Of a stretch of 64,000 nt of DNA, positions 1 through 64,000 are shown piece by piece. The stretch is from a virus. The translations under genes were made by a program, and so were the position numbers. The DNA is taken from positions 62,001-126,000 of the IMG/VR virus record IMGVR_UViG_3300035698_017305; one strand, written 5' to 3'. Below the pieces are notes generated by a model. That model ran no database searches, was not told the origin of the DNA, and worked only from the letters and a program-made list of their open reading frames with translations. Within the stretch, counting starts at the first letter, position 1, and the number at the start of each line of letters is the position of its first letter.

Positions 1-18
1 AGCCAGGATCTATAAGTC

Positions 19-360
19 CTAGACTTCCATAGTTCCGTCCTTTGAATTGATCTTAAGGCCATCCCGCACAGGGACAACGTATCTGATCATGTCTTTGTGT
101 ACCATTAGAACGATTTCGGGGGTAACATCAGTGTTGTCCTCTTCCTCCTCACCGTCCTTGGGGGGCTTGCTCATCCTACGGAAGAACCCAATGAAGTCGT
201 CCCCGATCTCGGAGATAGCACACACTGATTTGATCTTTACCGGGTTAGCATCCACTTCCGCTCCCTCCTTTGTCGGCTCCATAACAAGCAGCACATCAAT
301 TGAATCAACGTCCCCGTACCCTTCGAAGTCAATCATCTCTGTATCGCAGTAAGTTCCCAT
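19..360 (-). CDS. hypothetical acidic protein (113 aa)
   Basis: Unrecognised protein of 113 residues, rich in Asp and Glu, with an acidic run near residues 71-77 (DGEEEED) in the middle of the chain. Predicted to be soluble, with no signal peptide or membrane segment. It starts one base after the stop of the 87-residue gene upstream, so it is the downstream member of a leftward operon with the DNA ligase. Its role is unknown. The tight spacing supports a real gene rather than a shadow. Confidence 0.7.
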   Translation of the reverse strand: MGTYCDTEMIDFEGYGDVDSIDVLLVMEPTKEGAEVDANPVKIKSVCAISEIGDDFIGFFRRMSKPPKDGEEEEDNTDVTPEIVLMVHKDMIRYVVPVRDGLKINSKDGTMEV

Positions 361-361
361 G

Positions 362-625
362 TCATCTACTCCATTTCTCTATGAATTTCACTCGCTCGGC
401 CCTGGTGATAAACTCCGGATTCGGTTCATCTTCCCCAATGTCGTGGGGGCTGTAGAACACCAGATGCTTACCTCTTTCCTCAATCAGAATTGTGTTTGAA
501 ACCCGCAGCACTTGGTTTGGTTCATCGGGCTTCACCGACTCCACTATCACCTTCAGTGTCTGGGGCTTGTTGTACTCTGCTACCTTTACCGGTCTGTCTT
601 CCTGCTGCTCTTCGCTCATGCTCAC
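362..625 (-). CDS. hypothetical protein (87 aa)
   Basis: Unrecognised 87-residue protein with mixed charge and a beta-rich middle (residues 20-60, alternating hydrophobic residues). The ATG overlaps the stop codon of the ligase gene by four bases (ATGA type), a typical sign of translational coupling. It is therefore in the ligase operon. No catalytic motif was recognised. Confidence 0.7.
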   Translation of the reverse strand: MSMSEEQQEDRPVKVAEYNKPQTLKVIVESVKPDEPNQVLRVSNTILIEERGKHLVFYSPHDIGEDEPNPEFITRAERVKFIEKWSR

Positions 626-2025
626 TCCATATCAAGTAGTTCGTTCCCACACTCACTCGGTTCTTTGTCAGTCCGAACCCTCCTCTGCCTAGGAAAGGTT
701 ACGGCGTTGGATATCTCTCCACGGGAAAGGTACTTCCTTTTAGCGTACTCCACTTCCCAAACCTGCGGGTACATACTCGGATCGGCATTATCTTTAGCCC
801 AGTCGTCCGTAAAGCCTGAACCACAGTTACAGATAAAGACTGGAGTTCCTTTCGAATCGTACTGGTATAACGCCACTGATCCCACATGCCCCATATGTTT
901 CCCTGTTCCATATTCTCCCATCCCTTCATCTGGATTCCAATAAATTACGAAGTCATCTTCAAAGATTGGCTTCACCTTACACGACACCGCTGATGGCCTG
1001 TACGGTTTCCCATGAAACATTAGGCCCTGTTCACCCATGATACCGTCTGGGTCTGTCACCACAAACCCTTCCCACTTGGCTTCAACCGCGATAGCTAACG
1101 CTACTGCCACCGGGTCCTTCATGTCTACCTCGGTCCTATCTGGGCCACTTACTCCTGATAGTAGGTTCCCCGTACTTAGAACTTCTGGGGGTAGAAGCTG
1201 CTCAAATCCTCGACACCCGGTGATCTTGTCCTTAACCCAACCGATCCGTTCCCTCATGTTCATGCTGCGGATGTAGTCATTCCCATCTACAAATGCTACG
1301 TCCCACACGTAGTAGAACAGCTTACCCTGCTTAGCTTGGCGCTCTACCGCGTCATTAGCATTGGATATACCGGTTACGTAGTCGAAGTTATCATCTTCCT
1401 TAGAGGCTACCAGTTCCCCCAGTAGTACTGTGTTGTGGGGGATCTTACCCATAGCACACCAAGTCTCTAACGACCTGACTATGTGGTCAAACTTCTCACT
1501 CCAAGTGATTGACTCCGTTTTCTTCTTATCCAGAAGTCTCCGGGAGTACAGCCTAGCTTTGCCGTCATCTTGGATCACTGCCACGCACATAAGTCCATCC
1601 CTCTTACGCATGAACCACGCGGTCTTGTCCACCAGGATCTTCTTCATCATAGCTTTGCTGGGGTTGTGGGCTGGCTTATAGAATGCCCAGTTCTGTGGTA
1701 GTGGTCCGTCGAATACAAACCCCTCATACTTTGTCATGTTCAGTTTCTCTACTTCTTCCTGCTTCACCGACCCGTCACTGTTTAACCCAATGTATCCCTC
1801 CCTCTGTTTCATCTCAGCCTTACGGGTTGCCGTGTTGATAGCTACCTGTTCCGGGCTGATCTCATTTGTCTTACCAACGTTCTTGGCTAAACAAACATCT
1901 GTTGTAGACTGCATCTTCCCACCCTTGATACCCCAAGTGGCAGTGACTGATGAGCCCTCTGTCTCAATCGACCACGCCTTTGTTTTGGCCGTCCGGCCTC
2001 TGAACTGCTCAAGATCTACACGCAT
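622..2025 (-). CDS. ATP-dependent DNA ligase with N-terminal WGR-like domain
   Basis: Likely seals nicks in phage DNA using ATP. Residues 1-75 resemble a WGR domain (WGIKGGKMQ at 31-39), a DNA-binding module known from PARPs and some bacterial ligases. The nucleotidyltransferase core follows: motif I KRDG at 141-144 with K141 as the expected adenylated lysine, LLGEL further on, motif IV-like WEGFVV and motif V-like CKVKP, then an OB-like C-terminal part. The 467-residue length suits a phage ATP ligase plus the extra domain. I chose the ATG at 2025 because a GGGAG ribosome site lies five bases upstream; a TTG twelve bases further up would overlap that site. It is the first gene of the leftward operon ending near base 19. 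Confidence 0.85.
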   Translation of the reverse strand: MRVDLEQFRGRTAKTKAWSIETEGSSVTATWGIKGGKMQSTTDVCLAKNVGKTNEISPEQVAINTATRKAEMKQREGYIGLNSDGSVKQEEVEKLNMTKYEGFVFDGPLPQNWAFYKPAHNPSKAMMKKILVDKTAWFMRKRDGLMCVAVIQDDGKARLYSRRLLDKKKTESITWSEKFDHIVRSLETWCAMGKIPHNTVLLGELVASKEDDNFDYVTGISNANDAVERQAKQGKLFYYVWDVAFVDGNDYIRSMNMRERIGWVKDKITGCRGFEQLLPPEVLSTGNLLSGVSGPDRTEVDMKDPVAVALAIAVEAKWEGFVVTDPDGIMGEQGLMFHGKPYRPSAVSCKVKPIFEDDFVIYWNPDEGMGEYGTGKHMGHVGSVALYQYDSKGTPVFICNCGSGFTDDWAKDNADPSMYPQVWEVEYAKRKYLSRGEISNAVTFPRQRRVRTDKEPSECGNELLDME

Positions 2026-2049
2026 AGCTACTCCCAAATTGTTAGCTTA

Positions 2050-2059
2050 CTTATGTCAG
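2050..2059 (-). promoter_or_regulatory. CTGACATAAG element upstream of the ligase operon
   Basis: On the minus strand CTGACATAAG ends 24 bases before the ligase ATG. The identical ten bases occur at 61830-61839, 25 bases before another leftward start. The position suits a -10 region (CATAAG) or a regulator site. This is inference from two copies only. Confidence 0.35.
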
Positions 2060-2072
2060 GTTTCGTTAAAAG

Positions 2073-2102
2073 TTGACAGGATCGCCTAAGTGATGATAGC
2101 AT
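2073..2102 (+). promoter_or_regulatory. sigma-70-like promoter for the 2112 gene
   Basis: TTGACA (2073-2078), an 18-base spacer and TAGCAT (2097-2102) sit immediately before the ATG at 2112. The -35 box is perfect and the -10 box matches four of six bases. The -10 lies so close to the ATG that the message would be nearly leaderless or start inside the gene. The real start point is therefore uncertain. Confidence 0.4.
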
Positions 2103-2111
2103 TTTGTTATC

Positions 2112-2585
2112 ATGAATGGTAACCATAAAAATGGCAAAGTAGCCACCACCCTCAGGATTGACACCCTGGACTACGACCGGTTAACCACCTTGGCTGTCCG
2201 TAAGCGTGGTCGGTCCCTAAATTCCTACATCACCTACATCCTAAAGCAGCATTTGTCTAGGGAGTGGACGGATGTTACCTATCTCTGTACCATATTGTGG
2301 TCAGAAGATGGGGCCGTAGCGCACCTTCAGTGCCAAGCAGGAACAGGAGCCAACGTAAAGACAGTCGCGTTCTTTGAAGTACCCCACGAGGATAGATCAA
2401 AGGACATTCTACGTAAACTCATTGATGCTAAGATCAAACCATTGTCGCAAGGAGCGATTATCCATGTCAAAGAACTCCCCGGTCGGGGCAGGAAAGAAAG
2501 CGAAGTTAGACATATCCATCCAAGTAGAGGGCCCAGAGAAGCAAGTGAACAAGTTGTTAACCGAGGAGATACAACGGTTCAGTGA
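2112..2585 (+). CDS. ribbon-helix-helix-like regulator
   Basis: The first 50 residues (ATTLRIDTLDYDRLTTLAVRK then SLNSYITYILKQHL) look like an Arc/MetJ-type ribbon-helix-helix fold: a beta strand followed by two helices. That suggests a small DNA-binding regulator. Residues 55-120 form an unknown domain. From base 2464 the reading frame overlaps the next gene in another frame, and the last 40 residues are Arg/Gly/Ser-rich and look less like a folded protein. It is rightward and divergent from the ligase operon, so it could control that intergenic region. Function is inferred from the fold-like pattern only. Confidence 0.6.
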   Translation: MNGNHKNGKVATTLRIDTLDYDRLTTLAVRKRGRSLNSYITYILKQHLSREWTDVTYLCTILWSEDGAVAHLQCQAGTGANVKTVAFFEVPHEDRSKDILRKLIDAKIKPLSQGAIIHVKELPGRGRKESEVRHIHPSRGPREASEQVVNRGDTTVQ

Positions 2586-2682
2586 CTTCGTAGTGTCGGG
2601 GTTGGGGCAAGAGAGGCTGAATGCTTTTGAACGGTCCGCTATCCTAGGGTTCCTGACAAACAAAGCTAAAAAGAAATTCTAA
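2464..2682 (+). CDS. hypothetical protein (72 aa)
   Basis: Small unrecognised protein beginning MSKNSPVGAG. The ATG at 2464 has an AAGGAG-type site about nine bases upstream. A 30-residue upstream extension is possible but lacks such a site. The sequence has a beta strand, then two amphipathic helices and a Lys-rich end (NKAKKKF). It overlaps the preceding gene by 122 bases in a different frame, which is unusually long. It ends just before a cluster of inverted repeats and converges on a leftward gene. Confidence 0.6.
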   Translation: MSKNSPVGAGKKAKLDISIQVEGPEKQVNKLLTEEIQRFSDFVVSGLGQERLNAFERSAILGFLTNKAKKKF

Positions 2683-2723
2683 CTTGACCCGTGGTTCAAG
2701 TGGGCCTATATAGTCAAGCTAAT

Positions 2724-2772
2724 GAGAATTCTCCTGGACAAGTCCAGCTCAGGTGAAGGAGTTACCTCCTTC
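2724..2772. terminator. cluster of inverted repeats between convergent genes
   Basis: Three perfect inverted repeats lie in tandem: GAGAATTCTC (2724-2733), CTGGACAAGTCCAG (2734-2747), and GAAGGAG/CTCCTTC with a four-base loop (2755-2772). They sit between a rightward gene ending at 2682 and a leftward gene ending at 2797, so a bidirectional terminator is the simplest reading. There is no clear T-run, so a protein-binding site is an alternative. Confidence 0.4.
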
Positions 2773-2796
2773 CCTTCACTGTTCTTATACCAGAAA

Positions 2797-3324
2797 TCAG
2801 CTAGCATTACCGGGCATTCTGTTGAACACGGCGGACGCTATAACGTCATCAATGTGCTCGCCATCATATACTGTAATGGTACCCAGTGACTTTCTATACC
2901 CCGGGATAGTTATCACAACGTCGTACTTGATGAACCCTTTATGGTCCATAAGGACATGCCCTCTCTCTGTGGCCGCCGCTATGTAGGAGAGGCATTTGAG
3001 ATTAGCCTCAATGGTTAGTCTGTCAAACGGTATGATTCCATCAGGTCCATACCCATAGTTGAGCGCACACTCTTGATGGGACTGCTCCACCCAGCTCATG
3101 TCCACACAGTAGACCCCTTTGAGTACCTGCATTGGCCTGTCTCGGAGATCCTTTGCTGCAACCCTGGGGTCCTCCCTTTCCTTAACCATATACGCATACG
3201 GCTCATTGGTACTGGTGTCCAGTAGGATTACCACATGTGTATAGCCCCCCTCCTTGGCCTTCTGTAACTGGGACATCACATATTCTCTGGTATCTTTGTT
3301 GTTCATCTCGTCCATGCCCTCCAT
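2797..3324 (-). CDS. hypothetical protein (175 aa)
   Basis: Unrecognised soluble protein with an alternating alpha/beta pattern (for example THVVILLDTSTNEPYAYMV near residues 29-47) and no membrane segment. Three in-frame ATGs occur close together (3324, 3315, 3306). The one at 3306 has GGAGGG about ten bases upstream and could be the true start. The gene overlaps the end of the 93-residue gene upstream by 22 bases, consistent with a leftward pair. Confidence 0.65.
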   Translation of the reverse strand: MEGMDEMNNKDTREYVMSQLQKAKEGGYTHVVILLDTSTNEPYAYMVKEREDPRVAAKDLRDRPMQVLKGVYCVDMSWVEQSHQECALNYGYGPDGIIPFDRLTIEANLKCLSYIAAATERGHVLMDHKGFIKYDVVITIPGYRKSLGTITVYDGEHIDDVIASAVFNRMPGNAS

Positions 3325-3584
3325 GTGTGTAGATTACTTGGTTTATCTCTCCAGCTAGACGTTGGCGGGTAGTTCTCCAGGAATCTATCAAGCCTGTCAT
3401 GTTCGCGGTGGGCCCACATCCCTGAAGCCTCATAAAACTCTCGGATGGACAGCTCATAGACTCTCCCTCTCCACCTCAGATACCTGTGATGAAATGAGTC
3501 GATATAGATGTCCCGTGCCCACAAAGCAGTCCTACCCGCACTTACTAGCGGTAATACCACGTTCTTGAAAATGCTCCATATCAT
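3303..3584 (-). CDS. hypothetical protein (93 aa)
   Basis: Unrecognised, strongly basic and aromatic-rich protein of 93 residues. The first 17 residues are moderately hydrophobic (MIWSIFKNVVLPLVSAG) and might anchor it to the membrane. The remainder has many Arg, His and Trp residues. A GGAGAG-type ribosome site precedes the ATG. It is the first gene of a leftward pair and diverges from the large structural operon starting at 3667. Confidence 0.6.
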   Translation of the reverse strand: MIWSIFKNVVLPLVSAGRTALWARDIYIDSFHHRYLRWRGRVYELSIREFYEASGMWAHREHDRLDRFLENYPPTSSWRDKPSNLHTWRAWTR

Positions 3585-3666
3585 AGCTTCTCTCCTTCCA
3601 TTACTCTTATGGCTGATGTAGAATCATTAATTGTAAGAATATTGTCCTCACCGCTGGAGAAACGCT
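3585..3666. promoter_or_regulatory. divergent intergenic region before the tail operon
   Basis: This 82-base gap separates a leftward gene from the long rightward structural operon and must carry or adjoin their control signals. On the minus strand CAGCCATAAG (3605-3614) resembles the CTGACATAAG element (eight of ten) and ends 20 bases before the ATG at 3584. No sigma-70 promoter for the rightward operon is visible. A phage-specific late promoter is possible. Confidence 0.3.
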
Positions 3667-6600
3667 TTGATTAACAGTCAAGAAGTATCTGCAATAGCCT
3701 CTAACCAAGCCTCTATGTTTACGAACATGGTGTCGTATGGGCAGCAGCAGGTGCAGCAGCAAGCATTCAGCCCGTACCAACCTGCCCCCTCAGGTTACTC
3801 TCCACCTGCCCCACAGCATCCGTATTCGTATAGACCTGTGTCTAACAACATCAGTGGCTTCTCTTCTAACATGGGTAGCGCAGCCACACACGTCATGGCT
3901 AAGTCAGTTCCGACCGCTATGGGCCTAGGTGCTCTTGCCGGGGGTCTAGCTATCGGTGGAGGAGTAGGAGTCGCTATAGGATTAGCTTCAGCCCCCATCA
4001 CACTAACCGCTGGAGCCATTGGTAACCAGATGGTGCGGGGCAGCCGTCAGCTAAACATCACTCAAGCGATGGCTCAGAGGCAGTTCGGTCCATCCACCAA
4101 CCGGGGTCAGGCATACGGCGTTCATAGAGACATGTCAGCCATGGGTCAAGACTCGGGGTTGATGACAGATGTCCAAGAGCTCACCCATCTGTGGGGGCGC
4201 ATGAACGAGATGGGCATGCTTCAACTGACTTCTAACGTTAAGCAGTTCCAAACCAAGTTTAAGACCGCAGTTAGATCCCTTAGGGACATCTCTCAGATAG
4301 TGGGCTCTACCATGGACGAGGCCATGCCTATATTCCAACAGGCTCAAAGCATGGGTATTGTTGGGCGCGGAGCTATAGCTTCTAACGTGCTCCAGGCTAA
4401 GGGTATAGCTAGCGCAACCGGTATGGGCGTTGGTACCACCATGCAACTCCAGTCCGCTGGGGCTCAGATGTCTTACCGTTCCGGTGCGGGAATGAGGGCT
4501 GGCCAAGTTGGGGCTATGCGGGATGCCCAAATGGCTTCCGCCATGGTGGCTAGAGGACCTGTCACCGAAGGTTTCTTACGAGAATGGACCGGAGGTATGA
4601 CCGGTGAGGCCGGTATGTCAACGTTCTCTAACTCTCTGACCCAAGCAGGGTTCAGGTTAGCCTACTCTCGTATGGGCCGTAACTTATCCGCTGCGTTGGG
4701 TGAGACCTCTGATGGTAGGTTCACAGGTAGGCTAGACCCAGGTAAAGTAGAGACTTACATGCAGGGCGGGTATGACCGTAAGGCATTAACCTCAATGAGG
4801 GAGAGTGCTCTCAGTACTGAAGCGGCTAAGAAATCGTTTAGATTACGGAAGGATAGGATACAAGGTCAGTTAGTACAGCAAATTGGCGGTATAGGCATGA
4901 CCTCCCAGCTTGAGAATTATTTAGGGGACAAAGGAGACACCAGTGATGAAAGGTCCCTGTTCCTTAGGAAAGTTACAGGGCTTAATGATAGCCAAGCTGA
5001 GTTCCTACAACAAGCTGCCAGGGAATTACCTGGGCTTACTCAGCAGTGGTTGTCTCAAGAACAGTCTGCGGCAGATAGCTCTGCTAGGTCCGCTACTATG
5101 TTCTCATGGGACAAATTTAAGACTAGATTTAAACGGGACTTGGACCGTAGGATTGGTGGCCCTCTCAGACAGATCGGTACAGATGTTAACTTCACGATCT
5201 CTTCCGGTATAGAACGCTATATTGATAAGCTAACCGGAACGTATGCTACTGGGGTAACCTCTGGGCAGATTAACGAAGCTTCTCTAAAGATGGCTATGGG
5301 TAACCCAGATGCTGCTGGGTATGGTGCGTTCAATCTGTCTCAGGCTAGGCAAAGCCCGATGACATCTAGGTTAGTGGGCCAAGCTTGGAATACGATGCAA
5401 GGAAGACCCCCCGACGAGTACTCCCAAGCAACCTCATGGGGTTCTGCTTGGTTATCCGACTTAGGCCAGTCTATGCCAGGGAGGGTGGGGGACAAGATAT
5501 CCCCTGCAATGGCCGAGGGTATACAGGATTATCGCAGTGCTATACGTAACAGGACTTTCGGGGGGTCACTGTCTGATAGGAGTCTTCCTGTTCAACTAGC
5601 CGCTCGTACACTTACCCAAAATATTGGTCGTTACTCTTACCTATGGGGTAAAGGAAAGTACAAGGGGGCTGAAGGGAAGACCTACATAACAGAGCTTATG
5701 AAGAATAAGATGATGGAGGACCCTAACTTTGCACAGATAGTGAAGAACCTAGAAGACACAGGGAGGTTAGTACCTGGAACGGTAGAGGCTAACCAACAAG
5801 GTCTTGAGCTAGTTCAGAGAGAGGCCAGCCGTGGGGGTGCGCTCAACGTCTCAACCCCATCCGAGGTAGGAGCTATGGGTTATTCTGGGGTGAATGAGGC
5901 GGCGGCAAAGAGTATAAACGTCAGGGCGGCTTCCTTTGCTAAGAACGCAGTAGAGGGATACCATGATATCGACGGGGGCGATGCAGCGATAGCCCCTGGT
6001 AGATGGGCCAAGCTTTTATCTTTTGCTGTCCACGGAAATGGTAGAGGAGCCACAAGGGGTAAAGACGGTAAGATGGTGGCATCGTCGTCCTTCCTTTTAA
6101 GTAGTAGGTCCAACGCGGAGCGGGAACTTATACAACAGATAGTTAAGGGGCAAAGTAGTGTCCCCCCACATATAAGTAACCTATTCTTGAAAGCAGTTAA
6201 GGAGGGGCCGGGTTCCGACTCTATGCGTCGCCTATATAAGTTAGCATCTACTAAAGATGCCGATGCCTTCGGTGGGGTGGCCAACAGAGATGCTATCACT
6301 CGCACCCTTGAGGTGGTACAGCAGGGGGGAGACACAGCCATGGCCGTGAGATCAGCGGCCACAGGAATACTACTTAACCAAGAGCAGATAGCAGGCCAGG
6401 AAGCGGCGGGGCTGTTTGAGCAAAGAGCTAAGAGTCTCACTAGGTCTTTGGATAGATCGGAAGATTCAGACCGAACCATGGACTACTCATCAGGAGAGAG
6501 GACTAGATTTAAGGGCCTGCTGATGAACCTTGAGGTGGATATAGGTAGCATAGAAGGTCAAGATAGTCTCGTTAATGGCGGCGAGTGGGGCCAGATTCTG

Positions 6601-7119
6601 GATGCCTATTCATCTAAGGGGGGGAACCTTGGTATAGGTGCTGCGTTGGCCCCTAGTAGGGCGATGGGAGCCGCGTCTCAAACGTATGACAGGTTGATGA
6701 AGAAATTCAGTAAGAAGCTGAAAGGCAAGGACTATGTAGCCTTTGCAGATCTAGGGTTCCATGATAGTGTTACTAAAGAACTGATGAGATCAGTATCTGG
6801 TCCTGGGTGGTTATCAGAAGGAAATAAGGAAGAGGTAGCTCAAAGGCTAGCTCTACAGCAGCTCGGTATCTCAGGGTCAGGGGCCGGTAAGAAGGGCCGT
6901 GGATATAGTACAGACGAAGCAGCATTACTAAATTCATTCAATAGTGTTATAGACTCTGCTGAAAGACTGGCTACCAAGGTGGATAGTATCACTGGTGAGA
7001 GCGGTGGACGATCTGGAGGAAGCAGTGGGGGTAAGGGGGCATTCTCCTACAATCTAAACTTCGGTTGGGGCGGTTGGAACGGCGGTTTAGAAACTCCTGA
7101 AGAAAAGGCGGCGGATTAA
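3667..7119 (+). CDS. large virion protein, possible tape-measure or internal protein (1150 aa)
   Basis: Very large Gly/Ala/Ser/Met-rich protein, unrecognised by motif. Residues 1-70 are Gln/Pro-rich. Residues 84-120 are a Gly-rich hydrophobic stretch (LGALAGGLAIGGGVGVAIGL) that could cross or disturb a membrane. The remainder is mostly predicted helix with repeated Met/Gln-rich segments. A long protein with a hydrophobic patch at the start of a tail operon fits a tape-measure or ejected internal protein, but this is inference. The assumed start is TTG at 3667 because GGAG lies seven bases upstream; the next in-frame ATG is 17 codons later. Its stop overlaps the next start (TAATG). Confidence 0.7.
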   Translation: MINSQEVSAIASNQASMFTNMVSYGQQQVQQQAFSPYQPAPSGYSPPAPQHPYSYRPVSNNISGFSSNMGSAATHVMAKSVPTAMGLGALAGGLAIGGGVGVAIGLASAPITLTAGAIGNQMVRGSRQLNITQAMAQRQFGPSTNRGQAYGVHRDMSAMGQDSGLMTDVQELTHLWGRMNEMGMLQLTSNVKQFQTKFKTAVRSLRDISQIVGSTMDEAMPIFQQAQSMGIVGRGAIASNVLQAKGIASATGMGVGTTMQLQSAGAQMSYRSGAGMRAGQVGAMRDAQMASAMVARGPVTEGFLREWTGGMTGEAGMSTFSNSLTQAGFRLAYSRMGRNLSAALGETSDGRFTGRLDPGKVETYMQGGYDRKALTSMRESALSTEAAKKSFRLRKDRIQGQLVQQIGGIGMTSQLENYLGDKGDTSDERSLFLRKVTGLNDSQAEFLQQAARELPGLTQQWLSQEQSAADSSARSATMFSWDKFKTRFKRDLDRRIGGPLRQIGTDVNFTISSGIERYIDKLTGTYATGVTSGQINEASLKMAMGNPDAAGYGAFNLSQARQSPMTSRLVGQAWNTMQGRPPDEYSQATSWGSAWLSDLGQSMPGRVGDKISPAMAEGIQDYRSAIRNRTFGGSLSDRSLPVQLAARTLTQNIGRYSYLWGKGKYKGAEGKTYITELMKNKMMEDPNFAQIVKNLEDTGRLVPGTVEANQQGLELVQREASRGGALNVSTPSEVGAMGYSGVNEAAAKSINVRAASFAKNAVEGYHDIDGGDAAIAPGRWAKLLSFAVHGNGRGATRGKDGKMVASSSFLLSSRSNAERELIQQIVKGQSSVPPHISNLFLKAVKEGPGSDSMRRLYKLASTKDADAFGGVANRDAITRTLEVVQQGGDTAMAVRSAATGILLNQEQIAGQEAAGLFEQRAKSLTRSLDRSEDSDRTMDYSSGERTRFKGLLMNLEVDIGSIEGQDSLVNGGEWGQILDAYSSKGGNLGIGAALAPSRAMGAASQTYDRLMKKFSKKLKGKDYVAFADLGFHDSVTKELMRSVSGPGWLSEGNKEEVAQRLALQQLGISGSGAGKKGRGYSTDEAALLNSFNSVIDSAERLATKVDSITGESGGRSGGSSGGKGAFSYNLNFGWGGWNGGLETPEEKAAD

Positions 7120-7343
7120 TGTCAGTAAGACTTCAGAAAATAGAGAGGGTGGAAGAGGTTCAACGCATAGTTGTGAGGGGTAAGACTGTGAGGGTAGCTG
7201 CCCGGGAAGACGTTCTACCGGAGGATGTAGTTATCAACGACGCCAAAGCCTACGCTTACTTTCTACGTACCAAGGAAGACCATACAGGCCCCCCTACTGA
7301 ACGAGTTAAATCATTGCTAACCTCTACAGGGTTATTATCATAA
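7119..7343 (+). CDS. hypothetical small tail-operon protein (74 aa)
   Basis: Small unrecognised protein. The early part (residues 12-50, VQRIVVRGKTVRVAAREDVLPEDV) resembles the beta-alpha pattern of short LysM-like or baseplate connector proteins, but no family can be named. It is joined to both neighbours by one-base TAATG overlaps, so it is almost certainly co-translated with the large virion protein and the next tail protein. Confidence 0.6.
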   Translation: MSVRLQKIERVEEVQRIVVRGKTVRVAAREDVLPEDVVINDAKAYAYFLRTKEDHTGPPTERVKSLLTSTGLLS

Positions 7344-8593
7344 TGGCTATATTCGATGTTACATTAGAGTATGAACCAGCGGTTAACAACGGGTCCTCAG
7401 CTCATGGTAATTCCGCCCAAAAAGTAAGTGATCTTAGGGTTCGCCGTCCTCTTATGGGGATGGAGCAAACCAGAGATGAACCTAGGTACTCATACCTACA
7501 GATATTAGATTCTAACAATCAGGCAGTGCCTCTTCTGGACTCCTCTTGGCCGACCTCTAGGAGTCAAGTTGGCCGGAAATATGCTAACTTTGTTATTCAA
7601 AATGTGTCCAGGTCTAAGACTGAAAAGGCCCAGTTAATGCCAACGTTTGGTCAGAACTATGTCTTCTTCTTTGGGGAACAGCCCAAGACTATAACGTTCA
7701 GGGGACTCTTGACTAACACCGCAGACTTTGATTGGAAGCAAGAGTTTTGGCAGAACTATGATGAGAACTTGAGGGGTAGCCAGCTTGTATCTAAAGGGTA
7801 CCTAGCCTATGTGTATTATGATGGGCTGTTGGTGGGCGGTTACTTACTAGGGTGTTCTATGTCAGAGAATGTGGCGACCCCGAATGAAGTTCCTTTTGAA
7901 TTTTCGATGGTGGTGGTAACAGAGACATGGTTGACTGAAGTGCAGTCAGCTCAGACTCGGTACACACAGGTTGTGGACGCCAATATTGTGGCTAGGAAAG
8001 AAGCTTCTACCATAACAGGATCTATCGCTAACCAGACAGGCGGGTGGACTGTTGCCGGTATCAAGGTGCCTTACATAGGGGTGTCTGATGTAATCAAGGT
8101 AGCTAACATGACCGACGCCATGATCCAGATGGGCCGGGGTGGTCGGGACTTTGATGAGGATTCTATAGGAGTAGGGGACTGGCTAAATGCTACGGCACTG
8201 TACTCTGGCACAGCTTTGGGTATTCTATTTGGGGGTAACTCCCTCCGTGGGTTCCTAGGGGAGAGTAAAGCCGCCGCCTCCTCCACCATGTTCTCAGGGG
8301 ACATAGCTGCACAGTCCTACAGTCATGAGTTACTGTACGACTCATCTAGTTCTCTTGCTGATGTAGACGATAGGAGCATGGCCGCTCTCAAAAAGTTGGA
8401 AGAAGGCTTTGCTAAAGAGTATGGGTTCCTACTACTGAACAAGCTGGTGGGTATGGCCATCCACTACGCTGTTGAAGAACTAGCATCCTCTGTTATAGTT
8501 ACTGTCCCTGGAGAGAACGGGCAGGCGCACAAGAAGCTAAATCAGGTGACCTACGATGACCTCCTAGGTACAACCTTCTTTAAGTTGTTTTAA
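7343..8593 (+). CDS. probable baseplate/tail-tube-associated protein (416 aa)
   Basis: Beta-rich protein. Residues 90-200 (the region with QNYVFFFGEQPKTITFRG, then GYLAYVYYDGLLVGGYLLG) resemble the barrel seen in tail-tube initiator or distal-tail proteins, which often show a long strand ending in F-E-F-S-M. The C-terminal half has helices and a mildly hydrophobic stretch (residues 275-295). It is followed by a hub-like protein with a TAATG overlap. Call rests on fold-like pattern and position and is only moderate. Confidence 0.5.
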   Translation: MAIFDVTLEYEPAVNNGSSAHGNSAQKVSDLRVRRPLMGMEQTRDEPRYSYLQILDSNNQAVPLLDSSWPTSRSQVGRKYANFVIQNVSRSKTEKAQLMPTFGQNYVFFFGEQPKTITFRGLLTNTADFDWKQEFWQNYDENLRGSQLVSKGYLAYVYYDGLLVGGYLLGCSMSENVATPNEVPFEFSMVVVTETWLTEVQSAQTRYTQVVDANIVARKEASTITGSIANQTGGWTVAGIKVPYIGVSDVIKVANMTDAMIQMGRGGRDFDEDSIGVGDWLNATALYSGTALGILFGGNSLRGFLGESKAAASSTMFSGDIAAQSYSHELLYDSSSSLADVDDRSMAALKKLEEGFAKEYGFLLLNKLVGMAIHYAVEELASSVIVTVPGENGQAHKKLNQVTYDDLLGTTFFKLF

Positions 8594-11500
8594 TGGCTGC
8601 TAAAGAACTACGCATACGTTTATTTGTTGAAGGGGTGGAAGTCCCCGTGGTGGCTGCAACGGTAATGGCCTCAGTAGGTCAGGCTGCGGCAGCTTCTATC
8701 CAGATAATTCCTATGGATTCGGCTACCAACCTAGCCCCCCGTTCCAGTGTTCTTCTTTTTTACCTAGACCGTATTAAAGGGGCTACTGCGGAAGAGCCAA
8801 GCTTAGATGAGTGGAAGCTTCTGTACTACGGTGAGATCATTGGGTTTGCCTTCAGCCGTAAGCCAGATACTAGGGCTATGATTCTACAATGTATTGACAC
8901 GTCTTCATATTGGGACGCGTGTAAGTTATACATGTTGGGTAAAAGCCAAGACATTGGGGGTGACTCTGGGGTTGACCGCACCCATAAGTTCTCTGGTGCC
9001 CAGTCCGTGTCCGTAAAGAACATAACCGGCACATCTAAGACGCTGATATCTAATCTGCTATCAGAAGGATCCTCACAAGGACCTAAGTCCCCAGGGTTCT
9101 GGAAGGATGGTAAACCTATCAAAGGTGTCCTAGGTAGTATACTCAGGCTCCTTGAATCCGTCGGAGGTGTCAAGAAACATACTGCGGGGGTAAATGATTT
9201 CTTTACCTACTCTGAGATGCGCTCACGCATACTGGATCAGATAGGCTCTGACTCTGGTAAGTCCGCAGGTAAGCTGCTGAAAGAGAAGATGTTTAGGAGA
9301 TACTTGAACTCTAGGATAGGTAGAGCTGGGATGATGATCAGTGTTCGAGACGTTATCAACCTGATTAACGCATACATCTTCTACAATGTAGTGCCTATTA
9401 CTTCACCAGTGTATCATCCTTCTAGTAAAGAGAAGGCCACTACCCCCTCCACTACTAAGGCCCCTGTGGCAACAAAATCTATACGGGATAAGACTGCTCG
9501 TTTCTCATCTACACTACTTGGGTTTGTTGGCCTATATGACCTAGCCAAAAAGTCTGATGTGCCTAATGAGGCAGTGACCACTAGTATTGCCAACCATATG
9601 AAGACTAAATTAAAGCCAGCACTCATAGAGATGGCCCCATTTATAGACCTGTTGAAAGGGTCGTCCGTGGCTAACCAGACTAAGGATAACCTTGGTAACA
9701 TTGAGGCTTCTATAGATCAGATGTTGATGAACATAGATCAGATGATAGCAACTCCAACGTCAAGCCCTGAGAACACTGATCCATTTGAGTTAATGGAAAC
9801 CTTAAATATGGTTAGAGAAACCTCTAATCAAATGAGGGCCGTCAGCAAGATAGTTTCGTCCAGTATATCAGTACCTATAAACCTGCCCTCCAGTGAAGCT
9901 GATAGGCTACTTACCCAGTTGATAATTCCAGACATCTGGTTCACTGCCCCAGCGGCCTGTAATGTAGTGTTCCCTACTCAGGTATCCTCGTTGAACATGA
10001 ATCGCAACTACCTACAAGAGATCACTAGGATGCAGGTAGAGTCGGCTTACGCTTTAGAGTCTGGCGGGGTTAACACCAAGTTCTACTACGCGCCTAAGAT
10101 GTATGGGATTAAGGATGGCAAGCCGGTGCCCTTCACAAAGAAGAACCTGGGGGCCACCTTCCACCACGAAAGGTTCGTAGGAGTCATCCCCGGTAGGGAG
10201 ACCCTGATTAACCTTGGGGCTAAGGCTACCAACAACTCTAAGGACGATGTGCTGAACTACGCGGAACAAGTAGCGCACTTCCAATTCTTTAGAAACAGAT
10301 TCAGTAGCCGCACAATGACTGTAAGGACCCCGTTCAATCCGAATATGGTTGTGGGTATTCCTGGGGCTGTGCTATTGAGGCAAGTACCTTCTAGTATGAC
10401 AGGCATATCCTCACACACCGACACTACCTCTACTTGGTACGATCAAGAAGGCGGCATAGCCGGGTTTGTTAAGAAGCTCAGAGAGGATATGAAAGATTCT
10501 TTACTAGGGGAACTACCTTATCATGCCGTTGGGGTCCCTATAAGTATGACCCACTCGGTAAACCAGCTAGGAGGCAGCACCGATACTAACTGGAGTAAGG
10601 TAAGGTTCCACCGTGGCATAGATGATGAGTATCTGAACCTGGAAGCAGGTATTGTAAAAGATTCATCGGCGTCCAAGTCTATACGCACAGTGTATTCTTT
10701 AGAAAGTTCTAAGTTTGCAGAAGGAGATGAGGAGAGGCAGAAGGAACTGGAGTGGTTGTATGACACCTGCCCACAGCCCCGCGCCCACGGGTCAGCTAAA
10801 GATCAGAAGGCATTGGACTGGTTCAAATATAAATTGTACCTTGTGCCTTGGGGTGTTTTTGATGAGGAGAAGTTCACACCGGGCTCAGGCTCCCAGTTCC
10901 TAGACACTGGGTTGACCCCCAACATAGCTGGGGAGTCCCTGGAAGACCATGCGTTACAAGATGCACAAGCGTACTTCTTCAAAACAACCGAGAGTGGCGT
11001 GTCCCCGGCAAACCCTGGGATAAAAGCCATAGGATCTAAGGGGCCAAACGGTAAAACCATTTCTGCTATTAAACCTAGTGGGGTTAATTTTGATAAGGTG
11101 ACTGGTGAGTTCAAGTGGGGTAAGGTTGAGATACATGAGAAGTACTCTGTTACCACCACTGACGTTAACAAGGATGTAGCATTTGAAGACTTGGTTAGGC
11201 CCCCATGGTTCTCTGACGAGTACACCAATGGTAAAATAGGTAAGGTTTACGATGAGTTAGTAGGGTCCGACAGCATACTTGGACGCCTATGGGGTAACCT
11301 TGGGCTCCTGCAAGATGGGTCGCTGACCTCAGAAGAAACAGGGAAACCTGCTGAAATACCTGATGATGCGGCGATAGGCACTACAGAAGATGCCCTAGAC
11401 GTGCTCGCTTTGTTGTATAGTGTAGTTACTGAAAACGGAGACCCAGGCGAATTTGCTGACTCTTTTGGTAAGAGGCGCATCGCCACACTGAAACAAGTCA

Positions 11501-11724
11501 TGGGTGACTCCACTGGAGACACAGAGGATGAGGTAGGATATCTCACCACCGGGCTAATGGATTCTGAGAACTTGGAAGGGTTTGAGTACCAGGACCTACC
11601 CAGGGTCACCGAGACAGGGGCTGTAGCCAAAGTACCGAAGGAGTTAGACACTCGTAAGGAAAGAAAAGAGAGAGTGCTAACTTATCGAAATGCTTTGTTG
11701 AAGAGCCAGGGTATATTAGGCTAG
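8593..11724 (+). CDS. probable baseplate hub protein (1043 aa)
   Basis: The first 120 residues (ELRIRLFVEGVEVPVV, then a strand pattern ending in LYYGEIIGFAFSRKPD) look like the first barrel of hub proteins of the gpD/gp27 family, which join the tail tube to the spike. Long helical and beta regions follow, including a helical insert near residues 280-430. The size is about twice that of typical hubs, suggesting extra domains. No lysozyme or peptidase motif was seen. It follows the tube-associated protein by a TAATG overlap. The hub call is inference from pattern and gene order. Confidence 0.5.
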   Translation: MAAKELRIRLFVEGVEVPVVAATVMASVGQAAAASIQIIPMDSATNLAPRSSVLLFYLDRIKGATAEEPSLDEWKLLYYGEIIGFAFSRKPDTRAMILQCIDTSSYWDACKLYMLGKSQDIGGDSGVDRTHKFSGAQSVSVKNITGTSKTLISNLLSEGSSQGPKSPGFWKDGKPIKGVLGSILRLLESVGGVKKHTAGVNDFFTYSEMRSRILDQIGSDSGKSAGKLLKEKMFRRYLNSRIGRAGMMISVRDVINLINAYIFYNVVPITSPVYHPSSKEKATTPSTTKAPVATKSIRDKTARFSSTLLGFVGLYDLAKKSDVPNEAVTTSIANHMKTKLKPALIEMAPFIDLLKGSSVANQTKDNLGNIEASIDQMLMNIDQMIATPTSSPENTDPFELMETLNMVRETSNQMRAVSKIVSSSISVPINLPSSEADRLLTQLIIPDIWFTAPAACNVVFPTQVSSLNMNRNYLQEITRMQVESAYALESGGVNTKFYYAPKMYGIKDGKPVPFTKKNLGATFHHERFVGVIPGRETLINLGAKATNNSKDDVLNYAEQVAHFQFFRNRFSSRTMTVRTPFNPNMVVGIPGAVLLRQVPSSMTGISSHTDTTSTWYDQEGGIAGFVKKLREDMKDSLLGELPYHAVGVPISMTHSVNQLGGSTDTNWSKVRFHRGIDDEYLNLEAGIVKDSSASKSIRTVYSLESSKFAEGDEERQKELEWLYDTCPQPRAHGSAKDQKALDWFKYKLYLVPWGVFDEEKFTPGSGSQFLDTGLTPNIAGESLEDHALQDAQAYFFKTTESGVSPANPGIKAIGSKGPNGKTISAIKPSGVNFDKVTGEFKWGKVEIHEKYSVTTTDVNKDVAFEDLVRPPWFSDEYTNGKIGKVYDELVGSDSILGRLWGNLGLLQDGSLTSEETGKPAEIPDDAAIGTTEDALDVLALLYSVVTENGDPGEFADSFGKRRIATLKQVMGDSTGDTEDEVGYLTTGLMDSENLEGFEYQDLPRVTETGAVAKVPKELDTRKERKERVLTYRNALLKSQGILG

Positions 11725-11755
11725 AATCAGGATAGATAAACCGAAGGAGACCGAG

Positions 11756-11989
11756 ATGATTTCCACCGACGCTTTTTTACAAGAGACTGACCGAATCAAT
11801 GGTCACACTAAGACAGCGGTAGGCATGCTACCAGCGTTGGGGCTAATGGGTATGGGCGGAGCCGGACTGTTTGGCACGATGAATGCCGTGGACAGTTACC
11901 GTATAGGTAGGGCCCGCAAAGAGATGCTTAGAGCCCAGCAACAGATGCAGAAGCAGCAACAAACGGCCCAGATGTATAGTGGGGTATAA
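11756..11989 (+). CDS. small protein with shared N-terminal motif and hydrophobic segment (77 aa)
   Basis: Begins MISTDAFLQETDRINGHTK, carrying the F-L-x-E-x-D-x-I motif shared with the genes at 11991, 14502, 14936 and 58356. Residues 24-46 (GMLPALGLMGMGGAGLFGTM) form a Gly/Met-rich hydrophobic segment that could be a membrane helix. A Gln-rich amphipathic tail follows. AAGGAG lies six bases before the ATG, so it begins a new translational unit after the hub gene. Likely a minor virion or membrane-active peptide; function unknown. Confidence 0.65.
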   Translation: MISTDAFLQETDRINGHTKTAVGMLPALGLMGMGGAGLFGTMNAVDSYRIGRARKEMLRAQQQMQKQQQTAQMYSGV

Positions 11990-11990
11990 C

Positions 11991-12197
11991 ATGAATGATT
12001 ACTTTTTAGATGAGCATGATCGGATCAGAGGGATACCAAAGGAGGCCCAGGACATGGGTATGGGCAGTGTCGGCCCTAGCCCTCTAGCTTCCATAGCACG
12101 TCAACAAAATACTGGTGCGGCTAAGATGCCAGCTAAGGTAAAGCCGTTGGCACAAGGCACCCCCGGGGCTAACCTTCGTATGACCAAGTTGATGTAA
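11991..12197 (+). CDS. small protein with shared N-terminal motif (68 aa)
   Basis: Begins MNDYFLDEHDRIRGIPKEAQ, again with the F-L-x-E-x-D-x-I...K-E-A motif. The remainder is Pro/Ala/Met-rich with no membrane segment, so the motif is attached to unlike bodies. The ATG at 11991 comes one base after the previous stop; a GTG four codons earlier lies inside the previous gene and is less likely. It is directly followed by the sigma-like factor. Function unknown. Confidence 0.65.
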   Translation: MNDYFLDEHDRIRGIPKEAQDMGMGSVGPSPLASIARQQNTGAAKMPAKVKPLAQGTPGANLRMTKLM

Positions 12198-12971
12198 ATG
12201 ACCCCAGCCACTTTTAATACTGCGGATGTAGACGCTTTCTTGGTTAAGATAGGAGCTAAGAAGGAGACGTCACAGGAACGTCAACAAGCAGACATTAAGG
12301 CGTGGGAAGAATGGAATGCCAGTGATAGAGACCCAGCTCTAGTGACCCCGTTGTTCAAAAGATTCCAGGGGTTCATCGAGAGTGAGGCAAGGAAGATGTC
12401 CAACGTTGAGATGCCTAAGAACGCTATCCGTTCTGAATTCAACAACATGTTTATGACTGCTATCAAGACCTACAAACCAGACAAGGGAGCTGCTCTAGGT
12501 ACTTGGATAGGCAACCAACTGCGAGGAGCTGGCCGGTATGTCCGGACTTACCAGAACCCTGGACGCATTGTTGAAGCTAGGCACAGACACATCACTGACT
12601 TCCAAGTAGCCCGTAGAGATTTAGAAGAACAGTACGGCAGGCCCGCCTCGGGTTTAGAACTGGCTGACAAGCTAAGCATACCCGTAAAGGAAGTGGAGAG
12701 ACTGTCTAGGGAGCTGTCCCGTAAGAGCCTACCTATGAGTGGGTTTGAGGGTGAGATGTTCTCTAGGACACCCAGCAAAGAGGCTGAGAGTCTACGAATG
12801 ATGATGCATGAACTGCACGGAGAAGAGCAGGTAGTCATGGAGCATCTGTTGGGTGCTAACGGAAAAGAAAGGCTCGACCCCATAGCTATTGCTGGCAAAA
12901 TGGGGGTGTCTCCTGCTAAGGTATATAGAATCAAGAAGAGACTGGTTGAAAAGGTCAGGGATTATATCTAA
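12198..12971 (+). CDS. sigma-70 family RNA polymerase sigma factor
   Basis: Likely directs RNA polymerase to phage promoters. Residues 40-115 match sigma region 2 in pattern: a helix bundle ending in GTWIGNQLRGAGRYVRTY, equivalent to the -10 binding helix. Residues 130-170 resemble region 3 (LEEQYGRPASGLELADKLSI). The end is a region 4 helix-turn-helix (IAIAGKMGVSPAKVYRIKKR) for -35 recognition. At 257 residues it is close to alternative sigmas of the FliA/SigB type. No region 1.1 is present. It lies among virion genes, starts directly after the previous stop (TAAATG), and overlaps the next gene by TAATG. It may serve the phage RNA polymerase or redirect the host enzyme. Confidence 0.8.
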   Translation: MTPATFNTADVDAFLVKIGAKKETSQERQQADIKAWEEWNASDRDPALVTPLFKRFQGFIESEARKMSNVEMPKNAIRSEFNNMFMTAIKTYKPDKGAALGTWIGNQLRGAGRYVRTYQNPGRIVEARHRHITDFQVARRDLEEQYGRPASGLELADKLSIPVKEVERLSRELSRKSLPMSGFEGEMFSRTPSKEAESLRMMMHELHGEEQVVMEHLLGANGKERLDPIAIAGKMGVSPAKVYRIKKRLVEKVRDYI

Positions 12972-13165
12972 TGGCCACCAGTCTTAAAGAACAGCAGATA
13001 GATTCTCTGGTCAGTACGGCCAAAGAATACATAGCCAAAGAGAGGACTAGGTTGGAGGATGAAGCTATCTTTTTGAAGGCTATTAAGAAAGGCTCTGGGC
13101 AATTGGAGGAGATCCTAGTTGATCTAGCCCAGATTGAAGTGAACCAATTTTTAGGAGAGTCCTAA
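12971..13165 (+). CDS. hypothetical helical protein (64 aa)
   Basis: Small, highly charged, predicted all-helical protein without known motif. It is joined to the sigma gene and the next gene by one-base TAATG overlaps, suggesting a linked role, perhaps as a sigma partner or a virion component. That is only a guess from the context. Confidence 0.6.
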   Translation: MATSLKEQQIDSLVSTAKEYIAKERTRLEDEAIFLKAIKKGSGQLEEILVDLAQIEVNQFLGES

Positions 13166-13503
13166 TGGAATCAACGTCCGTGTCTGACACAATTGAACTG
13201 ACAGAAACAGAAGCCCTCAAGGTAGAGAACTACAACCTCAAGCGAGAGAGTCTAGGCACCCGCTTGAAAGACCTTCAAGCCAAGTACCAGAAGGATGTGA
13301 AGATGATCCAGGAAGCTGCTAGTCAAATAGCAACTGAAGAATCTGCCTTCATTGATGGTCTGAACGACAAGTACGGGGTTGAACTTCGACACTACAAACT
13401 GGAGGGGACCATGGCCGTGAAGGTTATGACTCCACCAATACAGGCGGCGGCAGCAAATGAAGCCAAAGATAATAAAGGTAACCCGGATCAAGCCGATCAT
13501 TAG
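13165..13503 (+). CDS. hypothetical coiled-coil protein (112 aa)
   Basis: Residues 12-65 form a charged heptad-like helix (LTETEALKVENYNLKRES and onward) typical of a coiled coil. The C-terminal part is a short beta segment and a Lys/Asn-rich tail. No catalytic or binding motif was recognised. It follows by TAATG overlap and is 32 bases from the next gene. Likely an oligomeric accessory or virion protein. Confidence 0.6.
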   Translation: MESTSVSDTIELTETEALKVENYNLKRESLGTRLKDLQAKYQKDVKMIQEAASQIATEESAFIDGLNDKYGVELRHYKLEGTMAVKVMTPPIQAAAANEAKDNKGNPDQADH

Positions 13504-13535
13504 GCGGATAAGAGACTGGGGGAAAGCGCAAGGCA

Positions 13536-14492
13536 ATGAGCCAAACATCCGTTCAGATAGACGTGGTGATTCCAGATACGATGAGTTTCGCCCGAAGTTT
13601 TAATCGACTCAGGGTATTCATCCAGGACGGTCCCGAAGGGGACATAGAAGAAATCACTGCTGAGGATGAAGAGAAGGCTGCACTTACTGGTGTGGTCAGT
13701 GGCCCGTGGGATCTAGAAGACCTGGATCTCCACTTGGTTATTGATGGCATCCCATACGTTGTGCCCTTCCAAGCTCCATTCCCAGTGTCATTGGGAAGAG
13801 CCATTGAGCGGGTCAATGCCGTGTGCCAATCTGAACTAGCCTCCCCTGCGGGTGGAGGTATAAAACTAGAATCAGTAATCTCTGGGAGAGAGTCGTATAT
13901 TGACGTTGGTGGCCCAGCCTCCGAAGTCCTAGGTTTCATTGATGAAACTGAGGCTAGAGGTAAGGCTAGACGGATGCACACCTGTGGGGACACAGCTACT
14001 TATACTTTTGTGGATACGCAAGGGGACACTGAGTGGCTGTACTACACAGACCTGTACAATTCTGAGACAGGCGCTTCCAGTGAGATGTCTGACCCCCAAG
14101 CTATTGATTATGAAGGACTAACTCTCCCTGACTCTGTGTTAACTACCTGTAAAATACGTTTAATTAACAAAAGTGGCGGGTACATCCAGGGTCAGGGAGT
14201 TCGTTTTCATGTTGCATCAGTACCTTACCGTATAGAGATACCCGACTCTTTAGATGAAGCATTTATCATGGACCATGTTCCGTCTGTGGTATACACAAAT
14301 GCTTACGGGTATGCGACAATACAACTAGTTAGGGGCGCTACGTATGATGTTGTCTTTGAAGGGACAGGATTCACTCGTAAGATAGTAGCCCCCGATTCAA
14401 GTGAGTTTGATGTGTTGAACCTCCTGACCGAGGAGGATGACCGTTTTGATATAGTAGTACCAGAAATAAACTTGCTCATCAGGAGATCATAG
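13536..14492 (+). CDS. beta-sandwich tail/decoration protein (318 aa)
   Basis: Beta-rich protein with two parts. Residues 1-150 are unknown. Residues 195-310 resemble a carboxypeptidase-regulatory-like or Ig-like sandwich (CKIRLINKSGGYIQGQGVRF, then VVYTNAYGYATIQLVRGATY), common in phage adhesins. The same style appears in the gene at 15772. It probably forms part of the tail tip or a surface decoration. It has its own ATG 33 bases after the upstream stop. Identification by fold pattern only. Confidence 0.55.
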   Translation: MSQTSVQIDVVIPDTMSFARSFNRLRVFIQDGPEGDIEEITAEDEEKAALTGVVSGPWDLEDLDLHLVIDGIPYVVPFQAPFPVSLGRAIERVNAVCQSELASPAGGGIKLESVISGRESYIDVGGPASEVLGFIDETEARGKARRMHTCGDTATYTFVDTQGDTEWLYYTDLYNSETGASSEMSDPQAIDYEGLTLPDSVLTTCKIRLINKSGGYIQGQGVRFHVASVPYRIEIPDSLDEAFIMDHVPSVVYTNAYGYATIQLVRGATYDVVFEGTGFTRKIVAPDSSEFDVLNLLTEEDDRFDIVVPEINLLIRRS

Positions 14493-14501
14493 GAGAACTC
14501 A

Positions 14502-14960
14502 ATGAACACCTTCTTTGAAGAAACAGACGCCATCCGTAAAGAAGCCGGTGCCGGTAGACTTGCGGGTATGCTGGGTAACAAAGCTGTCCGTTATGGAGGC
14601 GGCGCTATGCTTGGGGCAGGAGCTCTAGCTGGAGCGGCTAAGGGCGGACATGAACTGGGACAGGATCGTTATACCCCAGAAGCATTACAGATGTCTATGG
14701 GTGACCAGAATATGGGTACCTACGTGGCACCGAGCAAGACCGTTGACGAGTTCAAGGGCATCCTGGGAGAGCAGGGACCCGAAGCTGCTATGCAGTGGGC
14801 TCAGCAACAACCTAACTCTGGATACTTCGTGAATCCACAGCTAGTAGCTAGCGCCGTAGCCCAAGCCATTCAAGGCGGCGGTCAAGGGGGCGGAGGTGCC
14901 CCTAAGATGGCATCATTCAGGGGGCAGGCAGTTCCATCCGTCCCTTTCTCTCGGAGATAG
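14502..14960 (+). CDS. Gly/Ala-rich protein with shared N-terminal motif (152 aa)
   Basis: Begins MNTFFEETDAIRKEAGAG, a clear copy of the shared motif. Residues 25-50 form a Gly/Ala hydrophobic segment (GGGAMLGAGALAGAAKGG). The C-terminal end is Gly/Gln-rich. AGGAGA precedes the ATG. Near its end the sequence contains the heptamer CCCTTTC placed as C CCT TTC in frame. A -1 slip there would fuse the protein to the next reading frame, which has no normal start codon. The normal stop is at 14958-14960. Role unknown; probably a virion or membrane-interacting protein. Confidence 0.65.
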   Translation: MNTFFEETDAIRKEAGAGRLAGMLGNKAVRYGGGAMLGAGALAGAAKGGHELGQDRYTPEALQMSMGDQNMGTYVAPSKTVDEFKGILGEQGPEAAMQWAQQQPNSGYFVNPQLVASAVAQAIQGGGQGGGGAPKMASFRGQAVPSVPFSRR

Positions 14961-15772
14961 ATGCTGTTGGCCTGACTAAGCAAGCTGGGCCATGGCTTCA
15001 AGGGCTTGGGCAGTTATCTGCTAAGGCCGAAGGTGCGTTTGGTGGAGCCCTTAAAAAGGGCTGGGGCCGCGTCTCTGGAGCTGTTAAAGGGGAGGTAAGT
15101 AACCTAAAGGGAGCTCCCGGTGCCGTTAAAGAATGGGCTGTTGGTGCAAATCCTTTAGGTAGCAGAGCCAAATCTGTACCTCAGGGCATGGGCAAAGGCT
15201 CCTTTAACATGAGTCCTCAAGTTCGCCAAGGGTATGATAAGTTCCAGAAACCTATGGGTAATATGGCACCGTCTGCTAAAGCCCCTGTAGGAAATATAAA
15301 GAACAACGTCGGTCAAATGCGTAGGTCCGGTTACAATGCTGCCGGTGGGGTAGAGGCCGGAGGTGGTGGTGGGCAAGGTGTTTACAGCAGGTTAGCCGCA
15401 AGCACAGGTCCTAGGCCATCAGGACAAAAGATGCAGGCAGCCAACACAGCCATACAAGACACTGCTCAGCATGAACAGATGAGTGCGGGTAGGAACTGGT
15501 TAAAGAAGACACTGGATGGAATCGGAGGCGGTAAGTTTGACGTCGATGGGTTGGTATCTGGAGCGAAGAAGTATGGCCCCGGAGTACTAGCTGGTCTAGG
15601 CGGGACAGCCGCACTCGGTGCAGGGGTGTATGGTGCAGCCAAACACTTGGCACCAAAACTAGTCGGGCATGGTGTTAAGGGCTTTGTAAAACAGAACCCG
15701 TGGGTAATACCCGCCGCTGTAGGTGCCCCACTAGCCGCTGGTATGGCTGGCGGCGCTATGACGGGGAACTAA
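14936..15772 (+). CDS. Gly/Ala-rich protein with shared motif and no canonical start (about 278 aa)
   Basis: The frame is open from 14906 to the stop at 15772, but the first ATG is at 15188; no ATG, GTG or TTG lies before it. The upstream residues look genuinely coding and include FLSEIDAVGLTKQAG, the shared motif. Reading from ATC at 14936 gives (I/M)RPFLSEID, aligning with MNTFFEETD of the previous gene, and AGGGGGC lies about ten bases upstream. The alternative is a -1 frameshift at CCCTTTC (14942-14948) from the previous gene. The C-terminal third has Gly/Ala hydrophobic helices (GVLAGLGGTAALGAGVYGAA). If neither holds, the product begins at 15188. Confidence 0.55.
   Translation: MRPFLSEIDAVGLTKQAGPWLQGLGQLSAKAEGAFGGALKKGWGRVSGAVKGEVSNLKGAPGAVKEWAVGANPLGSRAKSVPQGMGKGSFNMSPQVRQGYDKFQKPMGNMAPSAKAPVGNIKNNVGQMRRSGYNAAGGVEAGGGGGQGVYSRLAASTGPRPSGQKMQAANTAIQDTAQHEQMSAGRNWLKKTLDGIGGGKFDVDGLVSGAKKYGPGVLAGLGGTAALGAGVYGAAKHLAPKLVGHGVKGFVKQNPWVIPAAVGAPLAAGMAGGAMTGN
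14942..14948 (+). other. possible -1 frameshift heptamer CCCTTTC
   Basis: The bases fit the X XXY YYZ slip pattern in the frame of the 14502 gene (C CCT TTC), twelve bases before its stop. A -1 slip enters the frame that runs to 15772 and begins L-S-E-I-D. C/T heptamers are not among the best-known bacterial slip sites and no pseudoknot was checked, so this competes with an ATC start. Confidence 0.3.
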
Positions 15773-16698
15773 TGGCCCTTGAACTGATCACAGTAATAGT
15801 AAGCGATGATTCCGTACCTTCTCAATTAGTTGAGGGGGTTACTGTTCGTTTGTACCCTGAGGGTGAATACACCCACGTCCAAGAGCAAGAGACGGACGAC
15901 GAAGGGGAAGCCACCATGCTGATTGATGTGGAAGAACCATCTCAGCGATTTGAAGTGCGCTTCTACAAAAGGCAGACTCGATTTCCCACTAACACATTCA
16001 TAGAGGTGGAGAGTCCAGCAGAGGACACCCAAGTATTCGACGTTACGGCAACAGTGCAAGATCGTCCTGTCTCTACCGACCCAAACCTCTGTCGGTGTTA
16101 TGGGTACGCGTCGTCATTGAACACTGCCGGGTTACCACTGGAGACATCAGTAATATGGTTGTCCCCATACGATGAAACATTCGTAGGTCATGGCTTGTTT
16201 GTGGCAGGGAAAGCGCAAGTAAAAGTCGTCGGTACAGATGGGTTATTCTGGATTGATCTGGTAAGGGAACAGACCTACATTGCAGAGGTCCTCGGGATGT
16301 GTAATGTCTTAGAGTTCACTGTACCCGACAGATCATGGGCGGACTTCAGCGATTTGTTATTCATATACGTAGCTACATTGACACTAACACCGGATGACGA
16401 TTCAGTATCCTTAGAGCAAGGCACTGAAACAGAGTTGGACTTGTCCGTAATCCTGTCTAACACTCAAGAGCTAACCGATTACGACGCAAGGAATTGGCTC
16501 ACGATAGAGAGCAGTGATGTGTCGGTCGCTTCCATCAGATGGGAACTAAGTTCCAGGAAGCTGACCATACGAGGGGTAGCCACTGGGTCCACCACTATAA
16601 CTATAGATGCGGATCCGGATTACTCTCTCCCACGGGTGCCTCCTAAGGTGGTGGACCCTGTGACCATTACTGTAACGGTTGTGAGCGATGGAAGTTAA
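15772..16698 (+). CDS. multi-domain beta-sandwich tail protein with BIG_2-like end (308 aa)
   Basis: Residues 1-100 resemble a carboxypeptidase-regulatory-like sandwich. Residues 215-308 have the pattern of a bacterial Ig-like (BIG_2) domain: LTLTPDDDSVSLEQGTETEL, then SSDVSVASI and GVATGSTTITI. Such domains are frequent in phage tail and adhesin proteins. The ATG at 15772 overlaps the previous stop (TAATG). An upstream GTG at 15700 would lie inside the preceding gene and is rejected. Likely exposed on the tail or baseplate. Confidence 0.6.
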   Translation: MALELITVIVSDDSVPSQLVEGVTVRLYPEGEYTHVQEQETDDEGEATMLIDVEEPSQRFEVRFYKRQTRFPTNTFIEVESPAEDTQVFDVTATVQDRPVSTDPNLCRCYGYASSLNTAGLPLETSVIWLSPYDETFVGHGLFVAGKAQVKVVGTDGLFWIDLVREQTYIAEVLGMCNVLEFTVPDRSWADFSDLLFIYVATLTLTPDDDSVSLEQGTETELDLSVILSNTQELTDYDARNWLTIESSDVSVASIRWELSSRKLTIRGVATGSTTITIDADPDYSLPRVPPKVVDPVTITVTVVSDGS

Positions 16699-17943
16699 AT
16701 GGAAAATGAGCTTAGGTCTTCAGTACAAGACTTGCTCGGTCGTGTTTCTTTCCCAGATGAATTCACCCGGCTGAGAGACACCGCTGCGCTAACGCTATAC
16801 CTGTCTCCAGCATCCTTCCCTTCTGTGTCTACAATGATACGCAACGAGGCCCTCCTGTACATGGGTGCCGCCGCCGATGCAGGGTTGTCTATAATACTAG
16901 CTCTGAAAGACTCCTGGAGACCAGAGGAAGGGTATACCAATGGGGTCGCCCCGTTAGAGAAGGCGGCTCAGGACATGAAGGTAGCGGCCCGGGCCCCATC
17001 AGGGGTTAAGAGCTCACAGATAGGGTCCTTTGTTAACAAGATTGAGAAGTTCGAAACAGGTATCAAGTCATCTGTAAGGGCGGGGGCTTCAGGAAAGACC
17101 GGCATGGATGCCAGTACCTACATAGATGAACAGTACATTCTCTTCACCGATAACTTGGTTAAGGGGGTGGCTTCTTGTTGGGGGTTGGTCGGAGCTTCAA
17201 CATCCTATCTATCATTCTTACCAACGGATTTATCCAATAGGATTATGGAAGCCGCAGGTGACATGATAGGAGAGCTTGCGGAGTACCTGTCTGAGGGGGG
17301 CGGACGAGGTGAACAGTACTCGGTACTAGCTCTGACCTCTACTATAAAGGCAGTGGTTAAAGCTACTGACTCAGAAGTGGAGGTGGACGTACCAGACTCT
17401 CACGCTGAAGCTATACAGACACTAGCCATTCTACTTAAGGAAGTAGATAAGTCATTTGGTACTATAGATTCTGACTTTTTCAGAGGGGTGTTGTCATCAT
17501 CCTTGACATCTTCAGTTCAGTCTAAAGAGAAGGCCAGGGAGATGTCTAAGAGACTCATGCGATTCTTAGTCTTCGTGACCGATGACATCAGTGATGAGGT
17601 GTTGAGGTGGGTAGGTCCTACCTCTAGCCAAGACCCCACGGTCCTGGGAGTGTTAGAAGGGTACTCTGTCACTACCAGTGATGATTCTAACCAAGTAGTG
17701 TTAGGTATCATTGATAGATTAGAGGACAGAGGGTACGATAGAGCTGCGGATTCTCTAAGGTCAGGGGACATAGAGGTCTTTGCAACAATGACTGAGGAGG
17801 AAGCTTCCTATGCTGGGGCTGCTACTGAAAGCCTGCGTAGGATCTCCCTATTCCAGAATAACAACAACGATATAGATTGGGTTGGTAAAGAGGAGCTGCT
17901 AAGCAGGACATTTCGCGGTGGGCTCCCATCATTGGAGGAATAA
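16699..17943 (+). CDS. hypothetical helical virion-module protein (414 aa)
   Basis: Predicted almost wholly alpha-helical and soluble, with many Ser/Leu/Glu residues and no recognisable catalytic motif. It follows the previous stop directly (TAAATG) and shares a TAATG overlap with the next gene, so it is co-translated within the tail operon. No family could be named. A structural or assembly role is inferred only from position. Confidence 0.65.
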   Translation: MENELRSSVQDLLGRVSFPDEFTRLRDTAALTLYLSPASFPSVSTMIRNEALLYMGAAADAGLSIILALKDSWRPEEGYTNGVAPLEKAAQDMKVAARAPSGVKSSQIGSFVNKIEKFETGIKSSVRAGASGKTGMDASTYIDEQYILFTDNLVKGVASCWGLVGASTSYLSFLPTDLSNRIMEAAGDMIGELAEYLSEGGGRGEQYSVLALTSTIKAVVKATDSEVEVDVPDSHAEAIQTLAILLKEVDKSFGTIDSDFFRGVLSSSLTSSVQSKEKAREMSKRLMRFLVFVTDDISDEVLRWVGPTSSQDPTVLGVLEGYSVTTSDDSNQVVLGIIDRLEDRGYDRAADSLRSGDIEVFATMTEEEASYAGAATESLRRISLFQNNNNDIDWVGKEELLSRTFRGGLPSLEE

Positions 17944-18308
17944 TGGCGGACACTCCTGGCACAAGTTTAGAGGTGCGGATAGCGATAGGCAACGCCATAG
18001 CCTTGCTGCGTGCACTGGATGCCAATGAGTTCATAGCCAGTACGGGCATGGCCGGTAGGTCAGGAGCGGGCAACCCAATCACTCCAGTGTCTTTAGACGA
18101 CCTGTTGGAGCAGGCCATCAGTTCCATAGAGGGTGAGAGATCATTCTTCGTGACAGAATGGAAAGCGGCAGAAGAGGTGACGGCCCCATCTAAACTGGGT
18201 AGGCTGGATGAACTTGAAGCTATGCTAACTAAGGTGTCGCAGGCAGCTAAGACCCTGGATACTGAGAGTGGCAGCTACTTACACGACCGTAACCTGGATT
18301 CATTGTAA
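17943..18308 (+). CDS. hypothetical helical protein (121 aa)
   Basis: Unrecognised, helical, moderately acidic protein of 121 residues without membrane segment. It is bracketed by TAATG overlaps on both sides. Size and position resemble small baseplate or tail-completion proteins, but no motif supports a specific call. Confidence 0.6.
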   Translation: MADTPGTSLEVRIAIGNAIALLRALDANEFIASTGMAGRSGAGNPITPVSLDDLLEQAISSIEGERSFFVTEWKAAEEVTAPSKLGRLDELEAMLTKVSQAAKTLDTESGSYLHDRNLDSL

Positions 18309-18961
18309 TGAGCCAAGACATACAAGCCATAAAACTATCTGATGTACTTCAGGTAACGGGGGTAAGGGGTGCTCTAAGTTCCCCTCCAACATTTGCTGTT
18401 ACCGGGGAAGACTTTAGGAATATTGAGACCGTATTGATCAATGGTGTCCCATCCCCTGAGGTGGTAATACTATCGGACACACGGCTATTAGCACAGGTAC
18501 CTGATTCGGTAGTGGGGGAGACCTTTAAGGGAGTGGAAGCCCTCAGTGCCTACTTTACCAACACCAAAGAGGCTAGTAAGATCCAGTTCGGCCTTGGCCG
18601 AAGCACTAAGAAGGTTAGTGGGATAATGAAGATGGCCCAGACATTTTTGAAAGTTCTATTGCAGTCCCCGGGGTCCGACATCTTTGATCCTACATCCGGA
18701 GGAGGACTGATGAAGCTTATCGGTTCTAACACAGACAAATCTGGTGCCGACATCTCAGCCTCTGTGTCTATGGCAGTGGCAAGGGCCTCAGACCAAGTAC
18801 GAAACAAACAAATGCTAGATTCTAGGCTTAACGCTGATGAGAAACTGGCGGTAGCACAGATCATACAAATGCAGTATGATTCTAATAGCACAAGGCTTTT
18901 GGTCAGCTTGTCTCTATTGGCTATCTCTGGAGCTTCTGCCGGGGCAATACTAGCAACGTAA
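18308..18961 (+). CDS. IPT-like domain protein with C-terminal hydrophobic segment (217 aa)
   Basis: Residues 20-80 have an IPT/TIG-like strand order (NIETVLINGVPSPEVVIL, then DTRLLAQVPDSV), a sandwich fold used in surface proteins. The middle is helical. The last 20 residues (SLSLLAISGASAGAILAT) form a hydrophobic segment that could insert in a membrane or be buried in the particle. It lies ten bases before the giant gpJ-like gene, so a baseplate role is plausible but unproven. Confidence 0.55.
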   Translation: MSQDIQAIKLSDVLQVTGVRGALSSPPTFAVTGEDFRNIETVLINGVPSPEVVILSDTRLLAQVPDSVVGETFKGVEALSAYFTNTKEASKIQFGLGRSTKKVSGIMKMAQTFLKVLLQSPGSDIFDPTSGGGLMKLIGSNTDKSGADISASVSMAVARASDQVRNKQMLDSRLNADEKLAVAQIIQMQYDSNSTRLLVSLSLLAISGASAGAILAT

Positions 18962-18970
18962 GGTGGGTTA

Positions 18971-21900
18971 ATGGCTACCGATATGAAACAGTTTTTGGAG
19001 GAACTCCTTGGAGCATTCTCCCCAGATCTAGACTTGAGCGAAGGTTCGCCTGCTCAAGAAGAGTTGATTAACCCTATCATCAGTAGGATGGGCACCGACC
19101 CATTGGATACTGATACCTATGCCTTCATAAAGGATAGGCTGTCTAGAGAGTATCCAGAGCTGGCATTAGGGGATCAGGAAGCCTTAACAGACTTCATGGT
19201 GAAGCCTCTTACCATACTTATGGAGCCCTTCAAGAACTCCATTAACAGGATTAAGCAGGGGCAGACTCTACGGGACCCATCAGTTTTGACATCATCTGAT
19301 GTAGACAACCTTGTGGCTAACCAATTTCTGACCCGAGATAAAGGGGCTAGGTCTACGGGCACCGCCCGGGTATACTTTAGGGCCCCAACGTTTGCTGAGG
19401 TCACCCCATACAACCAGCTCTTGTCTGACACTGGGTTAACGTTCCTACCCACCGAGTTCCAGAGCATCACCGCTGAGTCCATGGCCCTTAACCGGGAGTC
19501 CAGGGCTAAGTACTACTTCGATATCCAGGTAGTGGCCGAACAGGCTGGAACTAGTTACAACCTGACCCCAGGTAAACTGCAAAGCATTGATGGGCTGCCA
19601 CAGGCTACTGGTTTAACTAACCTAACTGACATAGCTGGAGGTCTGGATGAGCAACCTCCTTCAGACTTTGCGGCGGAAGCTGAGAGGAGTACTACTGAGA
19701 GGTCCCTCAACACGTTCAGAGGCATCTACACCCGCATCATGGATGATTACCCCAACGTCAGGTCTGTGGAAGTAGTAGGGTACAACGACCCTGAGATGGA
19801 GAGGGATGAAATAAGGGCTGATAACAGACCATTCACTATGCTGTCTGGGTTCTGCATCATCCTCTATGATTTAGTAGTGTTTGTGTCTGAGTTCGGTGAC
19901 CTTGGCCCGGGTGGACTGTACCGCATTGAAGCAGGTGACACATTCAAGATGTCGTACTCTGATATATTCTACAAAGGTATGGCCTGGGCTGACAGATCAG
20001 AGGAACTTGAGATTGAGAGGGTATACTTCAGTCTGTTGGACTTCCTGCCTAACATGGTGGGCCCTTCAGTGCATATCTTTAAGCTGAGTACCTTACCATC
20101 CGTGGATGCGTCGGTCATGCTTAACTCCGTGGCGGGATGGGGTCTTATCCAGAAGGACATGACTCCTAACATCACCTTGTCTGATATCCCTGGGGGCCTC
20201 ACTTACGAGAGCACTAGGAACGGTTCCCCTATGGTGGACAGCAACGCCATACATATTGGGGGGCATTCGGATGTGTATGTTAGACCGTACACTACTATGA
20301 CAGACACCCTAACTGTGTCCAACATTCTTGGTCTTTACCCTGAGAAGAACGGTGAGGACATGATCCTTACCACTGGTAGCAACGTTGTTTCGGTAGCGGA
20401 GTCTGAGACTAATGCTGACTTCGACTTTACCGAAACAGTATCTCCTAGCATGGGCATTAAGATCTATGGGGTTGGTACATACAAGGTGCTGGCAGTAACT
20501 GCTACCTCCTTGGTGTTGGATGCCGAGATGCCTGCCACCAGAACTGGGGTTAGGTACAGGGCGTTCAGTGATATTGATGTGAGCTTGACCGAGAACAAAC
20601 AACTATTGTATCCGCCTGATGGTGCTAATGATGCCGTTGGGTTACGCACTGATGTAGGAAGCGATGTAGTCAGACTACCTATCAACCCCAGATTGTATGG
20701 GGCTGTGGTGGGGGACACTATCGAGATAACTAGTGGCCTCGACCAAGGTTTCTATTCCATCGTTGAATTCATTGACAATTCTAGAGTAGAGATCAGCGGC
20801 TCCACTGGGTCAACTGACACCACTACGTTCAAGCTGTTCAAACCTTTGGATAACATAACGCTTCCACTGGTCCGTATTAAAGACGTAGATCTTCTTGACA
20901 CAACTGCTCAACCCACCGGGTTGAAGATCCCTTATGCTTACCCTGTTGATACTAGAAACACCCGCAGTTTTGGTGGAGCTAAAACAAAAGGGGAAGCAGC
21001 GGCTGGGTTTGTGCTACCAGAGCTTAAGTTCTGGGACGACTCGATTGTACCGTCCGGTCTAACCAACTTGGCGGCAGCCTCATCCATATGGCCTGATGAA
21101 GAGCCAGCAGGGTGGCCTGAAATGTTGCCTTGGCCACCCCCAACTATAGGAGCATGGTTTGGGTTCACAGTCCCCATGCTTACTGTAGGCCCTGGAGGAA
21201 TCGGGTTTGAGTACGCTACGGACACCGCCACACTGCTTGACCCTAAGCTGGCCTGCTGTGAAGATGGCATACCTGTAGTCATGCTAATCCCTGGCAGTGG
21301 TATCATTGACGGAAATGATGACTACCAGTTCAGTTTTGTGGAAGTATGTTTTCCTAACGCGGTATGGGATGGTGAGTCCAATGTATTCATAGGGCTACCT
21401 GATGTACCATGGGGTTCTATTGCAAAGTACTTTGATGCTATCAACACATCTGTCGGTGATGAGGTGTACGCACCCCCATTCCCTGATATACCACGCAACC
21501 CACTGAAGGATGCTGTGGCCGGGGATATACTGACAGTGAAGTCTGGGCTAGTAGAAGGCTCATACAAGATCAAGAAAGCCTATTGCCTACCATTCCACCT
21601 AGGGGATGTAGTGGATTACCTGTACGGTATCCCTGCAAAGCCGGATTGGTATCCTAGTTGGCAGGTATGGCCACCCATTTGGACACCATCTGATGACGAT
21701 CCAGAGCCTGACTGGTGGGCTAAGCTAGTAGCGGCTCAATATGATGAAGCTGACTACGACTCAACTCAGTACGCTTTGCTTACCCAGTGGCCGCCGATAT
21801 ATCCTCCACTGACTTCAGACCCACCTTGGTGGGACGCTGACGTCGCTGGTGGGGCTGCTGTAACATTCATCCCCGAGTTCGGTGGGAGTGGTTGGCCTAC

Positions 21901-24667
21901 CGCTGACCCTAGCACTGGAGTACCTACTGGCTGGGAAGAGTTCTGGCCATTGGAAGACACTCCTCCGTTCCCATACCCGCCAGCTTTAGAAGACTGGCCC
22001 CCATATACTCAGCCTGTTTTTTGGCCAGGGGCTTTGCCTCTGTCTCAAATACCGCTGCCTGTGGTTGGGGCGGGTGTTCTGCCAGACTTAAACTTGATGG
22101 TACCTTGGCCTCCTAAATCATGGACTCCCCCAGAGGATCCGCCTTGGTGGTGGCCTACTACGGGGGAAGGTGAGGCAGAAGGAGAAGGGTACGTTCAGGA
22201 GTGGCCCTGGGATCCATATGATGGGGTAAGTGCCTACCCCTCATCCACAACTGACTCTACTACAGGTTCGTCTGATGTAACTGGGGCACTCACTACCCCC
22301 TTTACTATCGAGGCTTCTATAGTTGAGCTGGATGCACTGTTCCATGACAGATCTTCCGTTGTTAACCAACTGAATGAGATCCTTAACGATGAGGCACAAC
22401 TAGGGTCTGTCATAGAATCTATAGCGACACTGGCTGGGACACCCCTCACCGATGAGGAGGTGGCTATCTGGGTTGGTATGGTGCAGTCCTTTGTAACCCT
22501 GTTCGGAGAGAATGTAGGGCTGTTAATATCAGTGTTGGGCACAGCGATTAACCTAGTGTTTGGGGTTAACATATCCTCTTGGTTAATACCCATTGTGTAC
22601 AACCTTTGGGCCCTTATGATTACAGACGGCATAGGTACGGACACGTCCCAACTACTAGAGCTGGTTGAAGCGATGGGCATTGACCCTTCCCTCATCCCAG
22701 GACTTGAGGATCTGGAACTTGACTTCACTGTGCCTCCTGAGACTGTCAAGTATGCGTTTGAGCAGATCAAAGACTTGCTGTTCCCTGCATACTCAGTAGG
22801 AACACCGGCCCGTGGGTACCTACGTACTTACTTTATGAACCCCACCACGGTTCAGTTCGAGGGTAAGCACGCGTGGCCTTCACTGTTTATGACTGAGGTA
22901 GCTGGCGCTCCCAAGTTCTTTGCTGCTGATAATAGTGAAGACCCTTACGACCTCGTTCCTCCTAGAGATGAGGATGGCGGGGCGCTGGATACTGCATTAC
23001 CCCGGGACTTGGTTGTAGTTAACCCTCTCGAAGGCATACTTAAGTTGACAGACCTGTCCAACCCGACGCTGTTGGAGCGGGGAGTGCTAGCCGGTACTGA
23101 CCGGATTGAAATACACGAACAGGTGTTCATTAACACCGAGCTTAGAGGACCATATGCACAGGGTTACTTAGGTGTAGCCGGTGTGTTGACCACTGCTGGG
23201 TCTACTGAGGTAGAAATACCCGTCGGTTGCCCTCAGACATTTACCCCAGATAACAAGGGGGATTTACTCTTCATAGAAGATGGAGATGACGAGGGCGGCT
23301 ACGTTGTCACTCAGTGGGTGAACTCTAGGACAGTAGTGTTGGACAGGGAGATGTCTAAGACGTCAGTCCAAGGGGCAAAGATAGGCCAGGGCGTGGTCAT
23401 GTTTGACGCGGACGAAGAGACCAACCTTGTCATTGGTGATGCTGTGTTTGACGCCGGAGACGTGGGTCTGTACATCACTGTATGGGGAGGGGTAGAGCCA
23501 GAGATGGACGGTACCTTCCTCGTCACAGCGGTTGGGGAAGATCTAGATACCCTAACCGTTACTAGATCTAGTGGTAACTTCCCTGAAATTACTGCGGGTA
23601 TGACAGAAGATGAGATGAACGTCTACAGTGTGTGCTGGGTTATCCACTCAGCCCCTGAAGACGACCCCATCCCCACGTCTGGTGGGGGTACTGAGTTGTA
23701 CGCCGTCCAACCGTTCAGGCTGTACAGAAAGGTACCCAAGACCTATGACATCCTTACCATCGACACCACGTTGGATCTGGATGCATCCACCTTCTCAGTA
23801 CAGAATGCTGGGAGAGGTGCCCTCACAACCCAAGTAAGGCCCAGTGACTACTGCCCTTACCGTGTGGTTAGACCGTTTGTTCAGAGGATTAGTGCCACGG
23901 AGATGGCTAATAACCGCACCATAGGAGACATGTACTACTTCGACGTCATGGTTTACTCACTATCTCATGACCCGTCTGTGAACTTGGATGAAGCTACTAG
24001 GTTCGAACCTATAGTGGGCACCTACTCATCAGATGGATGGAGAGCAGAGGTAGAGGACACTAAGTACACATTCTCTACGTTGGAAGAGCCCAGTGTGGTG
24101 CTGAGCTCACAGGTCCTCCCTAGCGGTAGCCCGGATAGCGGAGAGAACTATATCCAGTTGTTGGATCAGAGTATCCAGATCAACTATGACCGATCACCAG
24201 TGGTAGCTACTATCCAGAACTTACTTACGTCCCGACAGGACAGGGTAATAGACTGTAGCCCACTGGCTAGGCACTTCCTGCCATCGTATGTAACGGTCCG
24301 GAAGACCTATACTGGGGGCAGTGAGTCCAACGTTGTGGCGAAGTCCGTTGTTGACTACATCAATGGTCGTGGGGCTATTGATCCTATTCAAATGGACGAA
24401 GTAGAGGACCTGATTAAGAAGACAGGATCTAACCACATCACTCAAGAGTCTTGGATCATATCGTTGACCCATGACTTGGACCGTAGGATTGTGGGCAACA
24501 GAACCAGAGATATGATAGGAGGCTCCGAGCCCTTCTACTTCAAGGGTTCTAACAGGATCTCGTACTTCATAGCTGGTGAGGACATCAGTGGGGTTGACTT
24601 GGACGAGGTAGGGGACGATGCGGTAGTGTTTATGGACCGCTCTCCGGGAGCAATCTCATTTAGATAA
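18971..24667 (+). CDS. giant baseplate J-like wedge protein with Trp/Pro-rich insert (1898 aa)
   Basis: The first 280 residues match the baseplate gpJ/gp6 style: a helical N-terminus with GSPAQEELINPI, the strand pattern RSTGTARVYFRAPTFAEVTP, and a later TTERSLNTFRGIYTRIMDDYP followed by VRSVEVVGYNDPEME. These proteins form wedges linking hub and fibres in contractile tails. Length far exceeds the 300-700 residues usual for the family. Residues about 893-1080 are extremely rich in Trp and Pro. Residues about 1164-1218 are a long hydrophobic stretch (LLISVLGTAINLVFGVNISS). The remainder is beta-rich. AGGTGG lies before the ATG. J-like call moderate; the inserts are unexplained. Confidence 0.65.
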   Translation: MATDMKQFLEELLGAFSPDLDLSEGSPAQEELINPIISRMGTDPLDTDTYAFIKDRLSREYPELALGDQEALTDFMVKPLTILMEPFKNSINRIKQGQTLRDPSVLTSSDVDNLVANQFLTRDKGARSTGTARVYFRAPTFAEVTPYNQLLSDTGLTFLPTEFQSITAESMALNRESRAKYYFDIQVVAEQAGTSYNLTPGKLQSIDGLPQATGLTNLTDIAGGLDEQPPSDFAAEAERSTTERSLNTFRGIYTRIMDDYPNVRSVEVVGYNDPEMERDEIRADNRPFTMLSGFCIILYDLVVFVSEFGDLGPGGLYRIEAGDTFKMSYSDIFYKGMAWADRSEELEIERVYFSLLDFLPNMVGPSVHIFKLSTLPSVDASVMLNSVAGWGLIQKDMTPNITLSDIPGGLTYESTRNGSPMVDSNAIHIGGHSDVYVRPYTTMTDTLTVSNILGLYPEKNGEDMILTTGSNVVSVAESETNADFDFTETVSPSMGIKIYGVGTYKVLAVTATSLVLDAEMPATRTGVRYRAFSDIDVSLTENKQLLYPPDGANDAVGLRTDVGSDVVRLPINPRLYGAVVGDTIEITSGLDQGFYSIVEFIDNSRVEISGSTGSTDTTTFKLFKPLDNITLPLVRIKDVDLLDTTAQPTGLKIPYAYPVDTRNTRSFGGAKTKGEAAAGFVLPELKFWDDSIVPSGLTNLAAASSIWPDEEPAGWPEMLPWPPPTIGAWFGFTVPMLTVGPGGIGFEYATDTATLLDPKLACCEDGIPVVMLIPGSGIIDGNDDYQFSFVEVCFPNAVWDGESNVFIGLPDVPWGSIAKYFDAINTSVGDEVYAPPFPDIPRNPLKDAVAGDILTVKSGLVEGSYKIKKAYCLPFHLGDVVDYLYGIPAKPDWYPSWQVWPPIWTPSDDDPEPDWWAKLVAAQYDEADYDSTQYALLTQWPPIYPPLTSDPPWWDADVAGGAAVTFIPEFGGSGWPTADPSTGVPTGWEEFWPLEDTPPFPYPPALEDWPPYTQPVFWPGALPLSQIPLPVVGAGVLPDLNLMVPWPPKSWTPPEDPPWWWPTTGEGEAEGEGYVQEWPWDPYDGVSAYPSSTTDSTTGSSDVTGALTTPFTIEASIVELDALFHDRSSVVNQLNEILNDEAQLGSVIESIATLAGTPLTDEEVAIWVGMVQSFVTLFGENVGLLISVLGTAINLVFGVNISSWLIPIVYNLWALMITDGIGTDTSQLLELVEAMGIDPSLIPGLEDLELDFTVPPETVKYAFEQIKDLLFPAYSVGTPARGYLRTYFMNPTTVQFEGKHAWPSLFMTEVAGAPKFFAADNSEDPYDLVPPRDEDGGALDTALPRDLVVVNPLEGILKLTDLSNPTLLERGVLAGTDRIEIHEQVFINTELRGPYAQGYLGVAGVLTTAGSTEVEIPVGCPQTFTPDNKGDLLFIEDGDDEGGYVVTQWVNSRTVVLDREMSKTSVQGAKIGQGVVMFDADEETNLVIGDAVFDAGDVGLYITVWGGVEPEMDGTFLVTAVGEDLDTLTVTRSSGNFPEITAGMTEDEMNVYSVCWVIHSAPEDDPIPTSGGGTELYAVQPFRLYRKVPKTYDILTIDTTLDLDASTFSVQNAGRGALTTQVRPSDYCPYRVVRPFVQRISATEMANNRTIGDMYYFDVMVYSLSHDPSVNLDEATRFEPIVGTYSSDGWRAEVEDTKYTFSTLEEPSVVLSSQVLPSGSPDSGENYIQLLDQSIQINYDRSPVVATIQNLLTSRQDRVIDCSPLARHFLPSYVTVRKTYTGGSESNVVAKSVVDYINGRGAIDPIQMDEVEDLIKKTGSNHITQESWIISLTHDLDRRIVGNRTRDMIGGSEPFYFKGSNRISYFIAGEDISGVDLDEVGDDAVVFMDRSPGAISFR

Positions 24668-24932
24668 CTGAGTGGGACAATACCAGTCCGGTGTGTGGGT
24701 CCGATGTGGCTCCACACTCCTGGCACTTACCAACGAAGTTGGGCAATATGGCCCCAGTTTTAAACGGGGTTACAGGATGAAGGACTTTTGACACAGGACC
24801 ACCGCACACAGTGCAGGATACCTGGGCGAAGAAAGCTTCTTCTTTCTCCACTTCAGGGGTTATAATGTCTTCAACTCCGTCTACGAGTTCCGCAAACTCT
24901 GATGGTGGTTTTGGTGGCAAATTATAATCCAT
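24660..24932 (-). CDS. small zinc-finger protein on the opposite strand (90 aa)
   Basis: Acidic protein with two CxxC pairs (CTVCGG and CQECGA) about 30 residues apart, the layout of a zinc ribbon. It lies antisense within the rightward tail operon, its 3' end overlapping the gpJ-like gene by eight bases and its start 17 bases from the next rightward gene. I prefer ATG at 24932. A TTG at 24968 would extend it into the neighbour. It fills the only long gap between tail genes, which supports it being real. Role unknown; could bind DNA or a partner. Confidence 0.6.
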   Translation of the reverse strand: MDYNLPPKPPSEFAELVDGVEDIITPEVEKEEAFFAQVSCTVCGGPVSKVLHPVTPFKTGAILPNFVGKCQECGATSDPHTGLVLSHSVI

Positions 24933-24948
24933 GGACACAGGATAAACA

Positions 24949-27201
24949 ATGTACTTGGTAAATGTCAATCCTCAATCTGTAATAGTTAACGATCCGGATG
25001 TCCGGTTCTCCTTTTCAGTGCGCCCTGATTCTATATCTCAAGCCGTTACCTTGGCCGGAGTGTCTTTCCCTCATGGTAAGGCCAAAGACTTCTATAACCC
25101 GGCACTAGGATACCCAGAAGACATAGACTCTCCGTTCGGATACTCCGCATCACTCGGTAGCTTTAACGATTTTGCAACCGAACCTTCCTCTCCTAATGAA
25201 ATTGTTCGGGTTGTAAGTGAAAATTCGGATGACCCCTCTCTGGTAATGTATAACGGCCCCAATGATACAGAGGACCGTAATGACACCTACTATATGTTCA
25301 AGGACCAGGAGAACTTAAACGCCGGTGTGTACATGGCAGAGTTCGAGTTAGAGGTGACAGAGTATACCTCCAAAGCTTCCGCTACATACTTCCCTGCCGG
25401 GGTCCCAACAGGTTACACCGGAGTAGTATTCGGGGTTTACTGTGCACCTCTACTCACTTCTATATCTTTGTTCTTATGTGATGATGTCTTGGGAGCTGGT
25501 AAGTATGTGGCCATATCAGGTCCCCCTTCTGACTCAGGATCTAGAGAGTTCTATGAGGAGGTGGCATTTGACTGGAACCAAAACGCTAAATACATTGTGT
25601 TGTTCAACACGATAGAGAATAAGCTGGCCGTCATAGCCACCAACGCTGATCAGTCAGTGAAGATGGTGGGCGTGGCCTTGAACCTACCCCTACTACGTAC
25701 TGCTGCCACCCCACATGATCAGACAGGGTTCGGACTATACTTCGGCATCGACAACGCTGAAGAAGGTAACAGCATGACGGTGCGGGGGGCTTACTTGTAC
25801 GAAGGTGGGTTGGCTATACGGGACGGAGCTATCCAAGGAGGGTATGACTTCCGGTACATGATGGACCACACTTGTGAGTATGCCTATGGGGAATCCCCAG
25901 AGCAGGCTATCCAACCCTGGCACTTAGTTAACCTGAACCCTATTCAGATACCCGGGTTCTTGGAACTGGAGAAGGGTGAGGAAGATGGGTACATGCTCAG
26001 GGAAGAGCCTCTGTTAGACCTGAGTGAAGCAGGGTATCCTGTATTGGTAGAGACTACATTCAGAGCGTCGTCATCTAACTGGCCGACCACCAAGTTCACT
26101 GGAGTGGCCATAGTTGTAGACGATGGAACTAGGTGTGTATACTTGGGTCTACTACAGAGCAGAGGCCAGAGAACCATGGCACTGACTGGTAACGACTTAG
26201 ACCTCAGGGACGATGATGCTTGGGTAGAGATATCTGGCAACGGCCACAGTTGGATGGTGCCTCATAAGCTCAGGTGGTTGATAGACCCTACGGAATCAAA
26301 GATGACTGTATTCCTTGGAGAGGATACTGAACCTTTGGGGGAAGTGGACATGGACGCCGTTGAGTTCCAGCAATCTTACTTCGGTAGGGCTGGAGTGGGT
26401 CTGGTACTACTAGGGTCTGATAATGAGTATGACTCTGAGATCAAACTCCATGTAGACTACATTAAGTACCACAAAGACCCGGTGTTTTATGACTCCCGTA
26501 AGGATGGCTTACCTCCTACCCAGTCTGAAGAGGACTTCGGGGGGACTTGGACTTACGATGGGTGGCAGGATGGCGGTGTAGGGTTTGATGACGACGAAGA
26601 CTTGTTGCTTCAGACAACTTCAGAGTCCACTCTCCCACTCAGTCTAGCTAGCACTGTACCTTCCACCGCTGCTGATGGAGGGGTGGTGTTTGAGTCACGT
26701 CTTAGAGTGTCGGCATGGAAGGACTTAGATACCAACACGTCTGACCCAGCTAACTCTATAGTTCCGTTCTTCATAGACTCCCCTGTTAGCTCAGGGTTCC
26801 GGTTAGGTTTTGTTGACCTGGGATCACGGGGTAAATACATAGCTTTGATGGACAGAGTGGTTACTTCCATCTATGATTTGAACTGGGACTACCTGTACAA
26901 GGTTAACTGGACAGAGTACCATACGTATAAGGTCATACAGGATAGGTATAACGGGCTGAAGCTATACCAAGACGGTACGCTACTAGTTACGCTGAAGGAG
27001 TCGGAGTACTCCGGTCCAAACCTGATAGAAGATGATGAATTAGCGTTGCATTTCCCAGACTTAACTGCTTCTTGTAGTGTTTTAATCTCCAGGATTTGGT
27101 ATGCTTGTTCAACAGGTCAGGATGTGTGGGTTAAACAGAAATCACCGTATGGAGAGGTAGAGGGTCACCGGATAGCCGGTATCCTTTTAGCTGAGGATTA
27201 A
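24949..27201 (+). CDS. tail-fibre/adhesin-like protein with LamG-like repeats (750 aa)
   Basis: Beta-rich protein with three similar segments of about 200 residues, each resembling a concanavalin/LamG jelly roll (for example VYMAEFELEVTEY; VLVETTFRASSSNW; VVFESRLRVSAWKD, each followed by strands ending in G-L-K/A-V-Y). Such folds bind surface sugars. AGGA lies six bases before the ATG. It is probably a receptor-binding or fibre-associated protein. The repeat reading is by eye. Confidence 0.6.
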   Translation: MYLVNVNPQSVIVNDPDVRFSFSVRPDSISQAVTLAGVSFPHGKAKDFYNPALGYPEDIDSPFGYSASLGSFNDFATEPSSPNEIVRVVSENSDDPSLVMYNGPNDTEDRNDTYYMFKDQENLNAGVYMAEFELEVTEYTSKASATYFPAGVPTGYTGVVFGVYCAPLLTSISLFLCDDVLGAGKYVAISGPPSDSGSREFYEEVAFDWNQNAKYIVLFNTIENKLAVIATNADQSVKMVGVALNLPLLRTAATPHDQTGFGLYFGIDNAEEGNSMTVRGAYLYEGGLAIRDGAIQGGYDFRYMMDHTCEYAYGESPEQAIQPWHLVNLNPIQIPGFLELEKGEEDGYMLREEPLLDLSEAGYPVLVETTFRASSSNWPTTKFTGVAIVVDDGTRCVYLGLLQSRGQRTMALTGNDLDLRDDDAWVEISGNGHSWMVPHKLRWLIDPTESKMTVFLGEDTEPLGEVDMDAVEFQQSYFGRAGVGLVLLGSDNEYDSEIKLHVDYIKYHKDPVFYDSRKDGLPPTQSEEDFGGTWTYDGWQDGGVGFDDDEDLLLQTTSESTLPLSLASTVPSTAADGGVVFESRLRVSAWKDLDTNTSDPANSIVPFFIDSPVSSGFRLGFVDLGSRGKYIALMDRVVTSIYDLNWDYLYKVNWTEYHTYKVIQDRYNGLKLYQDGTLLVTLKESEYSGPNLIEDDELALHFPDLTASCSVLISRIWYACSTGQDVWVKQKSPYGEVEGHRIAGILLAED

Positions 27202-27202
27202 G

Positions 27203-30200
27203 ATGGCAGACCACGAATTCGTACAATATTCAGTAGCTTCCCCATCTTCAGCTCCAGTAGCTCGTCTTCTTCCAGCTTCAGTGTCTATACTGCTGGGGGA
27301 AGTGGTTAGACTGGTAGGAACACATAGCCAAGCCCCTTCTGGGGGAACCCTAACCTACGGGTGGTCATTTACAAAGACACCTACGGGAAGTTCAGTTTCT
27401 CTCCATGGATTCAGAGAAGAGTTTGCTGACCCTGGGGTGGTCACCTTTGTCCCTGATCTACCGGGAGAGTATGAAGTACAACTGGTAGTATCGTCGGGCG
27501 GGGTAGACTCCCTACCTGCCTACTGCACAGTGGGTACGAGATCTGCACACTCCGGTATAGGTTATGGAGGCCCTGATGCTTCCTTCATGTGGAAGTACCT
27601 GTCAGATACGTGGCAGTTGATGCCTGACAAAGAGTACATTACCTCTACGTGGTCCGCTTACATTCAGATGCTGGCCGCTGATACACAGAGGATGTACCAG
27701 ATTGATGCTAATAAGTCTATCCACACTGCACCTAACCTGTATCAGAGGCGGTGGCTGGCTTACTCTACCCATATTGATTTGCAGGCTAGTGACGTAGAGC
27801 TAGTGTTGGGTAACACTGCCGCCGGTATAACTGGCGCGTCGGGGTATCTTGGGCAGCAAGGTATCGGAATCGTTGTGTCCAACTCGGAGATGCTGGTTGC
27901 GGAAGGAGCTGTATCTGAGTTAGTGCCTAGCAATTCCATCTCTTTCCCAGACCGTAGTGTTGAATATGATGTAGCCCGGGTTAACCCCACCAGGACAGGG
28001 TACATTATTAAGCGTAGTGATTCGTTTGCAGATGAGTTTAAGGGCAGTGGGCAGTACAGGGTGGGAGCCACTCTATCCGCCACCATATACAGAGACAACG
28101 GACAGGATATAGTTGACAGCTCAGGGTTCCTTATCACCGACGTAGGTCTGTGGGTATGGGTTGAGTCTGTTGAGTTCTCTGGTCTGGCGCTGGTAACATC
28201 AATAGATGGGGACAAAGCATACGTATCATCCCAAACTGCATTCCCTGCCACGGCTGTTGCGGTCACTGCAAAAAGATATGTTGGTAACAACTTCTCTCCA
28301 CAGTATCCGGAGACTGCCTACACTAATGTGTTGAGGGCCCCTTACGGTGACTTTGATTTCACCACCTTAGGTGTGGGGGCAGGCAGACTAATCAGGTTTG
28401 GTAATTTAACCCATACAGTACAGCGGGTGTTCAACGAGCTCAACCAGAGCCCCTTACCCGTTACAGTAGCTTTGTTGGATCAGTCCGAAGCCCCCTCCGA
28501 CTTACAAGATCAGGTGTGGAGGGTGCCTCACGTCCTTCGAGTAGAGGGTATGGACTTTGAGGAGCTGGGAGTTTCTTATGGTGACTTGTTAGTAGGTGAG
28601 CTTACCCGTCTAGACACAGGAGCCCACACGGAGATCAACCTCTTCGTGACAGGTGCCTCTGGGGACAGGATTGGGTTTGAGCTGGGAACATCTACTCTAT
28701 CTAACACCGTATCCGGCTCATTCTCTGCGACTGAGATCGTTAAGATAGCTACTGACTTAGGCATAGACACAGTAACCCCAGCCCTTGACGGGTCCCTTGT
28801 CTACACGAATGAGGCCAGAGAGATACGTGAGATCGTAACTTCTGAATTGTTTGGGCGCACCCACTACAATACTGAGATATCTGTGTTGGATGTTGGGGAA
28901 TTCCAAGTAAGCTTGAAGGCTATTAGGTTAGTACGTAACTCACGTATCCCTGTGGACTCAGATCTACGTAGCGTACCGTCCCTACAGGAAGTTATCGAAC
29001 CGCCAGACGTAGTGGAGAGGGAAGGCACCTTCTATGTAGACAGAGGAGACTGGGGTCTGTACGAGATGGACAGAGAACCTGTCAGGCTCCTAGAGAATGA
29101 AGACTTTATCATTGATTTCTTAGCTGGGTTTACCGGCTGGGGTGCAGTCACTATCATGGAGTCTGATGTAGTTACCATTGAGTCTGGTAACCTGATCCAG
29201 CGAGGGGTTATCCCCGGTGACTCCCTATACCTGCTAGAGACAGAGGTGGCGGGTGATTACAAGATCCTTGAGGTCCTGTCCGATACCGAAGTTAGAGTGG
29301 ACGCACCACTACTGTCAGACCAAGCCGGTATTTTATACAGAGTAGATAGAGCAGAGGAGGGTACCTACCTTAGGTTTAACGACCTGCTACTGACTCCTTC
29401 TAACCCGGCCCCTGAGAGATGGTGGGCTGAGATGTCCCTGTTCGACAACAGCGTGGCCATAGAGGATAACTTCGGTTACCCACTGGGTGTGCTGAGAGAG
29501 GACATGCCAGAGTCTGAAGCGGCGGTGTCGTACATGTCTGCTATCCGTGGACTTATGTTCGCCTCATCCTATGGACCACACGTTCATAACCTCAGGATAG
29601 GTGCTCAGATACTGTTGGGGCTACCAGTGGCAGAGGTTAGGGGTATCATCGCATCCATCGACAAGGTGTATGAGATCAATCCCTACACCAATGAGCCTAG
29701 GTTTGGACGGATGGTTCTGGAAGATGTTGATGACAATGACCAGCCCCTTGGGAAACTGAGGCCATACATATTCCCCTACCAAGGTAATCAGGTACTGGAA
29801 TACTACAATAGCATGGGGTACTCCCCATCTGCTGACGACGTGGCCTATGAAGGGATCGTAGCCGGGGTTGAAACTAACCCAGCCACAGACCTTGAGTACG
29901 CCGTGGGTGATGTAGTAGAAGCCCTGGCCCCGCTGTGTACTGGGGTTGAAGTGTACGACTACATCGAGGACCCAGACTGGTGGGTACCCGTGGTCGGCTC
30001 CGGTATATATGACTCTGAGCTCATGAAGTATCACAACTTCTTGGTTAGAGCTGACGTTGACATATCAGACACCAACAACCTACCAGTGCTGGTTGAATAC
30101 CTACGTGGTATTGCTAGGCCAGCTCACAAAGATGTACTGGTTGTAGCTAGTAAGCATGTAGTGGATACAGTTGAGGTCAAAGACAATGTTGATATCAATC

Positions 30201-32482
30201 TACAACGTGACTTCTACGACAACATCCACGGGCTAGAGTCTCCGTTCATTCAAGACTGGGTTAACGGGAACAGCGTAGAGCTTAATAGGATTGGGCACAA
30301 CCCATTCACTCGCAGAACTATCTTCATAGGGGAAGATCTGGTGGTTGGAACTGACGGGTCCGCTTCTACTGAACGTGGGGGTTTGACCGGTCCTTACATT
30401 GGAACCCCCTCCGTCTACCATGACGGTCAGATAGTAAAGGAAGGGGACATCCTCTTCATCATTGATGGTAGGAACCGGGGCAGGTATCTCATCTCAACCG
30501 TAGACTCAGACACTGAGTTCACCTTTGAGGCTATAACTGAGTCCGGGTTTAGCCCAGACACCCCACCCATGACTGAGGTGGAGGCTGCGGTTGACCAGCG
30601 GTTCTTTATCGAGAGGGAATTGAATAACCCATTAGTAACTGGTTACTTCCTACTGTCAGAGGATGGAGACGCGTACTTATACAGCACCATGGTATCTGGG
30701 GGGTACGTTGAAGACTTCTCTACAGATTTTGAGAGTGATACTATAGGCTCCCACCCCACAGGGTTTACATTCTCCGAGCCGGGTACAGCTACTGTCACAG
30801 TACAGGATGATGGAGCCCCACGGGAACAGGTGACCCGTCTTATAAGTGGCAACGTGGGGGCAGACCATGCAGTTATGTATTACAACTTGGTAGATGATGC
30901 TGTATCTACATCGCACATAACGTTTTCCATGTGGGCTTGGAGGGCAGCGAGTGCCGGAGAAGACCTGCACCTATCATTATTTGATGATGACGATGATCTG
31001 GTAGCTGCGGTACTCATAAAGCCAGGGTTTAGTGTATGGGATGCAGACAAGGTAGACACTGGGTGGACTTGGGCGGACTCAACATGGCATTGGTTTGAAG
31101 TAGATGTAGACCTTGATGCTGATGTTGTTACCATGACCATGGACTCCAGCACATACGTTACCACCGTTTGTGCTGACCATGCAGCGGGCACCGCACTCAA
31201 GCGGATTATGATGCGTATGTCAGGAACAGTGTCCCCTAAGACTGCATTTCTAGATGACTTTACTGTAACCTATCAAGACCCTCCCGAATTTGAGGACCCT
31301 ATAGGTTTGTTTGTAGAGAACGTGGGGCCCGGAGATCTGTTAGCTTTGAACTTCGCTATTGTCCCCGGTGGGGATATGTCTGGCGGGTGTATGACCTTCC
31401 CCATAGCAGGCATAGGTCTTGATGATGACACCCTTTACCCATTTGTGGATAGGAACGTCGTCTACTTAGCTGACGCAGTAACAGGGATGACCACGGGGTT
31501 AGAAGGAGAGTACGGTACGTTTGAGATACATAAGAAGCTGCTGTCTGTTGCCCCATTAGTACAAAGATCAGACACAGAATCTACGTTGGCTATGAGTACC
31601 GTATCTAAAGCCATACAACTGGGCAATGAACCATACTATACCAACGTCTTGTTAGGTCAAGATGATCTCAGGTGTCTGCCTAAGTTGATTGTGGATAGTG
31701 GCCTGGATGAAGGTAAAGAATACAGCATACTATTCTCTGTAATATTTGGGGGAGATACCTTGGCTTATGTAGACCCGATCCCAGCAAACTCTCATTCAGG
31801 TGAGGCGTTTAGGATCGTTGGGTGCTATGACAAGGAGGACAAGTCTGTCGGCGCTGACCTACTAGCTACTGTCCCTGAGGACGCCTGGGCTATTGGGTGG
31901 TACGAGGTGGACCTTATACATAGTGGTGCAGACATGGCCACATGGGGTGACCCGGAAGAAGGGGAGTTCCATAACGAAGTGTTTGGGGTGTCCACCCCAA
32001 TGGTCTCAGCTTTGGAGGGCGATATACTGATCATCACCTCTACTGAAGCTAGCACCTGCCCCGACCGGCTACAGACTGTAGTGACTTGTAACTACACTGT
32101 TGAAAGTGTGGCTGTAATAGGACTCGACACGGTGGTAACTCTGGACAGGGACATCCCTGAGGGTATCGGCTACACCTATGAGTTGGTAAGGCCCACGGAG
32201 AACTACACTGTGACCGGTGTGTACCCAGCGTCCATAGCTACAGTAAATGGAGACACTCCCACAGATCTTAGGTCTTTCTCTGGTAGGTACGTAGAATTCA
32301 TATCAGGGTTGATGTCCACTGAGGATTACGAGGTAGGGCTAGGACCTGGACAGCACACTATCATAGATGTGGATGGGTCTGACGTTTACACTGCGGCCCT
32401 CGGTGGGTATGATAACACCGCACCTAACACCCACGCCGTAAAGATTTGGGCTAGGTCTAAACTATTTGGAGTGTACGGGTAG
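27203..32482 (+). CDS. giant fibre/baseplate protein with PKD-like and jelly-roll domains (1759 aa)
   Basis: Residues 15-115 resemble a PKD domain (GTLTYGWSFTKTPTGSSVSL, then FVPDLPGEYEVQLVV). A large beta-rich middle follows with a segment from 120 to 200 carrying many Tyr/Trp. Residues near 1190-1370 look like a jelly roll (ITFSMWAWRAASAGEDLHLS, then WHWFEVDVDLDADVVTM). The protein starts two bases after the previous stop. It may be a large adhesin or tail-fibre connector. Its sheer length rules out simple comparison with ordinary fibres. Exact role unknown. Confidence 0.6.
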   Translation: MADHEFVQYSVASPSSAPVARLLPASVSILLGEVVRLVGTHSQAPSGGTLTYGWSFTKTPTGSSVSLHGFREEFADPGVVTFVPDLPGEYEVQLVVSSGGVDSLPAYCTVGTRSAHSGIGYGGPDASFMWKYLSDTWQLMPDKEYITSTWSAYIQMLAADTQRMYQIDANKSIHTAPNLYQRRWLAYSTHIDLQASDVELVLGNTAAGITGASGYLGQQGIGIVVSNSEMLVAEGAVSELVPSNSISFPDRSVEYDVARVNPTRTGYIIKRSDSFADEFKGSGQYRVGATLSATIYRDNGQDIVDSSGFLITDVGLWVWVESVEFSGLALVTSIDGDKAYVSSQTAFPATAVAVTAKRYVGNNFSPQYPETAYTNVLRAPYGDFDFTTLGVGAGRLIRFGNLTHTVQRVFNELNQSPLPVTVALLDQSEAPSDLQDQVWRVPHVLRVEGMDFEELGVSYGDLLVGELTRLDTGAHTEINLFVTGASGDRIGFELGTSTLSNTVSGSFSATEIVKIATDLGIDTVTPALDGSLVYTNEAREIREIVTSELFGRTHYNTEISVLDVGEFQVSLKAIRLVRNSRIPVDSDLRSVPSLQEVIEPPDVVEREGTFYVDRGDWGLYEMDREPVRLLENEDFIIDFLAGFTGWGAVTIMESDVVTIESGNLIQRGVIPGDSLYLLETEVAGDYKILEVLSDTEVRVDAPLLSDQAGILYRVDRAEEGTYLRFNDLLLTPSNPAPERWWAEMSLFDNSVAIEDNFGYPLGVLREDMPESEAAVSYMSAIRGLMFASSYGPHVHNLRIGAQILLGLPVAEVRGIIASIDKVYEINPYTNEPRFGRMVLEDVDDNDQPLGKLRPYIFPYQGNQVLEYYNSMGYSPSADDVAYEGIVAGVETNPATDLEYAVGDVVEALAPLCTGVEVYDYIEDPDWWVPVVGSGIYDSELMKYHNFLVRADVDISDTNNLPVLVEYLRGIARPAHKDVLVVASKHVVDTVEVKDNVDINLQRDFYDNIHGLESPFIQDWVNGNSVELNRIGHNPFTRRTIFIGEDLVVGTDGSASTERGGLTGPYIGTPSVYHDGQIVKEGDILFIIDGRNRGRYLISTVDSDTEFTFEAITESGFSPDTPPMTEVEAAVDQRFFIERELNNPLVTGYFLLSEDGDAYLYSTMVSGGYVEDFSTDFESDTIGSHPTGFTFSEPGTATVTVQDDGAPREQVTRLISGNVGADHAVMYYNLVDDAVSTSHITFSMWAWRAASAGEDLHLSLFDDDDDLVAAVLIKPGFSVWDADKVDTGWTWADSTWHWFEVDVDLDADVVTMTMDSSTYVTTVCADHAAGTALKRIMMRMSGTVSPKTAFLDDFTVTYQDPPEFEDPIGLFVENVGPGDLLALNFAIVPGGDMSGGCMTFPIAGIGLDDDTLYPFVDRNVVYLADAVTGMTTGLEGEYGTFEIHKKLLSVAPLVQRSDTESTLAMSTVSKAIQLGNEPYYTNVLLGQDDLRCLPKLIVDSGLDEGKEYSILFSVIFGGDTLAYVDPIPANSHSGEAFRIVGCYDKEDKSVGADLLATVPEDAWAIGWYEVDLIHSGADMATWGDPEEGEFHNEVFGVSTPMVSALEGDILIITSTEASTCPDRLQTVVTCNYTVESVAVIGLDTVVTLDRDIPEGIGYTYELVRPTENYTVTGVYPASIATVNGDTPTDLRSFSGRYVEFISGLMSTEDYEVGLGPGQHTIIDVDGSDVYTAALGGYDNTAPNTHAVKIWARSKLFGVYG

Positions 32483-32484
32483 TA

Positions 32485-32655
32485 ATGAACACAGTTAGAA
32501 TTCATGATAAGATAACCGTGGCGGATGGGGTTAAGATCCGTACCGTTCCAGAGGGAGAAGTTTCGGATGAGATTAAACGACAAGAAGATTCAGACAGAGC
32601 TGTTAACAGGAATAGACGTAGAAGGTCATGTGACCATACGAATTCTAGACCCTGA
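32485..32655 (+). CDS. possible small ORF overlapping the next gene (56 aa)
   Basis: ATG two bases after the stop of the giant fibre gene. The first 32 residues (MNTVRIHDKITVADGVKIRT and on) look like coding sequence. From 32567 it overlaps the next gene in another frame and becomes Arg-rich. It could be a real small protein, a remnant of a longer 5' end of the next gene, or chance. No clear ribosome site. Confidence 0.3.
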   Translation: MNTVRIHDKITVADGVKIRTVPEGEVSDEIKRQEDSDRAVNRNRRRRSCDHTNSRP

Positions 32656-33199
32656 GGGCAGACCTGTTCATAGAATCGAGAAGAATAATATATGGACGTT
32701 GACTGGGAGGGAGTACCTAGCCCAGTTGATTGCATACCAGTCCACTGCATCCACTACCATTGATGGGGAGCCTGGGACACCTTTTCGTAGAGACAGGGTA
32801 CTGTACCTAGGAATGGGTTCAGGGGCTTTCCCCCAGACAGTCAGTGTCAATAGGCTGGCGGAACCAGTGGAGTTCCAGTCCAATGAATTCCTGGCACCCC
32901 TAGTTATACCCCCTGACTTCCCACTATCACCTGCTCGCACAAGTGTGCGGTTCTCCAGGATATTCAGTGGTACTCAGATCAGTTTAGCTGGTAGTGGTAC
33001 ATACGTTGACATCACAGAGGCCGGGTTGTTCACTAGCGGCGGATCCGCTGATGACTACGCACCAGGAACACGCGAAACCGGATTCGGACCGGGGGGTACC
33101 TACGCTGAGCAACAAGCTCCAGTAGCTTACGTATCCTTTGAACCTATCCCAAAGTGGTACGGTTACGCGTTGGAAATACTTTGGGAAGTGAGGTTCTAA
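32567..33199 (+). CDS. tail protein (210 aa)
   Basis: Beta-rich protein of a kind often found between fibre genes in large phages: TIRILDPEGRPVHRIEKNN, then YLGMGSG and YVDITEAGLFTSGGSADDY. I chose the ATG at 32567 because GGGAGA lies eight bases upstream; an upstream ATG at 32525 lacks one. Probably a minor tail or fibre-connector protein. It is three bases from the next start. Confidence 0.6.
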   Translation: MRLNDKKIQTELLTGIDVEGHVTIRILDPEGRPVHRIEKNNIWTLTGREYLAQLIAYQSTASTTIDGEPGTPFRRDRVLYLGMGSGAFPQTVSVNRLAEPVEFQSNEFLAPLVIPPDFPLSPARTSVRFSRIFSGTQISLAGSGTYVDITEAGLFTSGGSADDYAPGTRETGFGPGGTYAEQQAPVAYVSFEPIPKWYGYALEILWEVRF

Positions 33200-33202
33200 C
33201 AC

Positions 33203-36200
33203 ATGTCTAGCGCAACGTATCTCAGAAGACCATTTCTTATTGGCCAAACTACATACCCATACCTTAGCTACCCTAAGATTCGGTGTCAGATCCGTAGAGG
33301 ATCTGGTGCAGGACTGAGAGAGTATGCTGAGCTGCCCGGAGACGGGGGCATCACTGCGTCCATGATAGTGGAGGTACACCCTGAGACTGAAGACTATTAC
33401 GTTGCTACAGTAGACGTAGCTGTTGGCCACACCACAATTGACGATGTTGTGGACGATATAAACACAGCTTTGGGTGCCGCCACCCAGATGACAGACCCAG
33501 TAACTACTCCAGTAGCGTCTCCGGCCACAGCTTATGAGAGGGACGGATACATCTGGATTGAATGTACGGTAGCCGGAGGGGGGTCGCATTTAATTATCAA
33601 GAAGCCGCTTGACGTCCCCGCCAGGGAAGACTTGACCTCCTTACTCAAATTCCCTGCATATCCAGACCCACTCGCTACGTCAACAGCAGGTGACTTGGAA
33701 GATGCGCCCCCCTCCTTCCTACACAATGACAATCCTAACTTGGATGTAGTAGGAAACCCGGTAGGTACTAAGCTGCTTGCAAGCCACGAGGATCTAACCT
33801 CGCAGTCTATCAATAGGTCTCTGAATGCGCTGGCCCTTAACTCAGATCTGGTACATGCGGCAACCACTGCTGAACTTCCATTAGGTTGGAAGAGAATGCA
33901 GGTAGACTGCGAAGCTGACGGCACATTTTATGTAGACATTGAAGACAGGGTGTTCGTGGGCCTACCTGATGGGTTTGGCACCCCAATAGAGGGGATCCAG
34001 GCTGCATTTAGAGTGTCTCAACGAGGATACCCAGCACCTTTCTACATCCCTAATTCAGATGGCAGGGAGTTCCCGGGTAGGGTAGTGGCAGTCACCGGTA
34101 CTGCTGCAACCGCCCCAGCTAACGCAGTGTTCCCAATGACCCCCTCTAGCGCAGAGCAGACAGGGGTATATTTTGAGTTTGATAAGTCGTCCGGGGCGGA
34201 TGGCAACATCCTAGGTCTTGACTTTGGTCTCCAAGGTAACCACCACATGGGGGCTATCGGAATTGCAGAGATCGTTAATAAGACTACGGTTAAACTGAAC
34301 TCCACTTGCGCCAACGGCTTCGATGTAGAGCTCCAGTCTAACACTGAAGATATTGATGTAAAGCCCGGGGACATCATGACTGTCGCCAGCTCCGGTAATA
34401 TTACCCCGTTCTCCAACGATGGGGATTGGGTGGTTGATCAGGTCTTGGATGACACCACTGTCACTGTCAAAGGACGGAGGGGCAGCCGAGGTGAGCTCAA
34501 TGATCTAGGATCTGGGGCGCTGGGTACAGTTACATTTAGCACTGGTGGTGAGTTCTACACCAACCCAAGAGTATGGTTATGGCCTCCTATATATGAAGAT
34601 GCGGAGGTAGATATATGGTACCTGTCGGCTGACTCACTGAACGATGCTGACGCTGCGCTCATAGGACATGGTGAGGGTGGTCACGAAACTGACTACTACC
34701 GACAGATCGAAACTCTGTTCATGGATACGTACCATAACCCTCACTTCCGTCAGTCTGTTGAGGGCGTCGCATTGATTGGTAGTAAGACCAAGTGGCTCCA
34801 CCCTATGGAGTACTGGTTTGACATGGAACATGTCGGTGAGCATGGTACATCAAACGGTATAGATGACAACGCAGATCTGTTGACCGGAGTGTACACTCAC
34901 CACTTGATCACGCCCACTACCATCGTTACCAAGACCGTGTACCCGTTTGGGGTTGCGGATGAGCCTAACGAAGGCCCTAAGATTGTAGTGCAGGCAGCAG
35001 TGCCTGAGACAGGTGAGTCTGATATCAGTCAGATCGAGGTACTAGATTACGATGGTGAAGTAACCATAGGTATGACTGGGGATGGTGATGTCAACGCTGC
35101 AAGGGATGTCACTGCCGGTAGAGATGTACTGGCAGAAGATGACGTTATCGCGGGCGACTATGTTCTCAGTACGGCAGGAAGGATAGGGTGCGTTGAGGAC
35201 GATGTACACCTGACCTTCTATGACAAGACTAGTGGTGTTCAGGATTCCACTAATGATTACATCCCGATGACTGAGGTGGATGACGGTATCTTAACCGGAC
35301 CCCAGGACAACAGGGTTCCAGCTAGCTTGGTAACAGTAATCAATGAGCTGTACAGGACCCGTACTTACAACAAGGGGTTCAGAGGCATACTACAGTCTGC
35401 CATGTTGGAGGACTACGCTGACACAGACCCAGTAGATGTCGGGTTCCCCGCTGGTCCATACATTGATGGGGTTGGTACCTTCTGCTACGTGTCAGTAGGC
35501 AACTCTCAGATTGAACCTGTGTGGTCTGTTGGGGATTGGGTGCAAACCCGGGCCACGTTTGACTCTACAGTGAACCAAGGGGATCCAGATGACGTACAAG
35601 CTGACTACGAGGTAGCCCAGATAACCTACGTAGTAAACTTCGAGGGCAGGGACTACCTATTTTTGAGCGCGGCCCTACCCATAATGGAGGCTAACTTCAT
35701 CCTCCCACTGCAAGCCTCGGATCAAGAAGCTAGGGTGGGTAACATACTAATACTGGATGACGCGTCTAGTAATCCACTACACACCTCGTTCACTGACTGG
35801 GCCTTCATAGGCACGGGTGCTTTGGTTTACTCGAAGTACTTTGACTGGGACTTACAAGGTGGTGCTTATGGTGCCGCCAACTACTTGCCCGGCGGACCTT
35901 TCGGGGCCTCTCTTAGCAAACCATATATTGGTAAGCCTTCTACCTTCTCTGACGGTACGGACGGGGCTAACCCAACAAATGGCTCAACTGATGATGTAGA
36001 TTCCTTCTCATCAGTGGATGGCGTACATAAAGTAGGGGACTTCTTCCAGTTCTATTTCCCATCCGGAGATGGGGTTGAAGCGGCTGATCACCCATGTCTG
36101 CACCCTCATGTAGGGCCAGTGACCACCTATAATAACAACTACATGACTTACAACGGGGCATTTGTAGGACAAGCCATCAGTGACGACCTCTCTGAAGCAG

Positions 36201-36481
36201 ATGACGCATTGCATAGAAGACTAGTTGTGTTTAGGGTTATAGCTGACGATGATGACAATACCGAACTGCAAGGTAGTCTAGTAGTATCCCTGGACTTGGA
36301 TGGAACCTATGTGGATGGGACTGAAACTAAGTACACGGTATGTGCTTTCGTAGCCAACATCACTGGCTTCCCTTATGCTGATGGGGATGAGGAAGTAGCA
36401 GCCTTCTTGAGCCACGGGGGCCACGAGGTAGATACAAAATCTGAACCGGAGGATGAAGGAAAGGGAGCACTGGGTGAGTAA
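33203..36481 (+). CDS. tail-fibre protein (1092 aa)
   Basis: Long beta-rich protein. Residues about 630-660 contain the repeating fibre pattern NAARDVTAGRDVLAEDDV, in which each short unit would form one rung of a trimeric beta structure. Many Gly/Asp/Thr residues follow. No peptidase or lyase motif was identified. The C-terminal part (SHGGHEVDTKSEPEDEG) ends in a charged tail. It lies at the distal end of the fibre cluster and is joined to the next gene by TAATG. Likely a host-recognition fibre. Confidence 0.6.
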   Translation: MSSATYLRRPFLIGQTTYPYLSYPKIRCQIRRGSGAGLREYAELPGDGGITASMIVEVHPETEDYYVATVDVAVGHTTIDDVVDDINTALGAATQMTDPVTTPVASPATAYERDGYIWIECTVAGGGSHLIIKKPLDVPAREDLTSLLKFPAYPDPLATSTAGDLEDAPPSFLHNDNPNLDVVGNPVGTKLLASHEDLTSQSINRSLNALALNSDLVHAATTAELPLGWKRMQVDCEADGTFYVDIEDRVFVGLPDGFGTPIEGIQAAFRVSQRGYPAPFYIPNSDGREFPGRVVAVTGTAATAPANAVFPMTPSSAEQTGVYFEFDKSSGADGNILGLDFGLQGNHHMGAIGIAEIVNKTTVKLNSTCANGFDVELQSNTEDIDVKPGDIMTVASSGNITPFSNDGDWVVDQVLDDTTVTVKGRRGSRGELNDLGSGALGTVTFSTGGEFYTNPRVWLWPPIYEDAEVDIWYLSADSLNDADAALIGHGEGGHETDYYRQIETLFMDTYHNPHFRQSVEGVALIGSKTKWLHPMEYWFDMEHVGEHGTSNGIDDNADLLTGVYTHHLITPTTIVTKTVYPFGVADEPNEGPKIVVQAAVPETGESDISQIEVLDYDGEVTIGMTGDGDVNAARDVTAGRDVLAEDDVIAGDYVLSTAGRIGCVEDDVHLTFYDKTSGVQDSTNDYIPMTEVDDGILTGPQDNRVPASLVTVINELYRTRTYNKGFRGILQSAMLEDYADTDPVDVGFPAGPYIDGVGTFCYVSVGNSQIEPVWSVGDWVQTRATFDSTVNQGDPDDVQADYEVAQITYVVNFEGRDYLFLSAALPIMEANFILPLQASDQEARVGNILILDDASSNPLHTSFTDWAFIGTGALVYSKYFDWDLQGGAYGAANYLPGGPFGASLSKPYIGKPSTFSDGTDGANPTNGSTDDVDSFSSVDGVHKVGDFFQFYFPSGDGVEAADHPCLHPHVGPVTTYNNNYMTYNGAFVGQAISDDLSEADDALHRRLVVFRVIADDDDNTELQGSLVVSLDLDGTYVDGTETKYTVCAFVANITGFPYADGDEEVAAFLSHGGHEVDTKSEPEDEGKGALGE

Positions 36482-37005
36482 TGAAAAAGAAAACAGCTCA
36501 CCAACTTCAAGAGTGGCATGAGGTAGTCTGGCAATCAGAACTGTTGACTGACGCAGACATGGACCGGTGGCCTTACGATGGGGATGCATGGCACCACCCG
36601 GAGTGGTCCATTGAAGAGCGTAGGAAGTATGAGCTAGAAGAAAAGTGGCATACTCTCAAGCTCAAATGGTTAGAGACTATAGGTAGCCAGAAGGTAGTAG
36701 CCACCACCCTGGGTATATTAGCTGGACTGATAGGCGTAATAGTCTACTTCAAGTACGCCGCAGATCCAGACGCAGTGAATGCTGTGATGGCAGCTCTGAT
36801 ACCCAACATACCTGTGATTGCTTTCATGTGGCTAAGAACCCAGAGCAAGAGGGAGTTCATGAGGACTCCGGCATTCAATGAGATCTTGCTCACTAAGAAT
36901 GGTGTGGGTAAGAAGAGGAGGCAGGCGGCACTGACCGGTAAGGGACCTTATGTTCCACCAAAGGCAGGGGCTAATGAAGCTATGTTAAATGAGGAGGGGG
37001 ACTAA
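36481..37005 (+). CDS. membrane protein with two transmembrane segments (174 aa)
   Basis: Charged, Trp-rich N-terminal 70 residues, then two hydrophobic segments (TLGILAGLIGVIVYF and AVMAALIPNIPVIAFMWL) separated by a short loop, then a basic C-terminal tail. Two-helix small proteins before lysis genes can be holins, but the long charged ends are unlike common ones. It is bracketed by TAATG overlaps with a fibre gene and another membrane protein. Holin is only one possibility. Confidence 0.6.
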   Translation: MKKKTAHQLQEWHEVVWQSELLTDADMDRWPYDGDAWHHPEWSIEERRKYELEEKWHTLKLKWLETIGSQKVVATTLGILAGLIGVIVYFKYAADPDAVNAVMAALIPNIPVIAFMWLRTQSKREFMRTPAFNEILLTKNGVGKKRRQAALTGKGPYVPPKAGANEAMLNEEGD

Positions 37006-38054
37006 TGATCAGGCTGGCCCCAATCAGGATCAACATCAACACCATATTGATAGTGGTGGCTGTGATAGCTGCCGTTATTGTGGGCGTGTCCCTATGGGGT
37101 GAGGTTGAACCTAAGATCAAGGAGTGGAACACTCTACTTACTCAAGCCAGACAGATCAATCAGAATACAGCTAAGGCATCCACCCACACAGTGTCTAAGG
37201 AGGAGTGGGATCAGAGAGTAGCTGACCTTGACCTAGCTTTCCGTAACTACCTCCAGTCTAACAACGAAGAACTCGTGGACATGATTGACATCACTGGGCT
37301 TGTCCCTCAGAACGTGGTGCGATGGGCTCCAGGAGATATCAGTAAGAGGTGGTTTTCTAAGAAGCATAACGAGTACCGTGCCTACACTATGAAGTGGGTA
37401 CTGTCCAAGCCTGACGAAGACGACAAGCAGATAGTAATAGGGTACGCCATGTTCCATACCGAGGGTGGTCGAGCCGGTCAATGGACCGTGGGTATCCTAC
37501 CCTTTAAGATCAAGTGTAAGATCATCCGGACACAGGTAGATAGTGGTGAGTGGAACTATGTGGTACAGATGTTCCTGGTAGGGTCTGATAAGAAAGGCCC
37601 AGAGGAATACCGTGGGGTTGAGTGGAAGGTTATCCTACCCAAGGATAATGTAGAGGTAATAGTTAACCCTTACGTATGGGCTGACCAACAGACACCTAAG
37701 AAGAAGTTCCATTGGAACGCACACCACATAGGTATGGCAGTAGGTGGGGTGGTAACTGAAGGTGGATATGGTATGGACATAGGTCTCGGCTGGTCTATGC
37801 TGGGGTATGGATTGACTCCTAATGATTTGAAGTTTGAGTTCTTGGAGCTGGGGGTATTGTATGCTCCATACATGAAGCCATGGTCTGACATACTAGGTAA
37901 TGACATGCCTAGCAGTTCATTTGGTGTGTACCTAGCCCCGGTGTCGTACAGACCTTTTGATTCGTTTGTTACAAACCTAAGACTACAAGCTCGCCTCCTG
38001 TGGATGGCTAACTACGGGTTCGGTGGGGCGGTAGGAGTGGAGGTGGATTTCTAA
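37005..38054 (+). CDS. membrane-anchored protein with barrel-like C-terminus ending in Phe (349 aa)
   Basis: Residues 10-28 (TILIVVAVIAAVIVGVSL) form a single membrane anchor or uncleaved signal. A helical segment (30-85) and a beta-rich domain follow. The last 110 residues alternate polar and apolar with many Gly/Tyr and end VGVEVDF; a terminal Phe is typical of outer-membrane beta barrels. An inner-membrane anchor joined to a barrel-like end would be unusual. It could span the envelope in lysis or infection. Function is unassigned. TAATG overlaps on both sides. Confidence 0.55.
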   Translation: MIRLAPIRININTILIVVAVIAAVIVGVSLWGEVEPKIKEWNTLLTQARQINQNTAKASTHTVSKEEWDQRVADLDLAFRNYLQSNNEELVDMIDITGLVPQNVVRWAPGDISKRWFSKKHNEYRAYTMKWVLSKPDEDDKQIVIGYAMFHTEGGRAGQWTVGILPFKIKCKIIRTQVDSGEWNYVVQMFLVGSDKKGPEEYRGVEWKVILPKDNVEVIVNPYVWADQQTPKKKFHWNAHHIGMAVGGVVTEGGYGMDIGLGWSMLGYGLTPNDLKFEFLELGVLYAPYMKPWSDILGNDMPSSSFGVYLAPVSYRPFDSFVTNLRLQARLLWMANYGFGGAVGVEVDF

Positions 38055-38227
38055 TGCCACTATGGGATATGAGTCCGGCTGGGGTGACTAAGCTACCCAA
38101 CAAGATAATGAAGCTTGGGAATCGTGTTGTCTCCAAGGTACCTAAAGGTATAACTAAGGTTCTTGAGCTAAAAAAGAAGGTAGATACCAATAGATGGACG
38201 AGACCTAAGCTGAGGAAGAAGCCGTAG
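38054..38227 (+). CDS. small basic protein (57 aa)
   Basis: Short Lys/Arg-rich protein (MPLWDMSPAGVTKLPNKI at the start, PKLRKKP at the end) whose ATG overlaps the previous stop as TAATG. Its coupling and clean stop before the convergent leftward operon support it. The basic, partly amphipathic sequence could bind nucleic acid or membranes. No family recognised. It is the last gene of the rightward operon. Confidence 0.55.
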   Translation: MPLWDMSPAGVTKLPNKIMKLGNRVVSKVPKGITKVLELKKKVDTNRWTRPKLRKKP

Positions 38228-38245
38228 CTCCTCCCCCAACCTAGC

Positions 38246-38482
38246 TTATATGTCTCTGATATCATGCGCTGCATTGAGTAGCTGCGTTATGATCTTGGTC
38301 CGGGCGTCATCTTCAGTAAGATGTATCAACCCCATGTCTTCTACTGCAAACCTGCGGAGGTCGTCCAGGTCCATCTCCAACAGATCTTCTGCATTGACCC
38401 GTATGATGTCCCCATCAGGTGGTTTTTTACCATCAGGATACACTTTCTCTTCTCCTTCTGGCTTGGGCCTTCTCTTCTGCAC
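38246..38482 (-). CDS. hypothetical acidic protein (78 aa)
   Basis: Lys/Pro-rich start followed by an acidic helical part (EDLLEMDLDDLRRFAVEDMG). No motif recognised. It is the last gene of the leftward replication operon, eight bases after the preceding stop, and converges with the tail operon across only 18 bases, in which no hairpin is visible. Confidence 0.6.
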   Translation of the reverse strand: MQKRRPKPEGEEKVYPDGKKPPDGDIIRVNAEDLLEMDLDDLRRFAVEDMGLIHLTEDDARTKIITQLLNAAHDIRDI

Positions 38483-38490
38483 CCGACGGG

Positions 38491-38976
38491 CTATTTGGGG
38501 TCCTTACCCTTCTTGGGCATTACCTCCTTCAGACTCTTGATTGGTTCAACGGATGCGCTGATCAGGAACACAAGCCCTGCCTCAATCCTATCATTGGTTT
38601 CCTTTACCACCTCCGTCATTTTGTAGAGAGCGGCGAGCCCTTCTTCCATCACATCCATTCTCTTCATGACATCGTTGATGTCAAGGGGCGGGGGCGCATC
38701 TGTTGGCGGGGGGCCTTTTGGTTTGCGGCTACCACCTTTCTTCTTCGGGGGGTCAGCAGGGGGGGCTCCCTTCTTCGGTTCCTCAGCAGGGGGCTCTGAT
38801 GTCGCCGCCTCACTGCCACCGGGTACTTCAAACCCTGACTCGATCAGGTCTGCGATCAATTGTTCCGATGAGGTCTGCACTGTGCCTACTACAGACTTAC
38901 CCAATTCACTTTGGACCACCCGCCTAAGTTCGCTTCTTGTCAATCCCTCTAGAAATTCATTCACTGATTTGCTCAT
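38491..38976 (-). CDS. hypothetical protein with Pro/Lys-rich linker (161 aa)
   Basis: N-terminal helical domain (SVNEFLEGLTRSELRRVV), a low-complexity linker rich in Pro, Lys, Gly and Glu near residues 60-95, and a C-terminal helical segment. The layout suggests two interaction domains joined by a flexible tether. Its start overlaps the upstream stop by four bases (ATGA). No enzyme motif is present. Confidence 0.6.
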   Translation of the reverse strand: MSKSVNEFLEGLTRSELRRVVQSELGKSVVGTVQTSSEQLIADLIESGFEVPGGSEAATSEPPAEEPKKGAPPADPPKKKGGSRKPKGPPPTDAPPPLDINDVMKRMDVMEEGLAALYKMTEVVKETNDRIEAGLVFLISASVEPIKSLKEVMPKKGKDPK

Positions 38977-39179
38977 TTGTGGGAGCCTCCTTCTTTTAGT
39001 CCTATGACTACGTGGTTACCTCCGGTGCCGATAGCAGCCCTCCTAGCATCAACAACGATCCTATCTGCTGCTCGCCACCTTCTACAAGTGTGTGTTAACA
39101 CGTCGATCTCATCTAATCTTACTTCTCTACACCGGCCTAGATGATTGCAGGCCACGCAAGAGCTGGGGTCATAACGCAA
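38973..39179 (-). CDS. small Cys-rich protein (68 aa)
   Basis: The first 33 residues contain CVACNHLGRC and a later CRRW, a four-Cys arrangement seen in many small phage zinc or Fe-S proteins. The C-terminal half is short and beta-like. It overlaps the upstream gene by 11 bases and the downstream gene by four. Role unknown. Confidence 0.55.
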   Translation of the reverse strand: MRYDPSSCVACNHLGRCREVRLDEIDVLTHTCRRWRAADRIVVDARRAAIGTGGNHVVIGLKEGGSHK

Positions 39180-39516
39180 AGCCTTCGAACCTTAGGCTAC
39201 GTAACTCTCCTGCCACGGTGTTGGTTAGCCACCCATCTGTACCCATCAATTCTTTAAGGCACATGTTTGGGGTGCATCTCGAACGCGCTATATACCGGGC
39301 GTGCTCTAGCGCATATGCTGCTAGGTCCTCCCTCAACGGGGTCAATGGTGACATTTCCTCCTCTCTTGGTTGTCTCTCCCCTTCCGCTAGTTTCATTAGG
39401 GTCTCTGGCGGTAGCCCTCTCCGGAGATGTACTCCTTCTATCAGCAGAACTAATTGCCTTAGCTCCGTTTCGTTCAGGTCTGTCATCCCTGGAGTCATCG
39501 GTATGTATTGGCCCAT
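39169..39516 (-). CDS. hypothetical helical protein (115 aa)
   Basis: Unrecognised, predicted helical protein (LNETELRQLVLLIEGVHLRR near 14-33). The whole 5' three quarters overlaps the C-terminal tail of the 232-residue upstream ORF in another frame. The composition here looks more natural than that tail, so this is probably the main coding frame between 39254 and 39516. Confidence 0.6.
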   Translation of the reverse strand: MGQYIPMTPGMTDLNETELRQLVLLIEGVHLRRGLPPETLMKLAEGERQPREEEMSPLTPLREDLAAYALEHARYIARSRCTPNMCLKELMGTDGWLTNTVAGELRSLRFEGFAL

Positions 39517-39952
39517 TTAATGCCTCCGCTCTTGCTTTGCAGTCTCCACAGTGGATGAACTCACTTTGACCGCACTCGTTTAGTGTCACTGTCTTAGAAC
39601 GCTTGCCCCATCGCAGGGCATTGTGAACATCTCTACCCTCTATGACTCTCTCAGGGAACTCTGCCCTCACATCCCGCATTACATTGCCCATGCGAGTCTC
39701 TTCGATTACTATCATAGAGTTTCTCATCCACGCGTCGTGAACAGCGGATACAAACGGGCAGTTTACTAGAGTTTTGTACCTTCCTATCTCAAACGACACC
39801 TCAAACCTTGCGTGCTCACACTGGTTACAGTAATCCCTAACCCTGTACAAACAGATAGCTCTGTGTTCAGACCTACCAGTTATAACTACAGACGACCCAT
39901 CCTTCAGCTTGACAGCACACTCCGTCTCAGGGCACCCAACCATGGCATTCAT
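39254..39952 (-). CDS. Cys-rich hypothetical protein (232 aa)
   Basis: Residues 1-145 appear folded, with Cys pairs at the start (CPETEC), in the middle (CNQCEHARF) and near 135 (CGQSEFIHCGDC), suggesting one or two metal sites. Residues after about 146 overlap the next gene for 263 bases and turn Arg/Ser/Thr/Gly-rich, as expected for out-of-frame sequence. The true domain may end near residue 145, with the remainder tolerated as a tail. The start overlaps the RusA stop by four bases (ATGA). Confidence 0.55.
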   Translation of the reverse strand: MNAMVGCPETECAVKLKDGSSVVITGRSEHRAICLYRVRDYCNQCEHARFEVSFEIGRYKTLVNCPFVSAVHDAWMRNSMIVIEETRMGNVMRDVRAEFPERVIEGRDVHNALRWGKRSKTVTLNECGQSEFIHCGDCKARAEALNGPIHTDDSRDDRPERNGAKAISSADRRSTSPERATARDPNETSGRGETTKRGGNVTIDPVEGGPSSICARARPVYSAFEMHPKHVP

Positions 39953-40395
39953 TCATCGTCCTCCTGTATCACAAGCAGGTCTACCCGGTCCGGGGGATCA
40001 GTACGCTTACTGAGAGAGATGTCGAACGTCATCGAGTCATCAATATTCATAGCATCCCGCAGACAGTCCTCAATTAGTTTCAATCTATTGCTAAGATCGA
40101 CTCTCTTATAGCGGGTTTTCGCGCCACCTTTCTTACCGAAGGTCTTGTTCAAAATCCCAGGCATATGGAACACCATATAGATTGTCTGCAACTTAGTGGG
40201 ATCGAGTCCAATCAGCTTGGGTAACTGTGTTGGGACTACCTCTGACGAGAACCTCCGTTGGAACTTCTTAGCGTCAGCACTAAGGCGCATGCCTGCAAAC
40301 CTCTTCTTCCCATGAATAAATAGGAACCGTGGCTCATATATCAGGTTAGAGGAGGGGGGCAGGAAGGGTACTGTGAATTCAAGGACGACTTCCAT
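39949..40395 (-). CDS. RusA-like Holliday junction resolvase
   Basis: Likely cuts branched DNA during recombination or packaging. Residues 7-20 contain FTVPFLPPSSNLIY, similar to the RusA opening strand. The catalytic-like segment is VDLSNRLKLIEDCLRDAMNI then DD, giving D100, N103, K106, D110 and D119/D120, consistent with RusA acidic residues that bind Mg. At 148 residues it is slightly longer than the usual 120. I chose ATG at 40395, with GAGG upstream and a 17-base overlap with the previous gene; a 49-residue extension is unsupported. Confidence 0.75.
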   Translation of the reverse strand: MEVVLEFTVPFLPPSSNLIYEPRFLFIHGKKRFAGMRLSADAKKFQRRFSSEVVPTQLPKLIGLDPTKLQTIYMVFHMPGILNKTFGKKGGAKTRYKRVDLSNRLKLIEDCLRDAMNIDDSMTFDISLSKRTDPPDRVDLLVIQEDDE

Positions 40396-40936
40396 CTGAG
40401 AACCTCGAACCTTTCCTCCGCTGGGCGTTAACTTGCTGGTGCCTCTCCACCTCTTGCCCTCTCCGGGTAATCTCCCTTGATAGAACTCGTCCATTCCTAC
40501 TGCATATATCCATGGCCTTCTCGATAAAGTCACAGTATGCATTGTAGAACAGCAAGTCTCGTTGCTTCTCTAGGTATCTCCTATCTGTTTCAATCAGATC
40601 ATCTTTGTCAGACTCTCCGGCATAGAACTTCCGCAGTGCTGACTTGACTGCCTTGAACTCAGCCTCAAACCGTTTAGCATTAGCCTTAGCCAATGAGGAT
40701 TCTTGACTGAAGTAGTCCGCCCACTGGGTAGACTCATTGAACAGGTCCCCCAACTCTTCTGAGGCCACCACCGTTATCTTCTTAGGTAGGCTGCCTGAAA
40801 AAGTTGCGTCCGGGTCTGGCTTTGACATCAATCCTAGCCCCCTCTTCTTCGCTTCCACCAGTACTTGTCGGTCTATATCCCCGAATATCCGACTGATCTC
40901 CGTCACATCCGTTACTTCGTAGTTTACTAGGGACAT
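40379..40936 (-). CDS. hypothetical helical protein (185 aa)
   Basis: Predicted mainly helical, with a long charged helix (residues 80-125) and a basic C-terminus. No family recognised. AAGGAG lies a few bases before the ATG, a strong site. The first 155 bases overlap the tail of the upstream nuclease gene in another frame. It lies between a RecB-like nuclease and RusA, so a DNA-processing accessory role is possible. Confidence 0.6.
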   Translation of the reverse strand: MSLVNYEVTDVTEISRIFGDIDRQVLVEAKKRGLGLMSKPDPDATFSGSLPKKITVVASEELGDLFNESTQWADYFSQESSLAKANAKRFEAEFKAVKSALRKFYAGESDKDDLIETDRRYLEKQRDLLFYNAYCDFIEKAMDICSRNGRVLSREITRRGQEVERHQQVNAQRRKGSRFSDGSRP

Positions 40937-41753
40937 TCACATTCTCCTTCGACCTTTCCATTAGTTCATCTGGTGATCGTTCTGTGCGGCACACCTCAAA
41001 GTATGGGCACCGCCTACACTCGTAAGCTCCCTGGTCTTCGGCTATACGAGGAGGCATATCACCTATGTCTGCTATCTCTTTGACGTAGTTGATCTTGTTC
41101 TGGAACTGTTCCCACATCTCCGGGTCTAGCAGACAGTTGAACGCCTTCATCCATCCTCTGTTTCTGTTGTAGTACAGGATCACAAACGCATCCTGACCTA
41201 ACAGGTGTGAGTATGCGTTCTGCTGCATGATATGTTTACGCTGTGGTTTGTTAGTCTTCTTGTACCCATCATCACCGATGCTCTTGATTTCTATCCCGAT
41301 ACGGATAGGCTCACTCTCACCCGTGGGTATGTCAAACTTCCTCTCCACATCAGCACTGCCCACGACACATAGTTCCTCATTGAATACCGACACTTCTATC
41401 TGGCATTGGTCTCCCCACATCTCAAGCATGTATGCTTGCAGCATTTCGTGGAGCTGAGTACCTTCGTCCATGATCTTCAGGTCGTGGTGGGTGTGCTGTT
41501 GAACCTTCTTCTCACCCATGAACGAGAAGTAGATGCGCCTATCACATTTGAACTGAGCGATCTCTGAGGGGTGGAACACGTTGTTCTTTCTCTCTTCCCA
41601 GTGTAAGACCTTGAACAGGTTCTTCTTCATTTTCCACAACTCAATGTCATTATTCTCAGACCTCCACCTATTTATCTCCTCGGGGACATCTAAGAACTGC
41701 ATGATGGTGTACAGCTCTGTTAACCGTTGGGTATACCCCTCTCTGTCAGCCAT
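40782..41753 (-). CDS. Cas4/RecB-like PD-(D/E)XK nuclease with Fe-S type cysteines
   Basis: Likely a DNA exonuclease. Cys70 (FKCDRRIYF) and a C-terminal triad C246/C249/C255 (CRRCPYFEVC) form the four-Cys pattern of Fe-S nucleases such as Cas4 and AddB. Between them lie H102 (GTQLHEM), D135 (GSADVE), E155-x-K157 (IEIKSIG) and Q178/Y181 (QQNAYSHLL), the RecB-family active-site order. From about residue 273 the frame overlaps the next gene and looks out of frame, so the functional protein may end near 270. It neighbours an Hjc-like resolvase and RecA, so a recombination role fits. Confidence 0.75.
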   Translation of the reverse strand: MADREGYTQRLTELYTIMQFLDVPEEINRWRSENNDIELWKMKKNLFKVLHWEERKNNVFHPSEIAQFKCDRRIYFSFMGEKKVQQHTHHDLKIMDEGTQLHEMLQAYMLEMWGDQCQIEVSVFNEELCVVGSADVERKFDIPTGESEPIRIGIEIKSIGDDGYKKTNKPQRKHIMQQNAYSHLLGQDAFVILYYNRNRGWMKAFNCLLDPEMWEQFQNKINYVKEIADIGDMPPRIAEDQGAYECRRCPYFEVCRTERSPDELMERSKENVNVPSKLRSNGCDGDQSDIRGYRPTSTGGSEEEGARIDVKARPGRNFFRQPT

Positions 41754-42186
41754 GTGTAGCCGCCTCCCTCAATTCCATGTAGTCATCCCACCTCAGTATG
41801 GCGTAAGATTCTTTCACGGTTTTGAATTCTATCTGGAACACGGGCATCTCTTTGCCACTGCTTTCCAGCTCCACTTTCTTTAGGTCCGACTGCTTGAGTG
41901 TGTACTGCTTGGACTCAGTGTACTTACACTCAACGCGCTCCTTACCTTGTACAAGAACATCTCCCTTGAACCCCGGTATTGCGCCAGACCCTGGCTGAGC
42001 CCGACCCCCCATCGCTTTTGCGGTTGCCCGCTCCTGCTTCTGAGATTTCTTCTTACGCTCTTTCCTAGACTTATCAGGCCAAACGTAGAATATATTCCCG
42101 CACTCCCCGCATACGTATTTGTTACCACCTTGTGGGTCTCCTTCCTCTCCGCATTCACAGAGAATTATATCAGGTGTAGTTGACAT
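41746..42186 (-). CDS. Hjc-like PD-(D/E)XK resolvase/nuclease with zinc ribbon
   Basis: Residues 10-29 hold CEC...CGEC, a zinc ribbon. The core has E52, G67-S-G, D76 (KGDV) and E86-x-K88 (VECKYT), the order seen in archaeal-type Holliday junction resolvases and related phage endonucleases. The ATG at 42186 is inside the upstream RecA gene's end (17-base overlap). A longer start is less likely. With RusA nearby, two unlike junction-cutting enzymes may be present. Specific substrate is inferred. Confidence 0.7.
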   Translation of the reverse strand: MSTTPDIILCECGEEGDPQGGNKYVCGECGNIFYVWPDKSRKERKKKSQKQERATAKAMGGRAQPGSGAIPGFKGDVLVQGKERVECKYTESKQYTLKQSDLKKVELESSGKEMPVFQIEFKTVKESYAILRWDDYMELREAATHG

Positions 42187-43390
42187 GGATGCCTCTTCGA
42201 TAGAACACCCTGTTTCTGATGGTGTGTTGGAGTTCAGGCCAACCATCACGTAGGGTCTCTACTACTGCGTCTCTACCTTGCACCCGGAATATGTTGGGTC
42301 CTCCATCATCCTCAGGGTCCTCCGTCAGAGTCTCTGGGAGGGAATACCATGCTCCAGCTTGGTGGAACACCCCTGCATCCTTAGCTGCATCAAACCCAGC
42401 CACCACGTCATCTATACCGGTGTCGAAGTAATAGTCATAGGTACCTTTGTGGCCTTCATGAGAGCCATGCTTAGCTTTGAGAATCTCCCAAGCTATGACC
42501 TTACCTATTTTCTTATCACCCTTCTTGATAGGACCCGCCACTCTCAACATGATGTCGATGGACTTAGCATGCTTCATAGCCCATCCACCCTGGGCTTTCC
42601 ATGTAGGTGCTCCAGGGGACTGCCAACCAGTGGCTATCTTCTCCCTCATCTGATTTATACCGATGAAGGTGGTGGTGTTAGGTACCCCCTTGGAGTCCTC
42701 AGATAAGAACGCCGAGTTCAACCTACTCATGAAGTCAGAGTACACCTTAGATGCCCCACCGATAGTGGAGGAGGTGCCCACAGCAGATTCTTTGTCATCA
42801 ACCCTGACGTATGAAGCCAGGGAGTCGAACACTCCTACTTGGAAGCTGTTACTCTCAACCGCAGCTATGGTACCTGTAAGCAGATCCTCTAGGCCAGTCT
42901 TGGGTGTCAGGTATACGAATCCACCTATCTGTTTGAGCAGGTACTCAGTTTCCTCTGCATCCAGTTGGTCTATACCATGGGCTCTCTTCCAGGACTCGAT
43001 ATCGTTTGAGTCAAACTCTATCTGGAACCCCAGCTTCTTACCAAAGCCCTTGTCGTAGGGGGATTCAGTGCTTACCCAGAAGGTGTTGCTGTCTTCCCCG
43101 TACAGTTGCTGTGTCTGTGCCAGAACCTTGTTACACAGAGCCGTCTTACCCGCTCCATCACCCCCTATAATCTGGACGAAGGTACCAGCGGGGAGGCCCC
43201 CGTTGATCACTGCATCCAGACACAGTATTCCAGTGGGCCTGCGAAGGGTTAGTGAAGGGACAGAGAACTGATCTGCTGTCCTAACATTCACTCCCTTCAG
43301 ACTTCTACTGAGTGAGTCCGCAAAAGCCTTAGCCTGAGCTCTACCATTCTTAGAAGCTGGTGCGGCTTCCACACTATTCTTTCTTGCCAT
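42170..43390 (-). CDS. recA: RecA-like recombinase
   Basis: Carries out ATP-dependent strand exchange. Walker A is GGDGAGKT (76-83). A STESPYDKGFGKKLGF segment matches the RecA region around the nucleotide contact, VGVFDSLASYV is Walker B-like, and GINQMREKI matches the DNA-binding L2-type segment of RecA (INQxRxKI). At 406 residues it is slightly longer than bacterial RecA. The start at 43390 has GAGGAAAG upstream and overlaps the small gene before it. Its neighbours are nucleases and a DNA polymerase, as expected in a recombination module. Confidence 0.85.
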   Translation of the reverse strand: MARKNSVEAAPASKNGRAQAKAFADSLSRSLKGVNVRTADQFSVPSLTLRRPTGILCLDAVINGGLPAGTFVQIIGGDGAGKTALCNKVLAQTQQLYGEDSNTFWVSTESPYDKGFGKKLGFQIEFDSNDIESWKRAHGIDQLDAEETEYLLKQIGGFVYLTPKTGLEDLLTGTIAAVESNSFQVGVFDSLASYVRVDDKESAVGTSSTIGGASKVYSDFMSRLNSAFLSEDSKGVPNTTTFIGINQMREKIATGWQSPGAPTWKAQGGWAMKHAKSIDIMLRVAGPIKKGDKKIGKVIAWEILKAKHGSHEGHKGTYDYYFDTGIDDVVAGFDAAKDAGVFHQAGAWYSLPETLTEDPEDDGGPNIFRVQGRDAVVETLRDGWPELQHTIRNRVFYRRGIHVNYT

Positions 43391-43532
43391 CGTCTTTCCT
43401 CGTCTCAAAAGGTTCGGTACCCTCAGCATCTGTCTTAGGAACGTTAGCGTTGGGGTCCACCTTTGCTTTTGTATCTTTCTTCTTCACTTCTTCCGGTGTC
43501 TTAGGGTCGGTCACCACACCATACTTCTCCAT
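43374..43532 (-). CDS. small charged protein (52 aa)
   Basis: Begins MEKYGVVTDP and is Lys/Glu/Asp/Pro-rich, probably disordered. AAGGAG lies seven bases before the ATG, a strong ribosome site, and the stop overlaps the RecA start by 17 bases. This supports a real short gene between the Nmad1-like gene and recA. No motif recognised. A RecA-regulating partner is possible but speculative. Confidence 0.6.
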   Translation of the reverse strand: MEKYGVVTDPKTPEEVKKKDTKAKVDPNANVPKTDAEGTEPFETRKDDGKKE

Positions 43533-43535
43533 TGG

Positions 43536-44813
43536 TTACTCCTTAAGGGGGTTGGGGGCATCTTTACCCCATCTGATACCCACAACTTGTCCTGTGTCCG
43601 TGTTAGCTACCACGCCAAACCAAGCCCACTTAGCCGCTTCCACATCCAGGACACTACCGGCCAGTAAGTCCATAGATATAGCTAGCTGCTCAAAGAATAC
43701 CTCTGGGTTAGCTGCGCTGAACGGTAGGGATGTTACCTTTCCCTGTAGAGAATCTTCAATATCTCTCCCTTTCATCATACGTCCATAACACACTACGATC
43801 TCGGGTGGGGCCGTGTTTGCAATGCCGAACATATTCGGTATAGGTGCCCCACTAGTACCTTGTAGGTTCCGGACGGCAGCACTGACCTTATCGTAGTTGG
43901 ATAGTGCTACTTTAACAGCACTCTTCTTAAGTTCCGACTCATCAAAGGGTTCGACAGTCTTTTGCTCAATGACGTTTATGTCCTCCATACCTTCACAGTC
44001 CAATTTGAACATTCCGCTCTCTTCGTCGTAGTAGCCCGACAGAACCTCTGGTTCACTTGGGTGGTCCTCGACGAAATTCATAAACATGGCATCAGGCTCT
44101 GCTGGAGTTAAGGGCTCAGAAAGGAAAGCCAGCAAATTCGAAAAAGTGGCCCTATTTTTGTCCTCGCGCACGAGGCCGGATTCTTCATCCACAGAGCTCC
44201 TTGTCACTTCCTTGATGTGGGGCTTGAAGTCTGGGTCAGACGGGTTTACCACTAACACCCTATGGGGGTCTATGCGGATTTGCCGTGGGGCTTTCCTCTG
44301 ATTGTCCAGCATCTCCTGAACTCTTCGTTGCCGTTCTAGGTTCCATCGGTCCACTTGTGCATCCAGGTCTTTTGGTAACTGTCCTTGTTTCACCAACGAG
44401 TCTATAAAAGCTTGCTGGGAGATATCGGTCATAGCGTCCACTTCATACCCTTTTGGGTTAGGGCACCCGGCTGGAATAGGGACTTTGAACGATACCGCTG
44501 GTTCGGTCGCAGGGTACGTTTCATCTTCTATCTCGATCAACAACAGGATTCCATACCCGATGAAGTCCATGATGGTGTCGATCTCGGACTCGTTTTCCAG
44601 ACCTGCATCATTTAGTGCCTCCAGATTCCCTCTGCTAAGCCTAGACAGCTTATGGTCGATCTGTGCCCTGATCCGTTCTTTTGCCGAAATGTGGCTAAAC
44701 ACCATTAGAGGCGCTGTTGCCGAGTTACCATAACTCTTGTTCTTCGCCAATAGCAGTGCTTTGATCTCATCGCATTTATTCGCTATGGCTGTTTGTGCAG
44801 CTTCGTCTTTCAT
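43536..44813 (-). CDS. Nmad1/DUF1599-like N-terminal domain protein (425 aa)
   Basis: Residues 10-95 resemble the Nmad1/DUF1599 family, a MazG-like helical fold linked to nucleotide modification: KNKSYGNSATAPLMVFS, then RIRAQIDHKLSRLSRG and DTIMDFIGYGILLLIEIE. The remaining 330 residues are unrecognised, with acidic stretches. Its start overlaps the HU stop by four bases. If the domain call holds, it may act on a modified nucleotide or its precursor; the substrate cannot be read from sequence. Confidence 0.55.
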   Translation of the reverse strand: MKDEAAQTAIANKCDEIKALLLAKNKSYGNSATAPLMVFSHISAKERIRAQIDHKLSRLSRGNLEALNDAGLENESEIDTIMDFIGYGILLLIEIEDETYPATEPAVSFKVPIPAGCPNPKGYEVDAMTDISQQAFIDSLVKQGQLPKDLDAQVDRWNLERQRRVQEMLDNQRKAPRQIRIDPHRVLVVNPSDPDFKPHIKEVTRSSVDEESGLVREDKNRATFSNLLAFLSEPLTPAEPDAMFMNFVEDHPSEPEVLSGYYDEESGMFKLDCEGMEDINVIEQKTVEPFDESELKKSAVKVALSNYDKVSAAVRNLQGTSGAPIPNMFGIANTAPPEIVVCYGRMMKGRDIEDSLQGKVTSLPFSAANPEVFFEQLAISMDLLAGSVLDVEAAKWAWFGVVANTDTGQVVGIRWGKDAPNPLKE

Positions 44814-45121
44814 TGACCACTCCTTGAATTAAGTCTGTATTTCATTGCTTTAGATGGCCGGAAGGTGACTATCACTCTATCCGGTACGTCCACTTCTTCC
44901 CCTGTATGGAGGTTTTTGATCTTACGTCCCTCCCACGTCCTGGGCGTAAACTTGCCAAACCCTCTTATCTCAACAGGGTGCCCTTTTTCCAACTCCCATG
45001 AGGCCATATCAAAGAACCTGTCAATGAGACCTTTGAACAGGCGGTAACGTATCCGCTTCGAATGACCGCCCATCTTTACGAACTCCACTATTCTTTTGGT
45101 TATGTCCGCCGACGTAGCCAT
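44810..45121 (-). CDS. HU/IHF-family DNA-binding protein
   Basis: Bends and coats DNA. The C-terminal part shows the family signature: RGFGKFTPRTWEGRKIKN, then a TGEEVDVPDRVIVTFRPSK pattern, with helices before it (residues 5-45). The start at 45121 overlaps the polymerase stop by TAATG; an upstream start six codons earlier would lie inside polymerase. At 103 residues it is slightly longer than the usual 90. Likely supports replication, recombination or genome condensation. Confidence 0.8.
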   Translation of the reverse strand: MATSADITKRIVEFVKMGGHSKRIRYRLFKGLIDRFFDMASWELEKGHPVEIRGFGKFTPRTWEGRKIKNLHTGEEVDVPDRVIVTFRPSKAMKYRLNSRSGQ

Positions 45122-47019
45122 TACTTTGCCTCCGCCCAACTGATGCCATGACTAGGCTCAGCCTCTAAGGGTACGCTGAGGGGCCGGTCAAACAGGTCTT
45201 CTTCCATTAACTCTTGGACCCTGTTCCTGGCCAAACGGATAGTTTCCTCATTATCGTCCACTTCAAACATGAGCTCATCATGTACCTGTAACAGCATGAT
45301 AGCGCCTAGATCAGCCAGTATCGGATCATGGGCACAAGCCAGCATTGCTAACTTGGCTATGTCAGCAGCAGAACCTTGGACAACGCTGTTAACCGCTTGT
45401 CTCTCCGCTCTGGCAGCAATACCATGGTTGGAGTCGTTGATGTCCCTGAGTCTCCGATACCTGCCCAGTACGGTTTTGACATACTCATACTTTCTACACT
45501 TCCGTCTGGTTGCGAAGATGTATTTGTGAACGCCAGGGTAGGATCTGAAGTACTTGGCAGTCAGCTCTTTAGCCTCCCCCATTGTGACTTCCCTACCCAA
45601 GTCGTCAGTGAGCTGCTCACCAAGGTGGCGGGGGCCGATCCCGTAGATAAGACCGAAGCCGATAGCCTTGGCAGCTTGCCTCATATCCGTGATCTCTTTA
45701 TTGTAAGGCTCACCGGACTTCTTCTTTTTGACCTCAGCTACAACTGCATCGTAAGGCATGCCCATCATCAGAGAAACTGTGGTGCAGTGGAGGTCGTCAC
45801 CCCGTTCAATAGCACCTATCATAGCGGCATCTCCGGACATGTGAGCCATAATCCTCATCTCAAGCTGAGAGTAGTCACACACAATCAGAACCTTACCTGG
45901 AGGGGCCATAAACGCGTCACGCAGGTGATACACGTCTGAGGCTGTCCTAGGTATGTTTTGGAGATTAGGGTCCGTAGAGGACAACCTACCCGTCACTGTC
46001 CCTGTTTGCTTGAGAGTGGTGTGGATTCTACCGTCAGAACCCAACCTGTCTATGATGCCATTGACGTAGGTGTTGAGAACCTTGGCTAGCGCCCTATGCT
46101 TCAATATCAGTGTGGCGAACTTGTCCCCACCCGATGCCCATATCGTTAGGTTAGCCTCATCTGTGGATAACTTCTGGGTTTTCCCAGTACGCCTCCCAGG
46201 GAGACCGCGCTCATCAAAGAACTTGGATAGCTGCACTGAGGATTTGAGATTGAACACCTCTCCAGCCTCTTGGTTGAACATAGCTTCGATATCTTCGATG
46301 TCAGCCATCAGCCTTGGCCGAAGGAAGCGGAGGTAGGCTACGTCTATCCAGATACCCTTACGTTCCATGTCCCATAGGACTTTGGTGAAGGGTACTTCCA
46401 TGTCTAAGTAGTATTCCCACCCATTGGTATTACCGATCTTTATATTGTAGAGTTTGTCCCCAAGTAGCTTCCATAGTGCGTAGGTTGCTGCGGTGTCTGT
46501 AGTGGCGTACATAAGTACTGTCTCTCTTGACGCAGATAACAGTACGGCAGCTTCGGTTTCACCCTTTTTCTTCTTTCTACCATCCCTGTAGAAGGTCGCC
46601 TTGAACGATTCCATAGGGTAGTCGAAATGGAGGAAGGCTAGGTCTTTCAGACCATGGGGCCTGTTCTCGTCTAGCAGCCAATCCATAACCATAGTGTCAT
46701 GCACATCTCCTTGGACCGTTACCCCGGAGTTAGCAAACATGTGCATGTCAAACTTGGCATTGTGCATAATCTTGATTTGATTTGGATCTTCCAATGCTGG
46801 CCTAAAGATGTAAAGAAGCTCTCTAGGTATGCACAGAGAAAAGTCCTCCGTTGTTAGGGACCACAGAACTATCTCATCGGTGGTTGTGTTGATCCCAGTT
46901 GTTTCTGTATCGTAGGCTACATATTTGTAATTGGCTAACTTCTGTAGCCATTGAGTAGCTTCCTCAGCCGTCTCCACGTACCACGCCTCTGGGGCGTCTG
47001 GAAGAGTTAGAGCTGCCAT
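45121..47019 (-). CDS. family A DNA polymerase
   Basis: Main replicative polymerase candidate. A 3'-5' exonuclease domain begins with YDTETTG (D37) and continues to about residue 190. The polymerase core has motif A DYSQLEMRIMAH (about 380), motif B RQAAKAIGFGLIYGIG (about 446; Phe at the 762-equivalent position, as in E. coli Pol I), and motif C QVHDELMFEV (about 583). There is no 5'-3' exonuclease domain, as in T7-like polymerases. Length 632 is typical. It overlaps the upstream gene by 56 bases and HU by TAATG. Confidence 0.92.
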   Translation of the reverse strand: MAALTLPDAPEAWYVETAEEATQWLQKLANYKYVAYDTETTGINTTTDEIVLWSLTTEDFSLCIPRELLYIFRPALEDPNQIKIMHNAKFDMHMFANSGVTVQGDVHDTMVMDWLLDENRPHGLKDLAFLHFDYPMESFKATFYRDGRKKKKGETEAAVLLSASRETVLMYATTDTAATYALWKLLGDKLYNIKIGNTNGWEYYLDMEVPFTKVLWDMERKGIWIDVAYLRFLRPRLMADIEDIEAMFNQEAGEVFNLKSSVQLSKFFDERGLPGRRTGKTQKLSTDEANLTIWASGGDKFATLILKHRALAKVLNTYVNGIIDRLGSDGRIHTTLKQTGTVTGRLSSTDPNLQNIPRTASDVYHLRDAFMAPPGKVLIVCDYSQLEMRIMAHMSGDAAMIGAIERGDDLHCTTVSLMMGMPYDAVVAEVKKKKSGEPYNKEITDMRQAAKAIGFGLIYGIGPRHLGEQLTDDLGREVTMGEAKELTAKYFRSYPGVHKYIFATRRKCRKYEYVKTVLGRYRRLRDINDSNHGIAARAERQAVNSVVQGSAADIAKLAMLACAHDPILADLGAIMLLQVHDELMFEVDDNEETIRLARNRVQELMEEDLFDRPLSVPLEAEPSHGISWAEAK

Positions 47020-47827
47020 GTATTGTCCTCACTGCCAAGTAGGAGAGTCGGCGTTTGGCCAGTTCTTTCTCTCCGTTGGTGGTGCCCTCCGCTAGGATTA
47101 GTGCGGTAGGGCCGTTAGATGACCCTCCCGCCATGATTAGGCTTGGGTGCACGTTCATAACACCGCAAACCGTTTTAGCGGATACAGGAGCTTCTAGCAG
47201 CAACTCCTTACCCCGCAGTTTTTCGATGTCAAGATCCTCCTCCGGTTCATGCATTCGAACCGGGAATATCAGACCAAATACATATGACCCTGTGACGTAA
47301 CACCCTCTCTTACTAGGGTTCTTACCGGGCCCTAGAACTTTAGCGTCTAAGCTGTGAGCCAGCTTTAGGTAACCTGGGTTAACCGCGATAAACCGTTGTG
47401 GATTCAGTGGGAACAAGTACACGGTTTCATCCCCAGGACGTATAGACCGCATATACTTCTCAGAGTAGTACATGTCCAGTAGGTTCTTGCCTCTTATGGT
47501 GGGACCTTCGTGATGGCTATCGAACAACCATGTCAGGAAGGAGTTCGAAGCCACGTTCTCAGGAGCAGGTACATCCCCCACTACGTGTTCTTGCTTTACT
47601 TTCTTAGAGTACAAAGCTTCCCAGCTAATGCCTTTACCCGTGTCTTCATACAACGTCGATAGCTTGGCAAAGTTCTGTCCTAGTACCGGATGATCTTTAC
47701 CATCGTCAGACACTATGACAAAGTGGCCATTAGTAAGGGCTACCCGACCCCCACTGTAAAACAGTTCAGGAGCCGGGGTTAGCCCGGTAATGACTTTCTG
47801 GAAGCTAGGAGTTCCTACTTGCTCCAT
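46964..47827 (-). CDS. hypothetical protein, possible clamp-like factor (287 aa)
   Basis: No clear family. Residues 135-200 contain NPQRFIAVNPGYLKLAHSLD and FGLIFPVRMHEPEED, faintly like the last domain of sliding clamps (NPRYLLDAL, then YVIMPMRL). Position next to the polymerase fits a processivity factor. The resemblance is weak, and an unrelated structural protein cannot be excluded. The last 56 bases overlap the polymerase start, and that tail is Ser/Arg-rich. Confidence 0.5.
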   Translation of the reverse strand: MEQVGTPSFQKVITGLTPAPELFYSGGRVALTNGHFVIVSDDGKDHPVLGQNFAKLSTLYEDTGKGISWEALYSKKVKQEHVVGDVPAPENVASNSFLTWLFDSHHEGPTIRGKNLLDMYYSEKYMRSIRPGDETVYLFPLNPQRFIAVNPGYLKLAHSLDAKVLGPGKNPSKRGCYVTGSYVFGLIFPVRMHEPEEDLDIEKLRGKELLLEAPVSAKTVCGVMNVHPSLIMAGGSSNGPTALILAEGTTNGEKELAKRRLSYLAVRTIHGSSNSSRRPRGVVRGDG

Positions 47828-49041
47828 GGGGGTTTACGCCCGGTTGTCTCTTCCTCTTCAGGGAGCTTCGCTTCATCCTTTGCCTCATCCTTCTTCTCAT
47901 CGTAGGACTCGTAGGAGTCGGCTCCGGTCCCTTCTGATGCGGAGAATGGAGTCTCTCTCCACTCAACTCCATACATGATGTCAGCCTGTTTCCGAAGATC
48001 CGGGGAAGACAAGATGTTGGCGAAGTCGAAGGGACGTCCAAACTTGGTGACGTACTCCATCAGGCTGGCGCACTCAGTGAGATCGGAGTAGAACGGAACG
48101 TCAAACTTGGTCAACGCTACGTGCTTCTTCATCTCAACGTGTGTCTGTGGCCCATCTCCTGCGCGGATCAGGTACATGATGGTGTTGAACGGGTTCTTCA
48201 TCTCAGGTTTCTGACAAGCATCGCACTCCAGTTCTGCAACCGGGATACCATACTTACCACAGGACTTGCACCTCTGTTCCTGATCACGGAAGGTTTCGAT
48301 CTCTGCCGCTTCCCATCCTTCACGGCCCACATCTACCATGGTCTCACCACACTCTGGACACACGAATTCGGTTACCTTGAGGTTTCCGCCGCATGTGCAG
48401 AAGTTTCTGAGCTCCTGATCAATGTCAGCCATGTTGTTGAGGAATGTCGGGCTCAGATTCAGGTAAGCTCTTCTACCAAACCGGAGAGTTTCCGGGTCAG
48501 CGTCTTTGGCTTCCTTCAATGAGATCTGCTGTAGGTTACGGTAGGGTTGGCCATCATCCCTCAAGATGGGCTTTCCACTACGGTCTGTTGCATCCACCCA
48601 TTGGTAGTTATGGAGCACAAATGCGTTGATCGCATACCTCCAGTACCTGCCGCTGGTCGTAGCGTTCCCGCCAGTCTTTGCATTGTCCCTCGGGTCACCC
48701 TGGATCTCATGATCCCAGCAAGCCACGCAAGGCTTACGGTTGAACTCATCGTATCCGCCAGAGCATTCCATTGGTCTGAAATCTCTTGGTCCGGGTCCGA
48801 ACTTTACGTTGTGGTACACTTGCCGGAAGTAGGGCTTTAGGTCCCTGTCGTCCATGTCTACAGTGAACTTGCCGTCATCTGCAATCGGGTCAGGATACTC
48901 AGCAGGCACCAGGATGATTGGGTCTCCTGGATACTCTTTCGTGATCTGGTGCTGATCCCTCCAAGACCCTTTCTTTCCACGCCCTCTCTTTGCGGTGTCT
49001 TTCTTAACACTGCGCCGAAATCCTGTTACTACATTGCTCAT
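47815..49041 (-). CDS. Cys-rich protein with acidic tail, possible ssDNA-binding protein (408 aa)
   Basis: Several CxxC motifs appear (KPCVACWDHE, CTCGG, CPECGE, CKSCGKYG, CDACQK), suggesting two or three zinc sites between residues 100 and 290. The C-terminal 35 residues are acidic and Lys/Glu-rich. A basic N-terminus and an acidic tail, combined with a place between primase and polymerase, resemble the layout of phage ssDNA-binding proteins. Function is inferred from position; no OB fold can be proven by eye. Confidence 0.55.
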   Translation of the reverse strand: MSNVVTGFRRSVKKDTAKRGRGKKGSWRDQHQITKEYPGDPIILVPAEYPDPIADDGKFTVDMDDRDLKPYFRQVYHNVKFGPGPRDFRPMECSGGYDEFNRKPCVACWDHEIQGDPRDNAKTGGNATTSGRYWRYAINAFVLHNYQWVDATDRSGKPILRDDGQPYRNLQQISLKEAKDADPETLRFGRRAYLNLSPTFLNNMADIDQELRNFCTCGGNLKVTEFVCPECGETMVDVGREGWEAAEIETFRDQEQRCKSCGKYGIPVAELECDACQKPEMKNPFNTIMYLIRAGDGPQTHVEMKKHVALTKFDVPFYSDLTECASLMEYVTKFGRPFDFANILSSPDLRKQADIMYGVEWRETPFSASEGTGADSYESYDEKKDEAKDEAKLPEEEETTGRKPPWSK

Positions 49042-50057
49042 TCTTTTCTCACTCCTTGTTTCGAGTACGTCTTTGCATACTCAAAGTATGTCATTGTGTT
49101 CTCAATCGACCAATCCAACAGACAAGCATCCTCGAAGTCATCAGGTGCAGATCCTTCGGGAGCTTCCTCTGGGTACCTGCAAGCGCACTTCTTACTTTTC
49201 TTCAACCTCTTCAACGCCGAGTATGTCCCAGCTCTCCCCGCCACATCGTTATCCAAGAAAAACATCACTAGATCAAACGGCTGTAGGATATCTAATTGAG
49301 TACTCGATATCTTAGCCCCCATAGTACATACCGTGTTCTTGTACCCATGAAGGATCAGCCATAGTGCTTGTTTATACCCTTCTGTGACAATCACCCAGTC
49401 AAACACATTCAAGACTCGAAAGGCATTCCATAGGTAGTGCGTCTTATCAAACACATACCCTGGGAAGTGTTCCTGCAACTCGGAGTTGTAGAATTTGTAC
49501 TTCATGTAACCCCAATCGTCAGGGTCACCCACCACGTCCCTACCTGATATCCCAGCAAGCACTCCTTCCACGTCCCGTATAGGGAAGGTCACCCTCTTGG
49601 TCATACGGTCAAAGCCTATCTCATATTCCCTAAGTAGCTCCTTGGGGAACCCTGCTTCAAGCATACTGGCAGGGCACACATTGTACGCACTAAGGAGAGT
49701 CTCAGGTAATGGGTACTGAGCCGACACATCTGTCACGTCCCTCATTGCCTTAGCCGGTGGGCTCCAACTGGACTCGCCATCAAACCCTTCGGCTATGGAG
49801 TCTACAATCTTGGGGTTAATCCCACACGCATACAGTAGTCTCTTCACATTCCCTGTGGCACCACAGTCCGGGTTGAAACAGCTAAATACTCCATTCAGAG
49901 TGTTCACTGAACAAGACGGTTTTCTCTCGTTACCCCCTTTGTGGAAGGGGCACTTGATCATTACATAGTTTTCACCAGAATGCCTGGGGGACCTGCCTGA
50001 CTCGCGTAACGCGGCTATTAGGTCACTTTCTCTTCTTTTTTGGTGTTGGATGGACAT
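49038..50057 (-). CDS. DnaG-type DNA primase
   Basis: Makes RNA primers. Residues 36-65 form a CHC2 zinc finger (CPFH at 36-39, then C60 and C65). A TOPRIM domain follows: VTEGYKQAL near 213 with the catalytic Glu, and FLDNDVAG near 259 with the DxD. The 339-residue length matches zinc-finger plus core, with no helicase-binding C-terminal domain. It overlaps the helicase gene by 35 bases, showing tight coupling of primase and helicase. Confidence 0.85.
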   Translation of the reverse strand: MSIQHQKRRESDLIAALRESGRSPRHSGENYVMIKCPFHKGGNERKPSCSVNTLNGVFSCFNPDCGATGNVKRLLYACGINPKIVDSIAEGFDGESSWSPPAKAMRDVTDVSAQYPLPETLLSAYNVCPASMLEAGFPKELLREYEIGFDRMTKRVTFPIRDVEGVLAGISGRDVVGDPDDWGYMKYKFYNSELQEHFPGYVFDKTHYLWNAFRVLNVFDWVIVTEGYKQALWLILHGYKNTVCTMGAKISSTQLDILQPFDLVMFFLDNDVAGRAGTYSALKRLKKSKKCACRYPEEAPEGSAPDDFEDACLLDWSIENTMTYFEYAKTYSKQGVRKE

Positions 50058-51459
50058 TGTTTGCTATCTCCGATCTACTTGCGGTCCTCTGGGTGTCGCC
50101 TCGTGCTTTCATCTGTGTCCCGCCTTTGTCTTCCTCATTCTCTGCCACATAGTCGGCTCCTTTATCTTCCACCTTTCGTTCTTTCTTCTTTCTCATCTCA
50201 ACTTCTTGATCTGATAGCATTATTGGACGCTGGTTGGCATCCAGCTTCTGATTGAAATCGTACATAGGCTTTGCATTGATTAAGAAAGCATTAAGCCTAG
50301 CTTCTCTTAGGGCAGTTAGCCACACCACCGCTTCTTGATTTGCTTTATCCAACATAACACGAGCTGCAACGTCTGCATTCTGCAAGAACCCATCACTAAA
50401 ACTCATGTCATTGTCCCCGTCACTCCGGTTAGCTTGGTTAGTACCCACAACCGGGATAGCCAGAACCTCTGCCATATCTTTGATATCTTGACAGATGTTG
50501 GACATGTTAGACCACTTAACCGACCTCTTATTCTCTCTCTCATCTCTGAGATAGTAGATAGGGTCAATGAAAACAATATCCGCTTGGAACTCTTCCGCCT
50601 TAGCGCGAATGCCGGATACTGTCCCACCTCGTTTTACATCCTCTCTATCACTAGTTATCAGCAGTCCCCGTTGGGATGTTCCTCCTGGGTGCCCCAGCTC
50701 TTCCACAGCGTCGAAGAATTCATCTTCTTCAGTGGGTGATAGCTTGCCTCCCTTGAAGGCATCGTATTCAAAACCACAATAACATGCAGCCATACGTCTA
50801 CGAATCTGTTCGGGGGGCATTTCTCTAGTGTAGAACAGTACACGCCGGTTATGATGTTTGTACAAATACATAGCCATCCAGTTCATGACCATGGTCTTCA
50901 TGTTCTTAGGACGGCCATAGATGACGATGAACTCACCTCTTTGCATACCTAACGTGGCTTCGTTCATCACAGCCCATGGGTAGGGTAGGCCAGTTAGCCC
51001 ACGGTGTACCTTAGTATTCTCATACTCCCGTAGCACATCAACCATACTGGTAGCAAAGTCTATATCCTTGTTGGTCTTGCCAGACATGATATTGAACCGA
51101 GTGCTGCCTTCACTGATTAGGCTTACGGCTTCTTGGGGGTCTGTGGTGGAGGCTAGTTGGGTGGCGAATTCTTCTATCTCTGTCTTCAGTAACTCTTGCC
51201 TGATCCTTTCCATTAAGGCTGCCAAGCTATCTGTCACTGATCCAGAGAAGGAAAACTTGGGGTAGTCTCGTCTTACCAAATCCATAGAAGGAACTTCCCC
51301 GTAATGGGTGCGGTTCTTAGCATGGTGTTGGATGTATCCGAGTATTGATCTACCTTGGGCGGTAAGCATCTCTTCTGGGCTGAAGCGGAGGTTTTCAACT
51401 GCCCTCCAGTCGCCGGTTTCTATCAGCTTTGAGAGGAACCGTTCATCCAGGGAAGGCAT
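50023..51459 (-). CDS. DnaB-like replicative helicase
   Basis: Unwinds DNA at the fork. An N-terminal helical domain (1-150) is followed by a RecA-type motor: the P-loop is GRPKNMKT (182-189), differing from the usual GxPxxGKT by Met in place of Gly before Lys. Then RRVLFYTREMPPEQIRRRM (helicase H1a-like), ADIVFIDPIYYL (Walker B) and VVGTNQANR (H3-like). A GAAAGGAG site lies before the ATG. Length 478 is standard. The C-terminal 60 residues are Lys/Glu-rich. Confidence 0.8.
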   Translation of the reverse strand: MPSLDERFLSKLIETGDWRAVENLRFSPEEMLTAQGRSILGYIQHHAKNRTHYGEVPSMDLVRRDYPKFSFSGSVTDSLAALMERIRQELLKTEIEEFATQLASTTDPQEAVSLISEGSTRFNIMSGKTNKDIDFATSMVDVLREYENTKVHRGLTGLPYPWAVMNEATLGMQRGEFIVIYGRPKNMKTMVMNWMAMYLYKHHNRRVLFYTREMPPEQIRRRMAACYCGFEYDAFKGGKLSPTEEDEFFDAVEELGHPGGTSQRGLLITSDREDVKRGGTVSGIRAKAEEFQADIVFIDPIYYLRDERENKRSVKWSNMSNICQDIKDMAEVLAIPVVGTNQANRSDGDNDMSFSDGFLQNADVAARVMLDKANQEAVVWLTALREARLNAFLINAKPMYDFNQKLDANQRPIMLSDQEVEMRKKKERKVEDKGADYVAENEEDKGGTQMKARGDTQRTASRSEIANNVHPTPKKKRK

Positions 51460-51491
51460 ATTTTACTCCTTTCATACAATCGAGGGAGTAC

Positions 51492-51520
51492 AAGCTACAG
51501 GTTATGGCGGGTTTAGTCAA
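51492..51520 (-). promoter_or_regulatory. possible leftward sigma-70-like promoter before the helicase gene
   Basis: On the minus strand TTGACT (51520-51515), a 17-base spacer and TAGCTT (51497-51492) precede the helicase ATG by about 30 bases, in the only sizeable gap (121 bases) of the replication operon. The -10 box matches three of six bases, so support is weak. It could boost helicase, primase and polymerase. Confidence 0.3.
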
Positions 51521-51580
51521 GACAATAAATCTCCGCTCAAAAAGTCTGTATATGTACTATTTTGTTGTCTCATGTTGGTA

Positions 51581-51880
51581 TTATGAAAGGAGTGAATCCG
51601 GAATCTCCTCTATCACCTCTCTGCCGCCTGTTGTGCTACCACCTGGGTCTTCTACATCTTCACCAAACACTGTTGCCGCCACCTTACCCTCTATGTTAGA
51701 CAGGAACTCTTGGACCGCCTTAGCGGTTTCCCTGTCAAGAGGGGGCATTATTATACCAGAGCCTACAATAACACCATCGCTGTTTAGTAGTCCATATTCT
51801 ACTGTCAGTGATCGGTCTGCTTCCATGGCGGCCTTTGTTATCACTAACTTACGGATTCCTGCTCCGCTAGACTCTTTCAT
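51581..51880 (-). CDS. hypothetical protein (99 aa)
   Basis: Unrecognised small protein with a beta-alpha pattern and Gly-rich C-terminal part (FGEDVEDPGGSTTGG). Its start overlaps the upstream stop by four bases. No catalytic motif is visible. It is followed by a 121-base gap with a possible promoter. Confidence 0.6.
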   Translation of the reverse strand: MKESSGAGIRKLVITKAAMEADRSLTVEYGLLNSDGVIVGSGIIMPPLDRETAKAVQEFLSNIEGKVAATVFGEDVEDPGGSTTGGREVIEEIPDSLLS

Positions 51881-52311
51881 CGGTGCGGCTTGCGTGCGGA
51901 CTTGCGTTCAAGCTCATCCATATGGTCTTGGATAACTGCATCGTTCACTTCGAGCAACTCAGCAGATGCCTCTTGCGCTGCTTCATGAGCGGCATCAATG
52001 GCCTCCTTAACGTTATCTTTGGTTTGACCGCAGGCCAGAGACACAGAGATGCTGACCCCGCTTGTTATGTTGGGCATACCTCCGTATCCTCCCCACCATT
52101 TCTTGTCCACGCCTACAGTTACTCCCGCTTTTCCATCACCTACCAGCTTCGCTAGTTTGTCCATAGCTTTCTCCGTTAGCTCCAGGGCTATGGTGCTTTC
52201 AAACACCTTGTAACTACCATCGTAGTTCTTCTTCATGACATACCATGCTGCGAATACAGATGGCATCTTTTGATTCACTCTATCCACGTCGTATTGAGGG
52301 TTCAACTTCAT
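51877..52311 (-). CDS. hypothetical protein (144 aa)
   Basis: Mixed beta (residues 15-85) and helical (90-130) protein ending in a Lys/Arg-rich tail. No family recognised. The ATG at 52311 lies directly on a GGAGG with almost no spacing. The start at 52266 (MPSVF) is an alternative. Co-transcribed with replication genes. Confidence 0.55.
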   Translation of the reverse strand: MKLNPQYDVDRVNQKMPSVFAAWYVMKKNYDGSYKVFESTIALELTEKAMDKLAKLVGDGKAGVTVGVDKKWWGGYGGMPNITSGVSISVSLACGQTKDNVKEAIDAAHEAAQEASAELLEVNDAVIQDHMDELERKSARKPHR

Positions 52312-52771
52312 CCTCCGTCCATGTCATTGTGAGCGCATGCACTAGGTCAGGGGTGTTGAGGGTCCCATCATCCTTTAGTCGTTGGATGAACGCGTCCGCT
52401 AGTTCCCTGCTGACCGATAGCTTGAGTACACCGCTATCCAAACACTCTTTTAGCAGTGGGCGGCTACCCCAATCAAGTAAGTGCCACAGGAACTTTTCCG
52501 CGTTGTACCCTGTAGAGTACCTTCTGGTGTACCTATAAGGCCCTATCTGTAGAGACTTATCCGCTGTCGTGTGCTTCCACTGATCACCTAGTATCTTGAG
52601 TCGGCTTCTAATGTGGTCATCTACCTCTTCAGATTCCTTGGTAAGGGTATCCAGCTCCTCAAAGATATCGGGGTGCTCATCTTTTGCCGCTTGTTGCAGG
52701 TTATTGATCTTATTCTGTAGCTCCTTAAACTCCTCCACGAGCTCAGCTACTTGGTCTCTTGAGCCAGACAT
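52280..52771 (-). CDS. hypothetical coiled-coil protein (163 aa)
   Basis: Residues 8-60 form a charged helix with heptad-like spacing (LVEEFKELQNKINNLQQAAK), probably a coiled coil. A small alpha/beta domain follows. The layout resembles DNA-end-binding or host-inhibitor proteins such as Gam in a general way only, so no name is given. It lies four bases from the UDG gene stop. Confidence 0.55.
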   Translation of the reverse strand: MSGSRDQVAELVEEFKELQNKINNLQQAAKDEHPDIFEELDTLTKESEEVDDHIRSRLKILGDQWKHTTADKSLQIGPYRYTRRYSTGYNAEKFLWHLLDWGSRPLLKECLDSGVLKLSVSRELADAFIQRLKDDGTLNTPDLVHALTMTWTEDEVEPSIRRG

Positions 52772-52775
52772 GTCG

Positions 52776-53525
52776 TTACTCCTTTGGGGGCGGCCCCAGC
52801 CTCAGGGGGATGTCTATACCGAACTCCCTCTCGTTGATCATATCTACTGCCCGCATAGCTTGGTATATATCTCGATAAGACCACTTCCACTCAGGGGCAG
52901 AGTCGGGTATCTTCAACAGGAAGGCCGGGTGGTAGGTGGTAAACACCGGGTAATGAACGTAAGGCAGTATGTCTGGGTTGGTTGAGGTTATAGACGCATC
53001 ATGTGGACGCCGCCGTAACTCTGATACCGGTTTACGCTTCTTAGTTAAGGCCGTAGCAGGTAAAGCCCCAAGGGATAGTATGACCATGGGGTCTACCTTC
53101 CGTATTTCATATTCCAGCCTCTTCATGCAGGCTTTTATATGTCGGGCTTGGGGGTTGGTCGGTTTACCTTGTGCGTCGGAAGGCGGTCTGCACAGCACCG
53201 CATTTGTGATATAGATAGATTCTTTCCAGCACAGGATATCCCGTATCTCGTCAGGATCTTCATAATCTATACTTTGGTCTTTGCGGTATATAGCTAGCTC
53301 AGAGCAGGCAGAGGCCATGACCAATAGGTTTGTTAGAACTTTTCCCGACATCCCCACAAATGGTCTACCTAGCCTATTCTCATCTGACCCTGGGGCTTCC
53401 CCGATGATCATGATGTTAGCGTTGGGGTCCCCTTCCCCCAAGGCCATTCTTTTCCTGTCATCACACAAGTCACACTGTTGGCACTCCACGTAGTCAGGGT
53501 GGAGAAATCGGGTTAGTTCTTCCAT
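52776..53525 (-). CDS. Fe-S type uracil-DNA glycosylase (family 4-like)
   Basis: Removes uracil from DNA. GEAPGSDENRLGRPFVG (from residue 42) is the family 4 catalytic and uracil-binding segment. N-terminal Cys residues (C15, C18, C21) and two further Cys near residues 90-115 may hold a 4Fe-4S cluster. TTYHPAFLL near 205 is the second active-site motif. The 249-residue length is typical. It sits in the replication operon, so it may protect phage DNA or take part in a base-turnover pathway. Confidence 0.85.
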   Translation of the reverse strand: MEELTRFLHPDYVECQQCDLCDDRKRMALGEGDPNANIMIIGEAPGSDENRLGRPFVGMSGKVLTNLLVMASACSELAIYRKDQSIDYEDPDEIRDILCWKESIYITNAVLCRPPSDAQGKPTNPQARHIKACMKRLEYEIRKVDPMVILSLGALPATALTKKRKPVSELRRRPHDASITSTNPDILPYVHYPVFTTYHPAFLLKIPDSAPEWKWSYRDIYQAMRAVDMINEREFGIDIPLRLGPPPKE

Positions 53526-53535
53526 AGGCTACCTC

Positions 53536-53901
53536 TTAGCTTACCGTATTGGGGTCCACAAGACCTATTTGGTCTACTCGTGCACTTGTCTCGTCAGCGA
53601 TGCACTTCTTCAGTAAGGCCGCGATGTTGTCATAGCTGGATTTGGGTAGGTCTAGGCAATGACATACCATCTTGACGTTGTAGAACCACATGTCGGGCGG
53701 TTCAAGCATCCCCGGGACGAACGTTATCACTTGGGATATAGCCACTCCTTGTGGGGTGGGCATGGTCATTGAGATGATGGACCGTACTCCACACATCTCG
53801 AATTTCTCTGGTACGTTCTCCCCAGTCCTGTTTATGATCTCACCAATCATCAGGCTCTTTCCGTCTGGGCTCACAATAGACAGTTTATCTAAGTCAATCA
53901 C
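53536..53901 (-). CDS. hypothetical protein (121 aa)
   Basis: Unrecognised alpha/beta protein with a Met/Pro-rich central part. The start is GTG at 53901, with GAGG about ten bases upstream. It is between helicase and glycosylase genes. No motif gives a function. Confidence 0.55.
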   Translation of the reverse strand: MIDLDKLSIVSPDGKSLMIGEIINRTGENVPEKFEMCGVRSIISMTMPTPQGVAISQVITFVPGMLEPPDMWFYNVKMVCHCLDLPKSSYDNIAALLKKCIADETSARVDQIGLVDPNTVS

Positions 53902-53931
53902 GTTATCAATCCTCTTCGTTGGTGATCCGCC

Positions 53932-55323
53932 TTATGCCGGATTGTAGTTTATAGTCTCAAAGGGTATTTGGCGTATCTTCAGGTTCTCCTTCAGCTCCCT
54001 TATCATCTTCTTACAGTGCTCAATGTTCTGGTCTACAAACACTATGATTAGGGGCTGTTTCTTCCCCTCATCGGGCCGTAGTATCCTTCCCATCGTCTGA
54101 GCCAAGGCTGTGTCGTTGCCAAATGGAGTTAAAACAAATAGTGTGTCTAGCGTGGAGGAGTCAAGTCCCCTCATGCCTATCTTGAGCGTGCTCAGTACCA
54201 CCTGAGACTGCCCAAATATACGTAACCGCTCTTCTCCTTTGACTTCTTGAACTACAACACCCGCCTCGGGTATTCTCTTCTTCAACTCGAACAGTTGGTC
54301 ACGGCTATGGCTGATCCCTAGAACTCTCCTACCAGCCCCAACAGCTTCCTTTATACTGGAGGCTATCAGGTCATTCCTCTCTGGGTGCCTTCCTATCCAA
54401 CCTCGTAACTTGCCGGTACTGGTGCTTCCATTACAGTCCTTCGTGAGTTTCTCGTCGGTGCTCCCACGTAGCCGTACATTAGTTTCTTGGAAGTACACCA
54501 CAGGTTTCAGGTCGTACCCCACGTTGGTGTAGAAAGCTCTGCCTAGGTGGTACAGGAATATGCTCTCTAGCCCGTCTTCCCTTTTGACCGTGGCGGTCAG
54601 TCCCCACCTTCTGCCAGATCCCACATCAGCGGTTAGGCTGAACATGGGGGCAGACAGTATATCCGCTTCATCATATATTACAACTCCGTATTTTCTACCA
54701 AACCCTGGGGGTATCCGATTCTCTCTCACTCTCCGGAAGAGGGTGTGGATGGAAGCTATTACTATCGGCTTATCCCAATCGAATGTATCCCCTTGTATCC
54801 AACCAATTTCCCCATCAAACTTTACGAACCTTTCTATTTCTCTCTTCCACTGGCTCATCAACCCTTTTTGATCTAACACAATCATCCATGGTGCCCCCAC
54901 CGCACAGGCTGCCCTGATTGATGTTGGGGTCTTACCCTTCCCACAGCCCATTTCAAGTATCCCTGACCTAGCACGCTTAGTGGCTTCATATGCCTCTTGG
55001 TGGTGGGGGAACTTGGGGTGTGGACCAATATTGCACTCAAACCGTACTCGTTCAAACTCTGTACTCACCGCTTGGTAGAAAGGAAACTTATACCTTCCAT
55101 AGTCTCCCCTCGGTATAAACTCCCTGGGTACGACAAAGTGATGTGGTGTCTCTTTCCACAGCCTTAGAGGTACTTCAGGATCATCTGAAGGGAACGTCAA
55201 CGCTTTTTCGATGATGGGTTTTGGGACTCTTGCTTTCGGCAACCATAGGTTTCTGTCAACATAAGCAGCTTCTGGGCGTCTCCGCACCAGATCTACCACT
55301 CCACTTCTCTCATGAATCTGCAT
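53932..55323 (-). CDS. SF2 DNA helicase (XPB/UvsW-like)
   Basis: Translocates on or unwinds DNA. Walker A is GCGKGKT (126-132), the DEAD box is VIYDEADIL, motif III-like GLTATVKREDG follows, and motif VI is QTMGRILRP. An unusual N-terminal 120 residues precede the motor. The order and spacing resemble XPB/RAD25 and T4 UvsW-like helicases. Length 463 fits. The start overlaps the 111-residue gene by 31 bases. Likely acts on replication forks or recombination intermediates. Confidence 0.85.
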   Translation of the reverse strand: MQIHERSGVVDLVRRRPEAAYVDRNLWLPKARVPKPIIEKALTFPSDDPEVPLRLWKETPHHFVVPREFIPRGDYGRYKFPFYQAVSTEFERVRFECNIGPHPKFPHHQEAYEATKRARSGILEMGCGKGKTPTSIRAACAVGAPWMIVLDQKGLMSQWKREIERFVKFDGEIGWIQGDTFDWDKPIVIASIHTLFRRVRENRIPPGFGRKYGVVIYDEADILSAPMFSLTADVGSGRRWGLTATVKREDGLESIFLYHLGRAFYTNVGYDLKPVVYFQETNVRLRGSTDEKLTKDCNGSTSTGKLRGWIGRHPERNDLIASSIKEAVGAGRRVLGISHSRDQLFELKKRIPEAGVVVQEVKGEERLRIFGQSQVVLSTLKIGMRGLDSSTLDTLFVLTPFGNDTALAQTMGRILRPDEGKKQPLIIVFVDQNIEHCKKMIRELKENLKIRQIPFETINYNPA

Positions 55324-55628
55324 AGTTCCACCGTTACCGCTTCACCCATAGCCAAGCTGATGTTCTTAGCGAGTCGGGTTGTTTGGGTTTCCCCTTCACT
55401 GGGTTGGATTGGCCTGTTAGTAGATGGGCCCATACTACCACGAACTGGGGAGGTTACAGAGGAAGAAGTCGTTGATTTTCGCCTAGATGTAGGGTTTGGG
55501 GTTGAGTACCCTTGTGACGACCTTCTGACCATTTCGTCGTAACAAGAGCGTCTGTGGGGACATGCCGTACACTCTGGAGTACCGCCTTCGTACTCAGTGC
55601 CCCAGCAATCCGGCCTGAATCCTGACAT
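55293..55628 (-). CDS. Cys-rich protein (111 aa)
   Basis: The first 30 residues contain CWGTEYEGGTPECTACPHRR followed by SC, a four-Cys pattern that could hold zinc or Fe-S. The middle is Ser/Thr/Pro-rich and probably disordered; the end is a helix. AAGGAG lies upstream of the ATG. It opens the leftward replication operon and so may be expressed early. Function unknown. Confidence 0.6.
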   Translation of the reverse strand: MSGFRPDCWGTEYEGGTPECTACPHRRSCYDEMVRRSSQGYSTPNPTSRRKSTTSSSVTSPVRGSMGPSTNRPIQPSEGETQTTRLAKNISLAMGEAVTVELCRFMREVEW

Positions 55629-55653
55629 GTTATAATCTCCTTCTAAGATAATT

Positions 55654-55674
55654 GGTTTCCTTATAGCGGAAACC
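55654..55674. repeat. inverted repeat in a divergent promoter region
   Basis: GGTTTCC (55654-55660), a seven-base loop TTATAGC, then GGAAACC (55668-55674): a perfect seven-base-pair inverted repeat between the leftward replication operon and the rightward head module. Its loop reads GCTATAA on the minus strand, so it overlaps a possible leftward -10. It may be an operator. Confidence 0.35.
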
Positions 55675-55689
55675 CACTGGCCTTTTCGC

Positions 55690-55719
55690 TTGACTGTACG
55701 GGTATAGGAACGGTAGACT
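55690..55719 (+). promoter_or_regulatory. possible rightward sigma-70-like promoter
   Basis: TTGACT (55690-55695), an 18-base spacer and TAGACT (55714-55719) precede the head-module gene at 55763 by 44 bases. It shares the TTGAC box and 18-base spacing with the promoters at 2073 and 61848. The -10 is weak. Confidence 0.35.
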
Positions 55720-55762
55720 CAAAGCTGCGAATGCCTCAAATATAAAGGGAAAGGAGTCCTTG

Positions 55763-57433
55763 ATGGACCTATATGATGACTACTCTGGAAGCGAGCTTCG
55801 GGACATGTTCTCCGGGCCGGATGATATCCCCGAATTCGTAAAGCAAGGATCGGTTCTTTCTTCACAAGAATTGACCCATCTCCCCAACGAAGATTTTGCA
55901 CTAATCACTGTAGATGAAGCCCGTGCCAAGGTTATGCGTAAGTTTGCCTGTACGGACCCAGCTACCACTGCGCTCCAAACCCTATACTTCATGAGAAACA
56001 AGGAAGGGTTATCCAAGGAGGCGCAATCCATAGCTGCGGCCAACCTAGTCAGGCTTTGTGGTAAGCATGGACTGGATGTGCCAGAGGATCTCGTGAAGGT
56101 AGCGTACACCGCACCTCTTGAGCAGATCTGGAATCCAGAACTACTACAAGACCCTCAGATTCAGCAAGCCCTCATGGAAGGTCTCATGGGTATGGCCAAA
56201 TCCCTGGGTAAGAAAGACCCATCCGAAATCGCGCCCCCAGAGCATGAGGCATTTATGGGGTCGCCGAAAGCTCATGAGACCATCTTTAAGGCCCTCCCCC
56301 GTCTGTTTGGAACGCCCGAAGAACAGGCGGAAGCCCAGGGACAAGGCCAGCAACAGGCGGGAATGGGATCCGGGGGTGCTGCTCAAGGCGGTGCTCCCGC
56401 CCCAGCTTCCCCTCCTGGACAAGAACAAGGTGGAGGTGCTCCCCCGGCTATGGGTGGAGGTGCCCCAGGAGGTATGCCAGCGGGTGGTGGAGGTGCTCCG
56501 CCCCCAGCAGGTCCAATGAGTATGAGCCCAGGGCCTACTAAGCTTTCCTCACTCCAACAGGTGTTGGCACAGGAGTTCCTAGTGAAGACCGCTGGGGAAG
56601 AAGGCCCGGCAAAAACCAGTACCTCTGTAGTAGAGAAGGTGTTGGCAGAGATAAGTACTAAGAGAGGGAAGAAAGTCCAACCTGAAAATCTAAAGCCTGA
56701 GGAGAACAAGATCAAGGTCTTGGACAGGCAGAGTAACATTTTGGTTGTTGGCCCACCGAAGCAGCTTCCTGAACCAGAAGAAAAACGAAAGGTGGCTGCT
56801 GAGCATATACTATTGGGTAGATACCCTGTAGAGACATATGCTGACCTGGAAAAGGCCGCCAGCTACTTTGAAGAGTACTGGGACAAGTTCTCACCTTCAG
56901 ACCGACGTTCCTACGCTCAGGGACTGGTAAAAAGGGCCAGTGCGTTGCTAAGGCCGATTAGCACACCACTTACCTTAAAGTACGCGTCTGTTGATTGGGA
57001 CCCCGACTTCCCCATGGCTATTGACCAAAGAAAGTCATGGCTGGGCGAAGGAGAATTCGAAAGATACGACACTTTGATCAAGGAAGCCTATGCTGGCGAT
57101 GTCTCACCAGATGAGTTTGCCGGTTTCTTAGGACAACTTGATGAAGATACCGGATTGGACCGATTGTGGGACTCCAAGATCTACGACCCCGTAGCTTCTA
57201 CTGTAGGTTTCGACAAGACGGCAGAGGAAACGTGGAGTTACACAATGGGCAATGACTATATCAATGCCGATCAACTGCATGGGTTGGCGGTGGCTGATAA
57301 CAGGGAGGCTCTGCTCAAATTGTTTCCTGAGTCGGTTGTAGACGGGTTTATCAAATCACCTACTAAAGCCTTCGATACTTTCCCAGCGGATGTGAAGAGG
57401 GTATTCATGAGAATGGCAAGTGAGCGTGGTTAA
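55763..57433 (+). CDS. virion-module protein with Gly/Ala/Pro linker (556 aa)
   Basis: N-terminal helical domain (1-190), a long low-complexity Gly/Ala/Pro/Gln linker (about 193-265), and a helical C-terminal domain. No family recognised. The ATG at 55763 has AAGGAG six bases upstream; a TTG codon just before it is rejected. It begins the rightward module that ends in the portal. A scaffold, head-associated or internal protein is plausible but unproven. TAATG joins it to the next gene. Confidence 0.6.
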   Translation: MDLYDDYSGSELRDMFSGPDDIPEFVKQGSVLSSQELTHLPNEDFALITVDEARAKVMRKFACTDPATTALQTLYFMRNKEGLSKEAQSIAAANLVRLCGKHGLDVPEDLVKVAYTAPLEQIWNPELLQDPQIQQALMEGLMGMAKSLGKKDPSEIAPPEHEAFMGSPKAHETIFKALPRLFGTPEEQAEAQGQGQQQAGMGSGGAAQGGAPAPASPPGQEQGGGAPPAMGGGAPGGMPAGGGGAPPPAGPMSMSPGPTKLSSLQQVLAQEFLVKTAGEEGPAKTSTSVVEKVLAEISTKRGKKVQPENLKPEENKIKVLDRQSNILVVGPPKQLPEPEEKRKVAAEHILLGRYPVETYADLEKAASYFEEYWDKFSPSDRRSYAQGLVKRASALLRPISTPLTLKYASVDWDPDFPMAIDQRKSWLGEGEFERYDTLIKEAYAGDVSPDEFAGFLGQLDEDTGLDRLWDSKIYDPVASTVGFDKTAEETWSYTMGNDYINADQLHGLAVADNREALLKLFPESVVDGFIKSPTKAFDTFPADVKRVFMRMASERG

Positions 57434-58359
57434 TGCCAGAACCACAACAGATCCAGGAACTTCTCCAGGAGATTGAGGGAGGGGACATTCTACATGCCCC
57501 TTCGGAAGAAACCATCATAGACCTGGAGACAGCTAAGGGTGCACCCATAACGGTCAAGAATCTATTTGACCATCATGATGCACATCCTATAGCTTTGTAC
57601 ATTCTGACCAGCATTAAGTTTGGGGCAGACTGGGTAAACTGGCCTGCTAAGGTAGTGTTCTCTGAGATACAGCGTGTGTTTAGGCGTACTGTGTCACGGA
57701 ATAACCGGGAAAAGCTCAATGCTATTAGAGTGTTACACTCCACTAAGGACTTCTGGCAAGAGTGGGAAGTCTTCTCTGCCATCACTCAAGCACTGAACAA
57801 TAACATCGTTAGCTTTAATGTGCTTACCCGCCCCACCATAGCTCAGATGATGAATGCAGTGGAGCAAGCAGGAAGCATCAAAAAGACGGAGTACGCCTCT
57901 GAGGTAGTAGACTTCATAGCTGCCGTATTTATTGACGAGCCTGTATTCTATGCCCCTGAACCCCTAGACTTCGTACAAAGAAGGATTGTGGAAGCGGTGG
58001 CTAAGGTAAAATGCGGTGATTGTGGTGCTAAGTTTGAACCTCACGGTATAGTTGAGGGCAGGTGCCCTATGTGTACCGGTGCTTTCAGGGATGAGAAGCC
58101 ACTAAACTTTAAACCTGATAAAGACGCACCAGACAATGTGGGACGCAACCTAACATTGGAGATGCCTTACCCCGTAGAGACGATTAAGGACAAGTACGAA
58201 ACGGTCAGTAAACAGGCTTCAAATGAGGCGGTGCTAGCCCCAGACAAGATAGAGGACATTCAATCGGCTAAGCTGCTGATTGCCAGGGACTACGTTAATC
58301 TCAGACGCGCCCAGCTCAACAGGCAAGTGCGCCTGATCAGGGAAGCTCACATAGCATGA
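57433..58359 (+). CDS. zinc-ribbon virion-module protein (308 aa)
   Basis: Residues about 193-220 contain CGDCGAKFEPHGIVEGRCPM with a second CxxC, a zinc ribbon. The N-terminal 190 residues are alpha/beta, and the end is helical. No family was named. It overlaps the previous gene by TAATG and the next by ATGA. It is in the head module next to the portal, which also holds a zinc ribbon, so both may contact the same partner or DNA. Confidence 0.6.
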   Translation: MPEPQQIQELLQEIEGGDILHAPSEETIIDLETAKGAPITVKNLFDHHDAHPIALYILTSIKFGADWVNWPAKVVFSEIQRVFRRTVSRNNREKLNAIRVLHSTKDFWQEWEVFSAITQALNNNIVSFNVLTRPTIAQMMNAVEQAGSIKKTEYASEVVDFIAAVFIDEPVFYAPEPLDFVQRRIVEAVAKVKCGDCGAKFEPHGIVEGRCPMCTGAFRDEKPLNFKPDKDAPDNVGRNLTLEMPYPVETIKDKYETVSKQASNEAVLAPDKIEDIQSAKLLIARDYVNLRRAQLNRQVRLIREAHIA

Positions 58360-59117
58360 ATGACACCGCCTCTTTTTTAGCAGAGCACGACTCCATAGCT
58401 AAGGAGGCCGGTGTGCTTACCTCTGGTATTAAGTTTATACCGAAGATAGTTAAGTATTTAGGCTTAACCGCTAAACAGACACTATCTACTTCCGGTAAGC
58501 TGCTTACATCCCCTAAGAAAACGGTGGGGGCAGGTTGGAAATCTATGAGCGGATCCCACCAGTACACCAAGAATTTAGAGGGGTTCGACTCTAGAATAGC
58601 TGAGATGGCTAGAGGGTCTGCCCGTAAGACTGAGGTTCTAAAGAAAAAGCAGTTCTTAGCTAAGTCTAAGCATATGAGCCAGAAGTCTAGGAGCCTTGGT
58701 GGTTCGTGGAATAAGGGGGGCTTTGATGGGTTAGCCAGTGAACTGTCCCGTAGGGGTTGGACTGGTAGCACCAAGAACACCAAGTTCATACCATGGGGTC
58801 AGAAATCATGGGTAGTGGGGTTTGCGCCTATGTCTGCCCAAACTGTAATGTCAGGGGATAAAGAGCTACCGAAGCACTTACGTAGAGGCCCACTTGAGAG
58901 GCTAGGGTCTGAAATTGGGAGTACCGCAGGATTTGTTGCTGGCTTCCCACTCAGTATAGGTGGTAGTATCGGGGCATCAATGGCAGCGGGAAAAGGGGCA
59001 GGGTCTGTGGGTAAGCTGGTTGATGAAGCTTTCGGAATGGGTAAGAAGCCTATGGAATACATGTCTGGTCCAAGACCACCTGCGGTGCCCAGGCCCCCAA
59101 CAACATATGGAATATAA
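58356..59117 (+). CDS. virion protein with shared N-terminal motif (253 aa)
   Basis: Begins MNDTASFLAEHDSIAKEAG, a strong copy of the F-L-x-E-x-D-x-I-x-K-E-A motif found in four genes of the tail operon 45 kb away. The middle is basic (KKKQFLAKSKHMSQKSRSLG), and a Gly/Ser/Ala hydrophobic patch lies near 195-220 (STAGFVAGFPLSIGGSIGAS). The gene sits immediately before the portal. A basic virion protein with an N-terminal tag fits an internal or ejected protein, but function is unknown. Confidence 0.65.
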   Translation: MNDTASFLAEHDSIAKEAGVLTSGIKFIPKIVKYLGLTAKQTLSTSGKLLTSPKKTVGAGWKSMSGSHQYTKNLEGFDSRIAEMARGSARKTEVLKKKQFLAKSKHMSQKSRSLGGSWNKGGFDGLASELSRRGWTGSTKNTKFIPWGQKSWVVGFAPMSAQTVMSGDKELPKHLRRGPLERLGSEIGSTAGFVAGFPLSIGGSIGASMAAGKGAGSVGKLVDEAFGMGKKPMEYMSGPRPPAVPRPPTTYGI

Positions 59118-59120
59118 TTA

Positions 59121-61166
59121 ATGTCGTGGACTGTAGCACAAAACACAGGGAATGATAAATACCTCAGTAATATAGGTGCGTCCGGAGGGGGCCAACTAAC
59201 ACGTAAAGGTATGTACCCATCCCCATTCTTTGACATCGCCCAGACGTATCTGCCACATACCGTTAAGAGTATGTTCAAGTGGTGCAGGTACTACTACATG
59301 GTGAACCCGGTTATCAACGCTTCTATCACTAAGCTGGCGTCGTACCCGGTTAGACCTCTCACATACAAAACAACAGATAAGCAGCTCAAGGAAATGTACC
59401 AGGAGCTGGCGGAAGTGCAGTTGAAGATCAGGTCATTCCTGGTGGATGTAGGGTTAGACTACTACACATATGGCAACGCGTTCATATCTGTAGAGTACCC
59501 ATTCAAGAAGCACTTGAAATGTAAGAAGTGCGGCAAGCTGTTCCCCATCCGGGAAGTGAAGTACAGGTTCCGTGGTATGAAGTACTACATGAACTGCCCG
59601 GACTGTAGTACCTACGAGCAAGAATCTGACGTAGTAGATGTTAACGTGAAGTCTGTGAGAGACATCAAGTTGGTCCGCTGGAACCCAGAGGATATGAATG
59701 TTGACCACAACTACGCCACTCTGCAAACTACATACTCATATAACATCCAGCAGTCCGTCAAAAATGACATTATGATGGGCAAAAAGAAGGTTATTGAGAA
59801 TGTACCGCACTACTACGTTGAAGCCGTCAGGAAGCAAAAGTCCATCGTGTTCAATGATAATGCGATCTACCACTTCCAACGGGGGATCATCAGCCAGAAG
59901 AATCGTGGATGGGGTATGCCAATCATGCTCCCTGTGCTCAAGAATGCGTTTTACCTCCAAATACTCCAAAAGGGGCAAGAGGCCATAGCGATGGAGCACA
60001 TCGTTCCTATGAGAGCGTTGTTCCCACAGGCGGCTGATCCTTTGAGTTCCCCGGTAGCTAACGTTAACCTGTATGAGTGGCGGGAGAGAATGAACGAAGA
60101 GATCTCTAAGTGGAGGCAGGATGGTAACTACATACCTATCCTTCCGTTCCCTGTTGGGCACCAAATCATTGGGGGTACTGGCCGGGCACTGATGCTACAC
60201 CAAGAGATAAAACAGTGGCTGGAACAGATAGTCATCGGTATGTCTCTACCACTTGAATTCGTGTTTGGTGGTATGTCATACACAGGGTCTAATGTATCCA
60301 TGCGGGTACTTGAGAATGACTTCATCAGATACATCGAAGATCTGCGGGGGGTACTCCGGTTCATATTCAAGAACATAGCCACCTACATGGGGTGGACTTA
60401 TGTAAAGATAGACTTCCAGCCCTTTAAGATGGCGGACGATCTACAGAGGTCAGCCTTTAAGCTCCAGATGTCACAAGCCGGAATGTTCCCGGAACGTTGG
60501 CTCATGGAGGACATTGATGTTGACCCTGATGACGCTTACGAAGTAATGGCTCAAGAGTCTCAACGTAAGATGGATCAGCAGAAGAAACAGCAGATCGCTA
60601 TGGCTGATGCTCAGGGCGAGGCCCAGGCGCGCATGATGCGTTACCAGACCAAAGCCCAGATGGAGCAGTTCCAGAATCAACAACGAGGACAGCCTGCGTC
60701 TACATCTCAGGAGTTGGGACCACCCAATGCGGGTACTACTGGGGCTGACCCCCCAGCTAGCTTGCCAGCAAATGGGCCACCGCCGCCACAGCAGCAACAA
60801 CAGCAACAGCAGAATTCTGCCATGGGGCTACCGGCTGAGACTAAGCTGTACCCAGAAAATGCTCAGAAGCAGCCAGAGAGTGGAGTTCCAAAAGGTGTGC
60901 AGTCTCCACTAGCAGGTACCAATATGGGGTCGGGTGGAGGATTCGATGTTATGTACGTAGCTAAAAAAGCAGCTCATGCTTTAATGAATATGGACCCGAC
61001 TAGTCGGTACTCCAAGCTGAATGAGCTGCGTTTTTCTAACCCTCAGATACACGGACTGGTGACCCAGTTCATGCAAGAGGGGCAAGGAAGCCAAGTAGAC
61101 ACTATGGATATAGCTATGCCTAATCAGAAGCCTCCTCGTAGGCCCTCTAACAAAGCTGTAGGTTAA
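59121..61166 (+). CDS. portal protein with embedded zinc ribbon
   Basis: Likely forms the dodecameric DNA gate of the head. Residues 30-130 and 180-450 follow the portal pattern: VNPVINASITKLASYPVRPL, YGNAFISVEYPF, later VPMRALFPQAAD and IEDLRGVLRFIFKNIATYMG. Residues 134-162 form a zinc ribbon (C134, C137, C159, C162) inserted in the wing, unusual for a portal. The C-terminal 200 residues are Gln/Pro-rich, including a run of Gln near 60790. Length 681 is slightly long for the family. It ends overlapping the convergent leftward gene by four bases. Confidence 0.75.
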   Translation: MSWTVAQNTGNDKYLSNIGASGGGQLTRKGMYPSPFFDIAQTYLPHTVKSMFKWCRYYYMVNPVINASITKLASYPVRPLTYKTTDKQLKEMYQELAEVQLKIRSFLVDVGLDYYTYGNAFISVEYPFKKHLKCKKCGKLFPIREVKYRFRGMKYYMNCPDCSTYEQESDVVDVNVKSVRDIKLVRWNPEDMNVDHNYATLQTTYSYNIQQSVKNDIMMGKKKVIENVPHYYVEAVRKQKSIVFNDNAIYHFQRGIISQKNRGWGMPIMLPVLKNAFYLQILQKGQEAIAMEHIVPMRALFPQAADPLSSPVANVNLYEWRERMNEEISKWRQDGNYIPILPFPVGHQIIGGTGRALMLHQEIKQWLEQIVIGMSLPLEFVFGGMSYTGSNVSMRVLENDFIRYIEDLRGVLRFIFKNIATYMGWTYVKIDFQPFKMADDLQRSAFKLQMSQAGMFPERWLMEDIDVDPDDAYEVMAQESQRKMDQQKKQQIAMADAQGEAQARMMRYQTKAQMEQFQNQQRGQPASTSQELGPPNAGTTGADPPASLPANGPPPPQQQQQQQQNSAMGLPAETKLYPENAQKQPESGVPKGVQSPLAGTNMGSGGGFDVMYVAKKAAHALMNMDPTSRYSKLNELRFSNPQIHGLVTQFMQEGQGSQVDTMDIAMPNQKPPRRPSNKAVG

Positions 61167-61600
61167 GTGACGTGAATGTCCATATCGAGGGCGGCTAGTC
61201 CGGCCTTCTCTACTATACAATCGAGGTGAGTGATCTTGAGTTCTTCTCCGTCCCTAAATTCGTACTCTTGGTCATTCACAAAGGCTGTGTTTGACTTGTC
61301 ACCCAACTCAACTACGGCGGCCCTGGCACCAATGAACACTTCATCCATGTCAACTTCGTCACAACAGGACGAGCATGAGTGGTGTAGGGCGCTGTCTTCC
61401 TCATCGAAGCATCCATCTAGGCAGTGCTCATGAATAAACTTTGCACTGCTGCCATCTTCGAAGTCGTCACTGCCCCAGTGGATGAAGTATTCCTTAGACT
61501 TCTTCCCCCACTGGAACGTGCTCATCTTCAGGACCAGGAGGAACGTCCCCAGTTTGATCTCCTCCCCGCACATCGCGCACATTATCGTCATCGTATGCAC
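61163..61600 (-). CDS. Cys-rich acidic protein (145 aa)
   Basis: Acidic protein with several Cys/His: CAMCGEEIKLG near the start, CLDGC and SCSSCC in the middle, and HLDC near the end. It is probably a multi-zinc protein. Starts at 61600, 61591 or 61579 are possible. The first 107 bases overlap the C-terminal end of the upstream small gene in another frame. Convergent with the portal gene. Role unknown. Confidence 0.6.
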   Translation of the reverse strand: MHTMTIMCAMCGEEIKLGTFLLVLKMSTFQWGKKSKEYFIHWGSDDFEDGSSAKFIHEHCLDGCFDEEDSALHHSCSSCCDEVDMDEVFIGARAAVVELGDKSNTAFVNDQEYEFRDGEELKITHLDCIVEKAGLAALDMDIHVT

Positions 61601-61709
61601 CCTCCCGTTGAAGGACTATGGAGTAACGCCCACAGCCATCGCACTCACCAGCTATCCACCCGGGGGTTGGGCGGTGAATGCACAGTGGGCATAAGTAGTT
61701 GTCAGACAT
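61494..61709 (-). CDS. small zinc-ribbon protein (71 aa)
   Basis: Begins MSDNYLCPLCIHRPTPGW and then CDGCG, giving two CxxC pairs for one zinc. The ATG at 61709 has a GGGGGA site a few bases upstream; a longer start at 61748 lacks one. The C-terminal 30 residues overlap the next gene and are acidic and Gly/Pro-rich. It could be a small regulator. The stop of the peptide gene upstream lies two bases before its start. Confidence 0.55.
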   Translation of the reverse strand: MSDNYLCPLCIHRPTPGWIAGECDGCGRYSIVLQREGAYDDDNVRDVRGGDQTGDVPPGPEDEHVPVGEEV

Positions 61710-61711
61710 TA

Positions 61712-61804
61712 TCATTCCCCCAAAAGGAGGAGTTCGTGGCTTGCCCACTCAGTTACAAAAGCCAAGAACCCCATCAACCACGCCGTCATGAATAACCGAA
61801 TCAT
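61712..61804 (-). CDS. putative small membrane peptide (30 aa)
   Basis: ATG at 61804 with AGGAG eight bases upstream encodes MIRLFMTAWLMGFLAFVTEW and ten more residues, a single hydrophobic helix. The stop comes two bases before the next ATG, consistent with coupling. Too short for certainty, but the ribosome site, spacing and membrane profile fit a real small protein. Confidence 0.45.
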   Translation of the reverse strand: MIRLFMTAWLMGFLAFVTEWASHELLLLGE

Positions 61805-61829
61805 AATGCAACTCCTGTGTGTTTGGAGT

Positions 61830-61839
61830 CTTATGTCAG
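61830..61839 (-). promoter_or_regulatory. CTGACATAAG element upstream of the leftward peptide gene
   Basis: Identical ten bases to 2050-2059, 25 bases before the small peptide ATG on the minus strand. It overlaps the rightward promoter region before the RNA polymerase gene. It may be a leftward -10 region or a shared regulator site. Confidence 0.35.
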
Positions 61840-61847
61840 ATAATACG

Positions 61848-61877
61848 TTGACAGTTAGGCCCAATTATAAGTATGAT
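61848..61877 (+). promoter_or_regulatory. sigma-70 promoter for the RNA polymerase beta gene
   Basis: TTGACA (61848-61853), an 18-base spacer and TATGAT (61872-61877) form a near-consensus sigma-70 promoter 37 bases before the beta-gene ATG. The -35 is perfect and the -10 matches five of six bases. This suits early transcription by host RNA polymerase. A GAGGGAT ribosome site follows. Confidence 0.65.
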
Positions 61878-61914
61878 TTAGACAGCCAAATACGATTCCA
61901 GAGGGATAATAAAC

Positions 61915-64000
61915 ATGCCCGAATTTAGCCCTGACAGGCAATTTGAGGCCCTCAAAGAAGGAGTCGTGGATGTCATCAAGTCCCAGCTCCCTATTGAGGG
62001 TCGCCGTCGTAAACTTCAAGTTAACGATGTATATGTCGATGACAGACTAGACTCCGATGACCTCATATCCCAGACTGAGGCCAAAGTTGGGGGGAAAAAC
62101 TGGGTAGTACCAATCAGAGCCAAACTATCTTTGATCGACAAAGAGACTGGCAAGACGGTTGAGAAGAACGATGTAATAGTCGCCCACCTTCCTAAACCGA
62201 CCAATAGACTTTCGTATATTCTCCGGGGTAAGGAGTACCAGCCCGTCACACAGTTACGCCTGAAGTCTGGTGTATATGTGAGGCGCACAGATGTTGGTGA
62301 CTTGGAAGCCATGTTCAACCTTGAAAAAGGTAGAGGCTTCAATGTTATGTTTGACCCCAAGAGCCGTAAGTTCACCATGAAGTATGGTAACTCCAACATA
62401 TCCTTGTACCCTATCTTGAAAGCTCTGGGTGTGAGTGATGGGGATATCACCAAAGCTTGGGGGGATGAAGTACTAACGTCCAACCAGAAGAGCAAGCCCC
62501 TCACTGAACTCAACCGGTTTTACAAGACTGAGACAGGTAAGCTGGCCAAGACAGAAGAGGAAGCTGCCTACCTAGTGCAGGATGTACTTGGAGCAACCAA
62601 ACTACGATCTGACACTACAGAAGTTACCTTGGGTAAGTCCTTTGACAAAGTAAGCGGGGAGGCGCTGATAGCTGCTTCTCATAAGCTTCTGAAGGTAGCC
62701 CGGGATGCAGCGGACACTGATGATAGAGACGCTCTTATGTTCAAAAAGGCGTTGGGGGTGGAGGATACTCTTCCTGCTGAAGTTAGATCTGCGGCATGGC
62801 GTACTAAGGGTAAGCTGAGTAACAACATTGACAACCCGAATAGTGATATCCGTAAGATCATAGGTTCCGACACATTCGATAAGACCATCACGCAGTTCTT
62901 TACACAAGGGTCGCTGTCAGAAGCCATTGAGCACGTTAACCCGCTACAGTTACTGGCGGGAGCAGCCCAGACCACTATCATGGGTAAAGGCGGTATCACT
63001 AAAGAGGATCAGATCCGTGAACCTCAGCAGATGATCAACCCGTCCCAGTTCAGTTTCCTAGATCCGGTCCACACACCTGAATCATCCAGGACCGGCATCA
63101 CTCTGTACATGCCCCTAGGCACCCATAAGGATGGGGAGGACCTGAAGAGTAGGCTGTACAATATCAAGACCGGTAAGTTTGAGGACGTGAAGGCTACTGA
63201 TGCCGCGACCAAGACAATTGTTTACGCTGACCAAGTAGAATGGAAGAAGGATGGTAAGCCCAAGGCCAAGTTCAGGCAGGTGAAGTCGAGAGCCCCTGGG
63301 GAAGAGATCAAAATGACGGCATTCAAGGATGCTGACTACGTGGTTCCCCACGCTACGGGGCTCTTTGACTTCGTTACCAACTTGGTGCCTTTCCTGGAGT
63401 CTAACCAGGGAAATAGAGCGTCCATGTCTACTAGACAATATGAGCAAGCTATCTCTTTGAAGGATAGGGAGGTACCTCTAGTACAAGTGGCCGCCCCGGG
63501 CGGTAAGACATTCGAAGACATAGTAGGTAAGTTTACCGCTAGGCTCTCTCCTGTAGCGGGCAAGGTAATGTCTGTAGAGAAGAATAACATCAAGGTCAAG
63601 GATGGTAAAGGTAAGGTACACATGGTATCTCTTTACTCCCATTACCCTTTGAACGATAAGTATTCCCAGCTCAACTCTGAGCCAGTGGTTAAGGCTGGGG
63701 ATGTTGTGAAGAAAGGGCAGTTGGTAGCGGACTCTAACTTCACTAAGGACGGCACGTTCGCGCTAGGTGTAAACCTGGAGGCGGCGTATGTCCCTTATAA
63801 GTCCTTCAACCATGATGATGGCATTGTTATATCCGACGCAGCATCTAAGAAACTTACCTCTGAGCATTTGTATCAGAGCAAGTACGTAGCTGACACTGAA
63901 GCTCAAGTACAGCTAGCCGAGCTGACCAAGAAGAAGCTAGGTACGAAGAAGGACCTATACCAGAATTACTTCCCCAACAGGGTCACCCCAGAGCAAGGTG
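61915..64000 (+). CDS. phage RNA polymerase beta-like subunit (partial, continues past window)
   Basis: The frame is open from 61915 to the window end (695 codons). Segments align in order with bacterial beta: SFLDPVHTPESSRTGI (about 378-393; like the segment with ETPEGPNIGL), TNLVPFLESNQGNR (about 489-502; like NLVPFLEHDDANR), and GTFALGVNLEAAYVPYKSFN followed by HDDGIVIS (about 620-640; like ELALGQN, AFMPWxGYNFEDAI). Continuous beta homology in one chain is unlike the split beta halves in some jumbo phages. The C-terminal half, and any beta' subunit, lie outside the window. Start ATG has GAGGGAT upstream. Confidence 0.8.
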   Translation, partial: MPEFSPDRQFEALKEGVVDVIKSQLPIEGRRRKLQVNDVYVDDRLDSDDLISQTEAKVGGKNWVVPIRAKLSLIDKETGKTVEKNDVIVAHLPKPTNRLSYILRGKEYQPVTQLRLKSGVYVRRTDVGDLEAMFNLEKGRGFNVMFDPKSRKFTMKYGNSNISLYPILKALGVSDGDITKAWGDEVLTSNQKSKPLTELNRFYKTETGKLAKTEEEAAYLVQDVLGATKLRSDTTEVTLGKSFDKVSGEALIAASHKLLKVARDAADTDDRDALMFKKALGVEDTLPAEVRSAAWRTKGKLSNNIDNPNSDIRKIIGSDTFDKTITQFFTQGSLSEAIEHVNPLQLLAGAAQTTIMGKGGITKEDQIREPQQMINPSQFSFLDPVHTPESSRTGITLYMPLGTHKDGEDLKSRLYNIKTGKFEDVKATDAATKTIVYADQVEWKKDGKPKAKFRQVKSRAPGEEIKMTAFKDADYVVPHATGLFDFVTNLVPFLESNQGNRASMSTRQYEQAISLKDREVPLVQVAAPGGKTFEDIVGKFTARLSPVAGKVMSVEKNNIKVKDGKGKVHMVSLYSHYPLNDKYSQLNSEPVVKAGDVVKKGQLVADSNFTKDGTFALGVNLEAAYVPYKSFNHDDGIVISDAASKKLTSEHLYQSKYVADTEAQVQLAELTKKKLGTKKDLYQNYFPNRVTPEQG

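What the first reader, a model, noticed from the sequence alone, without database searches (positions are those of the whole stretch)
11756..59117. Shared N-terminal peptide on five otherwise unlike virion-module proteins
Proteins at 11756, 11991, 14502, 14936 and 58356 begin with F-[LF]-x-E-x-D-x-[IV]-x(1-4)-K-x-A: FLQETDRINGHTKTA, FLDEHDRIRGIPKEA, FFEETDAIRKEAG, FLSEIDAVGLTKQAG, FLAEHDSIAKEAG. The bodies differ in length and composition but are mostly Gly/Ala-rich or basic. Four cluster around the sigma gene and one lies beside the portal 45 kb away. A short shared N-terminus on unlike proteins resembles a sorting tag, as in the T4 capsid targeting sequence, here perhaps for packaging proteins into the head or tail. 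The function is inference.
Basis: partly seen in the sequence, partly recalled or inferred. Interest (0 to 1): 0.8.

Follow-up and report, generated by a model that had tools for sequence, protein, structure and literature searches.

The report
Capsid-targeting tag shared by phage proteins
A short peptide at the start of many otherwise unrelated proteins of a large, uncultured family of phages looks like an address label that loads those proteins into the virus head before they are injected into the host, the same idea as the phage T4 head-targeting signal but with its own sequence and probably its own receptor.

Summary
In relatives it sharpens to [AS]-F-x-D-E-L-x-K-I-A. An exact scan of 2.9 million viral contigs for that peptide gives 111 stretches. 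Of 83 copies read, 82 have a start codon within 20 residues upstream, and 46 of 48 contigs tested carry this phage's portal or its fused beta-beta' RNA polymerase. Bodies are unrelated and include SNF2 helicase, sigma factor, NUDIX, GNAT and papain-like enzymes. Untagged homologues of the tagged helicases and sigma factor are virion proteins by mass spectrometry in phage Arash. The window's form of the tag aligns without gaps with a conserved segment of the core/scaffold-like protein encoded between head protease and major capsid protein, and usually ends in h-x-K-x-A, a motif over-represented only in head proteins. Best reading: a capsid-targeting sequence docking cargo in the prohead core, possibly then cleaved. 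Packaging itself is untested.

The parts
11756..11989 (+). Tagged protein 1 (77 aa); tag FLQETDRINGHTKTA at 11774-11818
   Evidence: strong Shine-Dalgarno-like sequence before the ATG
11991..12197 (+). Tagged protein 2 (68 aa from the ATG at 11991); tag FLDEHDRIRGIPKEA at 12003-12047
12198..12971 (+). Phage sigma factor; N-terminus ...DAFLVKIGAKKE, where orthologues in G051 and G009 carry EFADELDKEA / EFATELDKEA
   Evidence: PHROG sigma 4e-12; orthologues and tags; Arash sigma gp10 is in virions and aligns with the tagged orthologue at 30%
14502..14960 (+). Tagged protein 3 (152 aa, Gly/Ala-rich); tag FFEETDAIRKEAG at 14511-14549
   Evidence: rank 2 of 87,684 windows with the core-protein profile
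14936..15772 (+). Tagged frame 4; tag FLSEIDAVGLTKQAG at 14945-14989; start codon unresolved (ATC, frameshift or base error)
55763..57433 (+). Head-module protein (556 aa) two genes before tagged protein 5, with 8 h-x-K-x-A motifs (0.8 expected); scaffold/core or processed head protein candidate
   Evidence: orthologues in the same place in relatives
58356..59117 (+). Tagged protein 5 (253 aa) directly before the portal; tag FLAEHDSIAKEAG at 58374-58412
   Evidence: rank 1 of 87,684 windows with the core-protein profile; orthologues in G029 and G052 are tagged
59121..61166 (+). Portal protein (clade marker)
61915..64000 (+). Start of the fused beta-beta' RNA polymerase gene (2058 aa, runs past the window end); homologue of the Arash virion RNA polymerase

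Best explanation
The peptide is an N-terminal capsid-targeting sequence. It is a short amphipathic helix, A/S-F-x-D-E-L-x-K-I-A or in this phage F-[LF]-x-E-x-D-x-I-x-K-x-A, carried as a 12-25 residue extension by roughly 7-15 otherwise unrelated proteins per genome. During head assembly it makes the same contact as the matching segment of the protease-adjacent core/scaffold-like protein, so tagged proteins co-assemble inside the prohead and end up in the virion, from which they are injected with the DNA and the virion RNA polymerase. The h-x-K-x-A element at its end is probably where the head-maturation protease acts, which would remove the tag. Shown here: the shared peptide, its N-terminal placement, clade restriction, the match with the core-protein segment, and the enrichment of h-x-K-x-A in head proteins. 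Inferred: helix, docking, packaging, injection and cleavage.
For: (a) Not chance: six-frame regex 6 observed, 0 in shuffles; in ten genomes 44 of 2176 gene calls hold the profile in their first 60 aa, against 0 in ten residue shuffles, 0-1 with permuted columns, and 1 of 1458 C-termini. (b) N-terminal and protein-level: 82 of 83 exact FxDE[LF]EKIA copies have a start codon within 20 aa, the in-frame stop lies a median 25 aa upstream, and there are 65 distinct DNA spellings among 82 copies. (c) Clade hallmark: 44 of 48 such contigs carry the same RNA polymerase, 44 of 48 the same portal, 46 of 48 at least one; a slightly stricter scan of 257 Gb of cellular genomes gives 9, mostly coincidental. 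(d) Bodies unrelated: 74 tagged proteins align only over MxxxxxxAFxDELEKIA. (e) Cargo chemistry fits injected proteins: SNF2/DEAD helicases, a DarB-like PHROG hit, sigma factor, NUDIX, GNAT, papain-like amidase, Zn-peptidase. (f) Physical evidence in a relative: the Arash helicase Gp217 (1148 spectra) and sigma Gp10 (467 spectra) are virion proteins (PMC10585845); Gp217 is 38% identical to a tagged helicase in which the tag is an extra N-terminal extension, and Gp10 is 30% identical to a tagged sigma. (g) A profile built only from 11 core-protein segments of other phages ranks window tags 1st and 2nd and the 130114 tag 4th of 87,684 windows of this contig. (h) h-x-K-x-A: 13 observed, 2.5 expected in the portal module; 7 and 8.5 in tail genes; not enriched in non-virion genes; the same head families in Arash, D69 and the clade. 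The head protease is identified by PHROG and fold match to viral prohead proteases, and has an invariant K-x-A near its own N-terminus.
Against: No virion of this clade has been analysed, so packaging is inferred. Arash and D69 share the virion RNA polymerase, portal and protease but lack the strict tag, so helicase and sigma reach their virions another way. The RNA polymerase itself bears no tag. In several orthologues the sigma lacks a recognisable tag. The window's contig is a fragment without its own major capsid protein, protease or core protein. Several tagged genes sit among tail genes. The cleavage step rests on motif enrichment and on analogy; K-x-A could instead be a docking repeat.
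Confidence: 0.77

Rival explanations
1. The tag is a docking peptide for the phage's own virion RNA polymerase; tagged proteins are RNA polymerase-associated factors that enter the virion only by piggy-back on it.
For: 44 of 48 tag-bearing contigs encode this polymerase, the sigma factor carries the tag in G051 and G009, and a tagged gene lies directly after the polymerase gene.
Against: The portal co-occurs equally often. Arash and D69 have the homologous polymerase but no strict tag. The tag matches a conserved segment of the protein between head protease and major capsid protein. Papain-like amidases and NUDIX enzymes are unlikely polymerase factors.
Confidence: 0.1
2. The motif is mainly a substrate site for the head protease, a propeptide to be removed, with targeting residing elsewhere in each protein.
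For: It usually ends in h-x-K-x-A, which is enriched in head proteins and invariant (K and A) near the N-terminus of the protease family.
Against: The conserved part (F, D, E, L, I) extends well upstream of K-x-A; E is in 100% and F in 89% of copies. K-x-A alone recurs without the rest in other head proteins, so a cleavage site does not need it. Bodies share nothing else that could target them.
Confidence: 0.12
3. The peptide sorts proteins to an intracellular compartment or to a tail assembly intermediate rather than to the head.
For: Four of the five window copies lie in a tail/baseplate gene region.
Against: No recognised replication protein is tagged and tagged genes follow the portal strand. 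Tail proteins are not enriched for the h-x-K-x-A element while head proteins are. Other copies flank the portal, polymerase and major capsid genes in relatives.
Confidence: 0.06

Closest known systems
T4 capsid-targeting sequence (CTS) of IPI, IPII, IPIII and Alt
   Same: A 10-20 residue N-terminal peptide shared by several unlike internal head proteins, linked to the prohead core and to a maturation protease (PMC5694885).
   Different: Different consensus; many more and more varied cargo, including a SNF2 helicase and sigma factor; a probable K-x-A element rather than the T4-type site; unrelated portal, and a virion RNA polymerase. Sufficiency for packaging not shown.
Phage P1 DarB N-terminal packaging signal
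   Same: An N-terminal signal (30 residues sufficient) that brings a large helicase-type antirestriction protein into the head (PMC9024508); a tagged protein here has a DarB-like PHROG hit.
   Different: The DarB N-terminus does not contain this motif, and no relationship of portal or RNA polymerase to P1 was found.
phiKZ/SPN3US ejection-protein propeptides
   Same: Giant phages with a virion RNA polymerase and processed inner head proteins; two SPN3US paralogues share an identical 15-residue N-terminus (PMC5694885).
   Different: Propeptides mostly 100 residues or longer, cleaved after A/S-x-E; no short consensus shared by unrelated proteins is described there.
Salmonella phage Arash and Vibrio phages D69, D148, D181
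   Same: Nearest cultured relatives: homologous portal and RNA polymerase, and in Arash also sigma, helicase, protease and capsid; head proteins rich in h-x-K-x-A; protein gp223 between protease and capsid has tandem ELVKEAS-type copies.
   Different: No strict tag found in the sequence read (about 122 of 181 kb of Arash, 41 kb of D69); the RNA polymerase is split into beta and beta' genes.

Membership tests
T4-type capsid-targeting sequence | Short N-terminal peptide shared by several proteins with unrelated bodies | tested here: met
T4-type capsid-targeting sequence | Carriers are internal virion proteins | tested here: inconclusive
   Only indirect: untagged Arash homologues of two tagged families (helicase, sigma) are virion proteins by mass spectrometry
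T4-type capsid-targeting sequence | Association with the prohead scaffold core | tested here: inconclusive
   Ungapped match to a conserved segment of the protein encoded between head protease and capsid protein; no binding data
T4-type capsid-targeting sequence | Removal by the prohead protease at [IL]-x-E (motif from general knowledge) | tested here: not met
   L-x-E occurs in most window copies, but the position before x-E is not conserved in relatives (L 17%, F 15%, A 13%); the recurring head-protein element is h-x-K-x-A, not shown to be cut
T4-type capsid-targeting sequence | Sufficient to bring a foreign protein into the head | not testable with these tools
   needs a bench test
P1 DarB packaging signal | Sequence of the DarB N-terminus | tested here: not met
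   DarB starts MNKLSMGVFRCSSVSEILKYIRAI, no motif
phiKZ/SPN3US propeptides | Long propeptide ending in A/S-x-E | tested here: not met
   Tags are 12-25 residues and end in K-I-A or K-x-A; definition

The most novel reading that the evidence does not exclude
A whole clade of uncultured 130-200 kb phages with a fused virion RNA polymerase uses a portable address peptide that copies a segment of its own head-core protein, so that any gene gaining about 12 N-terminal codons becomes injected cargo. The clade's head protease would have a new specificity (h-x-K-x-A). The tag would then predict the injected effector repertoire of each phage from sequence alone.
Probability: 0.5. Interest if true: 0.85.

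Novelty: new variant of a known kind. Interest (0 to 1): 0.74.

Why it matters
Which proteins a phage injects with its DNA is usually known only from virion proteomics of cultured phages. Here a ten-residue signature lists candidate injected proteins (helicases, sigma factor, NUDIX, acetyltransferase, papain-like enzymes and many unknowns) for dozens of uncultured phages at once. It also gives a clear test of how cargo is chosen, because the tag resembles part of the head-core protein, and it offers a new short peptide for loading proteins into phage heads.

Tried and rejected
Programmed -1 frameshift feeding the fourth tag: a slippery heptamer is present, but there is no significant downstream RNA structure and no comparative data; left open. 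Pfam, PHROGs and NCBIfam: no model covers the tag (no family matches more than 2 of the 74 tagged proteins). AlphaFold2 of the tagged protein at 58356 as a single sequence: low confidence (pLDDT 46), short helices near the N-terminus, not used as evidence. Fold search of the head protease against the PDB: nothing; the viral library gave prohead proteases. Pseudanabaena phage PA-SR01 has a homologous helicase but no tag. Most apparent internal copies lie in long GC-rich spurious frames or beside an unassigned start codon; a few (a ligase-like protein in G047, helicases in G029 and G052) look real. Papers: no text hit for the peptide. One protein alignment failed on a coordinate error and was not needed. 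The profile used was trained on the hits themselves; the shuffled, permuted-column and C-terminal controls and the independent profile are the answers to that.
Full report
What was checked. The window is G000:62001-126000 of a 132,813-base IMG/VR virus record. The five peptides are present at the stated places. Looser copies start the proteins at G000:60759 (SFLHETDQIK) and G000:131761 (LFMDESEELFKEA). The frame at 14936 has no standard start codon before its motif.

The motif in relatives. Portal homologues (38-49% identical) led to contigs whose small head-region proteins begin SFFDELHNIEKEA, AFFDELGQIEKAG, GFSDELEKIA, AFVDELEKIA and similar. An exact degenerate-DNA scan for FxDE[LF]EKIA over 2.9 million viral contigs gave 111 stretches. 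In the 80 loci held, 82 of 83 copies have a start codon within 20 residues upstream, the in-frame stop lies a median 25 residues upstream, and the 82 copies of the last count have 65 DNA spellings, so a peptide and not a DNA element is conserved. The same scan with A or S before the F gave 9 stretches in 257 Gb of cellular genomes, mostly PhoU-like or internal. Of 48 contigs with the peptide, 44 carry the window phage's fused RNA polymerase, 44 its portal, and 46 at least one. A short peptide search alone therefore recovers one phage clade.

Statistics inside genomes. In ten long genomes (88 tagged frames, 3-15 per genome by a strict profile, which undercounts the divergent window phage), 44 of 2176 gene calls hold the motif in their first 60 residues; shuffled proteins give 0 in ten trials, permuted profiles 0 or 1, and C-termini 1 of 1458; 84 of 88 tagged frames lie on the portal strand against 1135 of 2036 genes, p = 5e-17. 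Column frequencies: E 100%, K 90%, I 90%, F 89%, D 85%, L 83%, first position A/S/G 95%, last position A/S/G 86%.

Bodies. An alignment of 74 tagged proteins conserves only MxxxxxxAFxDELEKIA. Recognisable bodies are SNF2/DEAD helicases (L052, L061), sigma factor (G051), NUDIX (L105), GNAT plus glyoxalase-like (L080), permuted papain-like amidases (G044, G051) and a Zn-peptidase (L082). When bodies are clustered by homology, nearly every head-region family keeps the tag, and most exceptions have a degenerate version in the same place; the sigma factor (strict tag in G051, weaker in G006/G009, of 11) and the helicase (N-terminal tag in G008, internal in G029 and G052, absent in Arash) are the real exceptions.

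Link to virions. The nearest cultured relative is Salmonella phage Arash (portal 31%). Its published virion proteomics lists RNA polymerase beta Gp206 as the most detected protein (3516 spectra), beta' Gp216 (1210), DNA helicase Gp217 (1148), major capsid protein (1333) and sigma Gp10 (467) (PMC10585845). The authors note that some enzymes could be carry-over from the lysate; the high counts of Gp206 and Gp217 make that less likely for these. Gp206 and Gp216 are homologous to the window phage's fused polymerase. Gp217 is 38% identical to the helicase of L052, whose tag is an extra extension before the first aligned helicase residue. Gp10 is 30% identical to a tagged sigma. Arash itself lacks the strict tag in the portion read.

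Link to the head. Gp222 of Arash and its clade homologues match a PHROG head maturation protease (5e-8 to 9e-6), and a model of the family (pLDDT 58, core about 75) matches viral prohead proteases in a fold search but nothing in the PDB. The motif h-x-K-x-A, with which the tag usually ends (LEKIA, IRKEA, IAKEA), is strongly over-represented in head proteins: 8 against 0.8 in the 55763 protein, 4 against 0.3 in the 131761 protein, 9 against 0.7 in Arash gp220, 8 against 0.7 in gp223, 6 against 0.8 in gp222. It is not enriched in tail genes (7 against 8.5), the RNA polymerase, or minus-strand genes. K and A are invariant near the N-terminus of the protease family, and the phage G homologue gp19 has 7 against 0.7. 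This is the pattern expected of a maturation-protease site or of a repeated docking site; the two are not separated here.

The core protein. The gene directly after the protease and before the capsid gene encodes an acidic protein with a conserved segment GRxMAH-[AS]-[YMF]-V-[QN]-E-L-x-x-I-[EQ]-K-x-A-[GA]. It aligns without gaps with the window form of the tag (S-F-L-A-E-H-D-S-I-A-K-E-A-G). A profile made only from 11 such segments, none from the window phage, ranks the 58374 tag first, the 14511 tag second and the 130114 tag fourth of 87,684 windows in this contig; in G002, G007 and G009 the portal- and polymerase-adjacent tagged proteins come next or first. In several of those genomes the lower-ranked hits are within the range reached by permuted columns, so the strong evidence is the top hits here (21.6 and 16.8 against at most 15.4) and those in G002. 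The simplest reading is that cargo and core protein use one docking helix.

Mechanism and confidence. Proposed order: tagged proteins and core protein assemble together inside the forming prohead; the protease matures the head and may cut after or near K-x-A; cargo stays in the virion and is injected with the DNA and RNA polymerase. Shared peptide, placement, clade restriction and similarity to the core protein are shown; docking, packaging, cleavage and injection are inferred. Functional class (head targeting) about 0.77; cleavage at K-x-A about 0.45.

Comparison with known systems. It works like the T4 capsid-targeting sequence and the P1 DarB signal. It is not filed as a member of either, because the T4-type site is not the conserved element and the DarB N-terminus lacks the motif. 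It is best called a new variant of the known kind 'capsid-targeting sequence'.

Noticed in passing
window 61915-64000, continuing to G000:130091: Single-chain beta-beta' RNA polymerase of 2058 aa (Rpb2 domain 6 at 542-925, Rpb1 domains at 1133-1851) next to the portal; 44 of 48 tag-bearing contigs have it, while Arash and D69 have it split in two genes.
   Followed up: partly
relatives G020, G033, G036, G049 (portal), G023, G030, G046 (RNA polymerase), L099 and G015:113234-118270 (protease): Much enlarged open frames with the match broken into pieces in portal, RNA polymerase and protease genes, as expected of inteins; several head and transcription genes of this clade seem to be intein targets.
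   Followed up: no
window 14936-14960: Overlapping frames: C_CCT_TTC heptamer at the start of tag 4 and no standard start codon for the downstream frame.
   Followed up: partly
Pseudanabaena phage PA-SR01 (MT234670), genes at 4111, 23347, 24377: Three hypothetical proteins of another phage begin MKHFANF / MRKSANF / MKHFANF: perhaps an unrelated shared N-terminal peptide in a different phage lineage.
   Followed up: no
head protease family, alignment A3: The protease family has an invariant DxCxxC...YC pattern after the SMG motif, suggesting a small metal-binding insert.
   Followed up: no
G047:22505-23665 and G029/G052 helicases: A ligase-like protein and two helicases carry the tag internally, 70-220 residues before the C-terminus: possible fusions or polyproteins.
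   Followed up: partly
G000:33586-34239 and 47014-47664: Two paralogous genes with ThiF/E1-like N-terminal sequence by eye (VGGIGS / VGALGSN), homologous to the same gene in G029 and G047.
   Followed up: no
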